From an uncultured Hyphomicrobiales bacterium (lineage in GTDB: Bacteria > Pseudomonadota > Alphaproteobacteria > Rhizobiales > Xanthobacteraceae), in NCBI GenBank assembly GCA_903839845.1, contig CAIMEA010000187.1, positions 1 to 47,975 on the forward strand: DNA of 47,975 bases. Direction: 5' to 3'. Below are positions 1 to 47,975 of the stretch, piece after piece. Under the pieces are notes generated by a model, which was not told the DNA's origin, did not search any database, and saw only the letters and a program-made list of their open reading frames with translations. The position numbers and the translations under genes were made by a program. Position 1 is the stretch's first letter. Each line of letters opens with the position of its first letter.

Positions 1-580
1 GCGGGCGCAACTCGCCCTCTTCCGGATTCCCGGTGCCGACGAGCACGAAACGCGCCGGATGCCGCACGCTCAGACCTTCACGCTCGACGACATTTTCGCC
101 GGGGGCCGCGACATCAAGCAGAAGATCGACCAGATGATCCTCGAGCAGATTGACCTCATCGATGTACAGAAAGCCGCGATGCGCGCGCGCCAGCAGGCCG
201 GGCTCGAATGCCTTCACGCCCTGCGACAGCGCGCGCTCGAGATCGAGCGCGCCGACGACGCGGTCCTCGGTGACGCCGAGTGGCATATCGACCACCGGCA
301 CCGGCACAAGGCCGGTCTTCAATTCCTTGAGCTTGCCGCGCTCCTGGCACTCGCTGCAGCGGGCGCCGTTGCCGGCGGGATCGCAATGATAGCGGCAACC
401 GGCGACAACCTTCATGGCGGGCAAGAGGGACGCCAAGGCGCGCACCGCCGTCGATTTACCGGTGCCGCGGTCGCCGAACACCAGCACGCCGCCAATGCCG
501 GGATCGATCGCGGCGATCACGATCGCGCGTTTCATCTCCTCTTGGCCGACGATGGCTGAAAACGGGAAGACCGGTTTCAT
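1..580 (-). CDS. bchI: Magnesium chelatase ATPase subunit I (partial, C-terminus beyond window)
   Basis: This is the AAA+ ATPase subunit of magnesium chelatase, which with BchD and BchH inserts Mg2+ into protoporphyrin IX, the first committed step of bacteriochlorophyll synthesis in the cytoplasm. Translating the minus strand from the ATG at 580 gives 193 residues with no stop before the window edge. It begins [19 protein letters not shown], has the Walker A loop GDRGTGKST (about residues 37-45), the [14 protein letters not shown] segment, Walker [14 protein letters not shown] and the sensor segment [14 protein letters not shown], all typical of BchI. The family is about 340 residues, so a little over half is present. 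A Cys-containing insert ([17 protein letters not shown]) follows the first helix, as in many long BchI/ChlI proteins. The start lies 3 nt after the ispH stop, so the two genes are probably co-transcribed. A ChlI homologue serving a cobalt chelatase is possible, but bciA nearby favours BchI. Confidence 0.92.
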
Positions 581-583
581 GGC

Positions 584-1552
584 TCAGGCCGCGCTATTGG
601 TGGTCGAAGGCGTTTGCAGACGCGGCGGCAGGCGGAACTGCACGTTCTCCTCGACGCCGTCGCGGATCTCGACGACGACCGGGCGGAATTTGCGGATGCG
701 GTCGATTGTCTCCTGAACCAGCTTTTCGGGCGCCGAGGCGCCGGCAGTAAGGCCGAGCGTCTTTACCCCGGTGAGCCAGGCTTCGTCGAACGATTCCGGC
801 CGGTCGACGAGATAACTCGGCACGCCGGCGCTCTCCCCTATTTCGCGAAGACGCCGCGAATTCGAACTGTTGAGACCGCCGACCACCACGATCATGTCGA
901 CCGATCCGACAATATCCAGCACCGCTTTCTGGCGGTTCTGCGTGGCGTAACAGATATTGCGGGTATCCGGCCCCATGATGCTCGGAAAGCGCCGCTTCAA
1001 CGCTTCAATGACATTGCGCGTGTCGAAGATACTCAAGGTCGTTTGCGTGATATAGGCGACGCGCTCACGGTCGCGCACGTTAAGTTGCGCGACTTCGGCA
1101 ACGGTCGCGATAACGTGCAACTGGCCCTCGATCTGCCCGCGCGTGCCTTCAACTTCGGGATGACCGGCATGGCCGATGAGAACAACATCGTAATCGCGGT
1201 CGGCGTAACGGCGGCCTTCTTTGTGCACACGCTGGACCAGCGGACAGGTGGCATCAATGACATCGAGTTGCCGGCCGGCCGCATCGGATTCGACCTTGCG
1301 CGATACGCCGTGCGCGCTGAACACGGTCACGGCGCCGACCGGAATTTCGTCGACCTCGTTGACGAAGACGGCGCCGCGTGCGCGCAATTCCTCGACGACG
1401 TGATGGTTGTGAACGATTTCGTGGCGGACATAGACCGGCGCGCCATAGCGTTCCAGCGCGCGTTCGACGATATCAATGGCGCGCTCGACCCCGGCGCAAA
1501 AGCCGCGGGGCTGTGCGAGGATGATCCTGAGCAGATCGGTCTGAGCAGCCAT
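584..1552 (-). CDS. ispH: 4-hydroxy-3-methylbut-2-enyl diphosphate reductase (IspH/LytB)
   Basis: IspH is the last enzyme of the MEP isoprenoid pathway: it reduces HMBPP to IPP and DMAPP with a [4Fe-4S] cluster, feeding carotenoid, quinone and bacteriochlorophyll phytyl synthesis. The 322-residue product has the family length. The three cluster cysteines are visible in GFCAGVERA, DATCPLVQRVH and RNICYATQNRQ, and the active-site segment HAGHPEVEGTRGQ carries the conserved Glu. I chose the ATG at 1552 (MAAQTDLL) because the family starts just before the LRIILAQPRGFCAGV strand; an in-frame ATG at 1567 would add five residues. It is first in a probable ispH-bchI operon and diverges from the SDR gene at 1620. 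PpsR-type sites at 1558-1600 lie immediately upstream, so light/redox control shared with photopigment genes is likely. Confidence 0.95.
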   Translation of the reverse strand: MAAQTDLLRIILAQPRGFCAGVERAIDIVERALERYGAPVYVRHEIVHNHHVVEELRARGAVFVNEVDEIPVGAVTVFSAHGVSRKVESDAAGRQLDVIDATCPLVQRVHKEGRRYADRDYDVVLIGHAGHPEVEGTRGQIEGQLHVIATVAEVAQLNVRDRERVAYITQTTLSIFDTRNVIEALKRRFPSIMGPDTRNICYATQNRQKAVLDIVGSVDMIVVVGGLNSSNSRRLREIGESAGVPSYLVDRPESFDEAWLTGVKTLGLTAGASAPEKLVQETIDRIRKFRPVVVEIRDGVEENVQFRLPPRLQTPSTTNSAA

Positions 1553-1557
1553 GAGTG

Positions 1558-1600
1558 TGTTATACAACGATTACTTGATCTGTGTCATGTCTTATTGACA
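1558..1600. promoter_or_regulatory. Tandem PpsR/CrtJ-type operator between ispH-bchI and the SDR gene
   Basis: Positions 1583-1600 read TGTCATGTCTTATTGACA, a perfect TGTC-N10-GACA palindrome that satisfies the published PpsR/CrtJ form TGT-N12-ACA. A second, one-mismatch copy (TGT-N12-ACT) lies at 1558-1575, leaving a 7-nt gap; PpsR commonly binds paired sites separated by about 8 nt. A shorter inverted repeat, GACAC-N5-GTGTC, overlaps at 1597-1611. The location immediately upstream of ispH-bchI and of the divergent SDR fits repression of photopigment genes under oxygen. No ppsR gene is in the window. Confidence 0.72.
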
Positions 1601-1619
1601 CTTCCTGTGTCCAAGTCCC

Positions 1620-2537
1620 GTGAATTATGGTAAGCTATTGATTCAACGATTATTTTGTATCGGTCTGGGCTATTCTGCCACCGCCTATATTGAGGCCTTT
1701 GGTGGCAGTTTCGAGTTGATTTGTGGATCCGTGCAAACGGCGGCCAAGCAAAAACCAGTCGCGGAAAGCGGCATCGGCGGCCGCAGCGTTGCCAGCTTCG
1801 TTTTCGACGGCCGAGCGTCCGACGAACTGACGCAGGCCATGCGCACCAGTACCTACATTCTCGTATCGGCGCCGCCGGCCAATACCGCTAACATGGCACT
1901 GGCCGCGTTTAACGCTGGCGGCGGCCAAGCACCTTTGTCCGTGGTTTATCTTTCCAGCCTCGGCGTCTATGGCGACCACGGCGGCGCCGAGATCGACGAA
2001 ACCGCACCGCTCATCCCAAGCGCTGGACGAGGTCACGAACGGATCGCCGCCGAAAAAGCATGGCTGGAATTCGGGCGGGCGACGGGAAGTCCGGTTGCGA
2101 TCCTGCGGCTTGCCGGAATTTACGGGCCGGGCCGCAATGCGCTGGTCAGTGTCGCCAACGGGCAAGCCCGGCGCATCGTCAAGCCCGGCCAGGTCTTCAA
2201 CCGAATTCATGTCGCCGACATTGCGCAGATGATCGACGCCGCTTTCGCGCGCCGGGCGTCAGGTTTTTACAACGGCACAGACGATGAACCGGCGCCGCCG
2301 CAGGATGTCATCGCCTATGCGGCACATCTGCTCGGGAAGACTCCGCCGCCGGAAGAGCCATTCGACGCCGCCAAGACAACCATGTCGCCGATGGCGCAAA
2401 GCTTCTATGCCGAATGCAAACGCGCCTCGAACAGAAAAGCGAAGGCCGAACTCGGCCTGACATTGCGTTATCCGAACTATCGCGTGGGGCTCGACGCCCT
2501 CTTCGCCACCGGCGACCACGAGGGCCGCCGGGTTTAG
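1620..2537 (+). CDS. NAD-dependent epimerase/dehydratase-like (extended/atypical SDR) protein
   Basis: This 305-residue protein is a Rossmann-fold oxidoreductase of the extended SDR type (YeeZ-like). Near the N-terminus [13 protein letters not shown] is the dinucleotide-binding glycine-rich loop in its GxGxxA variant, [13 protein letters not shown] matches the SSxxVYG active-site strand of epimerases, and [12 protein letters not shown] followed by [10 protein letters not shown] matches the substrate-domain signature. The substrate is not evident. The start is uncertain: GTG at 1620 has no clear ribosome site, and an in-frame TTG at 1638 ([11 protein letters not shown]) would give the more usual N-terminus. 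It diverges from ispH across the PpsR-type sites, so it may be co-regulated with photopigment genes. Its stop overlaps the hemE stop by four bases, tail to tail. Confidence 0.8.
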
Positions 2538-3559
2538 CCGCCGCGCACGCGTGCGATCATGCGTTCGACATGGGCGACCGGCGTGTCCGGCAGGATGCCG
2601 TGCCCCAGATTGAAGATGAAAGGGCCAGCTGCGAAGGCCCGCAAAACCTCATCGACAGCGCGATCAAGCGCTTCGCCGCCGGTGCGCAAAATCTCCGGAT
2701 CGAGATTACCCTGAACCGGCACGCGCGTCTGGATATGTTCCCGCGCGAACTGCCGGTCGATGGCCGTTTCCAGGCTGACGCCATCGACTCCGGTCTCGTC
2801 GACATAACGCGGGATGGAGCGGCCGGCGCCGCGCGGAAAGCCGATCAGTTTGGCGCCCGGCCGGGCCGCACGCACCTTGGCGACCATGCGCTTGGTCGGC
2901 TGCACGCACCAGCGCTCGAAATCCTCCGGCGGCAAGGAGCCGGCCCAGGTATCGAAAATCTGCAAGCACTCCGCACCCGCATCGAGCTGAGCAACGAGAT
3001 AGTCGGCGGACACATCGACCAGCCGGTCGATCAAGGCGCCGAAGGCTTTGGGCTCGGCTTTCGCCAGATTTTTCGCCGGCGCCTGATCGGGCGTGCCTTG
3101 ACCGGCGACCATATAGGTCGCCACGGTCCACGGCGCGCCGCAGAAACCGATCAGCGTTACGCCCTTCGGCAACGCGGCCTTGACGCGGCGGACCGTCTCG
3201 AAGATCGGCGCCAATATCCGGGAATTGCAAGGGCCGCGCACGGCATCCAACGCCGCAACGCTTGTCAGCGGATCGAGCCGCGGGCCCTCGCCTTCGACAA
3301 ACCGCACGGTCTGGCCAAGCGCATGCGGGATCACCAGAATATCGGAAAACAGGATCGCTGCATCGAAACCGAAACGCCGGATGGGCTGAAGCGTCACCTC
3401 CGCCGCCATGTCCGGATTGAAGCAAAGATCGAGGAAGCTGCCGGCTTTTTCGCGCACGGCGCGGTATTCCGGCAGATAGCGCCCGGCCTGCCGCATCATC
3501 CATAGAGGCGGTGTTGGCTGGCGCACACCGGAGAGGACGTCGATGAGAGGTTTATTCAC
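2534..3559 (-). CDS. hemE: Uroporphyrinogen decarboxylase
   Basis: HemE removes four carboxyl groups from uroporphyrinogen III to give coproporphyrinogen III, an early cytoplasmic step shared by haem and bacteriochlorophyll. The 341-residue product has family length. The N-terminal signature [17 protein letters not shown] carries the substrate-binding arginines, [12 protein letters not shown] contains the catalytic Asp region, [13 protein letters not shown] is the second signature, and [11 protein letters not shown] is the C-terminal motif. It is convergent with the SDR gene (4-nt overlap) and divergent from the hydrolase-membrane fusion gene at 3588, with only 28 nt between the two starts, so the two promoters must overlap. 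Its position beside ispH-bchI and bciA makes a tetrapyrrole island. Confidence 0.96.
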
Positions 3560-3587
3560 AAGCCCGGTTCTGCGCTAAGGTCGCGAC

Positions 3588-5105
3588 ATGCGATACGTCA
3601 TTGTAGCGATCGTTTCGATCCTGGCAATTCTCGCGGCCATTTGGAAGCTCAATAGCGCGCGCGACGGCATCGCCATTGCGCATGAACGCGCCGGATCGAC
3701 GCCGGTGACAATCTTCAGGCTCGCATCCGCCAAACCGGGACCGGTGGTCGTCATCGCCCATGGATTCGCCGGCACGCAGCAATTGATGCAGCCCTTCGCG
3801 CTGACATTGGCCCGCAACGGCTATGTCGCCGCCACGTTCGATTTTCGCGGTCACGGCCGCGATCCGGAGCCGCTGCCCGGCAGCCTCACCGATCAAAACT
3901 CCAGCCTGCGCGCTCTTCTCCATCAACTTGGCGACGTCGCGTCGTTCGCACGCCCGTTCGGCGACGGCCGGCTGGCACTGCTCGGACACTCGATGGCCTC
4001 CGATATTGTCGTTCGCTACGCGCAGGCGCATCCGGACATCGCGGCGACGATCGCGGTTTCGGTTTTCTCACCGGGCGCAACCGCGACGAGCCCGCGCAAT
4101 TTGCTGATCATCGACGGCGCCCTTGAACCGTCGTTCCTGAAGGACGAAGGCAAGCGGATTGTCGGGCTTGCCGCCAAAACGCCGGTCGAGGAAAACGTCA
4201 CCTATGGCAATGTGACGCAAGGCACCGCGCGGCGGTTGGTCTTCGCCGGCGGCGTCGAACATATCGGCGTTCTTTACAGCAGCGACAGCATGGCCGCGGC
4301 GCTCGACTGGATGGACAAGACATTCGCGCGCCAAGGCTCAGGCTTTACCGACGTGCGCGGCGGCTGGCTCGGTCTGCTTTTTCTCGGCCTGGTGGCGCTG
4401 GCGTGGCCGCTATCGCGGCTTCTGCCTGTCGTAACCGGCGTTGCATTGGGTTACGGCTTGCCCTGGCGGCGATTTTGGCCGGTCGCGGTCGTACCGGCTG
4501 TGCTGACGCCGCTGATCCTCTGGAAAATCCCGATAGACTTCATGCCGCTTTTGCTCGGCGATTATCTCGTGCTGCATTTCGCCCTTTACGGCGTGCTCAC
4601 GGCAGTCGGCATTGTCCTGACGCGCGCAATGCGTCCGAAGGATACCGTTGGCTTGCAACCGATCTCCTACGCCAGTCTCGCCATCGGCTGCGTTGCGTGC
4701 ATTGCCTATGGCGTCTTCGCCGTCGGCGTGCCCGCCGATCGCTTCGTCACCAATCTGGCGCCGCTCGCGGTTCGCCTGCCGCTGATCGCCATCATGTTCG
4801 GCGGAACCGTGGTCTATTGTCTTGCCGACGAATGGCTGACGCGGGGCGCAGCGGCGGCCCGCGGCGGCTACGCTTTCAGCAAACTCTGCTTTCTGGCCTC
4901 GCTCGCCTTCGCTATCGCGCTCAATCCGCAACGGCTGTTTTTTCTGGTCATCATTGTTCCGGCGATCCTCGTGCTGTTCCTGATTTACGGGCTGTTCAGC
5001 GCCTGGGCCTACCGGCGCACCAACCACCCGCTGGCCGGCGCGCTGACCGCGGCAACGGCCTTCGCCTGGGCCATGGCCGTGTCGTTTCCGATCGTCGGCC
5101 CCTAG
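3588..5105 (+). CDS. Alpha/beta hydrolase fused to a multi-pass membrane domain
   Basis: The 505-residue protein has three parts. Residues 2-20 are a hydrophobic anchor. Residues about 45-245 form an alpha/beta-hydrolase domain with an oxyanion-hole loop HGFAG (58-62), a DFRGHG strand and a nucleophile elbow GHSMAS centred on Ser135; the Asp of LLIIDGA and the His of GGVEHIG are candidates for the rest of the triad. From about residue 255 to the end there are roughly eight hydrophobic helices. I recognise the hydrolase fold but not the fusion; the substrate is unknown, and a lipid or pigment-ester role is only suggested by location. It is divergent from hemE (28-nt gap) and followed by a small membrane-protein gene 82 nt downstream. 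The start ATG at 3588 begins directly with the hydrophobic anchor. Confidence 0.82.
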   Translation: MRYVIVAIVSILAILAAIWKLNSARDGIAIAHERAGSTPVTIFRLASAKPGPVVVIAHGFAGTQQLMQPFALTLARNGYVAATFDFRGHGRDPEPLPGSLTDQNSSLRALLHQLGDVASFARPFGDGRLALLGHSMASDIVVRYAQAHPDIAATIAVSVFSPGATATSPRNLLIIDGALEPSFLKDEGKRIVGLAAKTPVEENVTYGNVTQGTARRLVFAGGVEHIGVLYSSDSMAAALDWMDKTFARQGSGFTDVRGGWLGLLFLGLVALAWPLSRLLPVVTGVALGYGLPWRRFWPVAVVPAVLTPLILWKIPIDFMPLLLGDYLVLHFALYGVLTAVGIVLTRAMRPKDTVGLQPISYASLAIGCVACIAYGVFAVGVPADRFVTNLAPLAVRLPLIAIMFGGTVVYCLADEWLTRGAAAARGGYAFSKLCFLASLAFAIALNPQRLFFLVIIVPAILVLFLIYGLFSAWAYRRTNHPLAGALTAATAFAWAMAVSFPIVGP

Positions 5106-5187
5106 GCGAGGTCTCACTACTTTTTGTGCGTGAGCCGCGAACCGTTCGTCCGATATGGCGTTGGTGCCTATCAGATGGAGGAACGCC

Positions 5188-5610
5188 ATGTCGCTGAACA
5201 GCTTGATCCCGTCCTTGATTTTCATGACGTTGTGCGCGGGCCTCGGCTTTGCGCTGGTGCAATATCTTTCGTCGCTGCAGCGGCGCAGCAATCGCGTCGC
5301 CGCGTCGAACGCCCTGCTCGGCGAGAACACCCCTTCCAGCGACAAGATTCCAGACGGCGCGCTGCCGGAACTGGTCAGCCTGGTCGCCGTGGCCGCTGTC
5401 GTAATGGCGTTGCTGGGTTTCGGCTATCATTGGTCCGACCGCGCCAACGCATCCGCCATGACGAACGCGTCCGGCACCGTCGCGCCCGGCAAGATGACCG
5501 CCCCGGTGTCGCCCGACACGCAAATGTCAAATCCCAGCAAGCCGACGGCCTCTCCCGCGGACAATCCGGGTGTTCCGACGTCCAGGACGTCGCCAAGTTC
5601 GGGCGGCTGA
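5188..5610 (+). CDS. Small two-helix membrane protein, function unknown
   Basis: This 140-residue protein is not recognised. I chose ATG 5188 (MSLNSLIPSLIF) because GGAGG at 5177-5181 is a strong ribosome site with 6-nt spacing; an ATG at 5155 in the same frame lacks one. Visible parts are a hydrophobic segment at residues 5-25 (LIPSLIFMTLCAGLGFALV), a polar loop rich in Ser and Asn, a second hydrophobic segment near residues 61-80 (LVSLVAVAAVVMALLGFGY), and a Pro/Ser/Thr-rich low-complexity tail of about 50 residues. It follows the hydrolase-membrane gene in the same direction and is convergent with bciA, whose stop is 7 nt away. Membrane location is likely; partners are unknown. Confidence 0.62.
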   Translation: MSLNSLIPSLIFMTLCAGLGFALVQYLSSLQRRSNRVAASNALLGENTPSSDKIPDGALPELVSLVAVAAVVMALLGFGYHWSDRANASAMTNASGTVAPGKMTAPVSPDTQMSNPSKPTASPADNPGVPTSRTSPSSGG

Positions 5611-5617
5611 TCGCGGA

Positions 5618-6634
5618 TTAAAAAACGGCGTGGTCGCCGCGCTCCGGCGCGGCGGTCCCGTCGATGAGTTTGGCGTAATGGGCAAATAGAGTTTGCGTGC
5701 CTGTCGAGGGCGTGGCGTCGGCATCGTAGCGGCCGGTCACAGGATCGAGCACCAGCATGGACTCGGTCGCGTAATAGCGGCCGATGCGTGCCAATTCCGC
5801 TTTCACCGCAAGCGACGGCACAACGCGTCCTGCCGCGCCCAGAACACCGACAATGACATTGAGCAGCGCCACGGGGACGCGCCGGAATCGCGGCGCGCGG
5901 CCAAGCAAGGCGAATAGATGTTCACCCTGTTGCCGCGGCGTGATCGCATCGCCCGGTCCGCCTATCGGCAACACCTTGTTCCAGCGCCGCTCGTCGCTCA
6001 AGCATCCGGCAAGGTAAGCGGCAAGGTCGTCATCGCCGATCGGCTTGCAGGCGGTCAGCGTTCCGTCACCGAAGACGAGGTACGGTTTGCCTTGCTTGAC
6101 GCGCTCGACCTGTCCCGACAGCGATTTGAAAAAGGCCGTCGGCCGCATGATCGAGTAGGTCATGCCGGATTCGATGAGATGCTTCTCGAAGGCCAGCTTG
6201 GCATGTTGAAACGCCAGAACGGGCTTTTGCACGCAAATTGCCGACAACAGGACGAAATGCGAGGCACCGGCTTTCTCGGCCGCGCGCAGTACATTGACAT
6301 GCGCCTGATAATCGATCGCCCTCGCTTCCGCGGGAACGCCGGTGCGCGAGGCCAGGCAAGACACCACCGCATCGAACCGCTCGCCGCGAAATCCGTCACG
6401 CGCGAGCGACGCGGGATCGCCGACATCGCCGAACCGCACCGTCGCACCGGCGAGCAATTTAACGGTGTCGTCCGGCGACAAAGCACCACCGACGCCCGCT
6501 TGAGGCCGCACCAAGCAAACCGTATCGTAACCGTCGCGAACGAGCGCGCGGACGGTTGCCCGGCCGATGGTGCCGGTCGCGCCGATCACGAAGATTCGCT
6601 TGTTTGTCAGGGGAATTTCTCGCGGTGATCTCAC
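5618..6634 (-). CDS. bciA: Divinyl (proto)chlorophyllide 8-vinyl-reductase, BciA type
   Basis: BciA reduces the C8 vinyl group of divinyl protochlorophyllide or chlorophyllide with NADPH, a step in bacteriochlorophyll synthesis. The 338-residue product is an NmrA-like atypical SDR: the dinucleotide loop IGATGTIG is at residues 17-24, FVLLSAICVQKP and FEKHLIESGMTYSIMRPTAFF form the core, and the segment FFKSLSGQVERVKQGKPYLV followed by FGDGTLTACKPI is the hallmark of divinyl reductases in purple bacteria, green sulfur bacteria and plants. It is convergent with the small membrane-protein gene and separated by a 149-nt gap from the Liv transporter genes, which end towards it. No TGT-N12-ACA site was found in its upstream gap. 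Together with bchI it is the best evidence for bacteriochlorophyll synthesis in this organism. Confidence 0.9.
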   Translation of the reverse strand: MRSPREIPLTNKRIFVIGATGTIGRATVRALVRDGYDTVCLVRPQAGVGGALSPDDTVKLLAGATVRFGDVGDPASLARDGFRGERFDAVVSCLASRTGVPAEARAIDYQAHVNVLRAAEKAGASHFVLLSAICVQKPVLAFQHAKLAFEKHLIESGMTYSIMRPTAFFKSLSGQVERVKQGKPYLVFGDGTLTACKPIGDDDLAAYLAGCLSDERRWNKVLPIGGPGDAITPRQQGEHLFALLGRAPRFRRVPVALLNVIVGVLGAAGRVVPSLAVKAELARIGRYYATESMLVLDPVTGRYDADATPSTGTQTLFAHYAKLIDGTAAPERGDHAVF

Positions 6635-6783
6635 AGTGCCTGCGTCTCCATCATTGGGAGCGATGGCGAAGTATCTATCTATATTTGGTTCTTACAAGCT
6701 TATATGGATGCCATGTCGCGCCCTGCAACGCCAGACACCATCCGATTGCCGCGCGTTGTTGAAGGCGAATTGCCAGCCTGGCT

Positions 6784-7482
6784 TCACACGCCGAGATGAC
6801 GGTGCAGTATTTCCGGCGATGCCTTGATCTCGGCCGCCGCGTTTTCCTGCACGATATGGCCGTTATTGATGATGTAAACGCGCTGTGCCAGCGCGATGGC
6901 GGCGGCGACGTTCTGCTCGACCAGCACAATGGTCTGCCCCGCGGCGGCCAATTCGCGGCACGCTTTCATGAGGTCGCGAACAATGACCGGCGCCAGACCT
7001 TCGAACGGCTCATCGAGAAGAATGATCTTCGGATCGCGCACCAGCGCGCGGGCAATGGCCAGCATCTGCTGTTCGCCGCCCGACAGGTCGGTGCCGCGGC
7101 TGGTGCGCCGTTCCTTGAGCCGCGGAAACATTTCGTAAATGCGATCGAGCGGCCATTTGTTCGGCGCCGTGAGACCGGCAAGGACGATATTTTCCTCGAC
7201 ATTGAGGCTGCCGAAAATGCGCCGGTCTTCCAGCACCAACTGCATGCCTGCCTTGGCGATGACATGACTTTTGCGGCCGGCGAGGTTTTTGCCTTCCAGC
7301 AGGACCTTGCCACTGCGCGGCGTGACAATGCCCATCAGACTCTTGAGCGTCGTCGACTTTCCGGCGCCGTTGCGGCCGAGCAGCGCGACGACTTCGTTGC
7401 GTTCGACGCGCATCGCGACATCGAACAGGATGTGCGAATCCGCGTAATAGGCATTGAGCCCCGTGACCTCGAGCAGACTCAT
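6784..7482 (-). CDS. livF: Branched-chain amino-acid-type ABC transporter ATPase, LivF
   Basis: This is the second nucleotide-binding subunit of a HAAT-family importer. The 232-residue protein shows Walker A GRNGAGKST (residues 36-44), the signature LSGGEQQMLAIARAL and Walker B IILLDEPFEGLAP, and ends with the LivF-type segment VYIINNGHIVQENAAAEI. Its start overlaps the stop of the LivM-LivG gene by four bases, so translation is probably coupled. It is last in the operon binding protein - livH - livMG - livF. Related systems carry branched-chain or aromatic amino acids, urea, or small aromatic and short-chain acids, so the substrate is not fixed by sequence. The 149-nt gap to bciA contains no clear intrinsic terminator. 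Confidence 0.95.
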   Translation of the reverse strand: MSLLEVTGLNAYYADSHILFDVAMRVERNEVVALLGRNGAGKSTTLKSLMGIVTPRSGKVLLEGKNLAGRKSHVIAKAGMQLVLEDRRIFGSLNVEENIVLAGLTAPNKWPLDRIYEMFPRLKERRTSRGTDLSGGEQQMLAIARALVRDPKIILLDEPFEGLAPVIVRDLMKACRELAAAGQTIVLVEQNVAAAIALAQRVYIINNGHIVQENAAAEIKASPEILHRHLGV

Positions 7483-9320
7483 TCGATCACCCCGCCAAGA
7501 TAGGCTTCCTGCACCGCCGGATTGGCCTTGATTTCGTCCGGCGTTCCTTCGACCAGCACGCGGCCTTCCTGCAGCACCGTGACCCGCTCGGCCAACTCGA
7601 ACAGCGAGTCCATGTCGTGGTCTATGATTATCATGGTGCGGCCCTGGCTCAGCGACTTGAGCAATTTGACGGTTTCGACCCGCTCCTGCGGACTCATGCC
7701 GGCCAGCGGCTCGTCAAGCAGCAACAGGCTCGGGCTGGTCGCCAGCGCCAAGCCAATTTCGAGGCGCCGTTTTTCGCCATATGCGAGATCTGACACTTTC
7801 GTGTCGGCCCGGCGAGTCAGCCGCACCAACATCATTGTTTGCGCGACCTGAGCGGCCAGCCCGGGGATCGATGCCACATTACGAAACAAATCGAGCTTGA
7901 ACCGACCGCGCAGATCGGCGAGCACCGCGACCGTCAGGTTCTCGCGCACGGTCAGATGGGTAAAGAGCTGATTGACCTGATAGCTCTTGGTCAGCCCGAG
8001 CTGGCAGACGTCCGTGACGTTCATGCCGGTGATGTCCCTGCCCTCGAACAGAATCGACCCGGACGTCGGCGTGACTTCGCAGGTCAGCATCTTGAAAAAC
8101 GTAGACTTGCCGGCGCCGTTAGGCCCGATCACGCCCCGCAATTCGCCATGATTGACGGTGAAATCGATGTCGCTGTTGGCGACCAGGCCGCCATAACGCT
8201 TGGTCAGGCCGCGCGCCTGCAGGATGGGTCCGCTGGAGCGGTCGCCCGCGCGCCGATGCGGCGCTATCGTCACTGGCATTCCGCCGGAGTCCGGAATGTC
8301 GCTGAAATCGGCGAGCGACTCCGCATCGGTCGCCTCGTGCCCATTTCTGCGGCTGGTTGCCCAGACATACAGATCTCTGATGCCGCCGATGATGCCGCGG
8401 CGCAGGAACGTCACCAGCAGCACGAACACTGTGCCAAGCACCAATTTCCACGCCGCACCGAGACCGAGCGCCGATTGCAGAAAGTCTTGCAGAAATAGCC
8501 AGACGGCGGCGCCGAGCAGCGGTCCGAACAGCGTACCGGTACCGCCGATCGCCGTCTGCATCACCAGTTGGCCCGACGTCTCGAAAGTGAAAGCGTCGGG
8601 CGGCATGAAAGCCTGCAAGACGCCGAGCAGCCCGCCGGCAAAACCGGCATAGGCCGCGGCAATCACGAAAGCGGTCAGTTTGTAGCCGTGTATATTGTGA
8701 CCGACCGCCTGCGCGCGCAGGGGATTGTCGCGGATGGCGCTGAGAATGGCGCCGACCGGCGAGCGCACGATACGCAACGCAATGACAATGCCGACGAAAT
8801 AGCACAATGCCAAGAACTGATAGAGCGACCAGCCGGTGGTGAAATGCAGTGTAGTCAAGCCGAGATTAAAGCTCGGCGTCGGCACGCCCGGCAGGCCGTT
8901 CTCACCGCCGGTAAAATCCGACAACGGATTGAACTCGACGAAAAAGAAAACTTCGGCGATGGCGACCGTGATCATGGCAAAATAGATGCCGGTGCGGCGC
9001 AGTGCGATCAGCCCGACCAGATAGCCGACCACGGCTGCCGAAATCATGCCGATGATCAGCGCCAGGAATACATTGGGAAAACCGGCACGCGTCAAAAGCC
9101 AGGCGGCGACGACACCGCCGGTGCCATAGAAGGCCGACTGGCCGAACGACAGCATGCCGGTGTAGCCGAACAGAATATCAAAGCCGATGCCGAACAATCC
9201 CCAGACCAGGATCCGGTTAACGGTGTTCGGCGCAAAGCCGAGATACGGCAGCACAAGCGGCGCCGCGATCAGCCCGGCGGCGGTCAATGCCTCGATGGCG
9301 TAGCGGCGTTGCATAATCAT
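7479..9320 (-). CDS. Fused LivM permease - LivG ATPase of a branched-chain amino-acid-type ABC transporter
   Basis: This 613-residue protein combines two subunits that are usually separate. Residues about 1-320 are a LivM permease with around nine hydrophobic helices and the LivM-type motifs LSFGQSAFYGTGGVVAA and AIRDNPLRAQAVGHN. After a linker of about 45 polar residues, residues about 365-613 are a LivG ATPase with Walker A GPNGAGKSTFF, the LivG-type signature SDLAYGEKRRLEIGLAL and Walker B LLLLDEPLAGMSP, ending in VQEAYLGG. Such fusions are known in alphaproteobacteria. The gene starts 12 nt after the livH stop and overlaps livF by 4 nt. The start could be ATG 9320 or ATG 9314. In the assembled importer it would provide one membrane half and one nucleotide-binding half. 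Confidence 0.94.
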   Translation of the reverse strand: MIMQRRYAIEALTAAGLIAAPLVLPYLGFAPNTVNRILVWGLFGIGFDILFGYTGMLSFGQSAFYGTGGVVAAWLLTRAGFPNVFLALIIGMISAAVVGYLVGLIALRRTGIYFAMITVAIAEVFFFVEFNPLSDFTGGENGLPGVPTPSFNLGLTTLHFTTGWSLYQFLALCYFVGIVIALRIVRSPVGAILSAIRDNPLRAQAVGHNIHGYKLTAFVIAAAYAGFAGGLLGVLQAFMPPDAFTFETSGQLVMQTAIGGTGTLFGPLLGAAVWLFLQDFLQSALGLGAAWKLVLGTVFVLLVTFLRRGIIGGIRDLYVWATSRRNGHEATDAESLADFSDIPDSGGMPVTIAPHRRAGDRSSGPILQARGLTKRYGGLVANSDIDFTVNHGELRGVIGPNGAGKSTFFKMLTCEVTPTSGSILFEGRDITGMNVTDVCQLGLTKSYQVNQLFTHLTVRENLTVAVLADLRGRFKLDLFRNVASIPGLAAQVAQTMMLVRLTRRADTKVSDLAYGEKRRLEIGLALATSPSLLLLDEPLAGMSPQERVETVKLLKSLSQGRTMIIIDHDMDSLFELAERVTVLQEGRVLVEGTPDEIKANPAVQEAYLGGVIE

Positions 9321-9332
9321 CGATGGACCACC

Positions 9333-10208
9333 TTATTCGCGACCGCGGGTGCCGAGCAGGCCGTATGGCCGCAGCACCAGGACAAGCGCCATCGCCGCGA
9401 ATAGCATCACGTAAGCGTAGCCCGGATTGAACATTGAGGTGATCGAGATGATCTCGCCGGCGATCAAGCCGCCGAGAACTGCCCCGGGAAACGAGCCGAC
9501 ACCGCCGATCACCACGACGACGAAAGTCTGCACCAGGATATCGTCGCCGATTCCAGGCGTCAGCGAGACCACCGGTGCGTTGACGATACCGGCGAAGCCC
9601 GCCGCCATAGCGCCGATGCCGAACACGATCATGAAGACCCGATAGACGTTGATGCCGAGCATATCGACCATCGTCGAATCCTCAATGCCGGCGCGCACAA
9701 TCATGCCAATCCGCGTGCGGTAAAGGACGACGAAAAGCGCCGACAGCGCGACCGCGATGATACCTACGACCGCCAACCGGTAGGTCGGGTAGAACATGAA
9801 TCCGAGCGGTGTGATTCCGGAAAACAGCGGCGGCGGCGGCACGAGCTGAGACTGGCTGCCGAACGCGAAGCGTACGACCTCGACGCAGACGATGCTCAGG
9901 CCGAAAGTGACCAGCAACTGGTCCTCATGCGGCCGGCCGTAGAAGTGCCGGATGATCACCCGTTCCATGACGATGCCGACCAGTGCGACGAACAGCGAAC
10001 CCGCGACAACGGCGATGACGAACGAGCCGGTATAGGTGAAGGCGACATAGCCGGCGTAACCGCCGAGCATGAACATCGCGCCATGCGCAAGGTTGAGCAC
10101 GCCGAGCGTACCGTAGATGATCGTCAGTCCGGAACTGATCAGCGCCAGCAACGCGCCGAGCGCCAGCCCGTTAAACAGCTGTGAAACGAAGTTAGCCCAA
10201 TTGACCAT
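9333..10208 (-). CDS. livH: Branched-chain amino-acid-type ABC transporter permease, LivH
   Basis: This inner-membrane permease half pairs with the LivM domain. From ATG 10208 it gives 291 residues beginning MVNWANFVSQLFNGLALGAL, the usual LivH N-terminus; a longer frame to 10265 would add 19 polar residues with no family support, so I rejected it. Family motifs include GLTIIYGTLGVLNLAHGAMFMLG and the coupling-loop region GIEDSTMVDMLGINVYRV, and there are about eight hydrophobic segments. No strong ribosome site precedes 10208. The 111-nt gap to the upstream binding-protein gene holds a perfect 11-bp hairpin (10272-10302), which may set the ratio of binding protein to membrane subunits. Confidence 0.93.
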   Translation of the reverse strand: MVNWANFVSQLFNGLALGALLALISSGLTIIYGTLGVLNLAHGAMFMLGGYAGYVAFTYTGSFVIAVVAGSLFVALVGIVMERVIIRHFYGRPHEDQLLVTFGLSIVCVEVVRFAFGSQSQLVPPPPLFSGITPLGFMFYPTYRLAVVGIIAVALSALFVVLYRTRIGMIVRAGIEDSTMVDMLGINVYRVFMIVFGIGAMAAGFAGIVNAPVVSLTPGIGDDILVQTFVVVVIGGVGSFPGAVLGGLIAGEIISITSMFNPGYAYVMLFAAMALVLVLRPYGLLGTRGRE

Positions 10209-10271
10209 GACGACCCGTCGCCCGCCCTCGCCGTCCCAAAAATTCGGGTGCTGCCGCCGGCACAATACGGA

Positions 10272-10302
10272 CGCCGCGGGCGATCACGCTCCGCCCGCGG
10301 CG
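10272..10302 (-). promoter_or_regulatory. Intercistronic hairpin between binding-protein gene and livH
   Basis: Arms CGCCGCGGGCG (10272-10282) and CGCCCGCGGCG (10292-10302) are perfectly complementary over 11 bp with a 9-nt loop. No T tract follows on the minus strand, so it is unlikely to be an intrinsic terminator. By analogy with the malE-malF intergenic hairpins it may stabilise the upstream mRNA for the abundant binding protein while lowering expression of the permease. Confidence 0.6.
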
Positions 10303-10319
10303 CCGAAGTGCCGTCGATC

Positions 10320-11672
10320 TCAGGTGTAATCACCGAGCTTGCAGCCGAACTCGTCCGGCTTCTGCATCAGACCCTTGCCGGGCACAATTTCGACCACGTC
10401 GTAGTAGTCCTCCTTGCCCTTCATGTCCTTCTGTTGCTTGCCCTTGACGATGATAACCGGGCGGATCGCCTGATGGTCTTCCTTGCGATAGTTGACGTCG
10501 CCGACCAGGGAAGGAATCGTCTCTTCCTTTTCGTACTGCTTGATCACGGCCGGCGGATAGAAGGTGCCGGCTTCTTCGACCATGCGCGCCCAGTGCACGA
10601 AGCTGATATAGGCGTTCTCGGCGCCCCATTCCGGCTTGTAGCCGAACTTCTTCTCGAAGGCGGCGTTGAACATCTTGGCCAGCGGATACTTGTCTTCAAT
10701 CGTCCACCAGTAATCCGTGGCGGCAAAGACGCCTGCCATCAGGCCGCCGGTCTCACGCGCCAGGAACGGCACCTGATACGGCACAACCAGTTTCATCTTA
10801 TCGAGCACGCCGAACTGCTTGGCCTGCTGGATCGACAGCACAGCATCGTGTCCCCAGTTGACGTTGATGAGGATGTCGGCGCCGGAATTGGCGACGTTGA
10901 GCAGGTAGGACGAGAAGTCCGGCGCGCCGAGCGGCGAGATCTGGTTGGTCACCGTGGTCCAGCCAGCGTCCTTGGTGAAGTCCTGCATCGACTTGGTCAC
11001 GGTATGACCATAGGTGTAATCCGGAGTCATGTAGGCGACTTTTTTGCCCTTGCCGAATTCCTTGATCAGCACCGGCGCGATCGCCGCCGCGGCGGTCTGA
11101 CCGAAGAAGTTCTGGCGCACACCGTAACGCACGCAGTCCTTGCCGGTGGTGTCGTTCGAGCCGGAGATGCCGCAGACGAACATTACTTTTTCGCGCTGCG
11201 CCAGTTTGTTCAAAGCGACCGCGACGGCGCTCGATGTGCCGCCGGTGATCATCACCGCCTTGTTTTCGGTGATAAAGCGCTGTTGCGCCTGCACCGCCTC
11301 GTTCGGCTTGGCTGCCGAATCGGCGACGCCGAGGGTCAGCTTCTTGCCGAGCACGCCCGTCTTGATCTTCGGCGAGATCTTCTTGACCAACTCATGGCCT
11401 TCGTTGATGTGTTCGATGGCGAGCTGATAGCCCTTCAGTTCATCCTCACCCTGCACCGCGTAAGTTCCAGTGCGCGGCACCGATGCGCCGATAAACACCG
11501 TGTCGCCCTGTGAGCCGGCCGGCCACGTGCCGATGGGGGGCTGGTCGCCAACCGCAAATGCCGGGAACGACGCAACCGGCGACACGAGCGCGGCGCCGGA
11601 GAGCGCAGCGCCCGTCTTCAGCAATGCGCGCCGGGAAACATTTCCGAGATAGTGATTGATCTTGTCCGACAT
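10320..11672 (-). CDS. Branched-chain amino-acid-type ABC transporter substrate-binding protein (Tat signal)
   Basis: This periplasmic binding protein of the type I Peripla_BP_6 family (450 residues) delivers substrate to LivH/LivM. The N-terminus MSDKINHYLGNVSRRALLKTG has the twin-arginine motif SRRALLK followed by a hydrophobic stretch and an ASFPAFA cleavage region, so export is probably by the Tat system in folded form. Mature motifs include IGASVPRTGTYAVQGEDELKG, ITGGTSSAVAVA and VAYMTPDYTYGHTVTKS. A strong ribosome site (GGAGGAAG) lies 5-8 nt upstream of ATG 11672. It is first in the Liv operon and divergent from a Crp/Fnr-type regulator. An intrinsic terminator lies in its own leader (11810-11840), so expression may depend on read-through or on a second promoter below the terminator. 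The ligand is unknown. Confidence 0.93.
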   Translation of the reverse strand: MSDKINHYLGNVSRRALLKTGAALSGAALVSPVASFPAFAVGDQPPIGTWPAGSQGDTVFIGASVPRTGTYAVQGEDELKGYQLAIEHINEGHELVKKISPKIKTGVLGKKLTLGVADSAAKPNEAVQAQQRFITENKAVMITGGTSSAVAVALNKLAQREKVMFVCGISGSNDTTGKDCVRYGVRQNFFGQTAAAAIAPVLIKEFGKGKKVAYMTPDYTYGHTVTKSMQDFTKDAGWTTVTNQISPLGAPDFSSYLLNVANSGADILINVNWGHDAVLSIQQAKQFGVLDKMKLVVPYQVPFLARETGGLMAGVFAATDYWWTIEDKYPLAKMFNAAFEKKFGYKPEWGAENAYISFVHWARMVEEAGTFYPPAVIKQYEKEETIPSLVGDVNYRKEDHQAIRPVIIVKGKQQKDMKGKEDYYDVVEIVPGKGLMQKPDEFGCKLGDYT

Positions 11673-11809
11673 TCGTCTTCCTCCATTTGTTTTTTATTTG
11701 TTTGCCCGCTTGTCGCAGCTTTTTTTCTGATGACAGTTCGACTTCTTTTTCACGCGCAGGCAATGCTTCTTTGGTCGCAGGGCACGGCGCTAAAGTATTG
11801 ATTACAGAT

Positions 11810-11840
11810 AAAAAAAAGGCCGCGCTTTTCCTGCGCGGCC
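11810..11840 (-). terminator. Intrinsic terminator in the leader of the Liv binding-protein gene
   Basis: On the minus strand the sequence reads GGCCGCGC, a 7-nt loop, GCGCGGCC, then eight T residues. The 8-bp stem (11818-11825 with 11833-11840) is perfect and the T tract (complement of 11810-11817) is uninterrupted, a canonical Rho-independent terminator. No minus-strand protein gene ends upstream of it: the next gene on that side is the divergent regulator. It must therefore end a short untranslated RNA or act as an attenuator 138 nt before the binding-protein start. Confidence 0.82.
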
Positions 11841-11851
11841 CTTCAAGAGCG

Positions 11852-11863
11852 GGCAACGTTGCC
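11852..11863. promoter_or_regulatory. 12-bp palindrome GGCAACGTTGCC in the liv/regulator divergent region
   Basis: GGCAACGTTGCC is a perfect palindrome, 12 nt before the leader terminator on the minus strand and 107 nt before the regulator start. It could be an operator for a dimeric regulator, or an RNA element interacting with the terminator. No second copy was noticed in this gap. Confidence 0.4.
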
Positions 11864-11952
11864 ACCAAGGAACCGCAGCTGCACCGAGCAGGAACGTCAT
11901 GGGGCCGCGTCATAGAGCATGGTTCTGAAAACGTCGGCTATCACGCCGCTCA

Positions 11953-11966
11953 TTGATCTGGATTAA
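11953..11966. promoter_or_regulatory. FNR/FixK-like box next to the Crp/Fnr-type gene
   Basis: TTGATCTGGATTAA matches the FNR/FixK consensus TTGAT-N4-ATCAA at nine of ten positions. It ends 3 nt before the regulator ATG, a place suited to autorepression, and could also serve as an activator site for the divergent minus-strand transcript that ends at 11810. One-mismatch matches are expected about once by chance in a window this size, so only the location makes it notable. Confidence 0.35.
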
Positions 11967-11969
11967 TAA

Positions 11970-12767
11970 ATGCGGCTAGGCTCCCGCTCGTATTCCGAAG
12001 GCCACTTGTATCGCGCGAGGTTCGCCGTGCCGCTTGACGACCACCCGTTGATCGTAAAGCTGTCGACCTTCATGAAATTGACCGCGCGCGACCTAGAGAG
12101 TCTCGAGCACATTTTTGAAGCCGAGAAGCCGGTCAAGAAAGGGAAAGACCTCGTCGTCGACGGCAAGGAGTATCGCAACCTCGGCTTCGTCAAGGATGGC
12201 TACGCCCTGCGCTACAAGCTGCTGCGCAACGGCAAACGTCAAATTCTGAACGTCCTGCTGCCCGGCGATGCGATCGGCTTCCCTGTCAGTTTTTTCGAGC
12301 GCTCGACCTATTCTGTCGTGGCGCTCACCGAGCTGAAGTTAAACATCTGCTCGATCGACGCATATGTCGGGCTCTGCTTCGAGCGGCCGCAGTTCGGCCT
12401 GGCGCTGAGCTGGCTCGCGGTGAAGGAAGCAGCGATCTACGCCGAGCGGATCGTCGATATCGGCCGGCGCACACCGGTGGAGCGCCTCGTTCACTTCCTG
12501 CTTGAACTTCACTCCCGCCTGCTGACCGTCGGCCTGGCGGAAAAGAACAGCTTCAGGCTACCCATCTCGCAGGAAGTCATCGCGGATTCGCTCGGACTGA
12601 GTGTCCCCCATCTCAACCGCGTGATGCAGCACTTGCGCAAGGAATCGTTGATTTCCAACAACGCCCGCGTCGTCGAGTTTTTTGACATTCCCGCGCTGCA
12701 GACACTCGCGCATTACGAGCCCCTGGTTTTCGCGCAAATCCCCCTGCCTATGAGCGGACGCGCTTAA
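11970..12767 (+). CDS. Crp/Fnr family transcriptional regulator
   Basis: The 265-residue protein has an N-terminal cyclic-nucleotide-binding-type beta barrel (about residues 30-145, with LVVDGKEYRNLGFVKDGYALRY and LLPGDAIGFPVSFF) and a C-terminal winged helix (about 165-240). The helix-turn-helix is LPISQEVIADSLGLSVPHLNRVMQHLR. The FNR recognition-helix pattern E..SR is replaced by P..NR, so target preference should differ from classical FNR. No N-terminal FNR-type cysteine cluster is present, so a direct Fe-S oxygen sensor is unlikely. It is divergent from the Liv operon and is its probable regulator. The start at 11970 keeps the VPLDDHPLIVKL segment usual in alphaproteobacterial members; a start nearer 12024 is possible. 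Confidence 0.88.
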   Translation: MRLGSRSYSEGHLYRARFAVPLDDHPLIVKLSTFMKLTARDLESLEHIFEAEKPVKKGKDLVVDGKEYRNLGFVKDGYALRYKLLRNGKRQILNVLLPGDAIGFPVSFFERSTYSVVALTELKLNICSIDAYVGLCFERPQFGLALSWLAVKEAAIYAERIVDIGRRTPVERLVHFLLELHSRLLTVGLAEKNSFRLPISQEVIADSLGLSVPHLNRVMQHLRKESLISNNARVVEFFDIPALQTLAHYEPLVFAQIPLPMSGRA

Positions 12768-12885
12768 GCAGCGCGGGACCTGCCGGCTGCCGACCGGCAA
12801 GAGCCCGCACGGCATGCGCGCCCCTTCCGCAGGCCGACGAACGGCCCGCCCGGACTGGCGACGCGCGCGAAAATGCCTGCGGCCG

Positions 12886-12913
12886 TTGACAAACTACGCC
12901 CCCCGGCTATTCT
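12886..12913 (+). promoter_or_regulatory. Sigma-70-type promoter of the aroE-like/fdxA/hydratase operon
   Basis: A consensus -35 box TTGACA at 12886-12891 is followed after 16 nt by TATTCT (12908-12913). Two bases later the TetR-type palindrome begins, so a bound repressor would sit over the transcription start. The same layout occurs at 21591-21618 on the minus strand. Confidence 0.6.
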
Positions 12914-12915
12914 AC

Positions 12916-12929
12916 TAACTAGATAGTTA
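12916..12929. promoter_or_regulatory. Operator O1 of the putative TetR regulon
   Basis: TAACTAGATAGTTA is a palindrome with 6-bp arms around GA, strikingly AT-rich for this genome. Near copies lie at 21575-21588, 26499-26512 and 30433-30446, each in a promoter region of the surrounding catabolic genes. It lies just downstream of the -10 box and 10 nt before ATG 12940, a repressor position. Confidence 0.72.
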
Positions 12930-12939
12930 AGGGCGGGAC

Positions 12940-13740
12940 ATGATCACTGGCACCACGCGGCTTTACGCCATCATCGGCGACCCTATCGCGCACGTCCGGA
13001 CGCCGATGGTGTTCAATGACTATTTCGCGGAACGAAACATCGACGCGATCTGCGTGCCGATTCACATCGGACGTGACGACCTGCCGCGCGGCTGGGCTGG
13101 GCTGCGATCCATGGTCAATCTCGATGGCTTCATCGTCACCGCGCCGCACAAGGCGGAATCGGCGCAACTCAGCGACCGCCTTGAGGGCGACGGCATGCAC
13201 ACCAAAGTCGTCAACACCGTACGCCGGGAGCCGGACGGCAGCTTCAGCAGTACGCTATTGGACGGACGCGGCTTCGTGCGCGGCCTGATCAATCAAGGCC
13301 AAGAGGTCAAGGGAAAGCGCTTCTACGTCGCGGGCGCGGGTGGCGCCGGCACGGCTCTGGCTTACGCCCTTGCCGGAAGCGGCGTGGCGGCGTTGACCAT
13401 CCATAACCGGACGCGCGCCAAGGCGGAAAGACTGGTCGCCGATGTCGGCAAGGCATTCCCCGGTTGCGATGTGAAGGTCGGGACCGCCAACGCCGCCGGC
13501 TATGACGTTGCCGTCAACGCAACCTCGCTCGGTCTCAAACCGGACGATGGCCATTCCTTCGAACTTGCCAGCGTCGATCCGACCGCCTTGGTCGCCGAGG
13601 TGGTGATGAAGCCGGACATGACGCCTTTGCTGATCGCCGCCGAAAAGCGCGGGCACAAGATCCATTTCGGCATCCACATGCTCAACAGCCAGTTGGAACT
13701 GATGATGCAGTTCCTCGGAGTCAGCAAGCCAAAGCCTTAG
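12940..13740 (+). CDS. Shikimate dehydrogenase-like NAD(P) oxidoreductase
   Basis: The 266-residue protein has the AroE/YdiB fold. The N-terminal substrate domain has the catalytic Lys in VTAPHK and the catalytic Asp in [11 protein letters not shown]; the Rossmann domain has [19 protein letters not shown], and the following [10 protein letters not shown] suggests NADP preference. In AroE the motif HSxSP supplies two serines that hold the shikimate carboxylate; here it reads HVRTP, so the ligand is probably not shikimate. A quinate-like or other 3-oxo acid dehydrogenase is plausible. It is first in an operon with a 7Fe ferredoxin (31 nt gap) and an MhpD-like hydratase, behind a promoter with operator O1. 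Catabolic rather than biosynthetic context also argues against a housekeeping AroE. Confidence 0.85.
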
Positions 13741-13771
13741 ATTAACCGCCCATTGTCGCGAGAGCCAAAAG

Positions 13772-14110
13772 ATGACTTACGTCGTCACCGAAAATTGCAT
13801 CAAGTGCAAATATATGGACTGCGTTGAAGTCTGTCCGGTGGACTGCTTCTATGAGGGCGAGAACATGCTCGTCATCCATCCCGACGAATGCATCGACTGC
13901 GGCGTCTGCGTGCCGGAATGCGGGGCCAATGCGATCCAGGCCGACACCGAGCCGGGGCTGGACAAATGGCTGGCGCTCAACGCCGAATATGCCCCCAAGT
14001 GGCCGAATATCACCGAGTATCGCGAGCCGGCGGCTGACTCAAAAGAATTCGACGGCAAGCCCGACAAGTTCGAGAAATACTTCAGCCCCGAGCCCGGCAC
14101 CGGGTCGTAA
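13772..14110 (+). CDS. fdxA: 7Fe ferredoxin (FdxA type)
   Basis: This is a 112-residue cytoplasmic electron carrier. The N-terminal half carries two cysteine clusters, [20 protein letters not shown] and [18 protein letters not shown], arranged as in Azotobacter-type ferredoxins that hold one [3Fe-4S] and one [4Fe-4S] cluster. The C-terminal 50 residues are the acidic helical extension seen in FdxA ([17 protein letters not shown]). It lies between the AroE-like and MhpD-like genes in the O1 operon, with 3 nt to the next start. The ferredoxin-NADP reductase gene at 21643, also beside an operator copy, is the natural redox partner. The terminal electron acceptor is not evident in the window. Confidence 0.93.
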
Positions 14111-14113
14111 CCC

Positions 14114-14881
14114 GTGTCGCTCGCCGCGCTCACGGCCGAACTTTCCCGGGCGCGCCGTGAAGCGCGCGTGCTCGATCCGCAAACGTGGCGCGTCACCGTT
14201 GCCAATGTCGCGGACGCCTACGCCGCGCAGACGCTGCTCGCCGGCCAGCCCGGTCATGAGGCGCGCGGCTGGAAGGTCACGGCGCTCAGCAGCGAGCAGC
14301 AAAAACTTTACGGCGCCGACAGGCCGGTGGCGGGCGCCCTGCTCGCGCCCTTTTTTCATACCGCGCCGGTGACACTGGCGATCGGGAACTATCTTGTCCC
14401 TCTGCTGGAGTGCGAAGTGTCGTTTCTGCTGGGCCAGGATCTGCCGCCGCGCGAAAAGTCCTATACGCGCGAAGACATCGAAGCGGCGATCGAGGCCGTG
14501 GTCCCGGCGATGGAAGTCGCCGACTGCCGCTGGCCCGACGATGTCTCCGGCGTGATGAAGCTGGCGGATTCGATGGGCAACGGCGCCTTCATCGTTGGCG
14601 AACCGGTGAAGGACTGGCGCAAGCTCGATCTCACCAGCACAGACGTGACCTTGTCGCACGACGGCAAGATCGTGGAGCGCGGATCGAGTGCGCGCATTCT
14701 CGGCAATCCACTCAAGGCGGTGATCGCGCTCGCCAATGCTCAACCTTTGCCGGCTGGTGGATTGAAACGCGGCCAGATCGTCACCACCGGCACCTGCACG
14801 ATTCCGATCCCGCCAAAGCCGGGCCTTTACGTCGGCGACTTTGGCGCGCTGGGGACGCTGCGACTGGAAATGACGGCGTAA
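14114..14881 (+). CDS. 2-keto-4-pentenoate hydratase / fumarylacetoacetate hydrolase-fold protein
   Basis: This 255-residue protein belongs to the MhpD/FAH fold. The metal-binding ExE pair is in PLLECEVSFLLGQDLP, followed by EAAIEAVVPAMEVADCRW, the usual third acidic ligand strand, and it ends with GLKRGQIVTTGTCTIPIPPKPG and LYVGDFGALG, typical of 2-hydroxypenta-2,4-dienoate hydratase and 4-oxalocrotonate decarboxylase. It would hydrate or decarboxylate a 2-oxo-enoate. The start is GTG 14114, 3 nt after the fdxA stop. It is the last gene of the O1 operon and convergent with the enoyl-CoA hydratase gene (4 nt between stops). It might also process ring-cleavage products from the dioxygenase at 34601, but that is inference. 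Confidence 0.85.
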   Translation: MSLAALTAELSRARREARVLDPQTWRVTVANVADAYAAQTLLAGQPGHEARGWKVTALSSEQQKLYGADRPVAGALLAPFFHTAPVTLAIGNYLVPLLECEVSFLLGQDLPPREKSYTREDIEAAIEAVVPAMEVADCRWPDDVSGVMKLADSMGNGAFIVGEPVKDWRKLDLTSTDVTLSHDGKIVERGSSARILGNPLKAVIALANAQPLPAGGLKRGQIVTTGTCTIPIPPKPGLYVGDFGALGTLRLEMTA

Positions 14882-14885
14882 CGCT

Positions 14886-15647
14886 TTAAAACTTCGCGTC
14901 GCGCTTTTCCTGAAACGCCTTGATGCCTTCCATGCGGCCCTTGTCCGACATGCAGATGACATGCAACTCGTTCTCGTAGCGCAAGCCGGCTTCGAGCGGT
15001 GTCGATAGCGCCGCACGCACCGCGGCTTTGACTGCCTGCGTCGCCGTCGGGCTGAACGCGGCGATCTTCTTCGCCATCTCCATCACCCGCGGCATCACCG
15101 CGGCATCGTCGACGACTTCCTCGACCAGGCCGAGGCGCAACGCCGTCTCGGCATCGACCGGATCGCCGGTCAGCAACAGCCGCATCGTCTGGCCGACGCC
15201 GATGAGCCGGGGCAGCATCTGCGAGGCGCCGCCGCCGCCGAGCCAGCCGCGCGTCACTTCGGGGCCGCCAATCCTGGCGCTACGGCCGCAGATCCGGATA
15301 TCGGCGGCGATCGCGATCTCCATGCCGCCACCGAGCACCCAGCCTTTCAGCGCGGCGATCACCGGCTTCTTGATGTCGCGCACCAGCGCGGCATATTCGA
15401 TGCGGTCGCGGAACGCCATCACATCGGAGAGGTCAGCCAAAGTATTGAGATCGCTGCCGGCCGAGAACGCGCGCTCGCCGCCGCCCGCGATCGTGACGAC
15501 GCGAATGTTTCGGTCGTCGTCGACCGCGCGGCAGACACGCTGCAATTCGCGCGACATCTCCGGCGTGATCGCGTTCATCTTGTCCGGGCGGTCAAGCACG
15601 ATCTGCCCGATGCCGTCCTCGATGGTGAGTGTGACGCGGCCGGTCAT
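14886..15647 (-). CDS. Enoyl-CoA hydratase/isomerase family protein
   Basis: The 253-residue crotonase-fold protein has the oxyanion-hole segments RAFSAGSDLNTLAD and GWVLGGGMEIAIAADIRI, and the glutamate-containing segment GGPEVTRGWLGGGGASQMLPR where crotonases place a catalytic acid. It likely hydrates or isomerises an enoyl-CoA; CoA activation could come from the CoA-transferase encoded in the same operon. I chose ATG 15647 (MTGRVTLTIEDG), which overlaps the upstream stop by 4 nt; the longer frame to 15764 encodes Arg-rich non-family sequence. It is last in the minus-strand run from 21548. The specific reaction is not assigned. Confidence 0.88.
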   Translation of the reverse strand: MTGRVTLTIEDGIGQIVLDRPDKMNAITPEMSRELQRVCRAVDDDRNIRVVTIAGGGERAFSAGSDLNTLADLSDVMAFRDRIEYAALVRDIKKPVIAALKGWVLGGGMEIAIAADIRICGRSARIGGPEVTRGWLGGGGASQMLPRLIGVGQTMRLLLTGDPVDAETALRLGLVEEVVDDAAVMPRVMEMAKKIAAFSPTATQAVKAAVRAALSTPLEAGLRYENELHVICMSDKGRMEGIKAFQEKRDAKF

Positions 15648-16558
15648 GCCGACACCTTGGGCGCGCCGCCGCCGGATCGCCGTTCCACTTCCTGAAGCAT
15701 GCCGGCGACATCGACGCCGTTGCCGAACTGGCCGACCATGTCGCCGAACATGCCGACCAGACAATCCAGCAACGTAAAGTGCATGCCGTTGCCGGTAGCC
15801 AGCGCCTGCGCCGTGCGCAAATCCTTGAGCTGGTATTCCGCCGGCCCGCCCGGCACGAAATTGCGTTCGACCATGCGCTCACCGTGGATGTTGAGAATCT
15901 TCGAGTCGGCGAAGCCGCCCATCAGCGCCTTGCGCACCGCGGACGGATCGGCGCCGCCTTTGGCCGCGAAATGCAGCGCTTCGGCAACGGCGACCATGGT
16001 GGCGCCGACGATAATCTGATTGGCCAGCTTGGTCATTTGTCCGGTGCCAACCGGCCCGATGTGGGTGACGCGGCCCATCGCGGCGAATACATCGGCAAGA
16101 CCGGCGACGGTTTTGGCGTCACCGCCAGCCATGATCGCCAGCGTACCGTCGCGTGCGCCCGGCTCGCCGCCGGAAACCGGCGCGTCGATATAGCCAACGC
16201 CGCGCTGGGAAACTCGCTTTGCCTGCATCTGGCAGGTCTCAACCGGAATAGAACTCATCACCACCAGCACTGAGCCCGCCGCCATCGCCTCGGACGGAGC
16301 CTTGCCGGTGTTATCGGGAGAGAACAGCACATCGTCGACCACCGGACCGTTGCTCAGCATGACGATGCAGACATCGGCGGCGGCGCAGGCCGCCGAAGGG
16401 CTTGCCGCGATCGCCACACCGAACGGAGACAGTTTATCGGCCTTGTCGGCGCTGCGATTCCACACCGTGACGGCGAAGCCGGCCTGCGCCAGACGCCGCG
16501 CCATGTGGGCGCCCATAATTCCGGTGCCGAGAAGCGCGATGCGGCGTCGTGTCGGCAT
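15644..16558 (-). CDS. 3-hydroxyisobutyrate dehydrogenase-family NAD(P) oxidoreductase
   Basis: This 304-residue beta-hydroxyacid dehydrogenase begins with the Rossmann motif IALLGTGIMGAHMARRLAQAG; the Asn-Arg of VWNRS suggests NADP use. The substrate-binding signature DAPVSGGEPGARDGTLAIM and the catalytic Lys in GQMTKLANQIIVG are intact. It would oxidise a 3-hydroxy acid or reduce the corresponding semialdehyde. It lies 3 nt after the flavin oxidoreductase gene stop and overlaps the enoyl-CoA hydratase start by 4 nt, so the three are translationally coupled. Related enzymes include tartronate semialdehyde reductase and succinic semialdehyde reductase; the substrate here is open. Confidence 0.9.
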   Translation of the reverse strand: MPTRRRIALLGTGIMGAHMARRLAQAGFAVTVWNRSADKADKLSPFGVAIAASPSAACAAADVCIVMLSNGPVVDDVLFSPDNTGKAPSEAMAAGSVLVVMSSIPVETCQMQAKRVSQRGVGYIDAPVSGGEPGARDGTLAIMAGGDAKTVAGLADVFAAMGRVTHIGPVGTGQMTKLANQIIVGATMVAVAEALHFAAKGGADPSAVRKALMGGFADSKILNIHGERMVERNFVPGGPAEYQLKDLRTAQALATGNGMHFTLLDCLVGMFGDMVGQFGNGVDVAGMLQEVERRSGGGAPKVSA

Positions 16559-16561
16559 CGG

Positions 16562-18028
16562 TCACCCCACCTGGGCTTTTTTCAAAACCGCGAGCTGCTT
16601 GAATTCAGGCGACTTCTTGTAGTGCGCATCCAGCGGATAGCAGCCGGAGACGATGCCGTTGCGCGGCGCGGTCGTACAATCGCTGAACGTGCGGCAGTTG
16701 CGCTTCTTGTTGACCGGCCGGCCTTGCAGAATATCCAGCGGCAGTTCCGGATAGGCCAGCACCATGCGGCCGAGCCCGACGAGATCGACCCAGCCCATGC
16801 GAACCACGGCCTGCGCGACGTTGGGGAAGAACTCCTGCAGGTAGGTGTAACCCGAACCCATCAGGCAAAAATCGGGGAACGCTGCTTTGAGGTCGCGCAC
16901 CACGGACAGCTGGCGCATCACGCCGATGAACGGGTCCTCCGGCGGATAATACCCGTCGGACGGCGGATAGAGCGCCGGGCGGATCAAATGCGGATTGTAA
17001 TAGGGGCTCGCCGCCGTCACGTTGACGAAGCGCACGCCCATTTTGCGCATGATCTCGAACAGCGCCTTGGTCTCGGTCAGATCGTATTCCAGCGGATTCT
17101 GCGCGTTGCCGCCGAAAGCGTAAGGGTACGGTGTGCCGTGACTTTCCGGAACGCCCGGGCCCAGCGCGCCGGGAACCGAACGATCCGGATCCGGCTTGAA
17201 CGGCACCGAGTCGAACGCCGACAGCCGAACGCCAATCTTCAGCCGCGGCGCTTCGACGCGAATGCCCTCGACGATCTCACGCATGAAGCGCGTGCGGTTT
17301 TCCAGGCTGCCGCCATAGGCGCCGGGCCGGTCGACCGCGCTGAGAAATTCGTGGCCAAGATAGCCGTGACAATGTTTGACGTCGACGAAATCGTAGCCGC
17401 AGGCCTCGGCGCGCTTGGCGGCGATAATATAGTCGTCGATCAGCGTCTTGATTTCGTCGTCGGTGATCACCGGCCGATCCGCCGGATAGCCGAATTTGCG
17501 GTCGAGCAGCGGATGGTTATAGGCGATGATCGATTCGAACTTGGTGTTGTCGTTCGGCTTGCAGAAGCGGCCGGAATGCGTGAGCTGCAATCCGATGACG
17601 ACGTCGTCCTCGCCGCCGGTCGCTTCCTTGTGCGCGGCGATGGTGATGTCGCGCAAACCGGCGATGTCGCTCTGGCTTTCCGCGGTCATGGTGAGCTGCT
17701 TCGGATTGGCGCGGCCATCAAAGCGCACCGCGCAGGCTTCGCCGCCCCAGATCAATTTGGCGCCGCTCAAGCCGAAACGCTGCCAACGGCGCTTGGTGTT
17801 TTCGGACGGCTTGCCGTCGCGCTGACAGTCCCAGCCTTCCATCGGATGGATCGCCAGCCGGTGGCCGATTTTCATGCCGTCGATTTCGAGCGGCTGCGCC
17901 AAAGGCGATGTCGGACCGTGCGCGACAATATCGTCGCATGGCATGTCGATGCCGAGCGTCTGCATGTAGTTTCGGAATCCGGTGACGCCGTCGAGTGAAC
18001 CGGCCTTGGGATAGTCGCCGAATTTCAT
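16562..18028 (-). CDS. NADH:flavin oxidoreductase / Old Yellow Enzyme-like ene reductase
   Basis: From ATG 18028 this gives 488 residues; GGAGG 6-10 nt upstream supports the start, and 90 further in-frame residues to 18298 overlap the TetR gene and look non-coding. The protein is an FMN-binding TIM barrel of the OYE/2,4-dienoyl-CoA reductase type: KIGHRLAIHPMEGWD near the N-terminus, the substrate loop VKHCHGYLGHEFLSAV, then RPGAYGGSLENRTRF, and a phosphate-binding end near LVGLGRMVLAYPELPLD. After the barrel there is a Cys-bearing tail (NCRTFSDC then GCYPLD) that resembles a remnant or variant of the Fe-S region of 2,4-dienoyl-CoA reductase, but the FAD/NAD domains of that enzyme are absent. 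It probably reduces an activated C=C bond. It lies 43 nt after the TetR gene in the same direction. Confidence 0.87.
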   Translation of the reverse strand: MKFGDYPKAGSLDGVTGFRNYMQTLGIDMPCDDIVAHGPTSPLAQPLEIDGMKIGHRLAIHPMEGWDCQRDGKPSENTKRRWQRFGLSGAKLIWGGEACAVRFDGRANPKQLTMTAESQSDIAGLRDITIAAHKEATGGEDDVVIGLQLTHSGRFCKPNDNTKFESIIAYNHPLLDRKFGYPADRPVITDDEIKTLIDDYIIAAKRAEACGYDFVDVKHCHGYLGHEFLSAVDRPGAYGGSLENRTRFMREIVEGIRVEAPRLKIGVRLSAFDSVPFKPDPDRSVPGALGPGVPESHGTPYPYAFGGNAQNPLEYDLTETKALFEIMRKMGVRFVNVTAASPYYNPHLIRPALYPPSDGYYPPEDPFIGVMRQLSVVRDLKAAFPDFCLMGSGYTYLQEFFPNVAQAVVRMGWVDLVGLGRMVLAYPELPLDILQGRPVNKKRNCRTFSDCTTAPRNGIVSGCYPLDAHYKKSPEFKQLAVLKKAQVG

Positions 18029-18071
18029 GTATCCTCCGTCTTTTTTTGATCGTTGGCGCTGCGATGAAACG

Positions 18072-18758
18072 TCAGCGCGCCGCGATGTACGACATGATGA
18101 CGTCGACGCAATGCGCGCGCCGCAGCTTCTGTTCGGCCGGGCTCGACAAGGCGCGGCCAAAGGCCGCCGACAATGTCGCCGAATTCGAGAAGTAGAAGTA
18201 GCTGAGCGCCGACATCGAGATATAAAGATGCACTGGATCAATGCCGGGCCGGATGTCGCCTTTGGCGACGCCAGCATCGAGCAAGGCGCTGATGACATCC
18301 ACCAGCGACATGTTCATGTCGCGCAGCCGCCGCGACCGCTTGAGATGCACGGCGCCGAGCATGTTCTCGCCGGCGAGCAGCGCGATGATCTGCTGATGCT
18401 GCTGGCAATAGTCGAACTTGAATTCGACCCAGGTCTTGATCGCTTCGCGCGGTGCGAGGTCGGTCAGATTGAGCTTGCGCTCGGCCTCTCGCATCGAGCC
18501 GTAGGCCCGTTCGAGCACCGCGAGGTAAAGCTCTTCCTTGGAGCCGAAGTAGTAATACAACATCCGCTTGTTGGCGGCGGCCTGTTCAGCGATGACATCG
18601 ACGCGCGCGCCGGCGAGCCCTTTGGTGGAGAATTCGACTTCGGCCGCGGCCAGCAGGGCCTGCTTGGTGCGTTCCGCGTCGCGCACGGGCTCAAGCGGCG
18701 CTTTGGCCTTCGCCGAGAGCGCCGACTTCTTCGCTTTCGAAGTGACCGCGACAGCCAT
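18072..18758 (-). CDS. TetR/AcrR family transcriptional regulator
   Basis: This 228-residue repressor-type protein has a lysine- and alanine-rich leader of about 25 residues, then the TetR DNA-binding domain: RTKQALLAAAEVEFSTKGLAGARVDVIAEQAAANKRMLYYYFGSKEELY, with the YYFGSKEEL end typical of the family. The C-terminal ligand domain matches the group with YIAAR-type tails often annotated TetR_C and seen in pyrimidine and aromatic catabolism regulators. Its start shares one base with the CoA-transferase stop, so it is inside the operon that begins at operator O2 and should be autoregulated. It is the only TetR in the window and the most likely ligand of the four palindromes O1-O4 (inference). 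Confidence 0.92.
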   Translation of the reverse strand: MAVAVTSKAKKSALSAKAKAPLEPVRDAERTKQALLAAAEVEFSTKGLAGARVDVIAEQAAANKRMLYYYFGSKEELYLAVLERAYGSMREAERKLNLTDLAPREAIKTWVEFKFDYCQQHQQIIALLAGENMLGAVHLKRSRRLRDMNMSLVDVISALLDAGVAKGDIRPGIDPVHLYISMSALSYFYFSNSATLSAAFGRALSSPAEQKLRRAHCVDVIMSYIAAR

Positions 18759-20377
18759 TACGGCACCGCCTTTGTCAGGAACCGGTCCAATCGCGCCGAG
18801 CGAATCGGGCGCGGCTTGCCGGCAATAATAGCGGCAAGTCCCATGGCTTCGGGGCGGAAAATGCGTTCATCCATCTCTTTCAACGCCGGCGAGACATCCG
18901 GCTTGAACTGCATCTGCGCGAAGATATCGCGTTCCAGCTCGATGCCCGGCGCGATCTCGATCAATTCGAGACGCTCGGCTTCATTGCGGCGGAATACCGC
19001 CCGCTCGGTGATATAGAACGCGCGCTGGCCATTCTGCGCAGCCAGCGCGCCCGAATAGGTCACCTGCTGTACCTGGCGGACGAATTTCTTTTCGGCGCCC
19101 TCGCGCGCGATGTGGGTGCGGCCGTTCGGCCAGGACATGTCGAGGCCACCGGCGGTAAACGTGCCGCTGAATAGAATCGTCTTGGCGTTCTGGCTGATGT
19201 TGATGAAGCCGCCCGGGCCGACGATCTTGTCCCCGAAACGGCTGACATTCACATTGCAGGCCGCATCGACTTCGGCAAACGACAGGAACGCCAAATCGAG
19301 GCCGCCGCCGTCGTAGAAATCGAACTGGTACGGCTGGTCGACCATTGCCTGGTAATTGCGCCCGGCGCCGGGTTCGTTGCCGGTCGCCGGCACGCCGCCA
19401 ATCAGTCCCTGCTCGTTGGTCAACACGACATCGTCGATGGCGTTTTCCTCAGCCGCGAGCGATGCGATGCCGGTCGAGATACCGGAACCAAGGTTACAAA
19501 TGGCGCCGCTGTAAAGCTCCAGGCTGGCGCGCCGCGCCACGATCTTGCGCACCGAGAACGGCAAGGCCGCGATATGGCCGAGCGGCACCTTGATCTCGCC
19601 GGCATAGGCCGGATCGTGCGCGGTGAAAAAGGTTTGCGTCTGCGCCGGATCGACCACGATCAGATCGACCAGCATCCCTGGAATCTTCACCTGCTTCGGC
19701 GGCAACGTGCCGCGCAACGCCATTCGCTTGACCTGCGCGATGACGATGCCGCCGGCGCGGCGGGCCGCCTGCGCCATCGAGATCATCTCGCCGAAGACCG
19801 CCTCATGCTCCATCGTGATGTTGCCATCCTCGTCGGCGGTGGTCCCGCGGATCAGCGCAACATCGACGTGGAAGGATTTGAAGAACAGATATTCCTTATT
19901 GCCGACCGTGGTCAGTTCGACCAGATCCTCGGTCGCCAGCTTGCTTTGCCGGCCGCCGCCATGGCGCGGATCGACGAAAGTGTGCAGGCCGACATGCGTC
20001 GTCAGGCCGGGACGGCCGGCCGCCATTTCCCGCGTCAATTGCGAGAGACAGCCTTGCGGCAGGGTGTAGGCTTCGATCGTGTTGGCCGCCGCCATGCGTT
20101 CGACCGGCGGCGAGTCCACCAGCGTGCCGCAGACCACACGCTTTAAAAGTCCCTCATGGGCCAAATGGCCGATGCCGCGATTGGCGCGGTCGCCGAGACC
20201 GACCGGATGCACTGTCGTCAGATTGCGCGGCGCACCTTCGGCCAGAAAGCGTTTGGCAATCGCGCCAATGAGAGTGTCGGGAACCGAGTGCCCGGCGCCG
20301 GAGCCGCCGATCAGCAAAGTGTCGCCGGTAGCGACCAGTTGCGCTGCTTCGTCCGCTGTAACGACCCGAGGCGCCAT
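18758..20377 (-). CDS. Acyl-CoA:acetate/propionate-type family I CoA-transferase (fused alpha-beta)
   Basis: This 539-residue protein contains both halves of a family I CoA-transferase, like propionate CoA-transferase and YdiF. The N-terminal half has GDTLLIGGSGAGHSVPDTLI and HPVGLGDRANRGIGHLAH; the C-terminal half has LGSGISTGIAS and the catalytic-glutamate motif TNEQGLIGGVP, followed by GGGLDLAFLSFAEVD and GPGGFINISQNA. It would activate a carboxylic acid by moving CoA from another acyl-CoA, via a glutamyl-CoA intermediate. I chose ATG 20377 (MAPRVVTADEAAQL) as in the family; the frame remains open to 20725 inside the DUF993 gene. It is the second gene of the O2 operon, 4 nt after the DUF993 stop. 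Confidence 0.9.
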   Translation of the reverse strand: MAPRVVTADEAAQLVATGDTLLIGGSGAGHSVPDTLIGAIAKRFLAEGAPRNLTTVHPVGLGDRANRGIGHLAHEGLLKRVVCGTLVDSPPVERMAAANTIEAYTLPQGCLSQLTREMAAGRPGLTTHVGLHTFVDPRHGGGRQSKLATEDLVELTTVGNKEYLFFKSFHVDVALIRGTTADEDGNITMEHEAVFGEMISMAQAARRAGGIVIAQVKRMALRGTLPPKQVKIPGMLVDLIVVDPAQTQTFFTAHDPAYAGEIKVPLGHIAALPFSVRKIVARRASLELYSGAICNLGSGISTGIASLAAEENAIDDVVLTNEQGLIGGVPATGNEPGAGRNYQAMVDQPYQFDFYDGGGLDLAFLSFAEVDAACNVNVSRFGDKIVGPGGFINISQNAKTILFSGTFTAGGLDMSWPNGRTHIAREGAEKKFVRQVQQVTYSGALAAQNGQRAFYITERAVFRRNEAERLELIEIAPGIELERDIFAQMQFKPDVSPALKEMDERIFRPEAMGLAAIIAGKPRPIRSARLDRFLTKAVP

Positions 20378-20381
20378 GTTG

Positions 20382-21548
20382 TTATGCTGCCACGCCGTGA
20401 ACGCGCAAAACGTCACCGAGACGCGACGCCGCCATGTCCGGATCGCGAATGAGGCCGGCCGCGTCGGCCAGTTTGAACGCCTCGACCAGATGCAGCAGCG
20501 AGCGCCCGCTCTCCTGGCCGCCGACCATGACGAAGTGCTTTTGATGGCCGTTGATATAGGCGAGGAACACGATGCCGGTCTTGTAGAAGCGCGTCGGCGC
20601 CTTGAACAAATGCCGCGACAGCGGCACCGTCGGCTCGAAGATCTTCCAGTACTCCTCCAGGTCGCCGCGCGCATGCGCCGAAAGCGCAGCCGAGGCCGCC
20701 GGAGCGATGGCGTCGAAGATGCCAAGCAGCGCGTGCGAATAGCCCTGCTCGTCGCCGTGGATCAGTTCGGCATAATTGAAATCGTCGCCGGTATAGCAAC
20801 GCACGCCCTGAGGCAGGCGCCGCCGCATCCGGATTTCCTTGCCCTTGTCGAGCAGCGACAGCTTGACGCCGTCGACCTTGCTGGCGTGATCGGCAATGAT
20901 ATCGACGCACACATCCATCGCGGCGATATGATCGGCGCGGCCCCAGTAGCCCTGCAACGCCGGATCGAACATCTCACCGAGCCAGTGGATGATCAAGGGC
21001 TCTTTGACTTGCTTGAGAATGCGGCCATAGACCTTGGCGTAGTCGTCCGGCGATTTGGCGGCGACGACCAGCGCCCGGCTCGCCATCAGCACGATACGGC
21101 CGCCGCAGGCTTCCACCGCCTCGATCTGCTCCTCATAGGCGCGAATGACATCGTCGATGGTGGTTGACGATGTCGGCGCCAGCTGGTCGGTGCCGACGCC
21201 GGAGTACACCGCTGCGCCCGGCACGTCGCGCGCCGCTTGCACCGACAATTGAATGAGCTTGAGCGCGTTGGGCCAATCCAGCCCCATGCCGCGTTGCGCG
21301 GTATCCATCGCCTCAGCGACGCCCAACCCGAGCGACCATAAATGGCGGCGGTAGTCGATCGTGGCATCCCAATCGATTGCCGCCGTCAGCCACGGATCGA
21401 CGTCGGCCATCGGGTCGGCGACGATATGGGCGGCGGCCAGCGCGACGCGGTCGAACGGACGACCGCCATCCCGCTTCCAGGAGCGCGGCTCCGCCAGCCG
21501 ATAGGCCTCTAACCGGCCGTCCACAGTGGGCAAATTCACAACCGGCAT
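20382..21548 (-). CDS. DUF993 family protein (TIM-barrel, dihydrodipicolinate-synthase-like)
   Basis: This 388-residue protein matches the DUF993 family as I know it, an uncharacterised TIM-barrel group related to class I aldolases. Visible segments include LWSLGLGVAEAMDTAQRGMGLDWP, YSGVGTDQLAP, EACGGRIVLMASRALVVAAKSPDDY, EPLIIHWLGEMFDPALQGYWG, KVDGVKLSLLDKGKE and CYTGDDFNYAELIHGDEQGYSHALLGIFDAIAP. The conserved Lys of VDGVKLSLLDK is a possible Schiff-base residue, by analogy only. It is the first gene of the long minus-strand operon, behind operator O2, so it is likely central to the pathway. A retro-aldol or lyase step is a reasonable guess but is not shown. Confidence 0.85.
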   Translation of the reverse strand: MPVVNLPTVDGRLEAYRLAEPRSWKRDGGRPFDRVALAAAHIVADPMADVDPWLTAAIDWDATIDYRRHLWSLGLGVAEAMDTAQRGMGLDWPNALKLIQLSVQAARDVPGAAVYSGVGTDQLAPTSSTTIDDVIRAYEEQIEAVEACGGRIVLMASRALVVAAKSPDDYAKVYGRILKQVKEPLIIHWLGEMFDPALQGYWGRADHIAAMDVCVDIIADHASKVDGVKLSLLDKGKEIRMRRRLPQGVRCYTGDDFNYAELIHGDEQGYSHALLGIFDAIAPAASAALSAHARGDLEEYWKIFEPTVPLSRHLFKAPTRFYKTGIVFLAYINGHQKHFVMVGGQESGRSLLHLVEAFKLADAAGLIRDPDMAASRLGDVLRVHGVAA

Positions 21549-21574
21549 GGCTGATAACCGACACTCTTGTTGAA

Positions 21575-21588
21575 TAATTATCTAGTTA
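21575..21588. promoter_or_regulatory. Operator O2 of the putative TetR regulon
   Basis: TAATTATCTAGTTA differs from O1 (read on the other strand) at one base. It lies in the 94-nt gap between the divergent DUF993 operon and the ferredoxin reductase gene. On the minus strand it begins two bases after the -10 box, as O1 does on the plus strand, so it should repress the DUF993 operon that encodes the TetR and could affect fpr as well. Confidence 0.72.
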
Positions 21589-21590
21589 GT

Positions 21591-21618
21591 TATATAGCCA
21601 AAGCCTCGTTTGAGTCAA
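21591..21618 (-). promoter_or_regulatory. Sigma-70-type promoter of the DUF993-CoA transferase-tetR operon
   Basis: On the minus strand TTGACT (21618-21613) is followed by 16 nt and then TATATA (21596-21591); a TATAAC read two bases later is an alternative -10. Two bases after the hexamer the palindrome O2 begins. Spacer length and the AC dinucleotide between -10 and operator are identical to those of the promoter at 12886. Confidence 0.58.
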
Positions 21619-21642
21619 CGCAACAGGACTTTGAATTGCCTC

Positions 21643-22416
21643 ATGAGCACGATCAGCCGCGAAGAAGTGACCGAGGTTCATCATTGGACCGACAGTCTTT
21701 TCAGCTTCAAGACCACCCGCAATTCCGGCTTCCGGTTTCGCAATGGCCAGTTTGCCATGATCGGCCTGGAAGTGGCCGGGCGCCCCCTGTTGCGCGCTTA
21801 TAGTATGGCCAGCGCCAATCACGAGGAACATCTCGAGTTCTTTTCGATCAAGGTCCCGGATGGCCCCCTCACCTCGCGGCTTCAGCATCTTCAGGTCGGC
21901 GACAGCATTCTGGTCAACGGCAAACCGACCGGAACGCTGATCCTCGACAACCTCATGCCGGGCCGCAATCTTTATCTGATGGCGACCGGTACCGGACTGG
22001 CCCCGTTCCTGAGCATCATCAAGGACCCCGAAACCTACGAACGCTATGAGAAGGTCATTCTCGTGCACGGCTGCCGCCAGGTCGCCGAATTGGCTTATGA
22101 GAAACTCATCACCCAGGAACTGCCCGAACACGAATTCCTCGGCGAACTGGTATCGGGGCAATTGATCTACTACCCGACTGTGACCCGCGAGCCATTCAAG
22201 AATCGCGGCCGGCTGACCGACCTCATCACCTCGAACAAACTGTTCGCCGAAATCGGCCTGCCTCCCCTCTCGGTCGACAACGACCGCGTCATGATGTGCG
22301 GCAGCCCAAGCATGCTCGCCGACCTGGTCGGCATCCTCAAATCGCGAGGCTTCGTTGAAGGCAATCATAGCACGCCCGGTCATTACGTGATCGAGAAGGC
22401 CTTCGTCGAGAAATAG
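21643..22416 (+). CDS. fpr: Ferredoxin-NADP+ reductase
   Basis: This 257-residue FAD enzyme moves electrons between NADPH and ferredoxin. The FAD-binding motif RAYSMASANHEEHLEFFSIKV, the phosphate motif TSRLQHLQVGDSI, the NADP motif LYLMATGTGLAPFLSII and the segment RVMMCGSPSML match bacterial subclass I Fpr, and the C-terminus ends VIEKAFVEK as usual. I chose ATG 21643, giving the common family length; a TTG at 21610 in frame would add 11 residues with no support. It diverges from the DUF993 operon across operator O2 and is probably the partner of the FdxA encoded at 13772. It may instead serve general redox balance (Fpr is often oxidative-stress linked), but the shared operator suggests a pathway role. 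Confidence 0.93.
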   Translation: MSTISREEVTEVHHWTDSLFSFKTTRNSGFRFRNGQFAMIGLEVAGRPLLRAYSMASANHEEHLEFFSIKVPDGPLTSRLQHLQVGDSILVNGKPTGTLILDNLMPGRNLYLMATGTGLAPFLSIIKDPETYERYEKVILVHGCRQVAELAYEKLITQELPEHEFLGELVSGQLIYYPTVTREPFKNRGRLTDLITSNKLFAEIGLPPLSVDNDRVMMCGSPSMLADLVGILKSRGFVEGNHSTPGHYVIEKAFVEK

Positions 22417-22433
22417 CGCGCCTTTTCGACGCG

Positions 22434-23210
22434 CTAATCCATCGCCAGTACGCCCTTTGACTTGAAGATATCGCGAATGCGCGTGGAGTATTCGTGAAAA
22501 CGGTCCGGCAGACGGTCAAGCCGGCGTGGCCTTGGCAGGTCGATGTCGATAATCTCGACAATGCGGCCGGGGCGCGGCCCCATGACGACCACACGGTCGG
22601 CCAGCAAGACGGCTTCCGGGATACTATGCGTGATGTGCAGCGCGGTCTTACGCGTCTCCATCCATAGCCGCTGAATGTCCATCGAAATCTGTTCGCGCGT
22701 CAACGCATCGAGCGCGCCGAACGGCTCGTCCATCATCAGCATGCTGGGTTCGTGAACGAGGGCGCGGCAGATCGACACGCGCTGCCGCATGCCACCGGAC
22801 AATTCATAGGGCTTCTTGGTTTCAAATCCCTCGAGCCCGGTCGCCTTCAACAGCGAGCGCGCGATCGGTTCGTATTTGGCGCGGTCCATCTTGCGGATAT
22901 CGATCTGCAGCATCACGTTCGCCAGCACATCGCGCCAGTCGAGCATGATCGCTTCCTGGAAAACGATGCCGACGTCGGTTTGCGGCGACTCGACGCGCTT
23001 TCCCGCGACCGTGATCGTACCCGATGTATAGGGTTGCAACCCGGCCACCATCTTGAGGATGGTTGTCTTGCCGCAGCCGCTCGGGCCGACAATGGCGACG
23101 AATTCCGACTGTTTGATTTCAAGATTGATATCGCCGCAGGCTTCGACCGCGCCGGTTTTTGTCTCGTATTTTTTGCCGACGTTCGTCAGCCGAATGTACG
23201 GTTCGCTCAT
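22434..23210 (-). CDS. ABC transporter ATPase, nitrate/sulfonate/taurine (SsuB/TauB) type
   Basis: This 258-residue nucleotide-binding subunit has Walker A GPSGCGKTT, the signature YELSGGMRQRVSICRAL and Walker B MLMMDEPFGALDAL, with the H-loop segment LHITHSIPEAVLLADRVVVM. ATG 23210 (MSEPYIRLTNVGKKYE) is the better start; another ATG seven codons upstream is possible. It is last in a probable operon, after the enolase-superfamily gene, the permease and the binding protein, and is separated from the binding-protein gene by a 12-bp hairpin. It powers import of a small anionic or heteroaromatic compound; members also take up aliphatic sulfonates, nitrate, pyrimidine precursors and phthalate-like acids, so the substrate is open. 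Confidence 0.93.
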   Translation of the reverse strand: MSEPYIRLTNVGKKYETKTGAVEACGDINLEIKQSEFVAIVGPSGCGKTTILKMVAGLQPYTSGTITVAGKRVESPQTDVGIVFQEAIMLDWRDVLANVMLQIDIRKMDRAKYEPIARSLLKATGLEGFETKKPYELSGGMRQRVSICRALVHEPSMLMMDEPFGALDALTREQISMDIQRLWMETRKTALHITHSIPEAVLLADRVVVMGPRPGRIVEIIDIDLPRPRRLDRLPDRFHEYSTRIRDIFKSKGVLAMD

Positions 23211-23246
23211 TGCCTGCCAGTCCGGGGTCATATTACGCGGGAGAAA

Positions 23247-23273
23247 CCTCCTCGCGGCACCGCCGCGAGGAGG
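23247..23273 (-). promoter_or_regulatory. Strong intercistronic hairpin between binding protein and ATPase genes
   Basis: Arms CCTCCTCGCGGC (23247-23258) and GCCGCGAGGAGG (23262-23273) pair perfectly over 12 bp around a 3-nt loop. On the minus strand it is followed by TTTCTC, only a partial T tract, so it may be a leaky terminator or a mRNA-stabilising stem that lets the binding protein be made in excess over the ATPase. It starts 13 nt after the binding-protein stop. Confidence 0.65.
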
Positions 23274-23286
23274 AAAGTGACAGAGC

Positions 23287-24315
23287 CTATTTGCTGCCGG
23301 TCGTATACGGCGGCTGGGCCAGATATTCGTTGGTGTAGTACTTGGACAGATCGGCCTGCGCGGTCAGACCGGCATACTTTTCCAGCAGGTCCTGGCTCTC
23401 CTGCCAGTCTTCCTTGGCCGACCAGAACAGCGGCTTGCCCTGGGTGTGCTTGGTGTTGGTGATCGTCAGCGTGCCGTTGATCTCCAGCAGTGCGATCTCG
23501 GTGTTGAACGAAGGCGCGTGCTTGATGAAGATCGCGGCGGCTTCGTCAACGTTCTTGCGGGTGTATTCCCAGCCGCGTTGCGACGCCGCCAGGAAGCGCT
23601 TGAGCTGATCCGCGTTTTTGGGATCCTTGACCCAGTCGTTGTTGACGATGATGGCGCTGCTCAGGGTCGTAATACCGGCCATGTCATAGAGCCGCGTCCA
23701 GCCCATCTTCACGCCGCTCTTGAGCTGCATGCGCGGACCCTGGTCCATGAAATAGCCGAGCAGAGAATCGGCCTGACCGCCGAGCACCGCCTGCTCCTTC
23801 GCCGCCGGATTGGCGACCGTGATCAACTTCACGTCGCTGACCTTCATGTCGAGCTTGCCCATGAAGGCGGTGAAGATCGCGAGACTGGCGTCGCCGGCGG
23901 TGATGGCAATACGGCTGTCCTTGATGTCGGCGATCTTGTTCGGCCGCGGATTGTCGGCGCGATAGATGAACGACATCGGGCTCTGTTGCAGCGTGACGCC
24001 GACCGCCTTGATCGGCATGCCGGCGTTGATGCCGCGCATCATGGTCGCGGCATCGACGTAGGACACCGGGTTGGTGGCGTTGGCGGTCAATTGCGCGACA
24101 GTCGTCGAGCCGCTGCCTTCGACGATATCGACGTCGAGACCGGCTTCCTTGTAGAAGCCCTTGTCGAGCGCGACAAAGAACGGCGCGTGCTCGCCATAGA
24201 GCGTCCAGTTCAGACGGAACGAAAACTTATCGAGTGTCTGGGCGCCGGCCGGCATCGCGAACGCCGACATCGCGGCGGCCGCCATGAGCGATAATAGAAT
24301 CCCACTGCGTTTCAT
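23287..24315 (-). CDS. ABC transporter substrate-binding protein, NMT1/THI5-like (SsuA/TauA type)
   Basis: This 342-residue periplasmic protein has a Sec signal peptide (MKRSGILLSLMAAAAMSAFAMPAGAQ in two parts: basic start, hydrophobic core, AGA cleavage site near residue 25). The mature part begins with FSFRLNWTLYGEHAPFFVALDKG, the standard NMT1/THI5 opening, and includes DVDIVEGSGSTTVAQL and RIAITAGDASLAIF. It captures substrate for the permease at 24389 and ATPase at 22434. The RLNW segment is common in binders of pyrimidine and other heterocyclic compounds, so a heteroaromatic ligand is as likely as a sulfonate. Gene order on the minus strand is permease, binding protein, hairpin, ATPase. 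Confidence 0.92.
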   Translation of the reverse strand: MKRSGILLSLMAAAAMSAFAMPAGAQTLDKFSFRLNWTLYGEHAPFFVALDKGFYKEAGLDVDIVEGSGSTTVAQLTANATNPVSYVDAATMMRGINAGMPIKAVGVTLQQSPMSFIYRADNPRPNKIADIKDSRIAITAGDASLAIFTAFMGKLDMKVSDVKLITVANPAAKEQAVLGGQADSLLGYFMDQGPRMQLKSGVKMGWTRLYDMAGITTLSSAIIVNNDWVKDPKNADQLKRFLAASQRGWEYTRKNVDEAAAIFIKHAPSFNTEIALLEINGTLTITNTKHTQGKPLFWSAKEDWQESQDLLEKYAGLTAQADLSKYYTNEYLAQPPYTTGSK

Positions 24316-24388
24316 TGATATTCTCCTCCCTGAGATATGACTTCGTCTTTTAGCGAATCACTTCTTAAGCTTGGTAGAAAAGGCAAGG

Positions 24389-25216
24389 CTACATAGTGCC
24401 CAACTCCACCCGGTGGGTAACGTGCCAGGGGATCAGGTAACTCTCCAACAGTTCGACGAGATAGTAAAACACCAGGCCGATGATGGTCAGCGCCACGATG
24501 GTGGCGAACATCAACGCCGTTTCCATGTTTGAATTTGTTACCAGCAGCAGATAGCCAAGACCCTTGTCGGCGCCGACAAATTCGCCGACCACGGTGCCGG
24601 CGATGGCCAAAGTCGCGGCGACCTTCAATCCACTGAACAGATACGGCAGGCTGGTCGGCAGCCGGAACTGCGCGAACACCTGCATGCGCGACGCGCCCAT
24701 CGATCGCGCGAGATCGGTCATTTCCGACGACATCGAACGCAAGCCGACAGCGGCGTCGATGACGATGGGGAAAAACGAGATCAGGAAGGCTACCAGGACT
24801 TTCGGCGTCGTGCCGACGCCGAACCAGACCAGGAACAGCGGCGCGATGGCGACCTTTGGAATGATCTGAAAGAACAACATCGTCGGCATCACGAGTTGAT
24901 TGAATCGCCGCGATGACGTGATCGCAATCGCCAGCGGGATGGCGATGCCGACCGCCAGCGCATATCCCGCCAGCATTTCGTACACCGTGACCCACCCATT
25001 GCTGATCAGCAACGGAAGCTGGTTGATGAACGCGTGGCCGATGGCCGAGGGCGACGGCAACAGATAAGCCGGCACCCCCCAGGCGACGACAAAAATCTGC
25101 CACACCAGCAGGAAGCCGACGACGCCTGCCAGCGGCGTCAGTTTTCTGAGAGCGCTAATTGCAAAAGCGCGCGCCGCGCCGGTATCGGGTTTCACGGAAT
25201 TACTCACCAGAGTCAT
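24389..25216 (-). CDS. ABC transporter permease, SsuC/TauC type
   Basis: This 275-residue inner-membrane protein has about six hydrophobic segments and the BPD_transp_1 coupling loop SSEMTDLARSMGASRMQVFAQFRLPTSLPYLFSGLKV, the EAA-type motif of this group. It works as a homodimer with the ATPase at 22434. It follows the enolase-superfamily gene (61-nt gap) in the same direction, so the transporter is probably expressed with that enzyme from the operator O3 region. The 73-nt gap to the binding-protein gene shows no clear signal. The start ATG 25216 precedes a polar cytoplasmic leader before the first helix. Confidence 0.92.
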   Translation of the reverse strand: MTLVSNSVKPDTGAARAFAISALRKLTPLAGVVGFLLVWQIFVVAWGVPAYLLPSPSAIGHAFINQLPLLISNGWVTVYEMLAGYALAVGIAIPLAIAITSSRRFNQLVMPTMLFFQIIPKVAIAPLFLVWFGVGTTPKVLVAFLISFFPIVIDAAVGLRSMSSEMTDLARSMGASRMQVFAQFRLPTSLPYLFSGLKVAATLAIAGTVVGEFVGADKGLGYLLLVTNSNMETALMFATIVALTIIGLVFYYLVELLESYLIPWHVTHRVELGTM

Positions 25217-25277
25217 CGTTCCCTTCCTAAGCCCACATCGTATAGTCGTGTGGTTTTCTTGCAGCGTAGCAGAGCCT

Positions 25278-26468
25278 TCAAGCCGGTAAAGCTTCTCGCG
25301 CCTCCGCGACAGTTGTCATGGAAGCCCGTGCCGCCTTTGGCAATTCGATTCCCAAACCCGGCCCGGTCGGAACCTGCATCACGTCGCCACGCGGGCGGAA
25401 CGCAGGGTCCACCGTGCCGCGATCGGCGAGATATTGCGGGCCATTGACGGCCGCGGGTAGGTCAAGACCGGCGAAGGCGAAGAAATGCGCGGTCGCCGCC
25501 ATCGACAGTTCCGGATCGGTGAGCCCTGAGGCAAATAGCAGCAGACTGTTTTCTTCGAGCAATCGCGCAATGCCGGCGGCATTCCACAGACCGCCGCAGC
25601 GAGCGACCTTCATGGCAATGCCATCGAACATGTCCAACGCAATGAACTCGGCCACTTCGACCGGCGAAACGATGCCTTCATCCATCAGGATCGGGAGCGC
25701 GCCTTGCCGCTTTAACGTTTGATAGGCGCGGATGCGGTTGGGCGGGAGCGGAGATTCGAGACCTTTCAGGCCCAGATCGGCGAGCCTAGGCGCGATCTTC
25801 AGCGCGGTGTCGAGATCGTAAGTCGTGTTGGCGTCGCACCAATGGAACCCATTGGGGGCAAAGGCCGTCACTGTGCGCACCAGTTCAAGGTCGTAGGCTG
25901 GTGTCTGCGGATAGCCCACTTTGATGTTGAAGCTGTCGTAACCGAGCGACCGCCCCGCCTGAAGTTGCTTCTCGGCACCAGCCAAGGTCGGCGACTGCAC
26001 CGTCCAGCTCAGCTTGATCTGCTTTTTGCGCGCACCGCCGAGCAAGTCGCTGACTGATTTTCCAGTCTGTTTGCCCCAGAGATCGTAACAGGCCAGATCG
26101 ATGCCGGCCTTGCAGAGCGGCTGGCCAACCGAAAACGACGGCCGGATCGCGCGCTCCATGCGGGCGTGGATGTCGGACAGATCAGTCGGATCGGCACCGA
26201 GAATGGCCGGCGCCAGATAGAGCCGCAGCGTGGTCTCCACGCTCTCGATCGTTTCGTAGGTCCACGTCTCGACCGGCACCGATTGGCCGAAGCCCTCGAC
26301 GCCGTTCTCATCGGTCAGCCGCACGAGCATCGACGGCCGTGCGCCCGACTTGAAGAATTTGAATTCTCCAAGCAACGGATAATCGAGCCGTTTGATATCG
26401 ACGCGGGTAATCCGAGCCATCTCGGCCGCCATCCTCTCGTTCCCAGGCCCCTCGATGATCGCGGTCAT
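25278..26468 (-). CDS. Mandelate racemase/muconate lactonizing enzyme family protein
   Basis: This enolase-superfamily protein (396 residues from ATG 26468) has the N-terminal capping domain and a (beta/alpha)7 barrel. FNIKVGY holds one Lys of the K-x-K pair on strand 2 (the first is Asn); metal ligands are seen in WCDANTTYD, GLESPLPPN and ILMDEGI; the opposing Lys is in GIAMKVARCGGLWNA, as in muconate cycloisomerase and dipeptide epimerase subgroups. It would abstract an alpha proton from a carboxylate and catalyse cycloisomerisation, epimerisation or syn-dehydration. Later starts at 26432 or 26420 are possible. It diverges from a second enolase-superfamily gene (26727) across operator O3 and leads the ABC transporter operon, so its substrate is probably the imported compound or a near derivative. 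Confidence 0.86.
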   Translation of the reverse strand: MTAIIEGPGNERMAAEMARITRVDIKRLDYPLLGEFKFFKSGARPSMLVRLTDENGVEGFGQSVPVETWTYETIESVETTLRLYLAPAILGADPTDLSDIHARMERAIRPSFSVGQPLCKAGIDLACYDLWGKQTGKSVSDLLGGARKKQIKLSWTVQSPTLAGAEKQLQAGRSLGYDSFNIKVGYPQTPAYDLELVRTVTAFAPNGFHWCDANTTYDLDTALKIAPRLADLGLKGLESPLPPNRIRAYQTLKRQGALPILMDEGIVSPVEVAEFIALDMFDGIAMKVARCGGLWNAAGIARLLEENSLLLFASGLTDPELSMAATAHFFAFAGLDLPAAVNGPQYLADRGTVDPAFRPRGDVMQVPTGPGLGIELPKAARASMTTVAEAREALPA

Positions 26469-26498
26469 TCGACGCCGCCGGAGGGTTGGCAATCAGTT

Positions 26499-26512
26499 TA
26501 ACTATCTGGTTA
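26499..26512. promoter_or_regulatory. Operator O3 of the putative TetR regulon
   Basis: TAACTATCTGGTTA differs from the O1 sequence (other strand) at one base. It lies 30 nt upstream of the mandelate-racemase-family start at 26468 and 214 nt upstream of the divergent gene at 26727. The -10/operator geometry seen at O1 and O2 is not obvious here on either strand. Confidence 0.68.
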
Positions 26513-26533
26513 GATCAGCGCGAGGAAAATTAT

Positions 26534-26609
26534 GAGGCCGTCTCCCGATTTTCAAAAAGAAAGCACCTTCAGCTTCTATTGCCTACACTAGCAGTCAAGG
26601 GACGGCCTC
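26534..26609. repeat. Spaced inverted repeat upstream of the enolase-superfamily gene
   Basis: GAGGCCGTC (26534-26542) and GACGGCCTC (26601-26609) are exact inverted 9-mers 58 nt apart; the match continues with CCC against GGG after a 1-nt and 0-nt offset. It lies in the 258-nt divergent gap between the two enolase-superfamily genes, which otherwise shows only O3. It could be a pair of operator half-sites or a leader RNA stem. Confidence 0.35.
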
Positions 26610-26726
26610 TGGGGCGATTAAAATGCCACATAATATCAATGACTTGAGGTCTTATCGACGTGCTGGGTGCCGCCTGCCAGGCTGGCTGGCTGGCCCGGCG
26701 CCACTGCGACATTTGGCATCACGCGC

Positions 26727-28139
26727 ATGACCGGCCCGCATTTCTTTGTCCGGGAGGTGCGGCTCTACGAGCGTGACGTCCGCCTTCGGATGCCTTTTCG
26801 CTTTGGCGTCGTGACATTGACCGAGGCGCCACAGTGCTTTGTGCGCGTCCGCATCGAATTTCCCGATGGCCGTTCGCAATGGGGCGCGGCCGCCGAACTG
26901 CTGGCGCCGAAATGGTTCGACAAGAATCTGGCGCTGACGAATGAGGACAACTTCGCTCAGTTGCGCCTGGCGCTCAGGCTTGCCGCCGGCAGTTATACGG
27001 ATGGCAAGGCCCGCACCGCCTTCGGCCATTTCGCCGCCCATTACAGCGAGCAGATCGAAGCCGGCGTCTGGCGGCATCTCAATTCGCTGGTCGCCAATTT
27101 CGGACCGGCCCAGATCGATCGCGCTATTCTCGATGCGCTGTTCCTGGCGCTCGATTGTTCGTTCTACAACGGCATGCGCGCCAATCTTGCCGGCATCGAT
27201 CCGTTGCTCCTCGCCGGCCATCTGGCCGATCTGGCGGGTTTCGCTATGCCGCATTTTCTCGCGCGACTTAAGCCCGCCAATAGCATCGCCGCGCGCCATA
27301 CCGTCGGCCTTGTCGACGTCATTGGCGGCCACCCGGGACAGGTCGACGATGGACTGCCGGAATCGCTGGAAGAGGTCGTCGCCGCCTACGGCCACCGCTA
27401 CTTCAAACTCAAGGTCGGCGGCGATCCCGCGGCCGATCTGGCGCGGCTGATCGACATCGCCAGCATCATCGATCGCATTGCCGAGCCCTATTTCGTCTCC
27501 CTCGACGGCAACGAACAATACAACGACATCGCCGCGCTGCTCGACTTGTGGCGGCGCATGCAGGACACGCCGCAACTCAAGCGGCTGACGGCGAGCATCC
27601 TGTTCATCGAGCAGCCGATCACCCGTGCCCATGCGCTCGACGGCGATATATCGGCGCTGGCGCGGATCAAACCTGTCATCATCGACGAATCCGACGACAG
27701 TCTCGACGTCTTCCCGCGCGCCCGCGCGCTCGGCTATGCCGGCGTTTCAAGCAAATGCTGCAAAGGTCTGTATAAATCCATTCTGAATGCCGCGCGCTGC
27801 GCGCACTGGAACGCCGAAGCGGCTGCGCCGAATTACTTCATGACCGGCGAGGACCTGACCACGCAAGCCGGTCTCGCCGTCCAGCAGGATCTGGCGCTGG
27901 TCAATCTGCTCGGCCTCACCCATGTCGAGCGCAACGGTCACCATTACGTCAACGGCATGGCGGACCTGCCCGCGGCCGAGCAGTCAGCCTTCCTCGCAGC
28001 GCATCCCGATCTCTACGCGCAAAGCCATGGCACGGTGCGTTTGAAAATCCGCGCCGGGCAACTGGACATCGGATCGCTGGCGGCGCCGGGCTTTGCCTCC
28101 GGCGCCTACCCCGATTGGCAAACGCTCAGGCCGCTTTGA
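26727..28139 (+). CDS. Enolase-superfamily (mandelate racemase-like) protein, unusually long
   Basis: From ATG 26727 this gives 470 residues, longer than the usual 360-400 of the superfamily. Barrel motifs are clear in order: RYFKLKVGGDPAADL (K-x-K on strand 2), YFVSLDGNEQY (Asp ligand), ILFIEQPITR (Glu ligand), PVIIDESDDSLD (Asp/Glu ligand) and AGVSSKCCKGLYKSI (Lys opposite). The extra length is in the middle (about residues 90-200) and in a C-terminal tail after VNGMADLPAAEQ. I do not recognise a characterised subgroup; proton abstraction next to a carboxylate is the family chemistry. The 20 residues upstream to 26667 are not family-like. It diverges from the 25278 gene across O3, and its 3' end overlaps the MetE-like gene at 28126 by 14 nt, tail to tail. 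Confidence 0.78.
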   Translation: MTGPHFFVREVRLYERDVRLRMPFRFGVVTLTEAPQCFVRVRIEFPDGRSQWGAAAELLAPKWFDKNLALTNEDNFAQLRLALRLAAGSYTDGKARTAFGHFAAHYSEQIEAGVWRHLNSLVANFGPAQIDRAILDALFLALDCSFYNGMRANLAGIDPLLLAGHLADLAGFAMPHFLARLKPANSIAARHTVGLVDVIGGHPGQVDDGLPESLEEVVAAYGHRYFKLKVGGDPAADLARLIDIASIIDRIAEPYFVSLDGNEQYNDIAALLDLWRRMQDTPQLKRLTASILFIEQPITRAHALDGDISALARIKPVIIDESDDSLDVFPRARALGYAGVSSKCCKGLYKSILNAARCAHWNAEAAAPNYFMTGEDLTTQAGLAVQQDLALVNLLGLTHVERNGHHYVNGMADLPAAEQSAFLAAHPDLYAQSHGTVRLKIRAGQLDIGSLAAPGFASGAYPDWQTLRPL

Positions 28140-29169
28140 CTTTGGCGTTGCGGCCTTCGTAGAGGTCGCGGCCGAGCACCAAAGCCTTGATCTTGCCATC
28201 GGCGATGCCGCGCTTGAGCATCCAGAACCCGCAATCGGGGTGAATGTATTTCACCCGGCCGACACCGAGCACCTTGTCGGCATGTTCGATGGCGCGGGCG
28301 ATGGAATCCGCCGATTCAACGACGGTCTGCTTGATATCGACGACGCCGAGACCGAAGCCGATATCCGGACGCAATTCCTTGAACACGTCGAGTTCGGTCG
28401 GCGGGCGATGCGCATTCTCCATGACGATGTGATCCACATGGAGCTTGTTGAGATAACCGATCAGTTGGCCCCAACCACCCTTCTGGATGGTCTGCCCGCC
28501 GTAATTGCCGAAGCAAAGATGCACCGCCGGAACGGTCGGGATGGCGTCGAGTACGACGTTCATGGCGTCCGCCGCCCACTCCCATTCCTCCGGACTGCCA
28601 GGCAGATTGGCTTCGTCGACCTGAATGACTTCCGCGTTGATATGCTTGACCTGTTCGGCCAGCACGCCGGCGATCGCCATCGTCAGCGCGGCTTTGTCCT
28701 TGTAGTGGGTGTCGAGCAGCATCTTGGCCAGCATATGCGGACCGGTCAGCGTGAATTTCAGCGGCTTGGTCGCCAGCTTTCGCGCCCGTTCGCAGGCCGC
28801 CGGCAGATCGAGCGAACCCGGCCCGACCGCGCTTTCGACCACGCCCGGCGGTCGCGAGCGGAACTTGTGATCCGCGGACTGCTTGAACGCCAGCCATTCG
28901 GCCAGGCCGATCTCATTGCGGATGCCTGACATCGGCCGCACAAAATACTCGATCATGCCATTGGTTTCGGGATGATTGACGTCGAAACGATAGAGTTCGC
29001 CGTCGCACACCAGGTCGATACCCGCCTGTTCCTGGGTATCAATGACAACGCGGGTGGCGTCGATCACCGCCTGGTCCGACGGCAAGGCCACCAGCCAGTC
29101 CGGCACCGGATAGGAGCCGACCGTGGTGGTGAGAATGCGTGCATCGGAACTGCTTTTGAAAATTGCCAT
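28126..29169 (-). CDS. MetE C-terminal-like zinc methyl/alkyl-thiol transferase family protein (paralogue 1)
   Basis: This 347-residue protein is a TIM-barrel of the cobalamin-independent methionine synthase (MetE C-terminal/MeTr) family without the MetE N-terminal domain. It starts ARILTTTVGSYPVPDW, the usual opening. The zinc set is complete: His and Cys in AVHLCFGNYGG, Glu in HIVMENAHRP, Cys in IHPDCGFWML. The family includes methionine synthase cores and epoxyalkane:coenzyme M transferase, all activating a thiol on zinc. Classical MetE folate and homocysteine determinants cannot be confirmed. It follows a second paralogue (29213) by 43 nt in the same direction, presumably in one transcript from the O4 region. 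I infer group transfer to or from a thiol in the catabolic pathway rather than methionine synthesis. Confidence 0.82.
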   Translation of the reverse strand: MAIFKSSSDARILTTTVGSYPVPDWLVALPSDQAVIDATRVVIDTQEQAGIDLVCDGELYRFDVNHPETNGMIEYFVRPMSGIRNEIGLAEWLAFKQSADHKFRSRPPGVVESAVGPGSLDLPAACERARKLATKPLKFTLTGPHMLAKMLLDTHYKDKAALTMAIAGVLAEQVKHINAEVIQVDEANLPGSPEEWEWAADAMNVVLDAIPTVPAVHLCFGNYGGQTIQKGGWGQLIGYLNKLHVDHIVMENAHRPPTELDVFKELRPDIGFGLGVVDIKQTVVESADSIARAIEHADKVLGVGRVKYIHPDCGFWMLKRGIADGKIKALVLGRDLYEGRNAKVKAA

Positions 29170-29212
29170 TGTCGTGATTTCCCTGGGATGATTGTCTTGA
29201 TGTGTCGAGCGA

Positions 29213-30385
29213 TCAGGCGGTCACACGCTGCGGCCGTGCGGCCTGCGATGCGATCCGCGTGCCTTTCACTAGCGCCTCGAACTTGGCCCAGACGATGGTC
29301 TCATGGATTTCATCGTTGCCGGCGAAGCTGGCAAAGCCGCAATCGGTACCGGCGATGACGCGCTCGACGCCAAAGGCATCGACCCAACGGCCAAGCCGCT
29401 GCGCCACCGACTCGGGATGCTCGACCATCACGTTGGATTGCGTGATCATGCCGGGGATCATGATGACGTCGTCGGGCAGCTTGGCGTCGCGCCAAGATGT
29501 CCATTCATGTTCGTGCCGCGGATTGGCGGCCTCGAACGAGAAGGCGCCCGCGTTCAGGCGCCCCAGGATATCGGTGATGTGTTTGACCTCGATGTCGTGG
29601 ACGCGCGGGCCGAAATTGATGCCGTAGCAGGTGTGAAAGCGCACCCGGTCCCTCGGAATCCCGCGCAAGGCGTGATTGATGGCCTCGACCCGCAGCGCAA
29701 TCCACTTGCGGCATTCTTCCATGCTCTTGTCGGGGTGGCAGACGTAATAGGTGACGAGATGCGGATCATCGACCTGAAGCACGAAGCCGGCCTCGACGAT
29801 GGCGCGGTATTCCTCGCCGATCGCCTCAGCGAGCGCGACGAGGTAGTCCTCCTCGGACTTGTAATAGACGTTGCGGTTCCAGTCCTCGATACTCGACACC
29901 GACGTCGACGGCACAAAAGCATCCACAATATCGACGCCCTTTAGCGCGGCCTTGAGATTGTCGAGATCGACTTTAAGGATTTCCGCGCCGCGATATTTGA
30001 CCGGCCCGTTGCACAGATAGTGGACGTGTTTGGTATGCACGTTGGCGAGTTGCGGCGCGTAGAATTCGGGAAACGCCTTGACTTCGCGCGAGCCGAACCA
30101 TGGGCTTCGGTTGCGGTCGGCGCTGTCGATTTCAAAACCGGCGAGACGCTCGTTGATATAGGTGATGAAGCTCGGCTTGCTCATCTCGCCGTCGTCGACG
30201 ATGTCGATGCCAAGTTCCGCCTGTTTGCGTACGATATCGGACACCGCCTGACGCAGGCGGGCGCCATAGGCGGTCTCGTCGACTTTTTGGCCGCCGCGGC
30301 GCGCGACGTTCATGGCGTGAAGGTCCGCCGGACGCGGCAGGCTGCCGACATGGGTGGTCAGGATTCGATCGGCGCTGTGCTTCAT
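29213..30385 (-). CDS. MetE C-terminal-like zinc methyl/alkyl-thiol transferase family protein (paralogue 2)
   Basis: This 390-residue protein is from the same family as its neighbour, with ILTTHVGSLPRPADL near the start and a VDDGEMSKPSFITYINERL segment. Zinc ligands are visible in VRFHTCYGINFG (HxC), FSFEAANPRHEHEW (Glu) and VIAGTDCGFASF (Cys). ATG 30385 (MKHSADRILTTHVG) is chosen; the 31 residues upstream to 30478 have no family match and would cross operator O4. A ribosome site GAAGGAAA precedes it. It is first of two MetE-like genes in a row. Two full-length, zinc-competent paralogues side by side suggest a two-component methyl or alkyl relay or two related substrates (inference). Confidence 0.84.
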   Translation of the reverse strand: MKHSADRILTTHVGSLPRPADLHAMNVARRGGQKVDETAYGARLRQAVSDIVRKQAELGIDIVDDGEMSKPSFITYINERLAGFEIDSADRNRSPWFGSREVKAFPEFYAPQLANVHTKHVHYLCNGPVKYRGAEILKVDLDNLKAALKGVDIVDAFVPSTSVSSIEDWNRNVYYKSEEDYLVALAEAIGEEYRAIVEAGFVLQVDDPHLVTYYVCHPDKSMEECRKWIALRVEAINHALRGIPRDRVRFHTCYGINFGPRVHDIEVKHITDILGRLNAGAFSFEAANPRHEHEWTSWRDAKLPDDVIMIPGMITQSNVMVEHPESVAQRLGRWVDAFGVERVIAGTDCGFASFAGNDEIHETIVWAKFEALVKGTRIASQAARPQRVTA

Positions 30386-30432
30386 GGCGTTTCCTTCATT
30401 TTGTTTTTGCGCGCCTGAAATCCTACGCCAGG

Positions 30433-30446
30433 TAACCATCCGGTTA
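30433..30446. promoter_or_regulatory. Operator O4 of the putative TetR regulon (divergent copy)
   Basis: TAACCATCCGGTTA, inside the wider GGTAACCATCCGGTTACA, matches O3 at 12 of 14 positions and O1 at 11 of 14. It is 48 nt upstream of the MetE-like start at 30385. The changes keep TAAC and GTTA ends. It is the weakest of the four but is placed as expected for the same regulon. Confidence 0.5.
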
Positions 30447-30599
30447 CAAGGGTCATTGCTGCTGTCGCGCCAGCCCAACGAGGCGCCCGATCACCACAGG
30501 CGGCGGGTGCTAAATCTGTCCCACCGCGATTTGGGGAAGTTGTCGCGCATGGCTTCACCATCTGCCCAAAAGCGAGACCCCGCGCCGATTCCCGCCGGG

Positions 30600-30812
30600 T
30601 TAAATGCGGGCGGCGGTCCGTTGCAGCGCCTGCCACACCCGTTCCGGTGAGGCCGGAAGGTCGAGATGATCGATGTCGCGCACCATTAGTGCATCGACAA
30701 TCGCGTTCATGGCCGACGGCAAGGCGCCGGCGACGCCAGATTCACCGGCGCCTTTCACGGCAAGCGGATTGTTCGTGCACGCCACGCTGTGATGCACCGT
30801 GCTAGAAGTTTT
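30600..30812 (-). pseudogene. C-terminal remnant of a molybdenum hydroxylase (aldehyde oxidase/xanthine dehydrogenase-type) large subunit
   Basis: About 65-70 codons read on the minus strand encode HHSVACTNNPLAVKGAGESG, then VAGALPSAMNAIVDALM and LDLPASPERVWQALQ. This is the molybdopterin-binding C-terminus of CoxL/XdhB-type subunits (NPLGVKGAGEAG, then PAVVNAVVDAL, then TPERVWRAL), including the catalytic-glutamate segment KGAGE. An in-frame TAA at 30813-30815 cuts it off upstream, and the rest of the roughly 750-residue subunit and its FAD and 2Fe-2S partners are absent. It is a deletion scar between the MetE-like pair and the SDR gene. The neighbouring 30447-30599 stretch shows nothing recognisable. 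Confidence 0.82.
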
Positions 30813-30818
30813 TTATGG

Positions 30819-31598
30819 CTAGATGAGCGCCGGATACGACCCGCCATCGAGATGCAAATTTTGGCCGGACATGAAGCCAGCGAATGCGCTGCATAAAAAC
30901 GCGCAGGTCGCGCCGAATTCTTTTGGATCGCCGAGGCGTTTGGCGGCGATACTTTCCACCTGACGCGCCCGCGCCTCTTCATAGGAAATATTGTCGCGCT
31001 CCATCGCCGCCTTCGCCATCTGAACCTGCCGATCGGTATCGAAGCGCTCCGGCAGCATATTGTTGACCGTGACATTGTAGCGGGCGACATCGAGCGCCAG
31101 CGCTTTCATCGCCCCGGTCAGTCCGGCGCGCGCGCCGGCCGACGGCGCCATGTGCGGGCGCGGCGTCGTCACCATCGCCGAAGTGATGTTGACGATGCGG
31201 CCGAACTTGCGCTGCTTCATGCCGGCCAGCACGCCGCGCGTCAGCATGAGTGGCGCCACCATGTTGGCCTCGATCACGCGCATCCAGGTGTCATGATCGA
31301 TGTCGGCGAAATTGCCCGGCTTCGGTCCACCATTGTTGTTGATGAGGATGTCACAAGTGGGCGCGGCGGCGATCAGGCGTTCGCGGCCCTCAGTCGTGGC
31401 GATATCGGCGGCCATCGCGGTTACAAGGCCGGTGGCGACGGCGCGCAACGCGGCCGCGGTCTTTTCCAGTTTGGCCGCGTCACGCCCATTGATAATGACA
31501 TTGACCCCTTCCCGCGCCAGCGCCTCCGCGCAAGCCAGGCCCAACCCCTGGCTGGAGCCGCAGATAATAGCGGTGCGGCCTTCAATGCCGAGATTCAT
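30819..31598 (-). CDS. Short-chain dehydrogenase/reductase-fold protein with altered active site
   Basis: This 259-residue SDR has a cofactor loop ICGSSQGLGLACAEAL (residues 12-27), the NNNGG strand (87-91) and a normal C-terminal end FMSGQNLHLDGGSYPALI. Ser140 is present in NITSAM, but at +13 and +17, where the catalytic Tyr and Lys belong, the protein has Ser153 and Arg157 (HMAPSAGARAGL). A classical SDR redox mechanism is therefore doubtful, although SDRs with a similar S..xR motif are widespread in alphaproteobacteria. ATG 31598 is chosen with GGGGGAAA as ribosome site. It is divergent from the TRAP operon across two 12-bp palindromes at 31646 and 31675. Confidence 0.88.
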   Translation of the reverse strand: MNLGIEGRTAIICGSSQGLGLACAEALAREGVNVIINGRDAAKLEKTAAALRAVATGLVTAMAADIATTEGRERLIAAAPTCDILINNNGGPKPGNFADIDHDTWMRVIEANMVAPLMLTRGVLAGMKQRKFGRIVNITSAMVTTPRPHMAPSAGARAGLTGAMKALALDVARYNVTVNNMLPERFDTDRQVQMAKAAMERDNISYEEARARQVESIAAKRLGDPKEFGATCAFLCSAFAGFMSGQNLHLDGGSYPALI

Positions 31599-31645
31599 TG
31601 TCTTTTCCCCCTGTTTCGCGCGATACCGTTCCGGCATGCGGTACA

Positions 31646-31686
31646 ATAGTCGATTATATACAAATTTCGTCTTGATAATCGATTAT
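31646..31686. promoter_or_regulatory. Twin 12-bp palindromes in the SDR/TRAP divergent promoter
   Basis: ATAGTCGATTAT (31646-31657) and ATAATCGATTAT (31675-31686; a perfect palindrome) differ at one base and lie 29 bp apart centre to centre in the AT-rich part of the divergent gap. The spacing is close to three helical turns, fitting cooperative dimers on one face. TATATACAAAT overlaps the first. The GntR regulator encoded at 35609 in the same cluster is the obvious candidate ligand. Confidence 0.55.
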
Positions 31687-31767
31687 TTCTGATCCACGTT
31701 CGGGCGATGCCGCCGGCCACCATGACCGAGAGACGGCACCCCACAAGAACGCGAGGGAGGTTTTTCG

Positions 31768-32775
31768 ATGAAGAAGATTTTCGCAGCCGCGCTGCTGATG
31801 CTCGCGGCCCTTGCGCCGGCGGCAGCTAGCGCTGAACCGGTCACACTCAAGCTCGCCTTCTTCGCGTCGGACACCGAGGTCAACTACGCCAAGGCGATCA
31901 AGCTCTGGGCCGACGCGGTCAATGCCGACCCGGCCGGCGCGGTGAAGATCGACGTCTTCCCGAACGGCGCGCTCGGCAAGGCGCTGCCGGCCCAGCCGCA
32001 AATGGTACTCGACGGCGTCGCCGACATTGCCTTCGTCAATCCGGCTTTGGTGCCGGGACGCTTCCCCGACGACCAGGTCTTCGAAGTCCCGGGTCTTGTC
32101 GGCAACATCAAGGAAGGCGTCGCGCTTTATCAGGCGCTGCTGAAGGCCAACTTGCTGCGCGGCTATGCCGATTATTTCGTCATCGGCTCGTTCATGAACG
32201 CCAATGCGCATGTGTTCTCGCGCAAAGCCATCAAGTCGGTCAACGACCTCAAGGGCTTGAAGGTACGCATCAGCGGCGCCGTCATCGGCCAGACCGTGAA
32301 AGAACTTGGCGTCATCCCGGTGCTGATGCCGCCGAACGAAGTCGTCGAAGCCATGGGCCGCGGCACCATCGACGCCACGACGACGGTTCCCGCCGCGGTC
32401 GTCGACTTCGGCATCGACCGAGTCACCAGCTACGATTACCTGATCCAGCTCGGCACCAATCCTTTCGCCGTGCTGATGAATCGCAAGAAGTTCGACTCGA
32501 TGCCGAAGGCGGCGCAGGACCAGATCGCCAAATATTCGCCCGGCTGGATCAACGATACCTACATCAAGAACCTCAGCGCCTATAATGAAGAGGTGATCGG
32601 CCAGTTCCGCGCCGACAAGAAGCGCACGGTCGTAACTCCCGCCGACGCTGACATGCCGGCGATCAAGGCGGCGTCCGAAAAAGTCACCGCCGACTGGGCC
32701 GCCAAGAGCCCGGAAAACGCCGAGTTGCTAGCCAAGGCCCGCGCCATGCTGGCCGACATCAGAGCGAAGCAGTGA
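31768..32775 (+). CDS. dctP: TRAP transporter solute-binding protein (DctP family)
   Basis: This 335-residue periplasmic receptor of a TRAP importer begins with the Sec signal MKKIFAAALLMLAALAPAAA and a SAE cleavage region. The mature part has the DctP opening VTLKLAFFASDTEVNYAKAIKLWAD, GVADIAFVNPAL, and the signature DLKGLKVRISGAVIGQTVKELG with the Arg that binds the ligand carboxylate in the family. GGGAGG 11 nt upstream supports ATG 31768. Its stop overlaps dctQ by 4 nt. With an extradiol dioxygenase and flavin hydroxylase downstream, the ligand is probably an aromatic or other carboxylic acid (inference). Confidence 0.93.
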   Translation: MKKIFAAALLMLAALAPAAASAEPVTLKLAFFASDTEVNYAKAIKLWADAVNADPAGAVKIDVFPNGALGKALPAQPQMVLDGVADIAFVNPALVPGRFPDDQVFEVPGLVGNIKEGVALYQALLKANLLRGYADYFVIGSFMNANAHVFSRKAIKSVNDLKGLKVRISGAVIGQTVKELGVIPVLMPPNEVVEAMGRGTIDATTTVPAAVVDFGIDRVTSYDYLIQLGTNPFAVLMNRKKFDSMPKAAQDQIAKYSPGWINDTYIKNLSAYNEEVIGQFRADKKRTVVTPADADMPAIKAASEKVTADWAAKSPENAELLAKARAMLADIRAKQ

Positions 32776-33281
32776 ACCAACTGGAAAAATTTGTCACTGG
32801 CACAGCGAATGGTCTCGCCGTCGCCGGGTTGACGATCTTGCTGGCGCTCGCGGTATGCACGTTGTTCGACGGGCTGCTGCGGGCGCTCGCCAACTATCCC
32901 CTCGATTTCGTGCGGGAAATCGGCGACCTGATCGCCGCTATCTGCGCTGCTTGCACCCTCCCGATCGTGCTGCTGCACAAGAACAACATCACCTTGCGTA
33001 TTTTCGAGAATATTCTGTCGAAGGCCGGCGCCCGGCTATTTGACGCCTTCGCCGAAATTCTCATGGCAATCGTGATGATCGCGATGGCTTGGCAGTTCTA
33101 TCTATTCAGCCAAAAGACCGCGCTGGCCAACGACGTGACATGGATGATGAACGTGCCGAAGGCGCCGTTCTGGTACGCCGTCGACGTCATTCTGTGGATC
33201 GCCGTCCTCGTCCAACTCTTCGTCACGGCGCAAACCCTCGCCGGCACGCCAGCGCGGCGTGATTCGGAGACACCGGTATGA
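32772..33281 (+). CDS. dctQ: TRAP transporter small membrane subunit (DctQ family)
   Basis: This 169-residue protein with four hydrophobic helices (around residues 15-35, 50-70, 90-112 and 130-155) matches the DctQ subunit, including the first-helix to loop segment LDFVREIGDLIAAICAACTLPIVLLHKNNI and the third-helix region. The GTG-type start at 32772 overlaps dctP, and its stop overlaps dctM by 4 nt. It partners DctM in a sodium-gradient-driven importer. Confidence 0.9.
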   Translation: MNQLEKFVTGTANGLAVAGLTILLALAVCTLFDGLLRALANYPLDFVREIGDLIAAICAACTLPIVLLHKNNITLRIFENILSKAGARLFDAFAEILMAIVMIAMAWQFYLFSQKTALANDVTWMMNVPKAPFWYAVDVILWIAVLVQLFVTAQTLAGTPARRDSETPV

Positions 33282-34582
33282 GCGCGACCGCGATTGGGGT
33301 CGGCGGGATCATCGCGCTGTTCGTGCTGGTCGCGCTGCATCTGCCGCTGGCATTTGCCATGATCGTCGTCGGCATCGTCGCCTTCGCGTTGCAAACCGAC
33401 TGGGGCCCGGCGCTGACTTTTCTCGCCAGCGAGCCGTCGCAGGTCTTGGGCAGCACCGATATCGCCGCGGTGCCGCTGTTCCTGATGATGGGCGCTTTCG
33501 TCAACGTCTCCGGCTTTTCCAAGGATCTTTACACCGCGGCCGCCGCGCTGCTCGGCCATCGCCGTGGCGGCCTGGCCTATGCCACCATCGGCGGCAGCGC
33601 CGCCTTCGGCGCCATCTGCGGCTCGTCACCGGCCACGGTCGCCACCTTCACCCGTGTCGCCTTGCCGGAAATGCTCGAACGCCGCTATTCGCCGGCCTTT
33701 TCGGGGGCGACCATCGCCGCCGGTGGCGCGCTCAAGGCGCTGATCCCGCCCTCGCTCAGCATGATCCTGTATTGCGTCGTGGCGCGCACTTACATCTTCG
33801 ACGTCTTCATCGCCGCCGTCATTCCGGCGCTCATCACCATCGTCGCCAACATCGCGGCGATCGCGCTGGTGGTGCGATGGAATCCATCGATCGCGCCGGT
33901 CGCGGAACAGGTATCGCGACAGGAAAAGCTGATCGCCCTGTGGCGCGCCGCCCCGGCCATTCTGCTGATCGGCGTCATCTTCGTCGGGCTTTATAGCGGC
34001 ATCTTCACAGTCAGCGAGGCCGCGTCGGTCGCCGCCGTCGTGTCTTTCGTGTTCGCACTGATGCGCGGCACCGTCACCGTCAATAACTTTGTTACCGGTA
34101 TGCGCGACACGGCACTGACCGCCGGCATGATCTATTTTGTGCTGATCGGCTCGTCGGTCTTCACTTATTTCATCAGCCTGGCGAAGGTGCCCGAACAGCT
34201 CATCGACTTCCTCGGCCATGTCGATCTGCCGCCCGTCGGCATTATTGTTTTAATGCTTGGCGGCTATCTTGTGCTCGGCGCGGTGTTCGACGAATTGGCG
34301 GCGATGATCGTGACTCTGCCCTTCGCCCTGCCCATCATCGTCCATTTCGGCTACGACCCGGTGTGGTGGGCGATCATCAATGTCATCATTGTCGAACTTG
34401 GCCTGGTCATTCCGCCGATCGGCCTGGTGATCCTGATCCTGCATGCGATGCGGCCGGATATTCCGTTGCACCGTCTCTATAAAAGTATCGTTCCGTTCGT
34501 GGTCGCGGATATGCTGGTGCTGGCCTTGCTCACCGCCTTCCCGGCGATCGCGCTGTGGCTGCCGGCATTGTTGCGCGGCTGA
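33278..34582 (+). CDS. dctM: TRAP transporter large permease (DctM family)
   Basis: This 434-residue membrane protein with about 12 hydrophobic segments is the transport channel of the TRAP system. DctM-type motifs include the N-terminal LHLPLAFAMIVVGIVAF, VPLFLMMGAFVNVSGF, FGAICGSSPATVATFTRVALPEM, GALKALIPPSLSMILYCVVA, FTVSEAASVAAVVSFVFAL and the C-terminal ELGLVIPPIGLVILI. The glycine/serine-rich ICGSSPATVATF loop is the conserved substrate/ion path. It overlaps dctQ by 4 nt and is followed 18 nt later by the dioxygenase gene, so uptake and ring cleavage are probably on one transcript. Confidence 0.95.
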   Translation: MSATAIGVGGIIALFVLVALHLPLAFAMIVVGIVAFALQTDWGPALTFLASEPSQVLGSTDIAAVPLFLMMGAFVNVSGFSKDLYTAAAALLGHRRGGLAYATIGGSAAFGAICGSSPATVATFTRVALPEMLERRYSPAFSGATIAAGGALKALIPPSLSMILYCVVARTYIFDVFIAAVIPALITIVANIAAIALVVRWNPSIAPVAEQVSRQEKLIALWRAAPAILLIGVIFVGLYSGIFTVSEAASVAAVVSFVFALMRGTVTVNNFVTGMRDTALTAGMIYFVLIGSSVFTYFISLAKVPEQLIDFLGHVDLPPVGIIVLMLGGYLVLGAVFDELAAMIVTLPFALPIIVHFGYDPVWWAIINVIIVELGLVIPPIGLVILILHAMRPDIPLHRLYKSIVPFVVADMLVLALLTAFPAIALWLPALLRG

Positions 34583-34600
34583 ACATTGGAGAACCGCGCT

Positions 34601-35605
34601 ATGTCGCTGCCCGCCGTCAATCTCGATCCACCGTTCCGGATCACCCGCTCAAGCCATGTCGTGCTGACGGTGAAAGACCTCGCCACCAGCAAGCGGTTTT
34701 ATTCTGAAGTGCTCGGTCTGGTGCTGAGCGCCGAAGACAGCGACGCGCTGTACTTTCGCGGCGTCGAGGAAGCCTGCCACCACAGTCTGGTCCTGCGCAA
34801 AGGACTTGAGCCGGCCTGCCGGCGGCTCGGCATGCGCATGCTGACCGAAGACGATCTCGATCGCGCAAAGGGCTATTTCCAAGCGCAGGGCTGCGTCGCG
34901 GCCTTTGTCGAGGTGCCTTTTCAGGGGCGCACCTTGCAGGTGACCGACCCGGTCGGCACACCGATGGAATTCTGCGCCACCATGCCGGTGATGCCGCGCA
35001 TGATCACCGCATTTTCGCAGCAACGCGGCGGCTGCGCGCTGCGCCTCGACCACTATCAGGTTCTGACGCCGGAAGTGCGCAAGGCCTGCGAATTCTACAT
35101 GGCGGCCGGCTTCCGTCTCAGCGAATATATCGCGCCGAAGGGCACCACCGATCTGCGCGGCGTCTTTCTGCAACGCAAGGGTAATCCACACGATATCGTT
35201 TTCTTCAACGGCACAGGGCCGCGCCTGCACCACTTCGCCTATCTTGCCGCGGAGGTGCACCATCTCCTGCGCGCCTGCGATATCGCCGGCGAACTCGGCT
35301 ACGGAAGCACGGTCGAGCGCGGCCCCGGCCGGCATGGGCCCGGACATGCGATGTATGTCTATTTCCGCGATCCAGACGGCCACCGCGTCGAATTGTTCAA
35401 CACGCACTACCAGGTCATGGATATCGAGAACGAGCCTGTGGCGTGGGACCCGACCGACCACAATGTTTCGTTCCCGTGGGGCCTGCCGGCTCGCCAGGAA
35501 TGGTTTACGCAAGCGACCTTGTTCGAGGGCGCAAGCTTGCAGGAGCCGCGGATCAAGCCGACGCCAATGACACTGGAGAAGCTTCTCTCCAAACAGGACT
35601 CTTGA
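34601..35605 (+). CDS. Extradiol ring-cleavage dioxygenase (catechol 2,3-dioxygenase/VOC family)
   Basis: This 334-residue type I extradiol dioxygenase has two vicinal-oxygen-chelate modules (about residues 15-130 and 145-275). The Fe(II) ligands of the catalytic second module are visible: His in LRLDHYQVLTP, His in RLHHFAYLA and Glu in GHRVELFNTHYQ; the acid-base His/Tyr region HAMYVYFRDPDGHRVELF also fits. Similarity in length and tail suggests homoprotocatechuate or 3-substituted catechol 2,3-dioxygenases. It opens the ring next to the diol with O2. ATG 34601 has GGAGAA upstream; an in-frame TTG at 34586 is less likely. The MhpA-like hydroxylase downstream would supply the catecholic substrate. 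Confidence 0.88.
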   Translation: MSLPAVNLDPPFRITRSSHVVLTVKDLATSKRFYSEVLGLVLSAEDSDALYFRGVEEACHHSLVLRKGLEPACRRLGMRMLTEDDLDRAKGYFQAQGCVAAFVEVPFQGRTLQVTDPVGTPMEFCATMPVMPRMITAFSQQRGGCALRLDHYQVLTPEVRKACEFYMAAGFRLSEYIAPKGTTDLRGVFLQRKGNPHDIVFFNGTGPRLHHFAYLAAEVHHLLRACDIAGELGYGSTVERGPGRHGPGHAMYVYFRDPDGHRVELFNTHYQVMDIENEPVAWDPTDHNVSFPWGLPARQEWFTQATLFEGASLQEPRIKPTPMTLEKLLSKQDS

Positions 35606-35608
35606 GGA

Positions 35609-36313
35609 ATGGTCGTGCCCAGCCTCCATCTCGCCTCCACCGACGAGCCGAAAGAAACTCTGGCCTCCGCCGCTTACGACCGGCTGCGGCAGGAGATCAT
35701 CACCGTCGCAATTCCGCCCGGCGAGAAGCTGCACATCCGCGCGCTGTGCGACCGCTTCGGCGTCGGCTTGAGCCCGATGCGCGAGGCCTTGAGCCGGCTG
35801 TCCAGCGAAGGCCTGGTGTCGCAGAGCGATCATCGCGGCTTCGCAGTCGCCGGCATGAGCGAGGACGATCTGGTCGATCTGACGCGGGCACGCGGCTGGG
35901 TCAACGAACTGGCGATCCGCAATTCGATCGCCCATGGCGACGCGGCGTGGGAAGAATCCGTGGTGCTCTCCTTCCATCGCCTGTCGCGCACGCCGCGCTT
36001 CGAGCCGGACAGCGCGGAAACCCGCAGCCCGAACTGGGAGCACGCGCACCGGGTTTTCCATTCAAGCCTGATCGCGGCATCCGGTTCGCGCCGGCTGGAG
36101 CAGTATTGCGAGCAGTTGTTCGAAAGCTCGGAGCGCTACCGGCATGTCGGCCGCAAGGCCGGCATCAAAGGTGAAAATCGCGACCACGAACATCGCGCGC
36201 TGATGGAGGCCGCGGTCGCGCGCGACGCCGATGCCGCCGCCAAATTAATCAAGGCGCATTTCGAGCATACCGCCGAACTGGTGCGCAAAGTGCTCCGCGA
36301 AAGCGCCCTTTAA
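35609..36313 (+). CDS. GntR family transcriptional regulator (FCD domain)
   Basis: This 234-residue regulator has an N-terminal winged helix (about 20-85: AAYDRLRQEIITVAIPPGEKL, then FGVGLSPMREALSRLSSEGL) and an all-helical FCD ligand domain, with Asp/His metal-site candidates in the segments NWEHAHRVFHSSLI and HEHRALMEAAVARD. It starts 3 nt after the dioxygenase stop and precedes the hydroxylase by 19 nt, so it is embedded in the aromatic-acid operon. It likely responds to the imported acid or an intermediate. Candidate targets are the twin palindromes at 31646-31686 and the AT-rich element near 38000. Confidence 0.92.
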   Translation: MVVPSLHLASTDEPKETLASAAYDRLRQEIITVAIPPGEKLHIRALCDRFGVGLSPMREALSRLSSEGLVSQSDHRGFAVAGMSEDDLVDLTRARGWVNELAIRNSIAHGDAAWEESVVLSFHRLSRTPRFEPDSAETRSPNWEHAHRVFHSSLIAASGSRRLEQYCEQLFESSERYRHVGRKAGIKGENRDHEHRALMEAAVARDADAAAKLIKAHFEHTAELVRKVLRESAL

Positions 36314-36332
36314 CCGCTCCGAATTGAAGTTG

Positions 36333-37883
36333 ATGCCACGCAATCCCGACATTTATGACGTCGCCATCGTTGGATATGGCCCGGCCGGCGCCACCTTCGC
36401 CAACCTGCTGGCTAAATATGACCTGCGTATTGCGGTCGTCGAACAGGCCGCCGACGTTTATGACAAACCGCGCGCCATTACCATCGACCATGAAGTGCTG
36501 CGCGTGTTTCAGGCCTGCGGCCTGGAGGAAACGATCGCCGCGCATACCGCGCCGCATCCGGGCACGCATTACCTCGGCGTCGATGGCGGCATTATCAAGA
36601 AATTCGATCCGATGCCGCCGCCCTTCCCGCTCGGCTGGGTGCCGACTGCGACTTTCCTGCAGCCAGCGTTCGAGAAGGCCTTGCGCGAAAAGCTCGCCAC
36701 TTATGACAAGGCCGAAATTTTCCTGTCGGCGCAGGCGGTCGGCATCGCGCAGGATGACGCCGGCACAGCGCTGACGATCAAAGCCGAGAATGGCGATGTG
36801 CAGACCTTGCGCGCGCGCTATCTCGTCGGTTGCGACGGCGCCAACAGCTTCGTCCGCAAGGCGCTCGGCATCGGACTCACCGATCTTGCCTTCGACGAAT
36901 GGTGGATGGTGGTCGATGCGCTCGAGCGCGGCGCGACCGAACGGCCGGAGAAATGTTTTCAGTATTGCCGGCCGTCGCGACCCGGCACATTTCTGCCCGG
37001 CCCGGGCGAATTGCGGCGCTGGGAGATCAAGCTGTTGCCCGGCGAAGAGCCGGCGACGTTCAGCGAGCGCGAGAATGTACTCAAGGTACTGGCCGATTTC
37101 ACCGACGTGTCGAAAGTGGAAATCTGGCGCACCGCGGTCTATCGTTTTCACGCGCTGCTGGCGCAGGACTGGCAGGTCCGACGCATCTTCCTGATGGGTG
37201 ACGCCTGTCATCAAACGCCGCCATTCCTGGGTCAGGGTCTGTCGGCGGGCATCCGCGATGCGGTCAACTTGGCCTGGAAGCTGGCCCTCGTGCTGCGCGG
37301 TGACGCGCCGGCATCATTGCTGTCGACCTACAGGCAGGAGCGCGCACCCCATGTCGGCGCGATCGTTGCGCTGGCCAAAGACTTCGGCCTGATCATCGGC
37401 GAGCTTGATCTTGAGAAGGCGAAAGCGCGCGACGCACGGCTGCGCGCGGAATTGAATTCTGGCAAGGCCGAAACCATAAGGCAGCGCTTCATTCCTGATC
37501 TCGCCGGCGGGCTGATCGCCGTAGGCACGCCGGCCGCCGGCACTTTGTTCCCTCAGCCTCTTGTCGAGACCGCACACCGCGTTGTCCGTCTCGATGACCT
37601 GATGGCGCCCGAGTTTCTCCTGGTCGCGGCATCCGCCGATGGTCTCGATAGCTTGTCCGCTTCGTCCAACGCGACATGGAACAGACTTCGCGGCGAACGC
37701 GTCGTCATCGGCGCCGGCGGGCTTCACGAAACTGGCCGCCTGTTTGCCGATTGGCTTGACCAGCACGGTATAACTGTTGCCGTCGTGCGCCCCGACCGCG
37801 CGGTCTTCGGCGGCGCCCGCAATACTACCGAATGCAACGCTTTGATCGCCGCACTCGCCCAGAGGCTGAGCCCGACGCTATGA
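36333..37883 (+). CDS. FAD-dependent aromatic monooxygenase (MhpA/phenol hydroxylase-like)
   Basis: This 516-residue class A flavin monooxygenase has the FAD-binding VGYGPAGATFANLL at the N-terminus, the middle motif YLVGCDGANSFVRKALG and the ribityl motif IFLMGDACHQTPPFLGQGLSAGIRDAVNLAWKLA. A C-terminal thioredoxin-like extension ends TVAVVRPDRAVFGGA. Overall order and length fit 3-(3-hydroxyphenyl)propionate hydroxylase (MhpA), which uses NADH and O2 to add an ortho hydroxyl and create a catechol for the extradiol dioxygenase. ATG 36333 is chosen; a TTG three codons upstream is possible. It follows the GntR gene in the TRAP-dioxygenase run. The precise phenol substrate is not determined. 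Confidence 0.88.
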   Translation: MPRNPDIYDVAIVGYGPAGATFANLLAKYDLRIAVVEQAADVYDKPRAITIDHEVLRVFQACGLEETIAAHTAPHPGTHYLGVDGGIIKKFDPMPPPFPLGWVPTATFLQPAFEKALREKLATYDKAEIFLSAQAVGIAQDDAGTALTIKAENGDVQTLRARYLVGCDGANSFVRKALGIGLTDLAFDEWWMVVDALERGATERPEKCFQYCRPSRPGTFLPGPGELRRWEIKLLPGEEPATFSERENVLKVLADFTDVSKVEIWRTAVYRFHALLAQDWQVRRIFLMGDACHQTPPFLGQGLSAGIRDAVNLAWKLALVLRGDAPASLLSTYRQERAPHVGAIVALAKDFGLIIGELDLEKAKARDARLRAELNSGKAETIRQRFIPDLAGGLIAVGTPAAGTLFPQPLVETAHRVVRLDDLMAPEFLLVAASADGLDSLSASSNATWNRLRGERVVIGAGGLHETGRLFADWLDQHGITVAVVRPDRAVFGGARNTTECNALIAALAQRLSPTL

Positions 37884-37997
37884 TTGCTTGACGTGAATCT
37901 GTCACGCCGCTAAGTGAAATCTGGAGGCGATTACCTGCGCGTCTCACATTCTGTCTCGAACGGACAGATCATGGATCCGCTGCTCAAGCAGCGCGCG

Positions 37998-38018
37998 CAT
38001 ATTGTATATATTCATATG
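37998..38018. promoter_or_regulatory. AT-rich inverted repeat upstream of the racemase-like gene
   Basis: CATAT (37998-38002) and ATATG (38014-38018) flank an 11-nt AT-rich centre that contains TTGTATATA, 9 bases also found on the opposite strand at 31655-31663 in the SDR/TRAP promoter gap. It is 62 nt before ATG 38081. It may be a second GntR site, or simply the -10 region of the promoter. The rest of the 197-nt gap 37884-38080 holds only a 6-bp inverted repeat, TCTGTC-N7-GACAGA, at 37950-37968. Confidence 0.35.
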
Positions 38019-38080
38019 ACCGCCGCCGGGCTCGGTATTTTGGCAAACGACGATCGGCTCCGAATACAGAGGACATTCCC

Positions 38081-38872
38081 ATGAGCGAGAGCAAGCGCAA
38101 GTTCCGGATCTGGGCGCAAGGCGCCACTGGCCAGGGTCCCCACAAGCATTATCTCTCCTCGCTGCTGCCGCATATGCAGAAATGCGTGGATCCAGATTTC
38201 GATCTGACCTTTCATACGATCGCGACGCCCGTGACGACAGTGCATGCCCTGTCTGAATTTCGCTTTTCGCGAGAAGTCATCCGCAGCGCGATCGCGGCTG
38301 AAAAGGACGGCTGCGACGTGTTCTTCATGAATCATTTTCAGGATGTCGGTCTGTACGAAGCGCGGGCCGCCGTTTCGATACCTGTGCTCGGTCTCGGGGA
38401 AACCACCCTGCTGCACGCCTGCATGATGGGACGAAAGCTCGGGCTTCTGGCGATCAATCCCGCCTTCATCCCCGCCCATTTCGATCAGGTAACACGTTAC
38501 GGCTTGCAGCAGCGCGTATCCGGCATTCGCGCGATCGACGCGAATATCAGCGACTATATGGAAGCGTTCACGTCGCCTGAAAAGAAAGCGGCCTTGAACG
38601 AGGTTTTTGAACGCGAAGCCCGGCGCCTGCTGGACGACGGCGCCGACGTCATCGTACCCACCGGCGGCATACCGATGATGCTCTTTGCCGGCGAAGCGGG
38701 CGCAAACATCGACGGCGCTCCGATCGTCAACGGCGTCACCATTGTGGTCAAAGCCGCCGAGATGGCGGTCAAGCTGCGAACGCTGGGCGGCATCGGCACC
38801 AGCCGTGTCGCACAATCGGGCTTCGCTTTGCCCTCAGAGCAGACGCTGCGGGAATTTCTCCAGCACGGGTAA
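38081..38872 (+). CDS. Asp/Glu/hydantoin racemase-family protein lacking the catalytic cysteines
   Basis: This 263-residue protein has the pseudo-symmetrical fold of the Asp/Glu/hydantoin racemase superfamily: RIWAQGATGQGPHKH at the start, IPVLGLGETTLLHACMMGRKLGLL in the middle and DGADVIVPTGGIPMM near the end. Hydantoin racemases have a Cys after strand 3 and another in LGCAGM. Here these positions read MNHFQDVG (His85) and VPTGGIP (Gly195/196), so both acid-base cysteines are gone and normal racemisation is unlikely. A decarboxylase, isomerase or binding role is open. The RBS AGAGGA supports ATG 38081. It lies 197 nt after the hydroxylase gene in the same direction and is convergent with the oxidoreductase gene at 38887. 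Confidence 0.82.
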   Translation: MSESKRKFRIWAQGATGQGPHKHYLSSLLPHMQKCVDPDFDLTFHTIATPVTTVHALSEFRFSREVIRSAIAAEKDGCDVFFMNHFQDVGLYEARAAVSIPVLGLGETTLLHACMMGRKLGLLAINPAFIPAHFDQVTRYGLQQRVSGIRAIDANISDYMEAFTSPEKKAALNEVFEREARRLLDDGADVIVPTGGIPMMLFAGEAGANIDGAPIVNGVTIVVKAAEMAVKLRTLGGIGTSRVAQSGFALPSEQTLREFLQHG

Positions 38873-38886
38873 TCGTGCCGAGCGCG

Positions 38887-39822
38887 CTAGCGGATCGTCA
38901 GCACCGTTTTGCCGCGCGTGTGTCCGCGTTCGGATTCGGCGTGAACCAAGGCGAAGTCCGCCAGCGGCACGATGCGCTCCACCATCGGCTTGATGCGCCC
39001 GGCAGCGGCCAACGCGACGAGCTGGGCCAGCGCCGCGGCGTCCGGCATGACCTTGGCCATCGCCACGCGGACGCCGTATTCGGCGCCCCGATCCTCGTAA
39101 GGCTCCGCGCTCAAGCAGGCGATCACACCGCCTTTGCGCAGGACCTTGTAGCAGCGGCGGTGCACGTCCCCGCCGACCGTATCGATCACGACGTCCAGTC
39201 CGGACAGTTTGTCCTCGAAGGCCTCGCTGTCATAGGCGATCGCTTCCTCGGCGCCGAGTGCGCGCACAAAATCGACATTCCGCTGCGAGCAGGTGCCGAT
39301 GACTTGTGCACCATGATCACGCGCAATCTGCACGGCGATCGACCCGACGCCGCCGGCGGCGGCATGGATCAACACCCGCATGCCGGCGCTCACCTGCGCC
39401 TCCGTCACCAAAGCGGCCCAGGCGCTCAAGCCGCCCAGAGGCAACGCCGCGGCTTCGGTGAAGGACAGCGTGTCGGTGATCGCCACGGCCAGCGCCGCCG
39501 GCAGCGCGATCTGCTCGGCCCAACTGCCGACGCCCCGGCTGACCAGAAAGCACACCCGCTCACCGATGCGGCGCGCATCGACGCCCTCGCCGACGGCGCT
39601 AATAACGCCAGCGCCATCGCGCCCGCTGGTCATTGGGAATGTCACCGGAAAATATTTCGCCATGAGCCCGGCGCGTACCTTCCAGTCGACCGGATTCATG
39701 CTGGCGGCGTGCACGTCTATCACCACCTCGCCCACCGCCGGTTGCGGCGCGGCGATACGGCGGGCATCGAGCACTTCGGGACCGCCATAGGCGGCAAACT
39801 GGATCGCGGTGATGTTGGTCAT
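38887..39822 (-). CDS. NADPH:quinone oxidoreductase-like zinc-free medium-chain dehydrogenase
   Basis: This 311-residue MDR-superfamily enzyme starts MTNITAIQFAAYGGPEVLD. It has the substrate-domain motif AASMNPVDWKVRAGLMAKYF, the gate sequence GRDGAGVISAVGEGV and the NADPH-binding VLIHAAAGGVGSIAVQIARDHGAQVIGTCS. No zinc-ligand cysteine pattern is present, so it belongs to the quinone reductase/2-alkenal reductase branch (QOR). It reduces quinones or enones with NADPH. Its start is 6 nt downstream of the fused ATPase stop on the same strand, so it is probably the last gene of the dipeptide-type transporter operon. Confidence 0.9.
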   Translation of the reverse strand: MTNITAIQFAAYGGPEVLDARRIAAPQPAVGEVVIDVHAASMNPVDWKVRAGLMAKYFPVTFPMTSGRDGAGVISAVGEGVDARRIGERVCFLVSRGVGSWAEQIALPAALAVAITDTLSFTEAAALPLGGLSAWAALVTEAQVSAGMRVLIHAAAGGVGSIAVQIARDHGAQVIGTCSQRNVDFVRALGAEEAIAYDSEAFEDKLSGLDVVIDTVGGDVHRRCYKVLRKGGVIACLSAEPYEDRGAEYGVRVAMAKVMPDAAALAQLVALAAAGRIKPMVERIVPLADFALVHAESERGHTRGKTVLTIR

Positions 39823-39828
39823 TGGCTC

Positions 39829-41691
39829 TTAAAGAGTTGCAGTGAGAACCGGAGCGGCCACTTCGGCGCCGCGCGGATTCCAGATGACAGTCGGATCGTC
39901 TGGCGGGACAGCGGCGAGCAATGCCCGCGTATAAGCATGCGATGGTGACGCGAATACCTGCTCGGTGGGTCCGCTTTCGACCACCTCGCCGAGCCGCATC
40001 ACCAAAACCCGGTCGCACAGATAGCGCACCACCGACAGATCATGCGAGATGAACAGCATCGAGAAGCTGCGGCGGCGGCGCAACGCCATCAGCAGATTGA
40101 GCAATTGCGCCTGCACCGAGACATCGAGACCGGAGACGATCTCATCGGCGATCAGGATATTGGGCGCGACGCACAGCGCGCGCGCGATACTCACGCGCTG
40201 CCGCTGGCCGCCCGACAATTGCGCCGGAAACCGCAGCGCCGCTTCGGGCGGCAGCCCAATTTCCGACAGCAAGGCTTCGGCGCGTGACAGCCGCTCCGCG
40301 GACGTACTGCCGCCGGCCGCTTCCATGGCTTGCGTCACGATGCTGCCAACACGGCGGCGCGGGTTGAGCGCCGATTGCGGGTCCTGGAAAACCATCTGGA
40401 CGTGGGTGCGCTGATGCTGCCGCGACACGGCGCCGCCATCGGTAACGTCGCGATCGGCGATGACAATTGCGCCCTCGCCTGACTTCTCAAGCCCGCACAG
40501 GAGGCGCGCGACCGTGCTCTTGCCGCTGCCGCTCTCGCCGACGATGCCGACGAACTCGCCTTCGTTCAACGTGAAGCTGACATCCTTGACCGCGGCAAAC
40601 GCCGTGCGCCGGAAAAAGCCGTGGCTGCTTTTGAAGATCTTCGTCAAACCTTTGGCTTCAAGCAAAGGCTGGCCGGCCTGGGGCAACTCGGCTCGTTGCA
40701 ACCCGGGAGGGGCAATTGCTTTGGTCGCTTCCGGCCGGATGCAGGTGGCGACATGGCCGGGCTCGATGTCGATGAAAGGCGGTAACGCCTTGGTGCATGC
40801 CTCAATGACATTCGGACAGCGCGCCGCGAACAGACAGCCCACGATGCCCTTGATCGCACTTAGTCCAGGCATGCGCTCGGGCAGCGCATACAAGTCGCGG
40901 CGCGGACCGCTCACCGTCGGGTTCGACAGTTGCAGGCAGCGCGTATAGGGATGTGCCGGATTAGAGAAAATATCGCGCGCTGGCCCAACTTCGGCCGGCC
41001 GCCCGGCGTAGAGAACCATGATGTTGTCGCAAATCTGCGCCGCCAGCCGCAGATCATGGGTGATAAAAACCACCGCGGTCTTTTCTCGGCTCTGCAGTTC
41101 GGCGATCAGTTCGACGATACGCGCCTGAATGGTGACGTCGAGCGCGGTGGTCGGCTCGTCGGCGACGAGAAGCTTCGGCTTGCTGGCGAAGGCCATCGCA
41201 ATCAGCACGCGCTGGCACATGCCGCCTGACAACTGATGCGGATATTTGTCGAGCAAGTCGGCGCCATGACTGAGGTGAACGGCATTTAACATGTCGAGCG
41301 CCCGCTCGCGGCGCAGCCGCGCATGGCCGAAATTCAGCCGGCCCAGGTGCTCGTCGATCTGGCGGCCGATGGTCAGCACCGGGTTCAAACCGGACAAAGG
41401 TTCCTGCGGCACGAAGGCGATGTCGCGGCCGAGCAATTCGCGGCGGGTCTCCGCCGGCAGCCGGATCAGGTCCTGGCCGTCGAACATCAGTTCGCCGCTG
41501 GCGACCGAAAATCCCGGCGGCAGCAATTGGGCGATGGTTCTCCCGATCATCGATTTGCCGGCGCCCGACTCGCCGACGAGACCGAGGATGCGGCCGGCGG
41601 GCAACGAAAAACTCAGCTCCTGAATGACAGGGACAATGCCGCCGTCAAATGAAGCGGTAACGGAAACATCCCTGGCAATGAGCATGTCCAT
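39829..41691 (-). CDS. Fused dipeptide/oligopeptide ABC transporter ATPases (DppD-DppF type)
   Basis: This 620-residue protein joins two nucleotide-binding domains. The first (about 1-330) has Walker A GESGAGKS, the signature [14 protein letters not shown], Walker [15 protein letters not shown] and a DppD C-terminal cysteine cluster ([14 protein letters not shown], then CIRPE) that in this family can bind a 4Fe-4S cluster. The second (about 345-615) has [24 protein letters not shown] and [13 protein letters not shown], where the Pro after Asp-Glu is replaced by Ile. It energises the DppB-DppC permease and is encoded 4 nt after dppC. Fusions of this type are common in alphaproteobacteria (GsiA-like). 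Substrates of relatives include peptides, glutathione, nickel and opines. Confidence 0.93.
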
Positions 41692-41695
41692 GGCG

Positions 41696-42556
41696 TCAGA
41701 CCCGCTGCACGGCGGTCAGCCGTACGTCGAGGGTGCGGCGCAGGCCGTCGCCCAGCATGTTGAAGCCGAACACCGCAAAGAAGATTGTCAGCGCCGGAAA
41801 CAGCAAATTCCATGGCGAGTCGTAAATATACTGGCGCGCATCGGCGATCATCTGCCCCCAGGCCGGGGTTTGCGAACTGACGCTCAGGCCGACGAAGGAC
41901 AGCACGGCCTCGACGATCACGGCGATGCCCATCTCCAGACTTACGAGCGTGATCAGGAGCGGCAGGCTGGCCGGGATGATCTCGCGCGTGATGATCCGCC
42001 AGTGGGAAAAACCGACGAGGCGCGCGGCGGCTATGTAGTCCTTGCTGGCGACGACCAGTACCTCGCTGCGCAACACGCGGCAAAACCGGGTCCAGTCGAC
42101 GATGACGATGGCGAGGATCACGTTGCGCAGGCCGACGCCGAGGCCGACCATCAGGATCAGCGACATGATCACCGGCGGGAACGACATCCAGACATCGACC
42201 GCGCGGCCGATCAGGCTGTCGATGCGGCCGCCGAAATAGCCGGCGAGATAGGCGAGCGTCGCGCCGATCACCATGGCGCCAAACGAGGCGATCACCGCGA
42301 CCATCATGGCGACGCGCGCGCCGTAGATCAGCCGCGACAGCACATCCCGCCCAAGGCTGTCGGTACCCAGAAGATAGGCCGAATCCGCGCCCTGAGCCCA
42401 AACTGGCGGCAGGAACGTCGTCAGCAGGTTCTGTTCGTTGGGGTCGTGCGGCGCCAGCAAGGGCGCAAAGACCGCGCACAAGGCGATCACCGCGATAATC
42501 GAGAGCCCTATGATCACGCGAGCCGAACGCAGCCAAGGCGGCAGAATGTTACGCAT
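41696..42556 (-). CDS. dppC: Dipeptide-type ABC transporter permease (DppC-like)
   Basis: This 286-residue inner-membrane permease has an N-terminal helix, an OppC_N segment (FAPLLAPHDPNEQNLLTTF) and LGTDSLGRDVLSRLIYGARV, the standard DppC signature, plus the coupling loop VLVVASKDYIAAARLVGFSHWRII. I chose ATG 42556 (MRNILPPWLRSA), which overlaps the dppB stop. The longer frame to 42634 lies in dppB. It pairs with DppB and the fused ATPases. Confidence 0.93.
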   Translation of the reverse strand: MRNILPPWLRSARVIIGLSIIAVIALCAVFAPLLAPHDPNEQNLLTTFLPPVWAQGADSAYLLGTDSLGRDVLSRLIYGARVAMMVAVIASFGAMVIGATLAYLAGYFGGRIDSLIGRAVDVWMSFPPVIMSLILMVGLGVGLRNVILAIVIVDWTRFCRVLRSEVLVVASKDYIAAARLVGFSHWRIITREIIPASLPLLITLVSLEMGIAVIVEAVLSFVGLSVSSQTPAWGQMIADARQYIYDSPWNLLFPALTIFFAVFGFNMLGDGLRRTLDVRLTAVQRV

Positions 42557-43572
42557 CACCGCAGCCTCAGCTTCGGATTGAGCACCAGATAGAGACTGTC
42601 GACAATGGTGTTGATCATCAACACCACCACGCAATAGGCCAGGCCGACCGCCTGGATGATCGGCAGGTCGGCATTGCGCACGGCATCCACCATCAAGTTG
42701 CCAAGCCCGGGATAGGAGTAGATAACCTCGACCAGCAGCGTGCCGCCGAACAGGAAGCCGAACTGCACGCCCATCAGGCTCAAGGTCGGCAGGATGGCGT
42801 TCTTCAACGCGTGGCGCAGCAGAATACGCCGTTCAGAGAGGCCGCGCAGTCGCGCGAGATGTATGTAATCTTCCTGATAGACGTCGAGGAAGCTCGACCG
42901 CAGGACGCGCATGATGGTCGGCGAAAAGGCGATGCCGAGCGCCAGCGACGGCATGATCAGGTGGCGCACCGCGCTCCAGAAGATATCGGGACGTCCGGCA
43001 TACAACGAATCGAACAGCAGGAAGCCGGTGCCGGCCGGCAGCGACATATTGGGATCGAGACGGCCAGTAAACGGCAGCAACGGCAAGGCAACGCCGAACA
43101 TCAGGATGAAGAACAAGGCCCAGAGGAATTCCGGCGTCGACAGCAAAAGGATCGAGCCGAAATCGATCGCCTTCTCCGTGCGCGTGCCGCGCGTGTGAAA
43201 CAATAGAAGGCCGCCGGCCAGGCCGAGCACGGTGGCGACGATCATCGACAGTAGCGCCAATTCGATGGTGGCCGGCAAGGTCGCCATGACAAGGCCTAGC
43301 ACGCCGCGGCGGAAGTGGATCGAGGTACCGAAATCGCCGTGCGCCACCTGGCCAAGCCAAATGCCATACTGGACGTATAACGGCCTATCGAGGCCCATTT
43401 CGACGCGCTTGGCCTCGATTTCGGCCAAGGTGGCATTCGGCGGCACCGACATCGCCGCCGGATCGACCGGCAGGACATGCAGCACGACGAACAGCAGGAA
43501 CGAAACGATCAGCAGGATAAAGACCGAGGCGACAAGCCTGCGGCCGACCAGGGGGAGCACGCCCGTCATCAT
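42556..43572 (-). CDS. dppB: Dipeptide-type ABC transporter permease (DppB-like)
   Basis: This 338-residue permease has six hydrophobic segments and the DppB N-terminal arm GRRLVASVFILLIVSFLLFVVLHVLPVDPA, the periplasmic loop with RPLYVQYGIWLGQVAHGDFGTS, and the coupling loop SFLDVYQEDYIHLARLRGLSERRILLRHALKNAILP. It starts 23 nt after the binding-protein stop and overlaps dppC, giving the usual order binding protein, dppB, dppC, ATPase. Confidence 0.93.
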   Translation of the reverse strand: MMTGVLPLVGRRLVASVFILLIVSFLLFVVLHVLPVDPAAMSVPPNATLAEIEAKRVEMGLDRPLYVQYGIWLGQVAHGDFGTSIHFRRGVLGLVMATLPATIELALLSMIVATVLGLAGGLLLFHTRGTRTEKAIDFGSILLLSTPEFLWALFFILMFGVALPLLPFTGRLDPNMSLPAGTGFLLFDSLYAGRPDIFWSAVRHLIMPSLALGIAFSPTIMRVLRSSFLDVYQEDYIHLARLRGLSERRILLRHALKNAILPTLSLMGVQFGFLFGGTLLVEVIYSYPGLGNLMVDAVRNADLPIIQAVGLAYCVVVLMINTIVDSLYLVLNPKLRLR

Positions 43573-43595
43573 CAGCGTGGGTCTCCCATGTCAGG

Positions 43596-45131
43596 TCAGC
43601 TCCATTGCATCGTATTGGCCAACACCCAGCCATTGCCGTAGGTCTGGAAGGTGAGCCCCTTCTTTCGCACCAAAGTCTGCACGCTCTGCAGCAGCGGGAT
43701 GGTGGCGCCATACTCAACGGCGAACTTGTTGAGATCCTTGTAGCCGGCGATGCGCTCGTCGTAGTTCACGGTGTTGAACAGCTTGAGCACCTTCTCGCCG
43801 ACTTCCATGCCCTTCCACGCCGAGAACGGCATCTTCGGATTCAGCAGATAGCCGGCAAAGATTTCCGGATCGCCGGAGCCGTTATCCCAGCTGTAGAGCG
43901 TCGCTTCCGGCAGTTTACCGCCACGATTAAGCTCGAAATATTTGGCGTATTCGATCGTCTCTAGTTCGGCGGCGATGCCGACCTTGCCCCACATCTGCAC
44001 AATGGCGCGGGCGATGTCGTAATCGCTCGGGAAGTGGCCGTTGGTCGAGGCGAACTTGATCTTGGCCGGCTTGTCCGGGCTAAAGCCCGATTTGGCGAGA
44101 TAGGCCTTGGCCTTGTCCGGATCGAAGGCGAATTTGTAATCCGGCACATAGCCCGGCGTTCCCGGCGTCGCCGGGACTGCCAGCGGCACGGCGGCGCCGT
44201 TGTAAAACGCCTTGGACAGCGCCGCCTTGTCGATCGCGTGATGCGCGGCGAGCCGCACATTCTGGTCGGCAAAGCCTTCGTCGTTGCGGCATTGCAGGAG
44301 AATGACGCGGGTCATCGGATCCATCTGGCCAGCCAAGGTCGGCTCGCGCTCGAGGCGGGTGACTTCGCGGACCGGGACGTTGGTGGTGATATCGACCTGG
44401 CCGGACTGGATCGCCGCGACGCGCGCCGACGGGTCCTTGATGATTTCGATCACCACCCGCTTGATTTTCGGCTTCGGACCGAAATAGGCGTCGTTGCGCT
44501 CCAGAACGATACGGGCGTTGAGCTGATATTCGACGAGCTTGTATGGACCGGTACCGACCGGCTTGTCGCGGAACTTCTCGACGCCGACCGATTCCATGTA
44601 TTTCTTCGGCACGACGAAGCTGCCCATGAAGCCGAGCCATTGAACGACGGTCGCGTTCGGTTCGGAGAACTTCATCACCACCTTGGTCGGCGACTGGATC
44701 TCGATGTCGCTGACCTTGCGGAACGAGTTCTTGGTGTCGACGGCATGGCCGGCCTTGATACGTTCGAAAAAGGTGTAGCGGAAATCTTCCGCAGTCATCT
44801 TGTCGCCGTTGTGGAAGACGACGTCGTCACGCAATTCCAGCGCCAGGCTCAGGCCGTCCGCGGCCAGTTCCCATTTGCTGACCAGCCTCGGGATGTATTT
44901 GAGATCGGGGCCCTGATCGATCGCCGTATCGAACACCAACTTGAAAATGGACTGTGCATCGGGCGCGAAGCGCTGGTTCGGATCCCACGACGGCACGTCG
45001 CTCGGCCATCCGATGGTGACGGTATCCTTGCCTTGCGCGAAAGCCGGCCAGCTCTCGCCAAGCGCGGTGCCGCCGACGACGCCAAGACCCAGCATCTGCA
45101 ACAAGGTGCGGCGTTCGAACTCTAATGTCAT
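43596..45131 (-). CDS. Dipeptide/nickel-type ABC transporter substrate-binding protein (SBP family 5)
   Basis: This 511-residue periplasmic binding protein has an N-terminal MTLEFERRTLLQMLGLGVVGG with a twin-arginine-like RRTLL motif, a short hydrophobic stretch and an AFAQ cleavage region, so Tat export is possible. Mature motifs: TIGWPSDVPSWDPNQRF, the SBP_bac_5 signature ELRDDVVFHNGDKMTAEDF with FTYF-type FRYTFFERIK, KPVGTGPYKLVEY and QLNARIVLERNDAYFG. I selected ATG 45131, preceded by GAGGA at 6-nt spacing, over longer frames up to 45170. It is first in the operon through 38887. Relatives bind peptides, nickel complexes, opines or aromatic amides; the ligand here is unknown. Confidence 0.92.
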   Translation of the reverse strand: MTLEFERRTLLQMLGLGVVGGTALGESWPAFAQGKDTVTIGWPSDVPSWDPNQRFAPDAQSIFKLVFDTAIDQGPDLKYIPRLVSKWELAADGLSLALELRDDVVFHNGDKMTAEDFRYTFFERIKAGHAVDTKNSFRKVSDIEIQSPTKVVMKFSEPNATVVQWLGFMGSFVVPKKYMESVGVEKFRDKPVGTGPYKLVEYQLNARIVLERNDAYFGPKPKIKRVVIEIIKDPSARVAAIQSGQVDITTNVPVREVTRLEREPTLAGQMDPMTRVILLQCRNDEGFADQNVRLAAHHAIDKAALSKAFYNGAAVPLAVPATPGTPGYVPDYKFAFDPDKAKAYLAKSGFSPDKPAKIKFASTNGHFPSDYDIARAIVQMWGKVGIAAELETIEYAKYFELNRGGKLPEATLYSWDNGSGDPEIFAGYLLNPKMPFSAWKGMEVGEKVLKLFNTVNYDERIAGYKDLNKFAVEYGATIPLLQSVQTLVRKKGLTFQTYGNGWVLANTMQWS

Positions 45132-45320
45132 GGCCATCCTCATTTCGGACAAGGTTGCACTCTTCGCCACGACACAACCGGCAGCCCGCAGGCAGGAGAG
45201 CGGCAGCCACAGCGACGGCGAATTCTTTGAAGCTTAAAATGTCTGGCGCGGACACGCAACAGAACCGGACGCCTACATAGCCCTCAATTTTCGCACACGC
45301 CTGCCCGCATAGACGGCAAT
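45132..45320. other. Upstream region of the dipeptide-type transporter operon, no gene seen
   Basis: This is the first half of the 357-nt gap between the binding-protein start and the EthD-like gene. I see no ORF, RNA gene or clear promoter boxes here; the promoter of the minus-strand transporter operon should nevertheless lie within it. The second half is occupied by the palindromic repeat at 45321-45486. Confidence 0.5.
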
Positions 45321-45486
45321 CTAGTGGTCCGATTCTAACATTCGCATCCCTTCGCGGAGGCACTTTTGCGAATGTTAGAATCAAAGGACCACTAGCAAGT
45401 TATTGTTGCTAGTGGAGCTTTGGATTTGACGTTCGCTTAAGACCGTCGCAGCAGGCGGGTAGCGAACGTCAAATCCGCTCCACTAG
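45321..45486. repeat. Compound CTAG-bounded palindromic repeat: two homologous hairpins in inverted orientation
   Basis: Hairpin 1 (45321-45395): outer arms CTAGTGGTCC and GGACCACTAG (10 bp), inner arms GATTCTAACATTCGCA and TGCGAATGTTAGAATC (16 bp, 45331-45346 and 45367-45382), with AAA unpaired at 45383-45385 and a 20-nt loop. Hairpin 2 (45409-45486): outer arms CTAGTGGAGC and GCTCCACTAG, inner arms GGATTTGACGTTCGCT and AGCGAACGTCAAATCC (45422-45437, 45461-45476), with TTT unpaired at 45419-45421 and a 23-nt loop. Reverse-complementing hairpin 2 gives exactly the architecture of hairpin 1, with diverged but fully compensated arms. A third inverted repeat, CTAGCAA-N7-TTGCTAG (45392-45412), joins them. 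All arms pair perfectly. It resembles REP/REPIN-type non-autonomous elements; no transposase is present. Confidence 0.85.
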
Positions 45487-45488
45487 TC

Positions 45489-46190
45489 TCAGCCGAAAAA
45501 GCGCCGCCGGGCCATCGGAAAATGCGTGTTGCCGCCGCTGAACGGCGGGAATTCGCGGAAATGCGCGCGCAATTCCTCGCGCACCGGCGAGGCCATCGCC
45601 ACATTGAAGGCGGCAAGGTCATCGAACGCCACCTCGTTGCCGATCATGTAGTTGGCCGACTCCAGCGGCGCCCGCGGGCCGAGTTCGTCAAAGACCAAGT
45701 AACACATGATGGCGCGGATGCCGGGCAATGCCGCCTGCGTCACCGGATGGGTGCCAAGATAATTGTCGATGAAGGCTTTCTCGTCTTCGGCGGGCCGATG
45801 GTAACGGACCACGTAGGAGAACGGCGCTTCGAGCGGCGCCGGCGTGGTGCCTGTGCCGACAGGATAAAAGCGCCGTTCGAAGGCAGCGCCGGTGGCGGCA
45901 ACCTTGTCCGGTAAAGCGCCGAGTGCCCCAACGATGGCGCCGCTGTTGACCGCATCGGCCAAGGCATGTCGCGACTTGAAATCGAGCGTCAGCAGCAATG
46001 CCGGAAACGACGTTTCGTGATTGTATGGATCCTTGGCCGAACCCTGCACGGGTGTATAGATGTCGGCGCAAACCAAACCCGGCAATGCCGCCAGCGCCCT
46101 GCCCGCGCCTTGCGCAAACCAGGCGGTCGAAGCCTCGCCCGCCTCCGGGCCGCCGCGCAGGGTGATTTCATAGACCCAGCTCATCGGCAT
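45489..46190 (-). CDS. EthD-domain-like protein (dimeric alpha-beta barrel, two repeats)
   Basis: This 233-residue protein contains two ferredoxin-like alpha+beta barrel halves. The second is a recognisable EthD-type domain: FSYVVRYHRPAEDEKAFIDNYLGTHPVTQAALPGIRAIMCY, with the pattern xYhRpxdxxxFxxyYxxtHxPla; the first, from WVYEITLRGGPEAGEASTAWFAQ, is a degenerate repeat. EthD proteins are small accessory or enzymatic proteins near ether and aromatic degradation genes; the role here is not known. Start ATG 46190 or 46184 (MSWVYEI). It diverges from the FAD oxidase gene (112-nt gap) and its stop is 2 nt from the palindromic repeat. Confidence 0.75.
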   Translation of the reverse strand: MPMSWVYEITLRGGPEAGEASTAWFAQGAGRALAALPGLVCADIYTPVQGSAKDPYNHETSFPALLLTLDFKSRHALADAVNSGAIVGALGALPDKVAATGAAFERRFYPVGTGTTPAPLEAPFSYVVRYHRPAEDEKAFIDNYLGTHPVTQAALPGIRAIMCYLVFDELGPRAPLESANYMIGNEVAFDDLAAFNVAMASPVREELRAHFREFPPFSGGNTHFPMARRRFFG

Positions 46191-46301
46191 CTCGCTTGGA
46201 GAATTCCTTAGCGCAAGGCGGCGGCGCAATCGGTTGCACCGCGCCGCGGATACTTTATATTTAAAATAGCTGCCGGCGATTGGCAACAGTTGGAGCAAGT
46301 C

Positions 46302-47717
46302 ATGGCGATCCCCGCAGCGGCCCCCGCGAAGATTGCAGAGCCGACGCCGGGCGTCGCAACGGTCATCGCCGAATTGACGGCGCGCTGGCCGTCTCAGACG
46401 TCGACGGCCACAGCGGTGCGGGATCATCATGCCAACCATCTGACATGGTATCCGCCACAGATGCCGGACGCGGTCTTCTTTGCGTCGAGTACCGCGGACG
46501 TCCAGAGCGTCATGCAACTTTGCGCGGCCCATCGCGTGCCGATCATTCCTTATGGCACCGGCACATCGGTGGAAGGCCAGATCAACGCGCCGTTCGGCGG
46601 CATCACCATCGACCTGTCACGGATGAACGCCGTCCTGTCCGTCGAAGCCGAAGATCTGACCTGTACGGTGCAGGCCGGCGTCACCCGCAAGCAGATCAAT
46701 GAGCATTTGCGCGACAAAGGCCTGTTCTTCCCGATCGATCCCGGCGCCGACGCCAGCCTGGGCGGCATGGCGGCGACGCGGGCATCCGGCACCAATGCGG
46801 TGCGATACGGCACCATGCGTGAAAACGTCATCGCGCTGACCGCGGTCATGCCCGATGGCACGATCGTGCGCACCGCGCGCCGTGCCCGCAAATCTTCGGC
46901 CGGTTACGATTTGACCCGGCTGCTGGTCGGCTCGGAAGGCACGCTTGGCGTCATTACCCAGGTGACGCTGCGGCTTTACGGAATTCCAGAATCCATCGCC
47001 GCCGCCGTCTGCCCGTTTCCAACTCTCGACGCGGCATGCAACGTCGCGATCGGCGCGATTCAGGCGGGCGTGCCACTCGCCCGCGTCGAATTGCTCGATG
47101 AATTGCAGATCCGCGCCTGCAATATCTATTCGAAAACGGCGCTGGCGGAAACGCCGACCTTGTTCGTCGAATTTCACGGCACGCCGGCCTCCGTCGATGA
47201 GCAAGTCGCGCTGTTCAAGACGATTGCGAAAGAGCATGGCGGCGGCGATTTCCAATGGTCGACACGGCCGGAGGAACGCTCGAAGCTTTGGCAGGCGCGC
47301 CACGATGCCGCTTATTCCTGCATGGTGCTGCGGCCCGGTGCCAAAGTCACCGCTACCGACGTCTGCGTGCCCATCTCACGGCTGGCCGAGTGCATCGCGG
47401 TGACCAAGCAGGACCTTGCCGACCACGGACTGTTTGGCCCGATCGTCGGGCATGTCGGCGATGGCAATTTCCATGTCGCGGTGCTGTTTAATCCCGGCGA
47501 TGCCGACGAATTCAAGCGCATGAAGGATTTCTCCGAGCGGCTGGCCATGCGGGCTATCGTGATGGACGGCACCTGCACCGGCGAACACGGCGTCGGCCAA
47601 GGCAAGATCGCCTACCTGTCCGCGGAATTCGGCGCCGGCCTCGACCTGATGCGGCAGATCAAACGCAGCATCGATCCGGACAACATCATGAATCCGGGCA
47701 AAATATTCAGCGCGTGA
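46302..47717 (+). CDS. FAD-binding oxidase (GlcD/D-lactate dehydrogenase type)
   Basis: This 471-residue VAO-family flavoprotein has a PP-loop type FAD domain: PYGTGTSVEGQINAPFGGITIDLSRMN and GADASLGGMAATRASGTNAVRYGTMRENV, then VGSEGTLGVITQVTLRLYG. The FAD-oxidase C-terminal domain has HVGDGNFHVAVLFNPGDADE and the closing motif MDGTCTGEHGVGQGKIAYL. This is the LdhD/GlcD pattern, so it probably oxidises a 2-hydroxy acid to a 2-oxo acid, passing electrons to a quinone or cytochrome. It is a single-subunit form without GlcE or GlcF next to it. ATG 46302 has GGAG 7 nt upstream; a TTG at 46290 is possible. It diverges from the EthD-like gene. Confidence 0.9.
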   Translation: MAIPAAAPAKIAEPTPGVATVIAELTARWPSQTSTATAVRDHHANHLTWYPPQMPDAVFFASSTADVQSVMQLCAAHRVPIIPYGTGTSVEGQINAPFGGITIDLSRMNAVLSVEAEDLTCTVQAGVTRKQINEHLRDKGLFFPIDPGADASLGGMAATRASGTNAVRYGTMRENVIALTAVMPDGTIVRTARRARKSSAGYDLTRLLVGSEGTLGVITQVTLRLYGIPESIAAAVCPFPTLDAACNVAIGAIQAGVPLARVELLDELQIRACNIYSKTALAETPTLFVEFHGTPASVDEQVALFKTIAKEHGGGDFQWSTRPEERSKLWQARHDAAYSCMVLRPGAKVTATDVCVPISRLAECIAVTKQDLADHGLFGPIVGHVGDGNFHVAVLFNPGDADEFKRMKDFSERLAMRAIVMDGTCTGEHGVGQGKIAYLSAEFGAGLDLMRQIKRSIDPDNIMNPGKIFSA

Positions 47718-47896
47718 GCTATTTCTGCATTTGTTTATGGCGGCCGACCGGGTGGGGCAAAGGGTTTGCGGCGGCCCGGGAATTGCTTTAGGTTTAAAAT
47801 GTCCGGCGTTGCATGGCCGGTCGGCGCCTTCCCGCTTGGGACAAAGCGTCGGGCCGGGTAATTTGACAAATGATGTAACCTGTCGCGGAGCCCGCC

Positions 47897-47975
47897 ATGG
47901 CTGAACGGTCCTTTGCCAAAGAAGTCCGCGATCTCGAACTTGGCGCCGGCGACGAATTCCGCGGCGAAGGCATCC
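47897..47975 (+). CDS. Start of a probable indolepyruvate:ferredoxin oxidoreductase large subunit (partial)
   Basis: Only 26 codons are in the window: they begin MAERSFAKEVRDLELGAGDE and continue with FRGEGI. The FRGEGI end resembles the first conserved strand of thiamine-diphosphate-dependent indolepyruvate ferredoxin oxidoreductase alpha subunits (RGEGILAVTKAL), but this is too short to be certain. GGAG 7 nt upstream of the ATG fits a ribosome site. In the 179-nt gap before it a TTGACA at 47863 has no matching -10 box. Ferredoxin-linked 2-oxo acid oxidation would sit well next to the 2-hydroxy acid oxidase. Confidence 0.55.
   Translation, partial: MAERSFAKEVRDLELGAGDEFRGEGI

Follow-up and report, generated by a model that had tools for sequence, protein, structure and literature searches.

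What reads a palindrome that occurs four times within a single gene cluster, and how many of the surrounding genes does it control? The window, i.e. the whole stretch of 47,975 nucleotides analysed here, contains exact matches to the pattern TAAYYATCYRGTTA at 12916-12929 (minus strand), 21575-21588, 26499-26512 and 30433-30446, in agreement with the first-pass annotation, which had also placed the first copy on the minus strand. Comparison across genomes indicates, with a probability that we put at about 85%, that these four palindromes are the predicted operators of the TetR-family regulator encoded inside the cluster (18072-18758, minus strand), with six transcription units, that of tetR among them, possibly under their control.

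The set comprises 17 genes between 12,940 and 30,385, for which the functions assigned earlier hold in profile searches. The plus strand first carries genes for an AroE-like (shikimate dehydrogenase-like) protein (12940-13740, below equivalog cut-offs), the ferredoxin FdxA (13772-14110; NF045490, 165.4 bits at a cut-off of 135) and an MhpD-like (2-keto-4-pentenoate hydratase-like) protein (14114-14881, below cut-offs). On the minus strand lie genes for a crotonase of the enoyl-CoA hydratase family (14886-15647), a 3-hydroxyisobutyrate/tartronate-semialdehyde reductase-like dehydrogenase (HIBADH; 15644-16558, below equivalog cut-offs), a flavin oxidoreductase of the Old yellow enzyme (OYE) family (16562-18028), the TetR, a FadX-like CoA-transferase (18758-20377) and a DUF993 protein (20382-21548; 612.8 bits), relatives of which are annotated as dihydrodipicolinate synthase family. 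The gene for an Fpr-like (ferredoxin-NADP(+) reductase-like) protein (21643-22416, plus strand) is followed on the minus strand by those for an ABC transporter ATPase (22434-23231, nearest models of the taurine/nitrate type), an NMT1/THI5-like solute-binding protein (23287-24315) and an ABC transporter permease (24389-25216), the latter two recognized by profile match, and a muconate cycloisomerase-like enzyme of the enolase superfamily (25278-26432). A second, divergent enolase-superfamily gene (26727-28139, plus strand; PF13378, 34.8 bits) and the genes for two MetE C-terminal-like proteins on the minus strand (MetE-like 1, 28126-29169, profile match; MetE-like 2, 29213-30385) complete the set. 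The start codons of the crotonase, OYE, CoA-transferase, Fpr-like, MetE-like 2 and both enolase-superfamily genes are inferred, and all four palindromes are intergenic, as previously described, provided that the chosen starts are correct. A far TTG start, if used for MetE-like 2, would place site 4 inside that ORF. Outside the set, the window encodes a GntR/FCD protein (35609-36313) and a Crp/Fnr-like protein (11970-12767); the gene for the latter lies 148 bp upstream of site 1 and had not been mentioned before.

A genome-wide search for clustering, as suggested by the first-pass annotation, gave a clear result: the genome (4,036,721 bases or 4.04 Mb, 240 contigs, 99.76% complete) holds four exact copies of TAAYYATCYRGTTA, every one in this cluster, and no match to the reversed control pattern. 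Among 396 sampled other genomes of the order, exact matches occur at 46 places in 44 genomes, with a maximum of two per genome. The pattern was built after the fact from these same four sequences, and with up to two mismatches the excess is gone (46 places versus 43 for the control), and thus the signal resides in near-exact copies. The degenerate dyad YAAYYRNNYRRTTR occurs at 24 places in the genome versus five for its control, and the ends TAA and TTA are found only in the four cluster sites. Two one-mismatch copies elsewhere (C79:30700 and C211:8005) were rejected as further regulon members because both are within long ORFs.

The embedded regulator has the architecture of its family, with a TetR_N helix-turn-helix (PF00440, 45 bits versus a cut-off of 24) and a C-terminal ligand/dimer domain TetR_C_29 (PF17938, 125.2 bits versus 26.2), and it has no close copy in the genome, the next best match being 31% identical (E 4.5e-8). 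By sequence comparison, it also shares the family trait of a palindrome at its own and at its target promoters. We examined the surroundings of 80 relatives of this TetR (40-83% identity, flanks of at most 10 kb). In an unbiased search for dyads within 300 bp on either side of these tetR genes, TAACCA-N2-TGGTTA shared the first rank with one other word and was present near 8 of the 80 genes versus 2 of 1774 far segments; the tying word, CGGCGC-N0, is also frequent far from tetR (12). A matrix seeded with TAACCA-N2-TGGTTA and refined near tetR was trained on 43 loci that exclude the window, L005, L006 and L060. Of the 80 loci, 41 have a near-tetR match scoring at least 13.5, versus 63 of 1315 far segments; the near-tetR count is biased upward by the training there, whereas the dyad search, the ranking within the window and the held-out plasmids described below are free of this bias. 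At a threshold of at least 16 the matrix finds 107 sites in 67 of the 80 loci, and 45 column-permuted palindromic matrices find 1.6 on average and 12 at most. In the 48 kb of the window, the window-free matrix ranks the four sites 1, 2, 3 and 5.

The association is not universal. No site of at least 13.5 lies within 400 bp of tetR in 39 of the 80 relatives, 28 of which have a site of at least 16 elsewhere in the locus, and 13 of the 80 loci have no site of at least 16 anywhere in the sequence examined. A loose pattern, TAAYYRNNYRRTTA, applied genome-wide to ten genomes chosen from the 80, gave 39 places versus 43 for the control and is thus no commoner than expected; support comes from 23 of the 39 being, by our count, on contigs or loci that bear the cluster. 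What is conserved is the 6-2-6 dyad, about TAACYR-N2-YRGTTA, and the motif as first written was too specific in its central ATC, which varies among relatives. The 41 regulators with a near site include five, all from Bradyrhizobium, that have Q-L instead of R65-M66 and half-sites starting with CAACCA, and the other 36 combine R-M with a site starting with T. Altered recognition-helix residues accompany a changed half-site in this one Bradyrhizobium clade, possibly as a single event. These comparisons indicate that the dyad is an operator common to a RutR-like TetR subfamily in other alphaproteobacteria and in betaproteobacteria, not a peculiarity of one locus. What had been called a new regulon around this TetR is one candidate instance of this shared operator; in the open literature searched, we found no description of an operator of this subfamily.

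Are all four sites used, and for repression? Site 1 (TAACTATCTAGTTA on the minus strand, 12916-12929, exact match, matrix score 21.1) immediately follows a sigma-70-like promoter element of the aroE-like operon (TTGACA-N16-TATTCT, 12886-12913, plus strand, 10/12 matches) and stops 10 bp short of the aroE-like ATG. The TTGACA is invariant across four genomes, and promoter-like sites as such number five in the region versus a mean of 4.7 in shuffles, i.e. without excess. Site 2 (TAATTATCTAGTTA, 21575-21588, plus strand) lies in the divergent gap between the DUF993 and ferredoxin-NADP reductase genes, in front of tetR's own operon. It is the weakest of the four (14.1) and scores below a word at 28454 (15.3), which was rejected as an extra site since it is within the MetE-like 1 gene. 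The matrix scan found no word of at least 13 in the MetE-like 1 gene of the close relatives G777 and G778. Site 3 (TAACTATCTGGTTA, 26499-26512, plus strand, 22.5) occupies the divergent gap of the two enolase-superfamily genes, and site 4 (TAACCATCCGGTTA, 30433-30446, plus strand, 22.3) precedes the MetE-like pair by 47 bp; the promoter-like elements at these two sites were picked by eye. In the window beyond 30446, where the SDR gene and the TRAP/GntR cluster lie, no word scores above 5.7, so neither of them has a site. The sites are retained in other genomes while the flanking sequence diverges: G778 has all four at the same gene gaps, with the centre altered and the arms kept in the MetE gap (TAACCGTTCGGTTA), and G777 has three at the same gaps and a decayed copy of site 4. 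Sites 1 and 3 are unchanged in G778, G777 and G779, and site 2 in G778 and G777. G778 and G779 encode further TetR relatives (54% in G778; 39% and 58%, partial, in G779), which makes the ownership of the sites less certain in those genomes. The spread of scores from 14.1 to 22.5 and the decay of site 4 in G777 would fit a TetR that binds as an activator or leaves some sites unused, so that the set would not be one switch, but location at or over promoter-like elements fits repression, and three of the four gaps carry identical sites in two relatives; we regard this alternative as unlikely, if the most serious of those considered.

Could another regulator own the palindromes? The Crp/Fnr-like and GntR/FCD genes are both in the window, and the former adjoins site 1. 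In the 80 TetR-relative loci (flanks up to 10 kb), however, no match with E of 1e-8 or below was listed for the Crp/Fnr-like query, and neither it nor the GntR query, which covered only the stretches from G777-G779, had such a match in those stretches, where the sites persist. Moreover, the dyad adjoins tetR genes in distant bacteria, and the consensus sites of Crp and Fnr bear no resemblance to it. On these grounds, ownership by either protein is very improbable. That the four lie together by chance, matching a loose pattern that was derived from them afterwards, as the 46 versus 43 places at two mismatches might suggest, can practically be dismissed, given that the window-free matrix recovers them and that they are preserved in other genomes despite diverging flanks.

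For control by the embedded TetR, we propose that a TetR dimer would read two half-sites of about TAACYR, 2 bp apart, and, to judge from site 1 abutting a promoter-like element and the other sites apparently overlapping one, would block RNA polymerase. As sites 2 and 3 are in divergent gaps, six transcription units could come under the four operators, and together these units hold the full set of 17 genes from aroE-like through MetE-like 2, tetR included. The cross-genome comparison thus supports well both the autoregulation and the reach over the whole set that had been suggested from the window. The NMT1-type importer may admit a substrate that, itself or as a breakdown product, would bind and release TetR, and importer and enzymes would then be derepressed together. 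If TetR is a ligand-released repressor, the switching of the set by one ligand would follow, and as the comparison points to one repressor encoded within the cluster as the reader of all four sites, a single compound probably induces the whole set. A raw palindrome thereby becomes a 17-gene candidate regulon with a named regulator, the uncharacterised DUF993 protein and the MetE-like pair are tied to one probably inducible pathway, and the operator offers a handle for tracing the extent of this pathway in other bacteria and for identifying its substrate.

Which pathway this may be is only hinted at by related clusters. Three annotated plasmid stretches were held out, from Sinorhizobium (S. meliloti) pSymB, Pseudoroseomonas and Chelatococcus; in the first two, all four matches in the two 21-kb stretches flank tetR, and in the Chelatococcus stretch no matrix site was found, so that the dyad stands beside tetR in two of three clusters. 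Their TetRs are 47-48% identical to that of the window, and DUF993 is common to all. By product name, on which this comparison is based, tetR in pSymB and Chelatococcus is beside Gfo/Idh/MocA, DUF993, enolase/mandelate racemase and sugar phosphate isomerase genes, and Pseudoroseomonas has the same cluster type without the racemase. The window cluster has no assigned Gfo/Idh/MocA or isomerase gene, carries tetR inside an operon, and additionally contains the AroE-like, FdxA, Fpr, CoA-transferase, OYE, HIBADH, crotonase and MetE-like genes; its transporter differs from the sugar ABC system of pSymB and the tripartite one of Pseudoroseomonas. Many of the 80 TetR-relative loci have in common with the window DUF993, the second enolase-like gene, the ABC importer or MetE-like 1. 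DUF993 by itself is not tied to the operator, as only 5 of 29 other DUF993 loci (flanks of about 1.5 kb) have a site of at least 13. Pfam matches in G779 to KDPG aldolase, PfkB kinase, a tripartite transporter and, weakly and under its cut-off, GH88, together with the Gfo/Idh/MocA and isomerase genes elsewhere, give no more than a hint of sugar or uronate chemistry. The open literature searched yielded no mention of DUF993 and, among the matches listed, no paper visibly on this gene combination. Tentatively, the RutR-like subfamily with TAACYR-N2-YRGTTA might govern undescribed DUF993/enolase-superfamily catabolic pathways across alpha- and betaproteobacteria, and the lineage of the window might have recruited, for use on a sugar-derived or glycosidic cyclic compound, the CoA-transferase, OYE, HIBADH, crotonase, AroE-like, ferredoxin and MetE-like modules, each of which would have come under control by acquiring that operator.

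Among the closest known systems is RutR, the pyrimidine-utilisation regulator of Escherichia coli, which is reported to have a palindrome of about 16 bp as its operator and to control a catabolic operon and its own gene (PMC10891134). RutR motifs carry taxon-specific substitutions in a comparative study (PMC5343134), and a related variant may therefore stand in RegPrecise. RutR is both the best NCBIfam match of the window TetR (82.2 bits) and, with structure 4x1e, its top solved-structure match (E 1.2e-18), but the protein is far under the RutR equivalog cut-offs (TIGR03613, 82.2 versus 368; NF011584, 77.1 versus 230), and the rut pyrimidine-degradation genes are not adjacent, all remaining 16 genes in the set having different assignments. 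The operator of RutR is TTGACCA-N2-TGGTCAA, and its half-sites, TGACCA, differ from the TAACYR proposed for the window TetR, whereas the 6-2-6 layout is common to both.

Exact pattern matching confirmed four palindromes in the window (site 1, 12916-12929 on the reverse strand; site 2, 21575-21588; site 3, 26499-26512; site 4, 30433-30446), which the first-pass annotation had proposed as operators of the embedded TetR-family regulator P0001 (18072-18758, reverse strand). The expected clustering was also borne out, as the four copies of TAAYYATCYRGTTA in the whole genome (4,036,721 bases, 240 contigs) are exactly sites 1-4, and the reversed control has none. The rarity of TAAYYATCYRGTTA alone is partly circular, because the pattern was derived from these four sequences, and with up to two mismatches it occurs in this genome at 46 places versus 43 for the control. 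The looser dyad YAAYYRNNYRRTTR occurs at 24 places versus 5 for its control, and among these 24 only sites 1-4 have TAA and TTA at their ends. Two one-mismatch copies elsewhere in the genome both lie within long ORFs. In other sampled genomes of the order, TAAYYATCYRGTTA was found at 46 places in 44 of 396 genomes, with at most two per genome, and it is absent from all 18 sampled genomes of the same family.

Independent evidence comes from the surroundings of related regulators. With P0001 as query, TetR relatives with flanks of up to 10 kb were collected, and the best 80 of 89 were used; two are 81-83% and the other 78 are 40-60% identical to P0001 in the best segment, and, judged by title, Burkholderiales, other betaproteobacteria, Microvirga and Bradyrhizobium are among them. 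When every exact 6-bp inverted repeat with a spacing of 0-8 bp was counted up to 300 bp away from the tetR genes, TAACCA-N2-TGGTTA was the joint top dyad, being present in 8/80 near regions versus 2/1774 distant segments; CGGCGC without spacer ties at 8 near regions but is frequent in distant segments (12). Counts near tetR are high, too, for TAACCA-N2-TGGTTA in shifted or C-variant form (TCAACC-N4, CAACCA-N2, TTAACC-N4).

A symmetric matrix, about TAACYR-N2-YRGTTA, was seeded with TAACCA-N2-TGGTTA and refined on 400-bp tetR flanks of 43 training loci, leaving out the window and its relatives L005, L006 and L060, which come from genomes G778, G777 and G779, respectively. At scores of at least 13.5 it marks 41/80 near-tetR regions versus 63/1315 distant segments; genuine promoters of the cluster may be among the latter. 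Training biases the near count, while the ranking within the window is free of that bias. There, site 3 (22.5), site 4 (22.3) and site 1 (21.1) take the first three ranks, and site 2 (14.1) is fifth, behind a word inside a gene at 28454 (15.3). In the 1.33 Mb of the 80 loci together, 107 sites in 67 loci score at least 16, as compared with a mean of 1.6 sites and a maximum of 12 for 45 column-permuted palindromic matrices; an earlier set of 200 permutations, from which near-copies of the motif were not excluded, gave a mean of 0.8 near loci and a maximum of 35. A near-tetR site is lacking in 39 of the 80 loci, 28 of which have a site of at least 16 elsewhere in the locus, and the scan found no such site anywhere in 13 of the 80. 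Three annotated plasmid stretches with TetRs of 47-48% identity served as held-out test: S. meliloti pSymB has two matches in 21 kb, of which one precedes tetR and the other separates it from the adjacent gene; in Pseudoroseomonas, two matches lie in the gap from tetR to its neighbour, and the Chelatococcus stretch has none. The latter plasmid, pCO-6, carries a wider-spaced inverted repeat, GTAACTACCTGATGAGTTAC, before an ABC operon (L151:4098-4340), and its TetR helix reads NRRMIYHYF. A further 29 DUF993 loci were scanned with short flanks, and 5 of them have a site of at least 13.

The loose pattern TAAYYRNNYRRTTA has 39 places in ten genomes behind these loci versus 43 for the control, and thus no genome-wide excess, with 23 of the 39, by our count, on contigs or loci with the cluster. 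In G778 (TetR 83% identical), counterparts of all four sites are present: TAACTAGATAGTTA precedes the aroE-like gene and TAATTATCTAGTTA DUF993, TAACTATCTGGTTA lies in the gap separating the two enolase-superfamily genes, and TAACCGTTCGGTTA, with conserved arms and a changed centre, precedes MetE-like 2. In G777 (81%), sites 1-3 are identical and the fourth is decayed (score 13.1). G779 (about 60% over a partial TetR) has the aroE-gap and enolase-gap sites and a weaker one (14.1) before the CoA-transferase gene. Site ownership is less certain in G778 and G779 because of further TetR relatives there (54% in G778; 39% and a partial 58% in G779). Alignments of the aroE gap from four genomes show no change in a TTGACA element or in the palindrome, and the remainder has largely diverged.

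These genomes also carry additional sites. In G777, the strong operator TAACCGTATGGTTA (L145:263, contig C26) and a Gfo/Idh/MocA gene stand ahead of another DUF993 gene, which shares 65% identity with that of the window; a genome search found no second close TetR, and one TetR may serve both clusters, unless a gene was lost at the nearby contig end. In G778, CAACCATCTGGTTA (score 20.3; L141:5079, contig C640) lies within a 626-aa amidohydrolase ORF, about 150 bp from its 5' end. Genes for epimerase, SDR and flavoprotein come after this ORF, which is a possible further regulon member if its true start is further in. In G779 (contig C222), an operator pair (L143:8857 and 9002, starts 145 bp apart) precedes an operon for a KDPG aldolase, a PfkB kinase, a weak GH88 match, an SDR, a tripartite tricarboxylate transporter and an isomerase-like protein. 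This operon hints at a regulon that handles a sugar- or uronate-containing compound. A dihydroorotate dehydrogenase-family gene of the same contig (L143:4071-5198), which starts roughly 90 bp from the operator of the aroE gap and runs divergently, is another candidate member in G779.

Which protein binds these sites? No second close TetR was found in the window's own genome. A Crp/Fnr-like regulator gene (11970-12767) ends 148 bp ahead of site 1; its query gave no match among those listed in the 80 loci, and in the syntenic stretches taken from G777-G779 no match was listed for it or for the GntR query. The GntR/FCD regulator follows the regulon, with a TRAP transporter and a glyoxalase-family protein, in a stretch (31768-36313) that has no operator of this type and is probably a separate unit. 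Returning to P0001, its residues R65-M66 would lie in the recognition helix, as judged from the family fold and an alignment to RutR. Among the 41 TetRs that have a site nearby, 36 keep R-M, and their sites begin with T; Q-L replaces it in the other five, all Bradyrhizobium, with CAACCA half-sites, a covariation confined to one clade and possibly a single event. This clade (L010, L015, L019, L027, L042) has CAACCA-N2-TGGTTG beside tetR instead of TAACCA-N2-TGGTTA, which may represent a natural change of specificity.

With inferred start codons, six putative units covering all 17 genes could be under the control of the four sites. Site 1 ends 10 bp from the aroE-like start (aroE-like/fdxA/mhpD-like); site 2 lies 26 bp from the DUF993 start (DUF993/CoA-transferase/tetR/OYE/HIBADH/crotonase) and 54 bp from that of the fpr-like gene; site 3 lies 66 bp from enolase 1 (enolase 1/permease/binding protein/ATPase) and 214 bp from enolase 2; and site 4 lies 47 bp from MetE-like 2 (MetE-like pair). 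TTGACA-N16-TATTCT directly precedes site 1 and a weaker promoter-like match extends into site 2; such matches are not commoner in the region than in shuffles. By eye, sites 3 and 4 lie over TTGGCA-N18-TTAGAT and TTGTAA-N18-TAGGAT elements, respectively, of which TTAGAT and TTGTAA recur in aligned relatives. In the simplest mechanism, the TetR would repress sterically and autoregulate, and a substrate or intermediate would lift the repression.

The RutR operator reads TTGACCA-N2-TGGTCAA. RutR is both the best curated model and the best solved structure for P0001, whose C-terminal domain is TetR_C_29, but the score is far under the RutR cut-off. RutR is reported to bind a palindromic site about 16 bp long (PMC10891134), and a comparative study of RutR regulons describes motif changes specific to taxa (PMC5343134). 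In the open-access papers searched, no mention of DUF993 was found, and nothing evident on such a cluster or operator among the matches listed. What appears new from the sequences is a predicted operator for which no description was found and an uncharacterised pathway, within a well-known type of system in which a ligand-responsive TetR governs a catabolic cluster via a shared palindrome.
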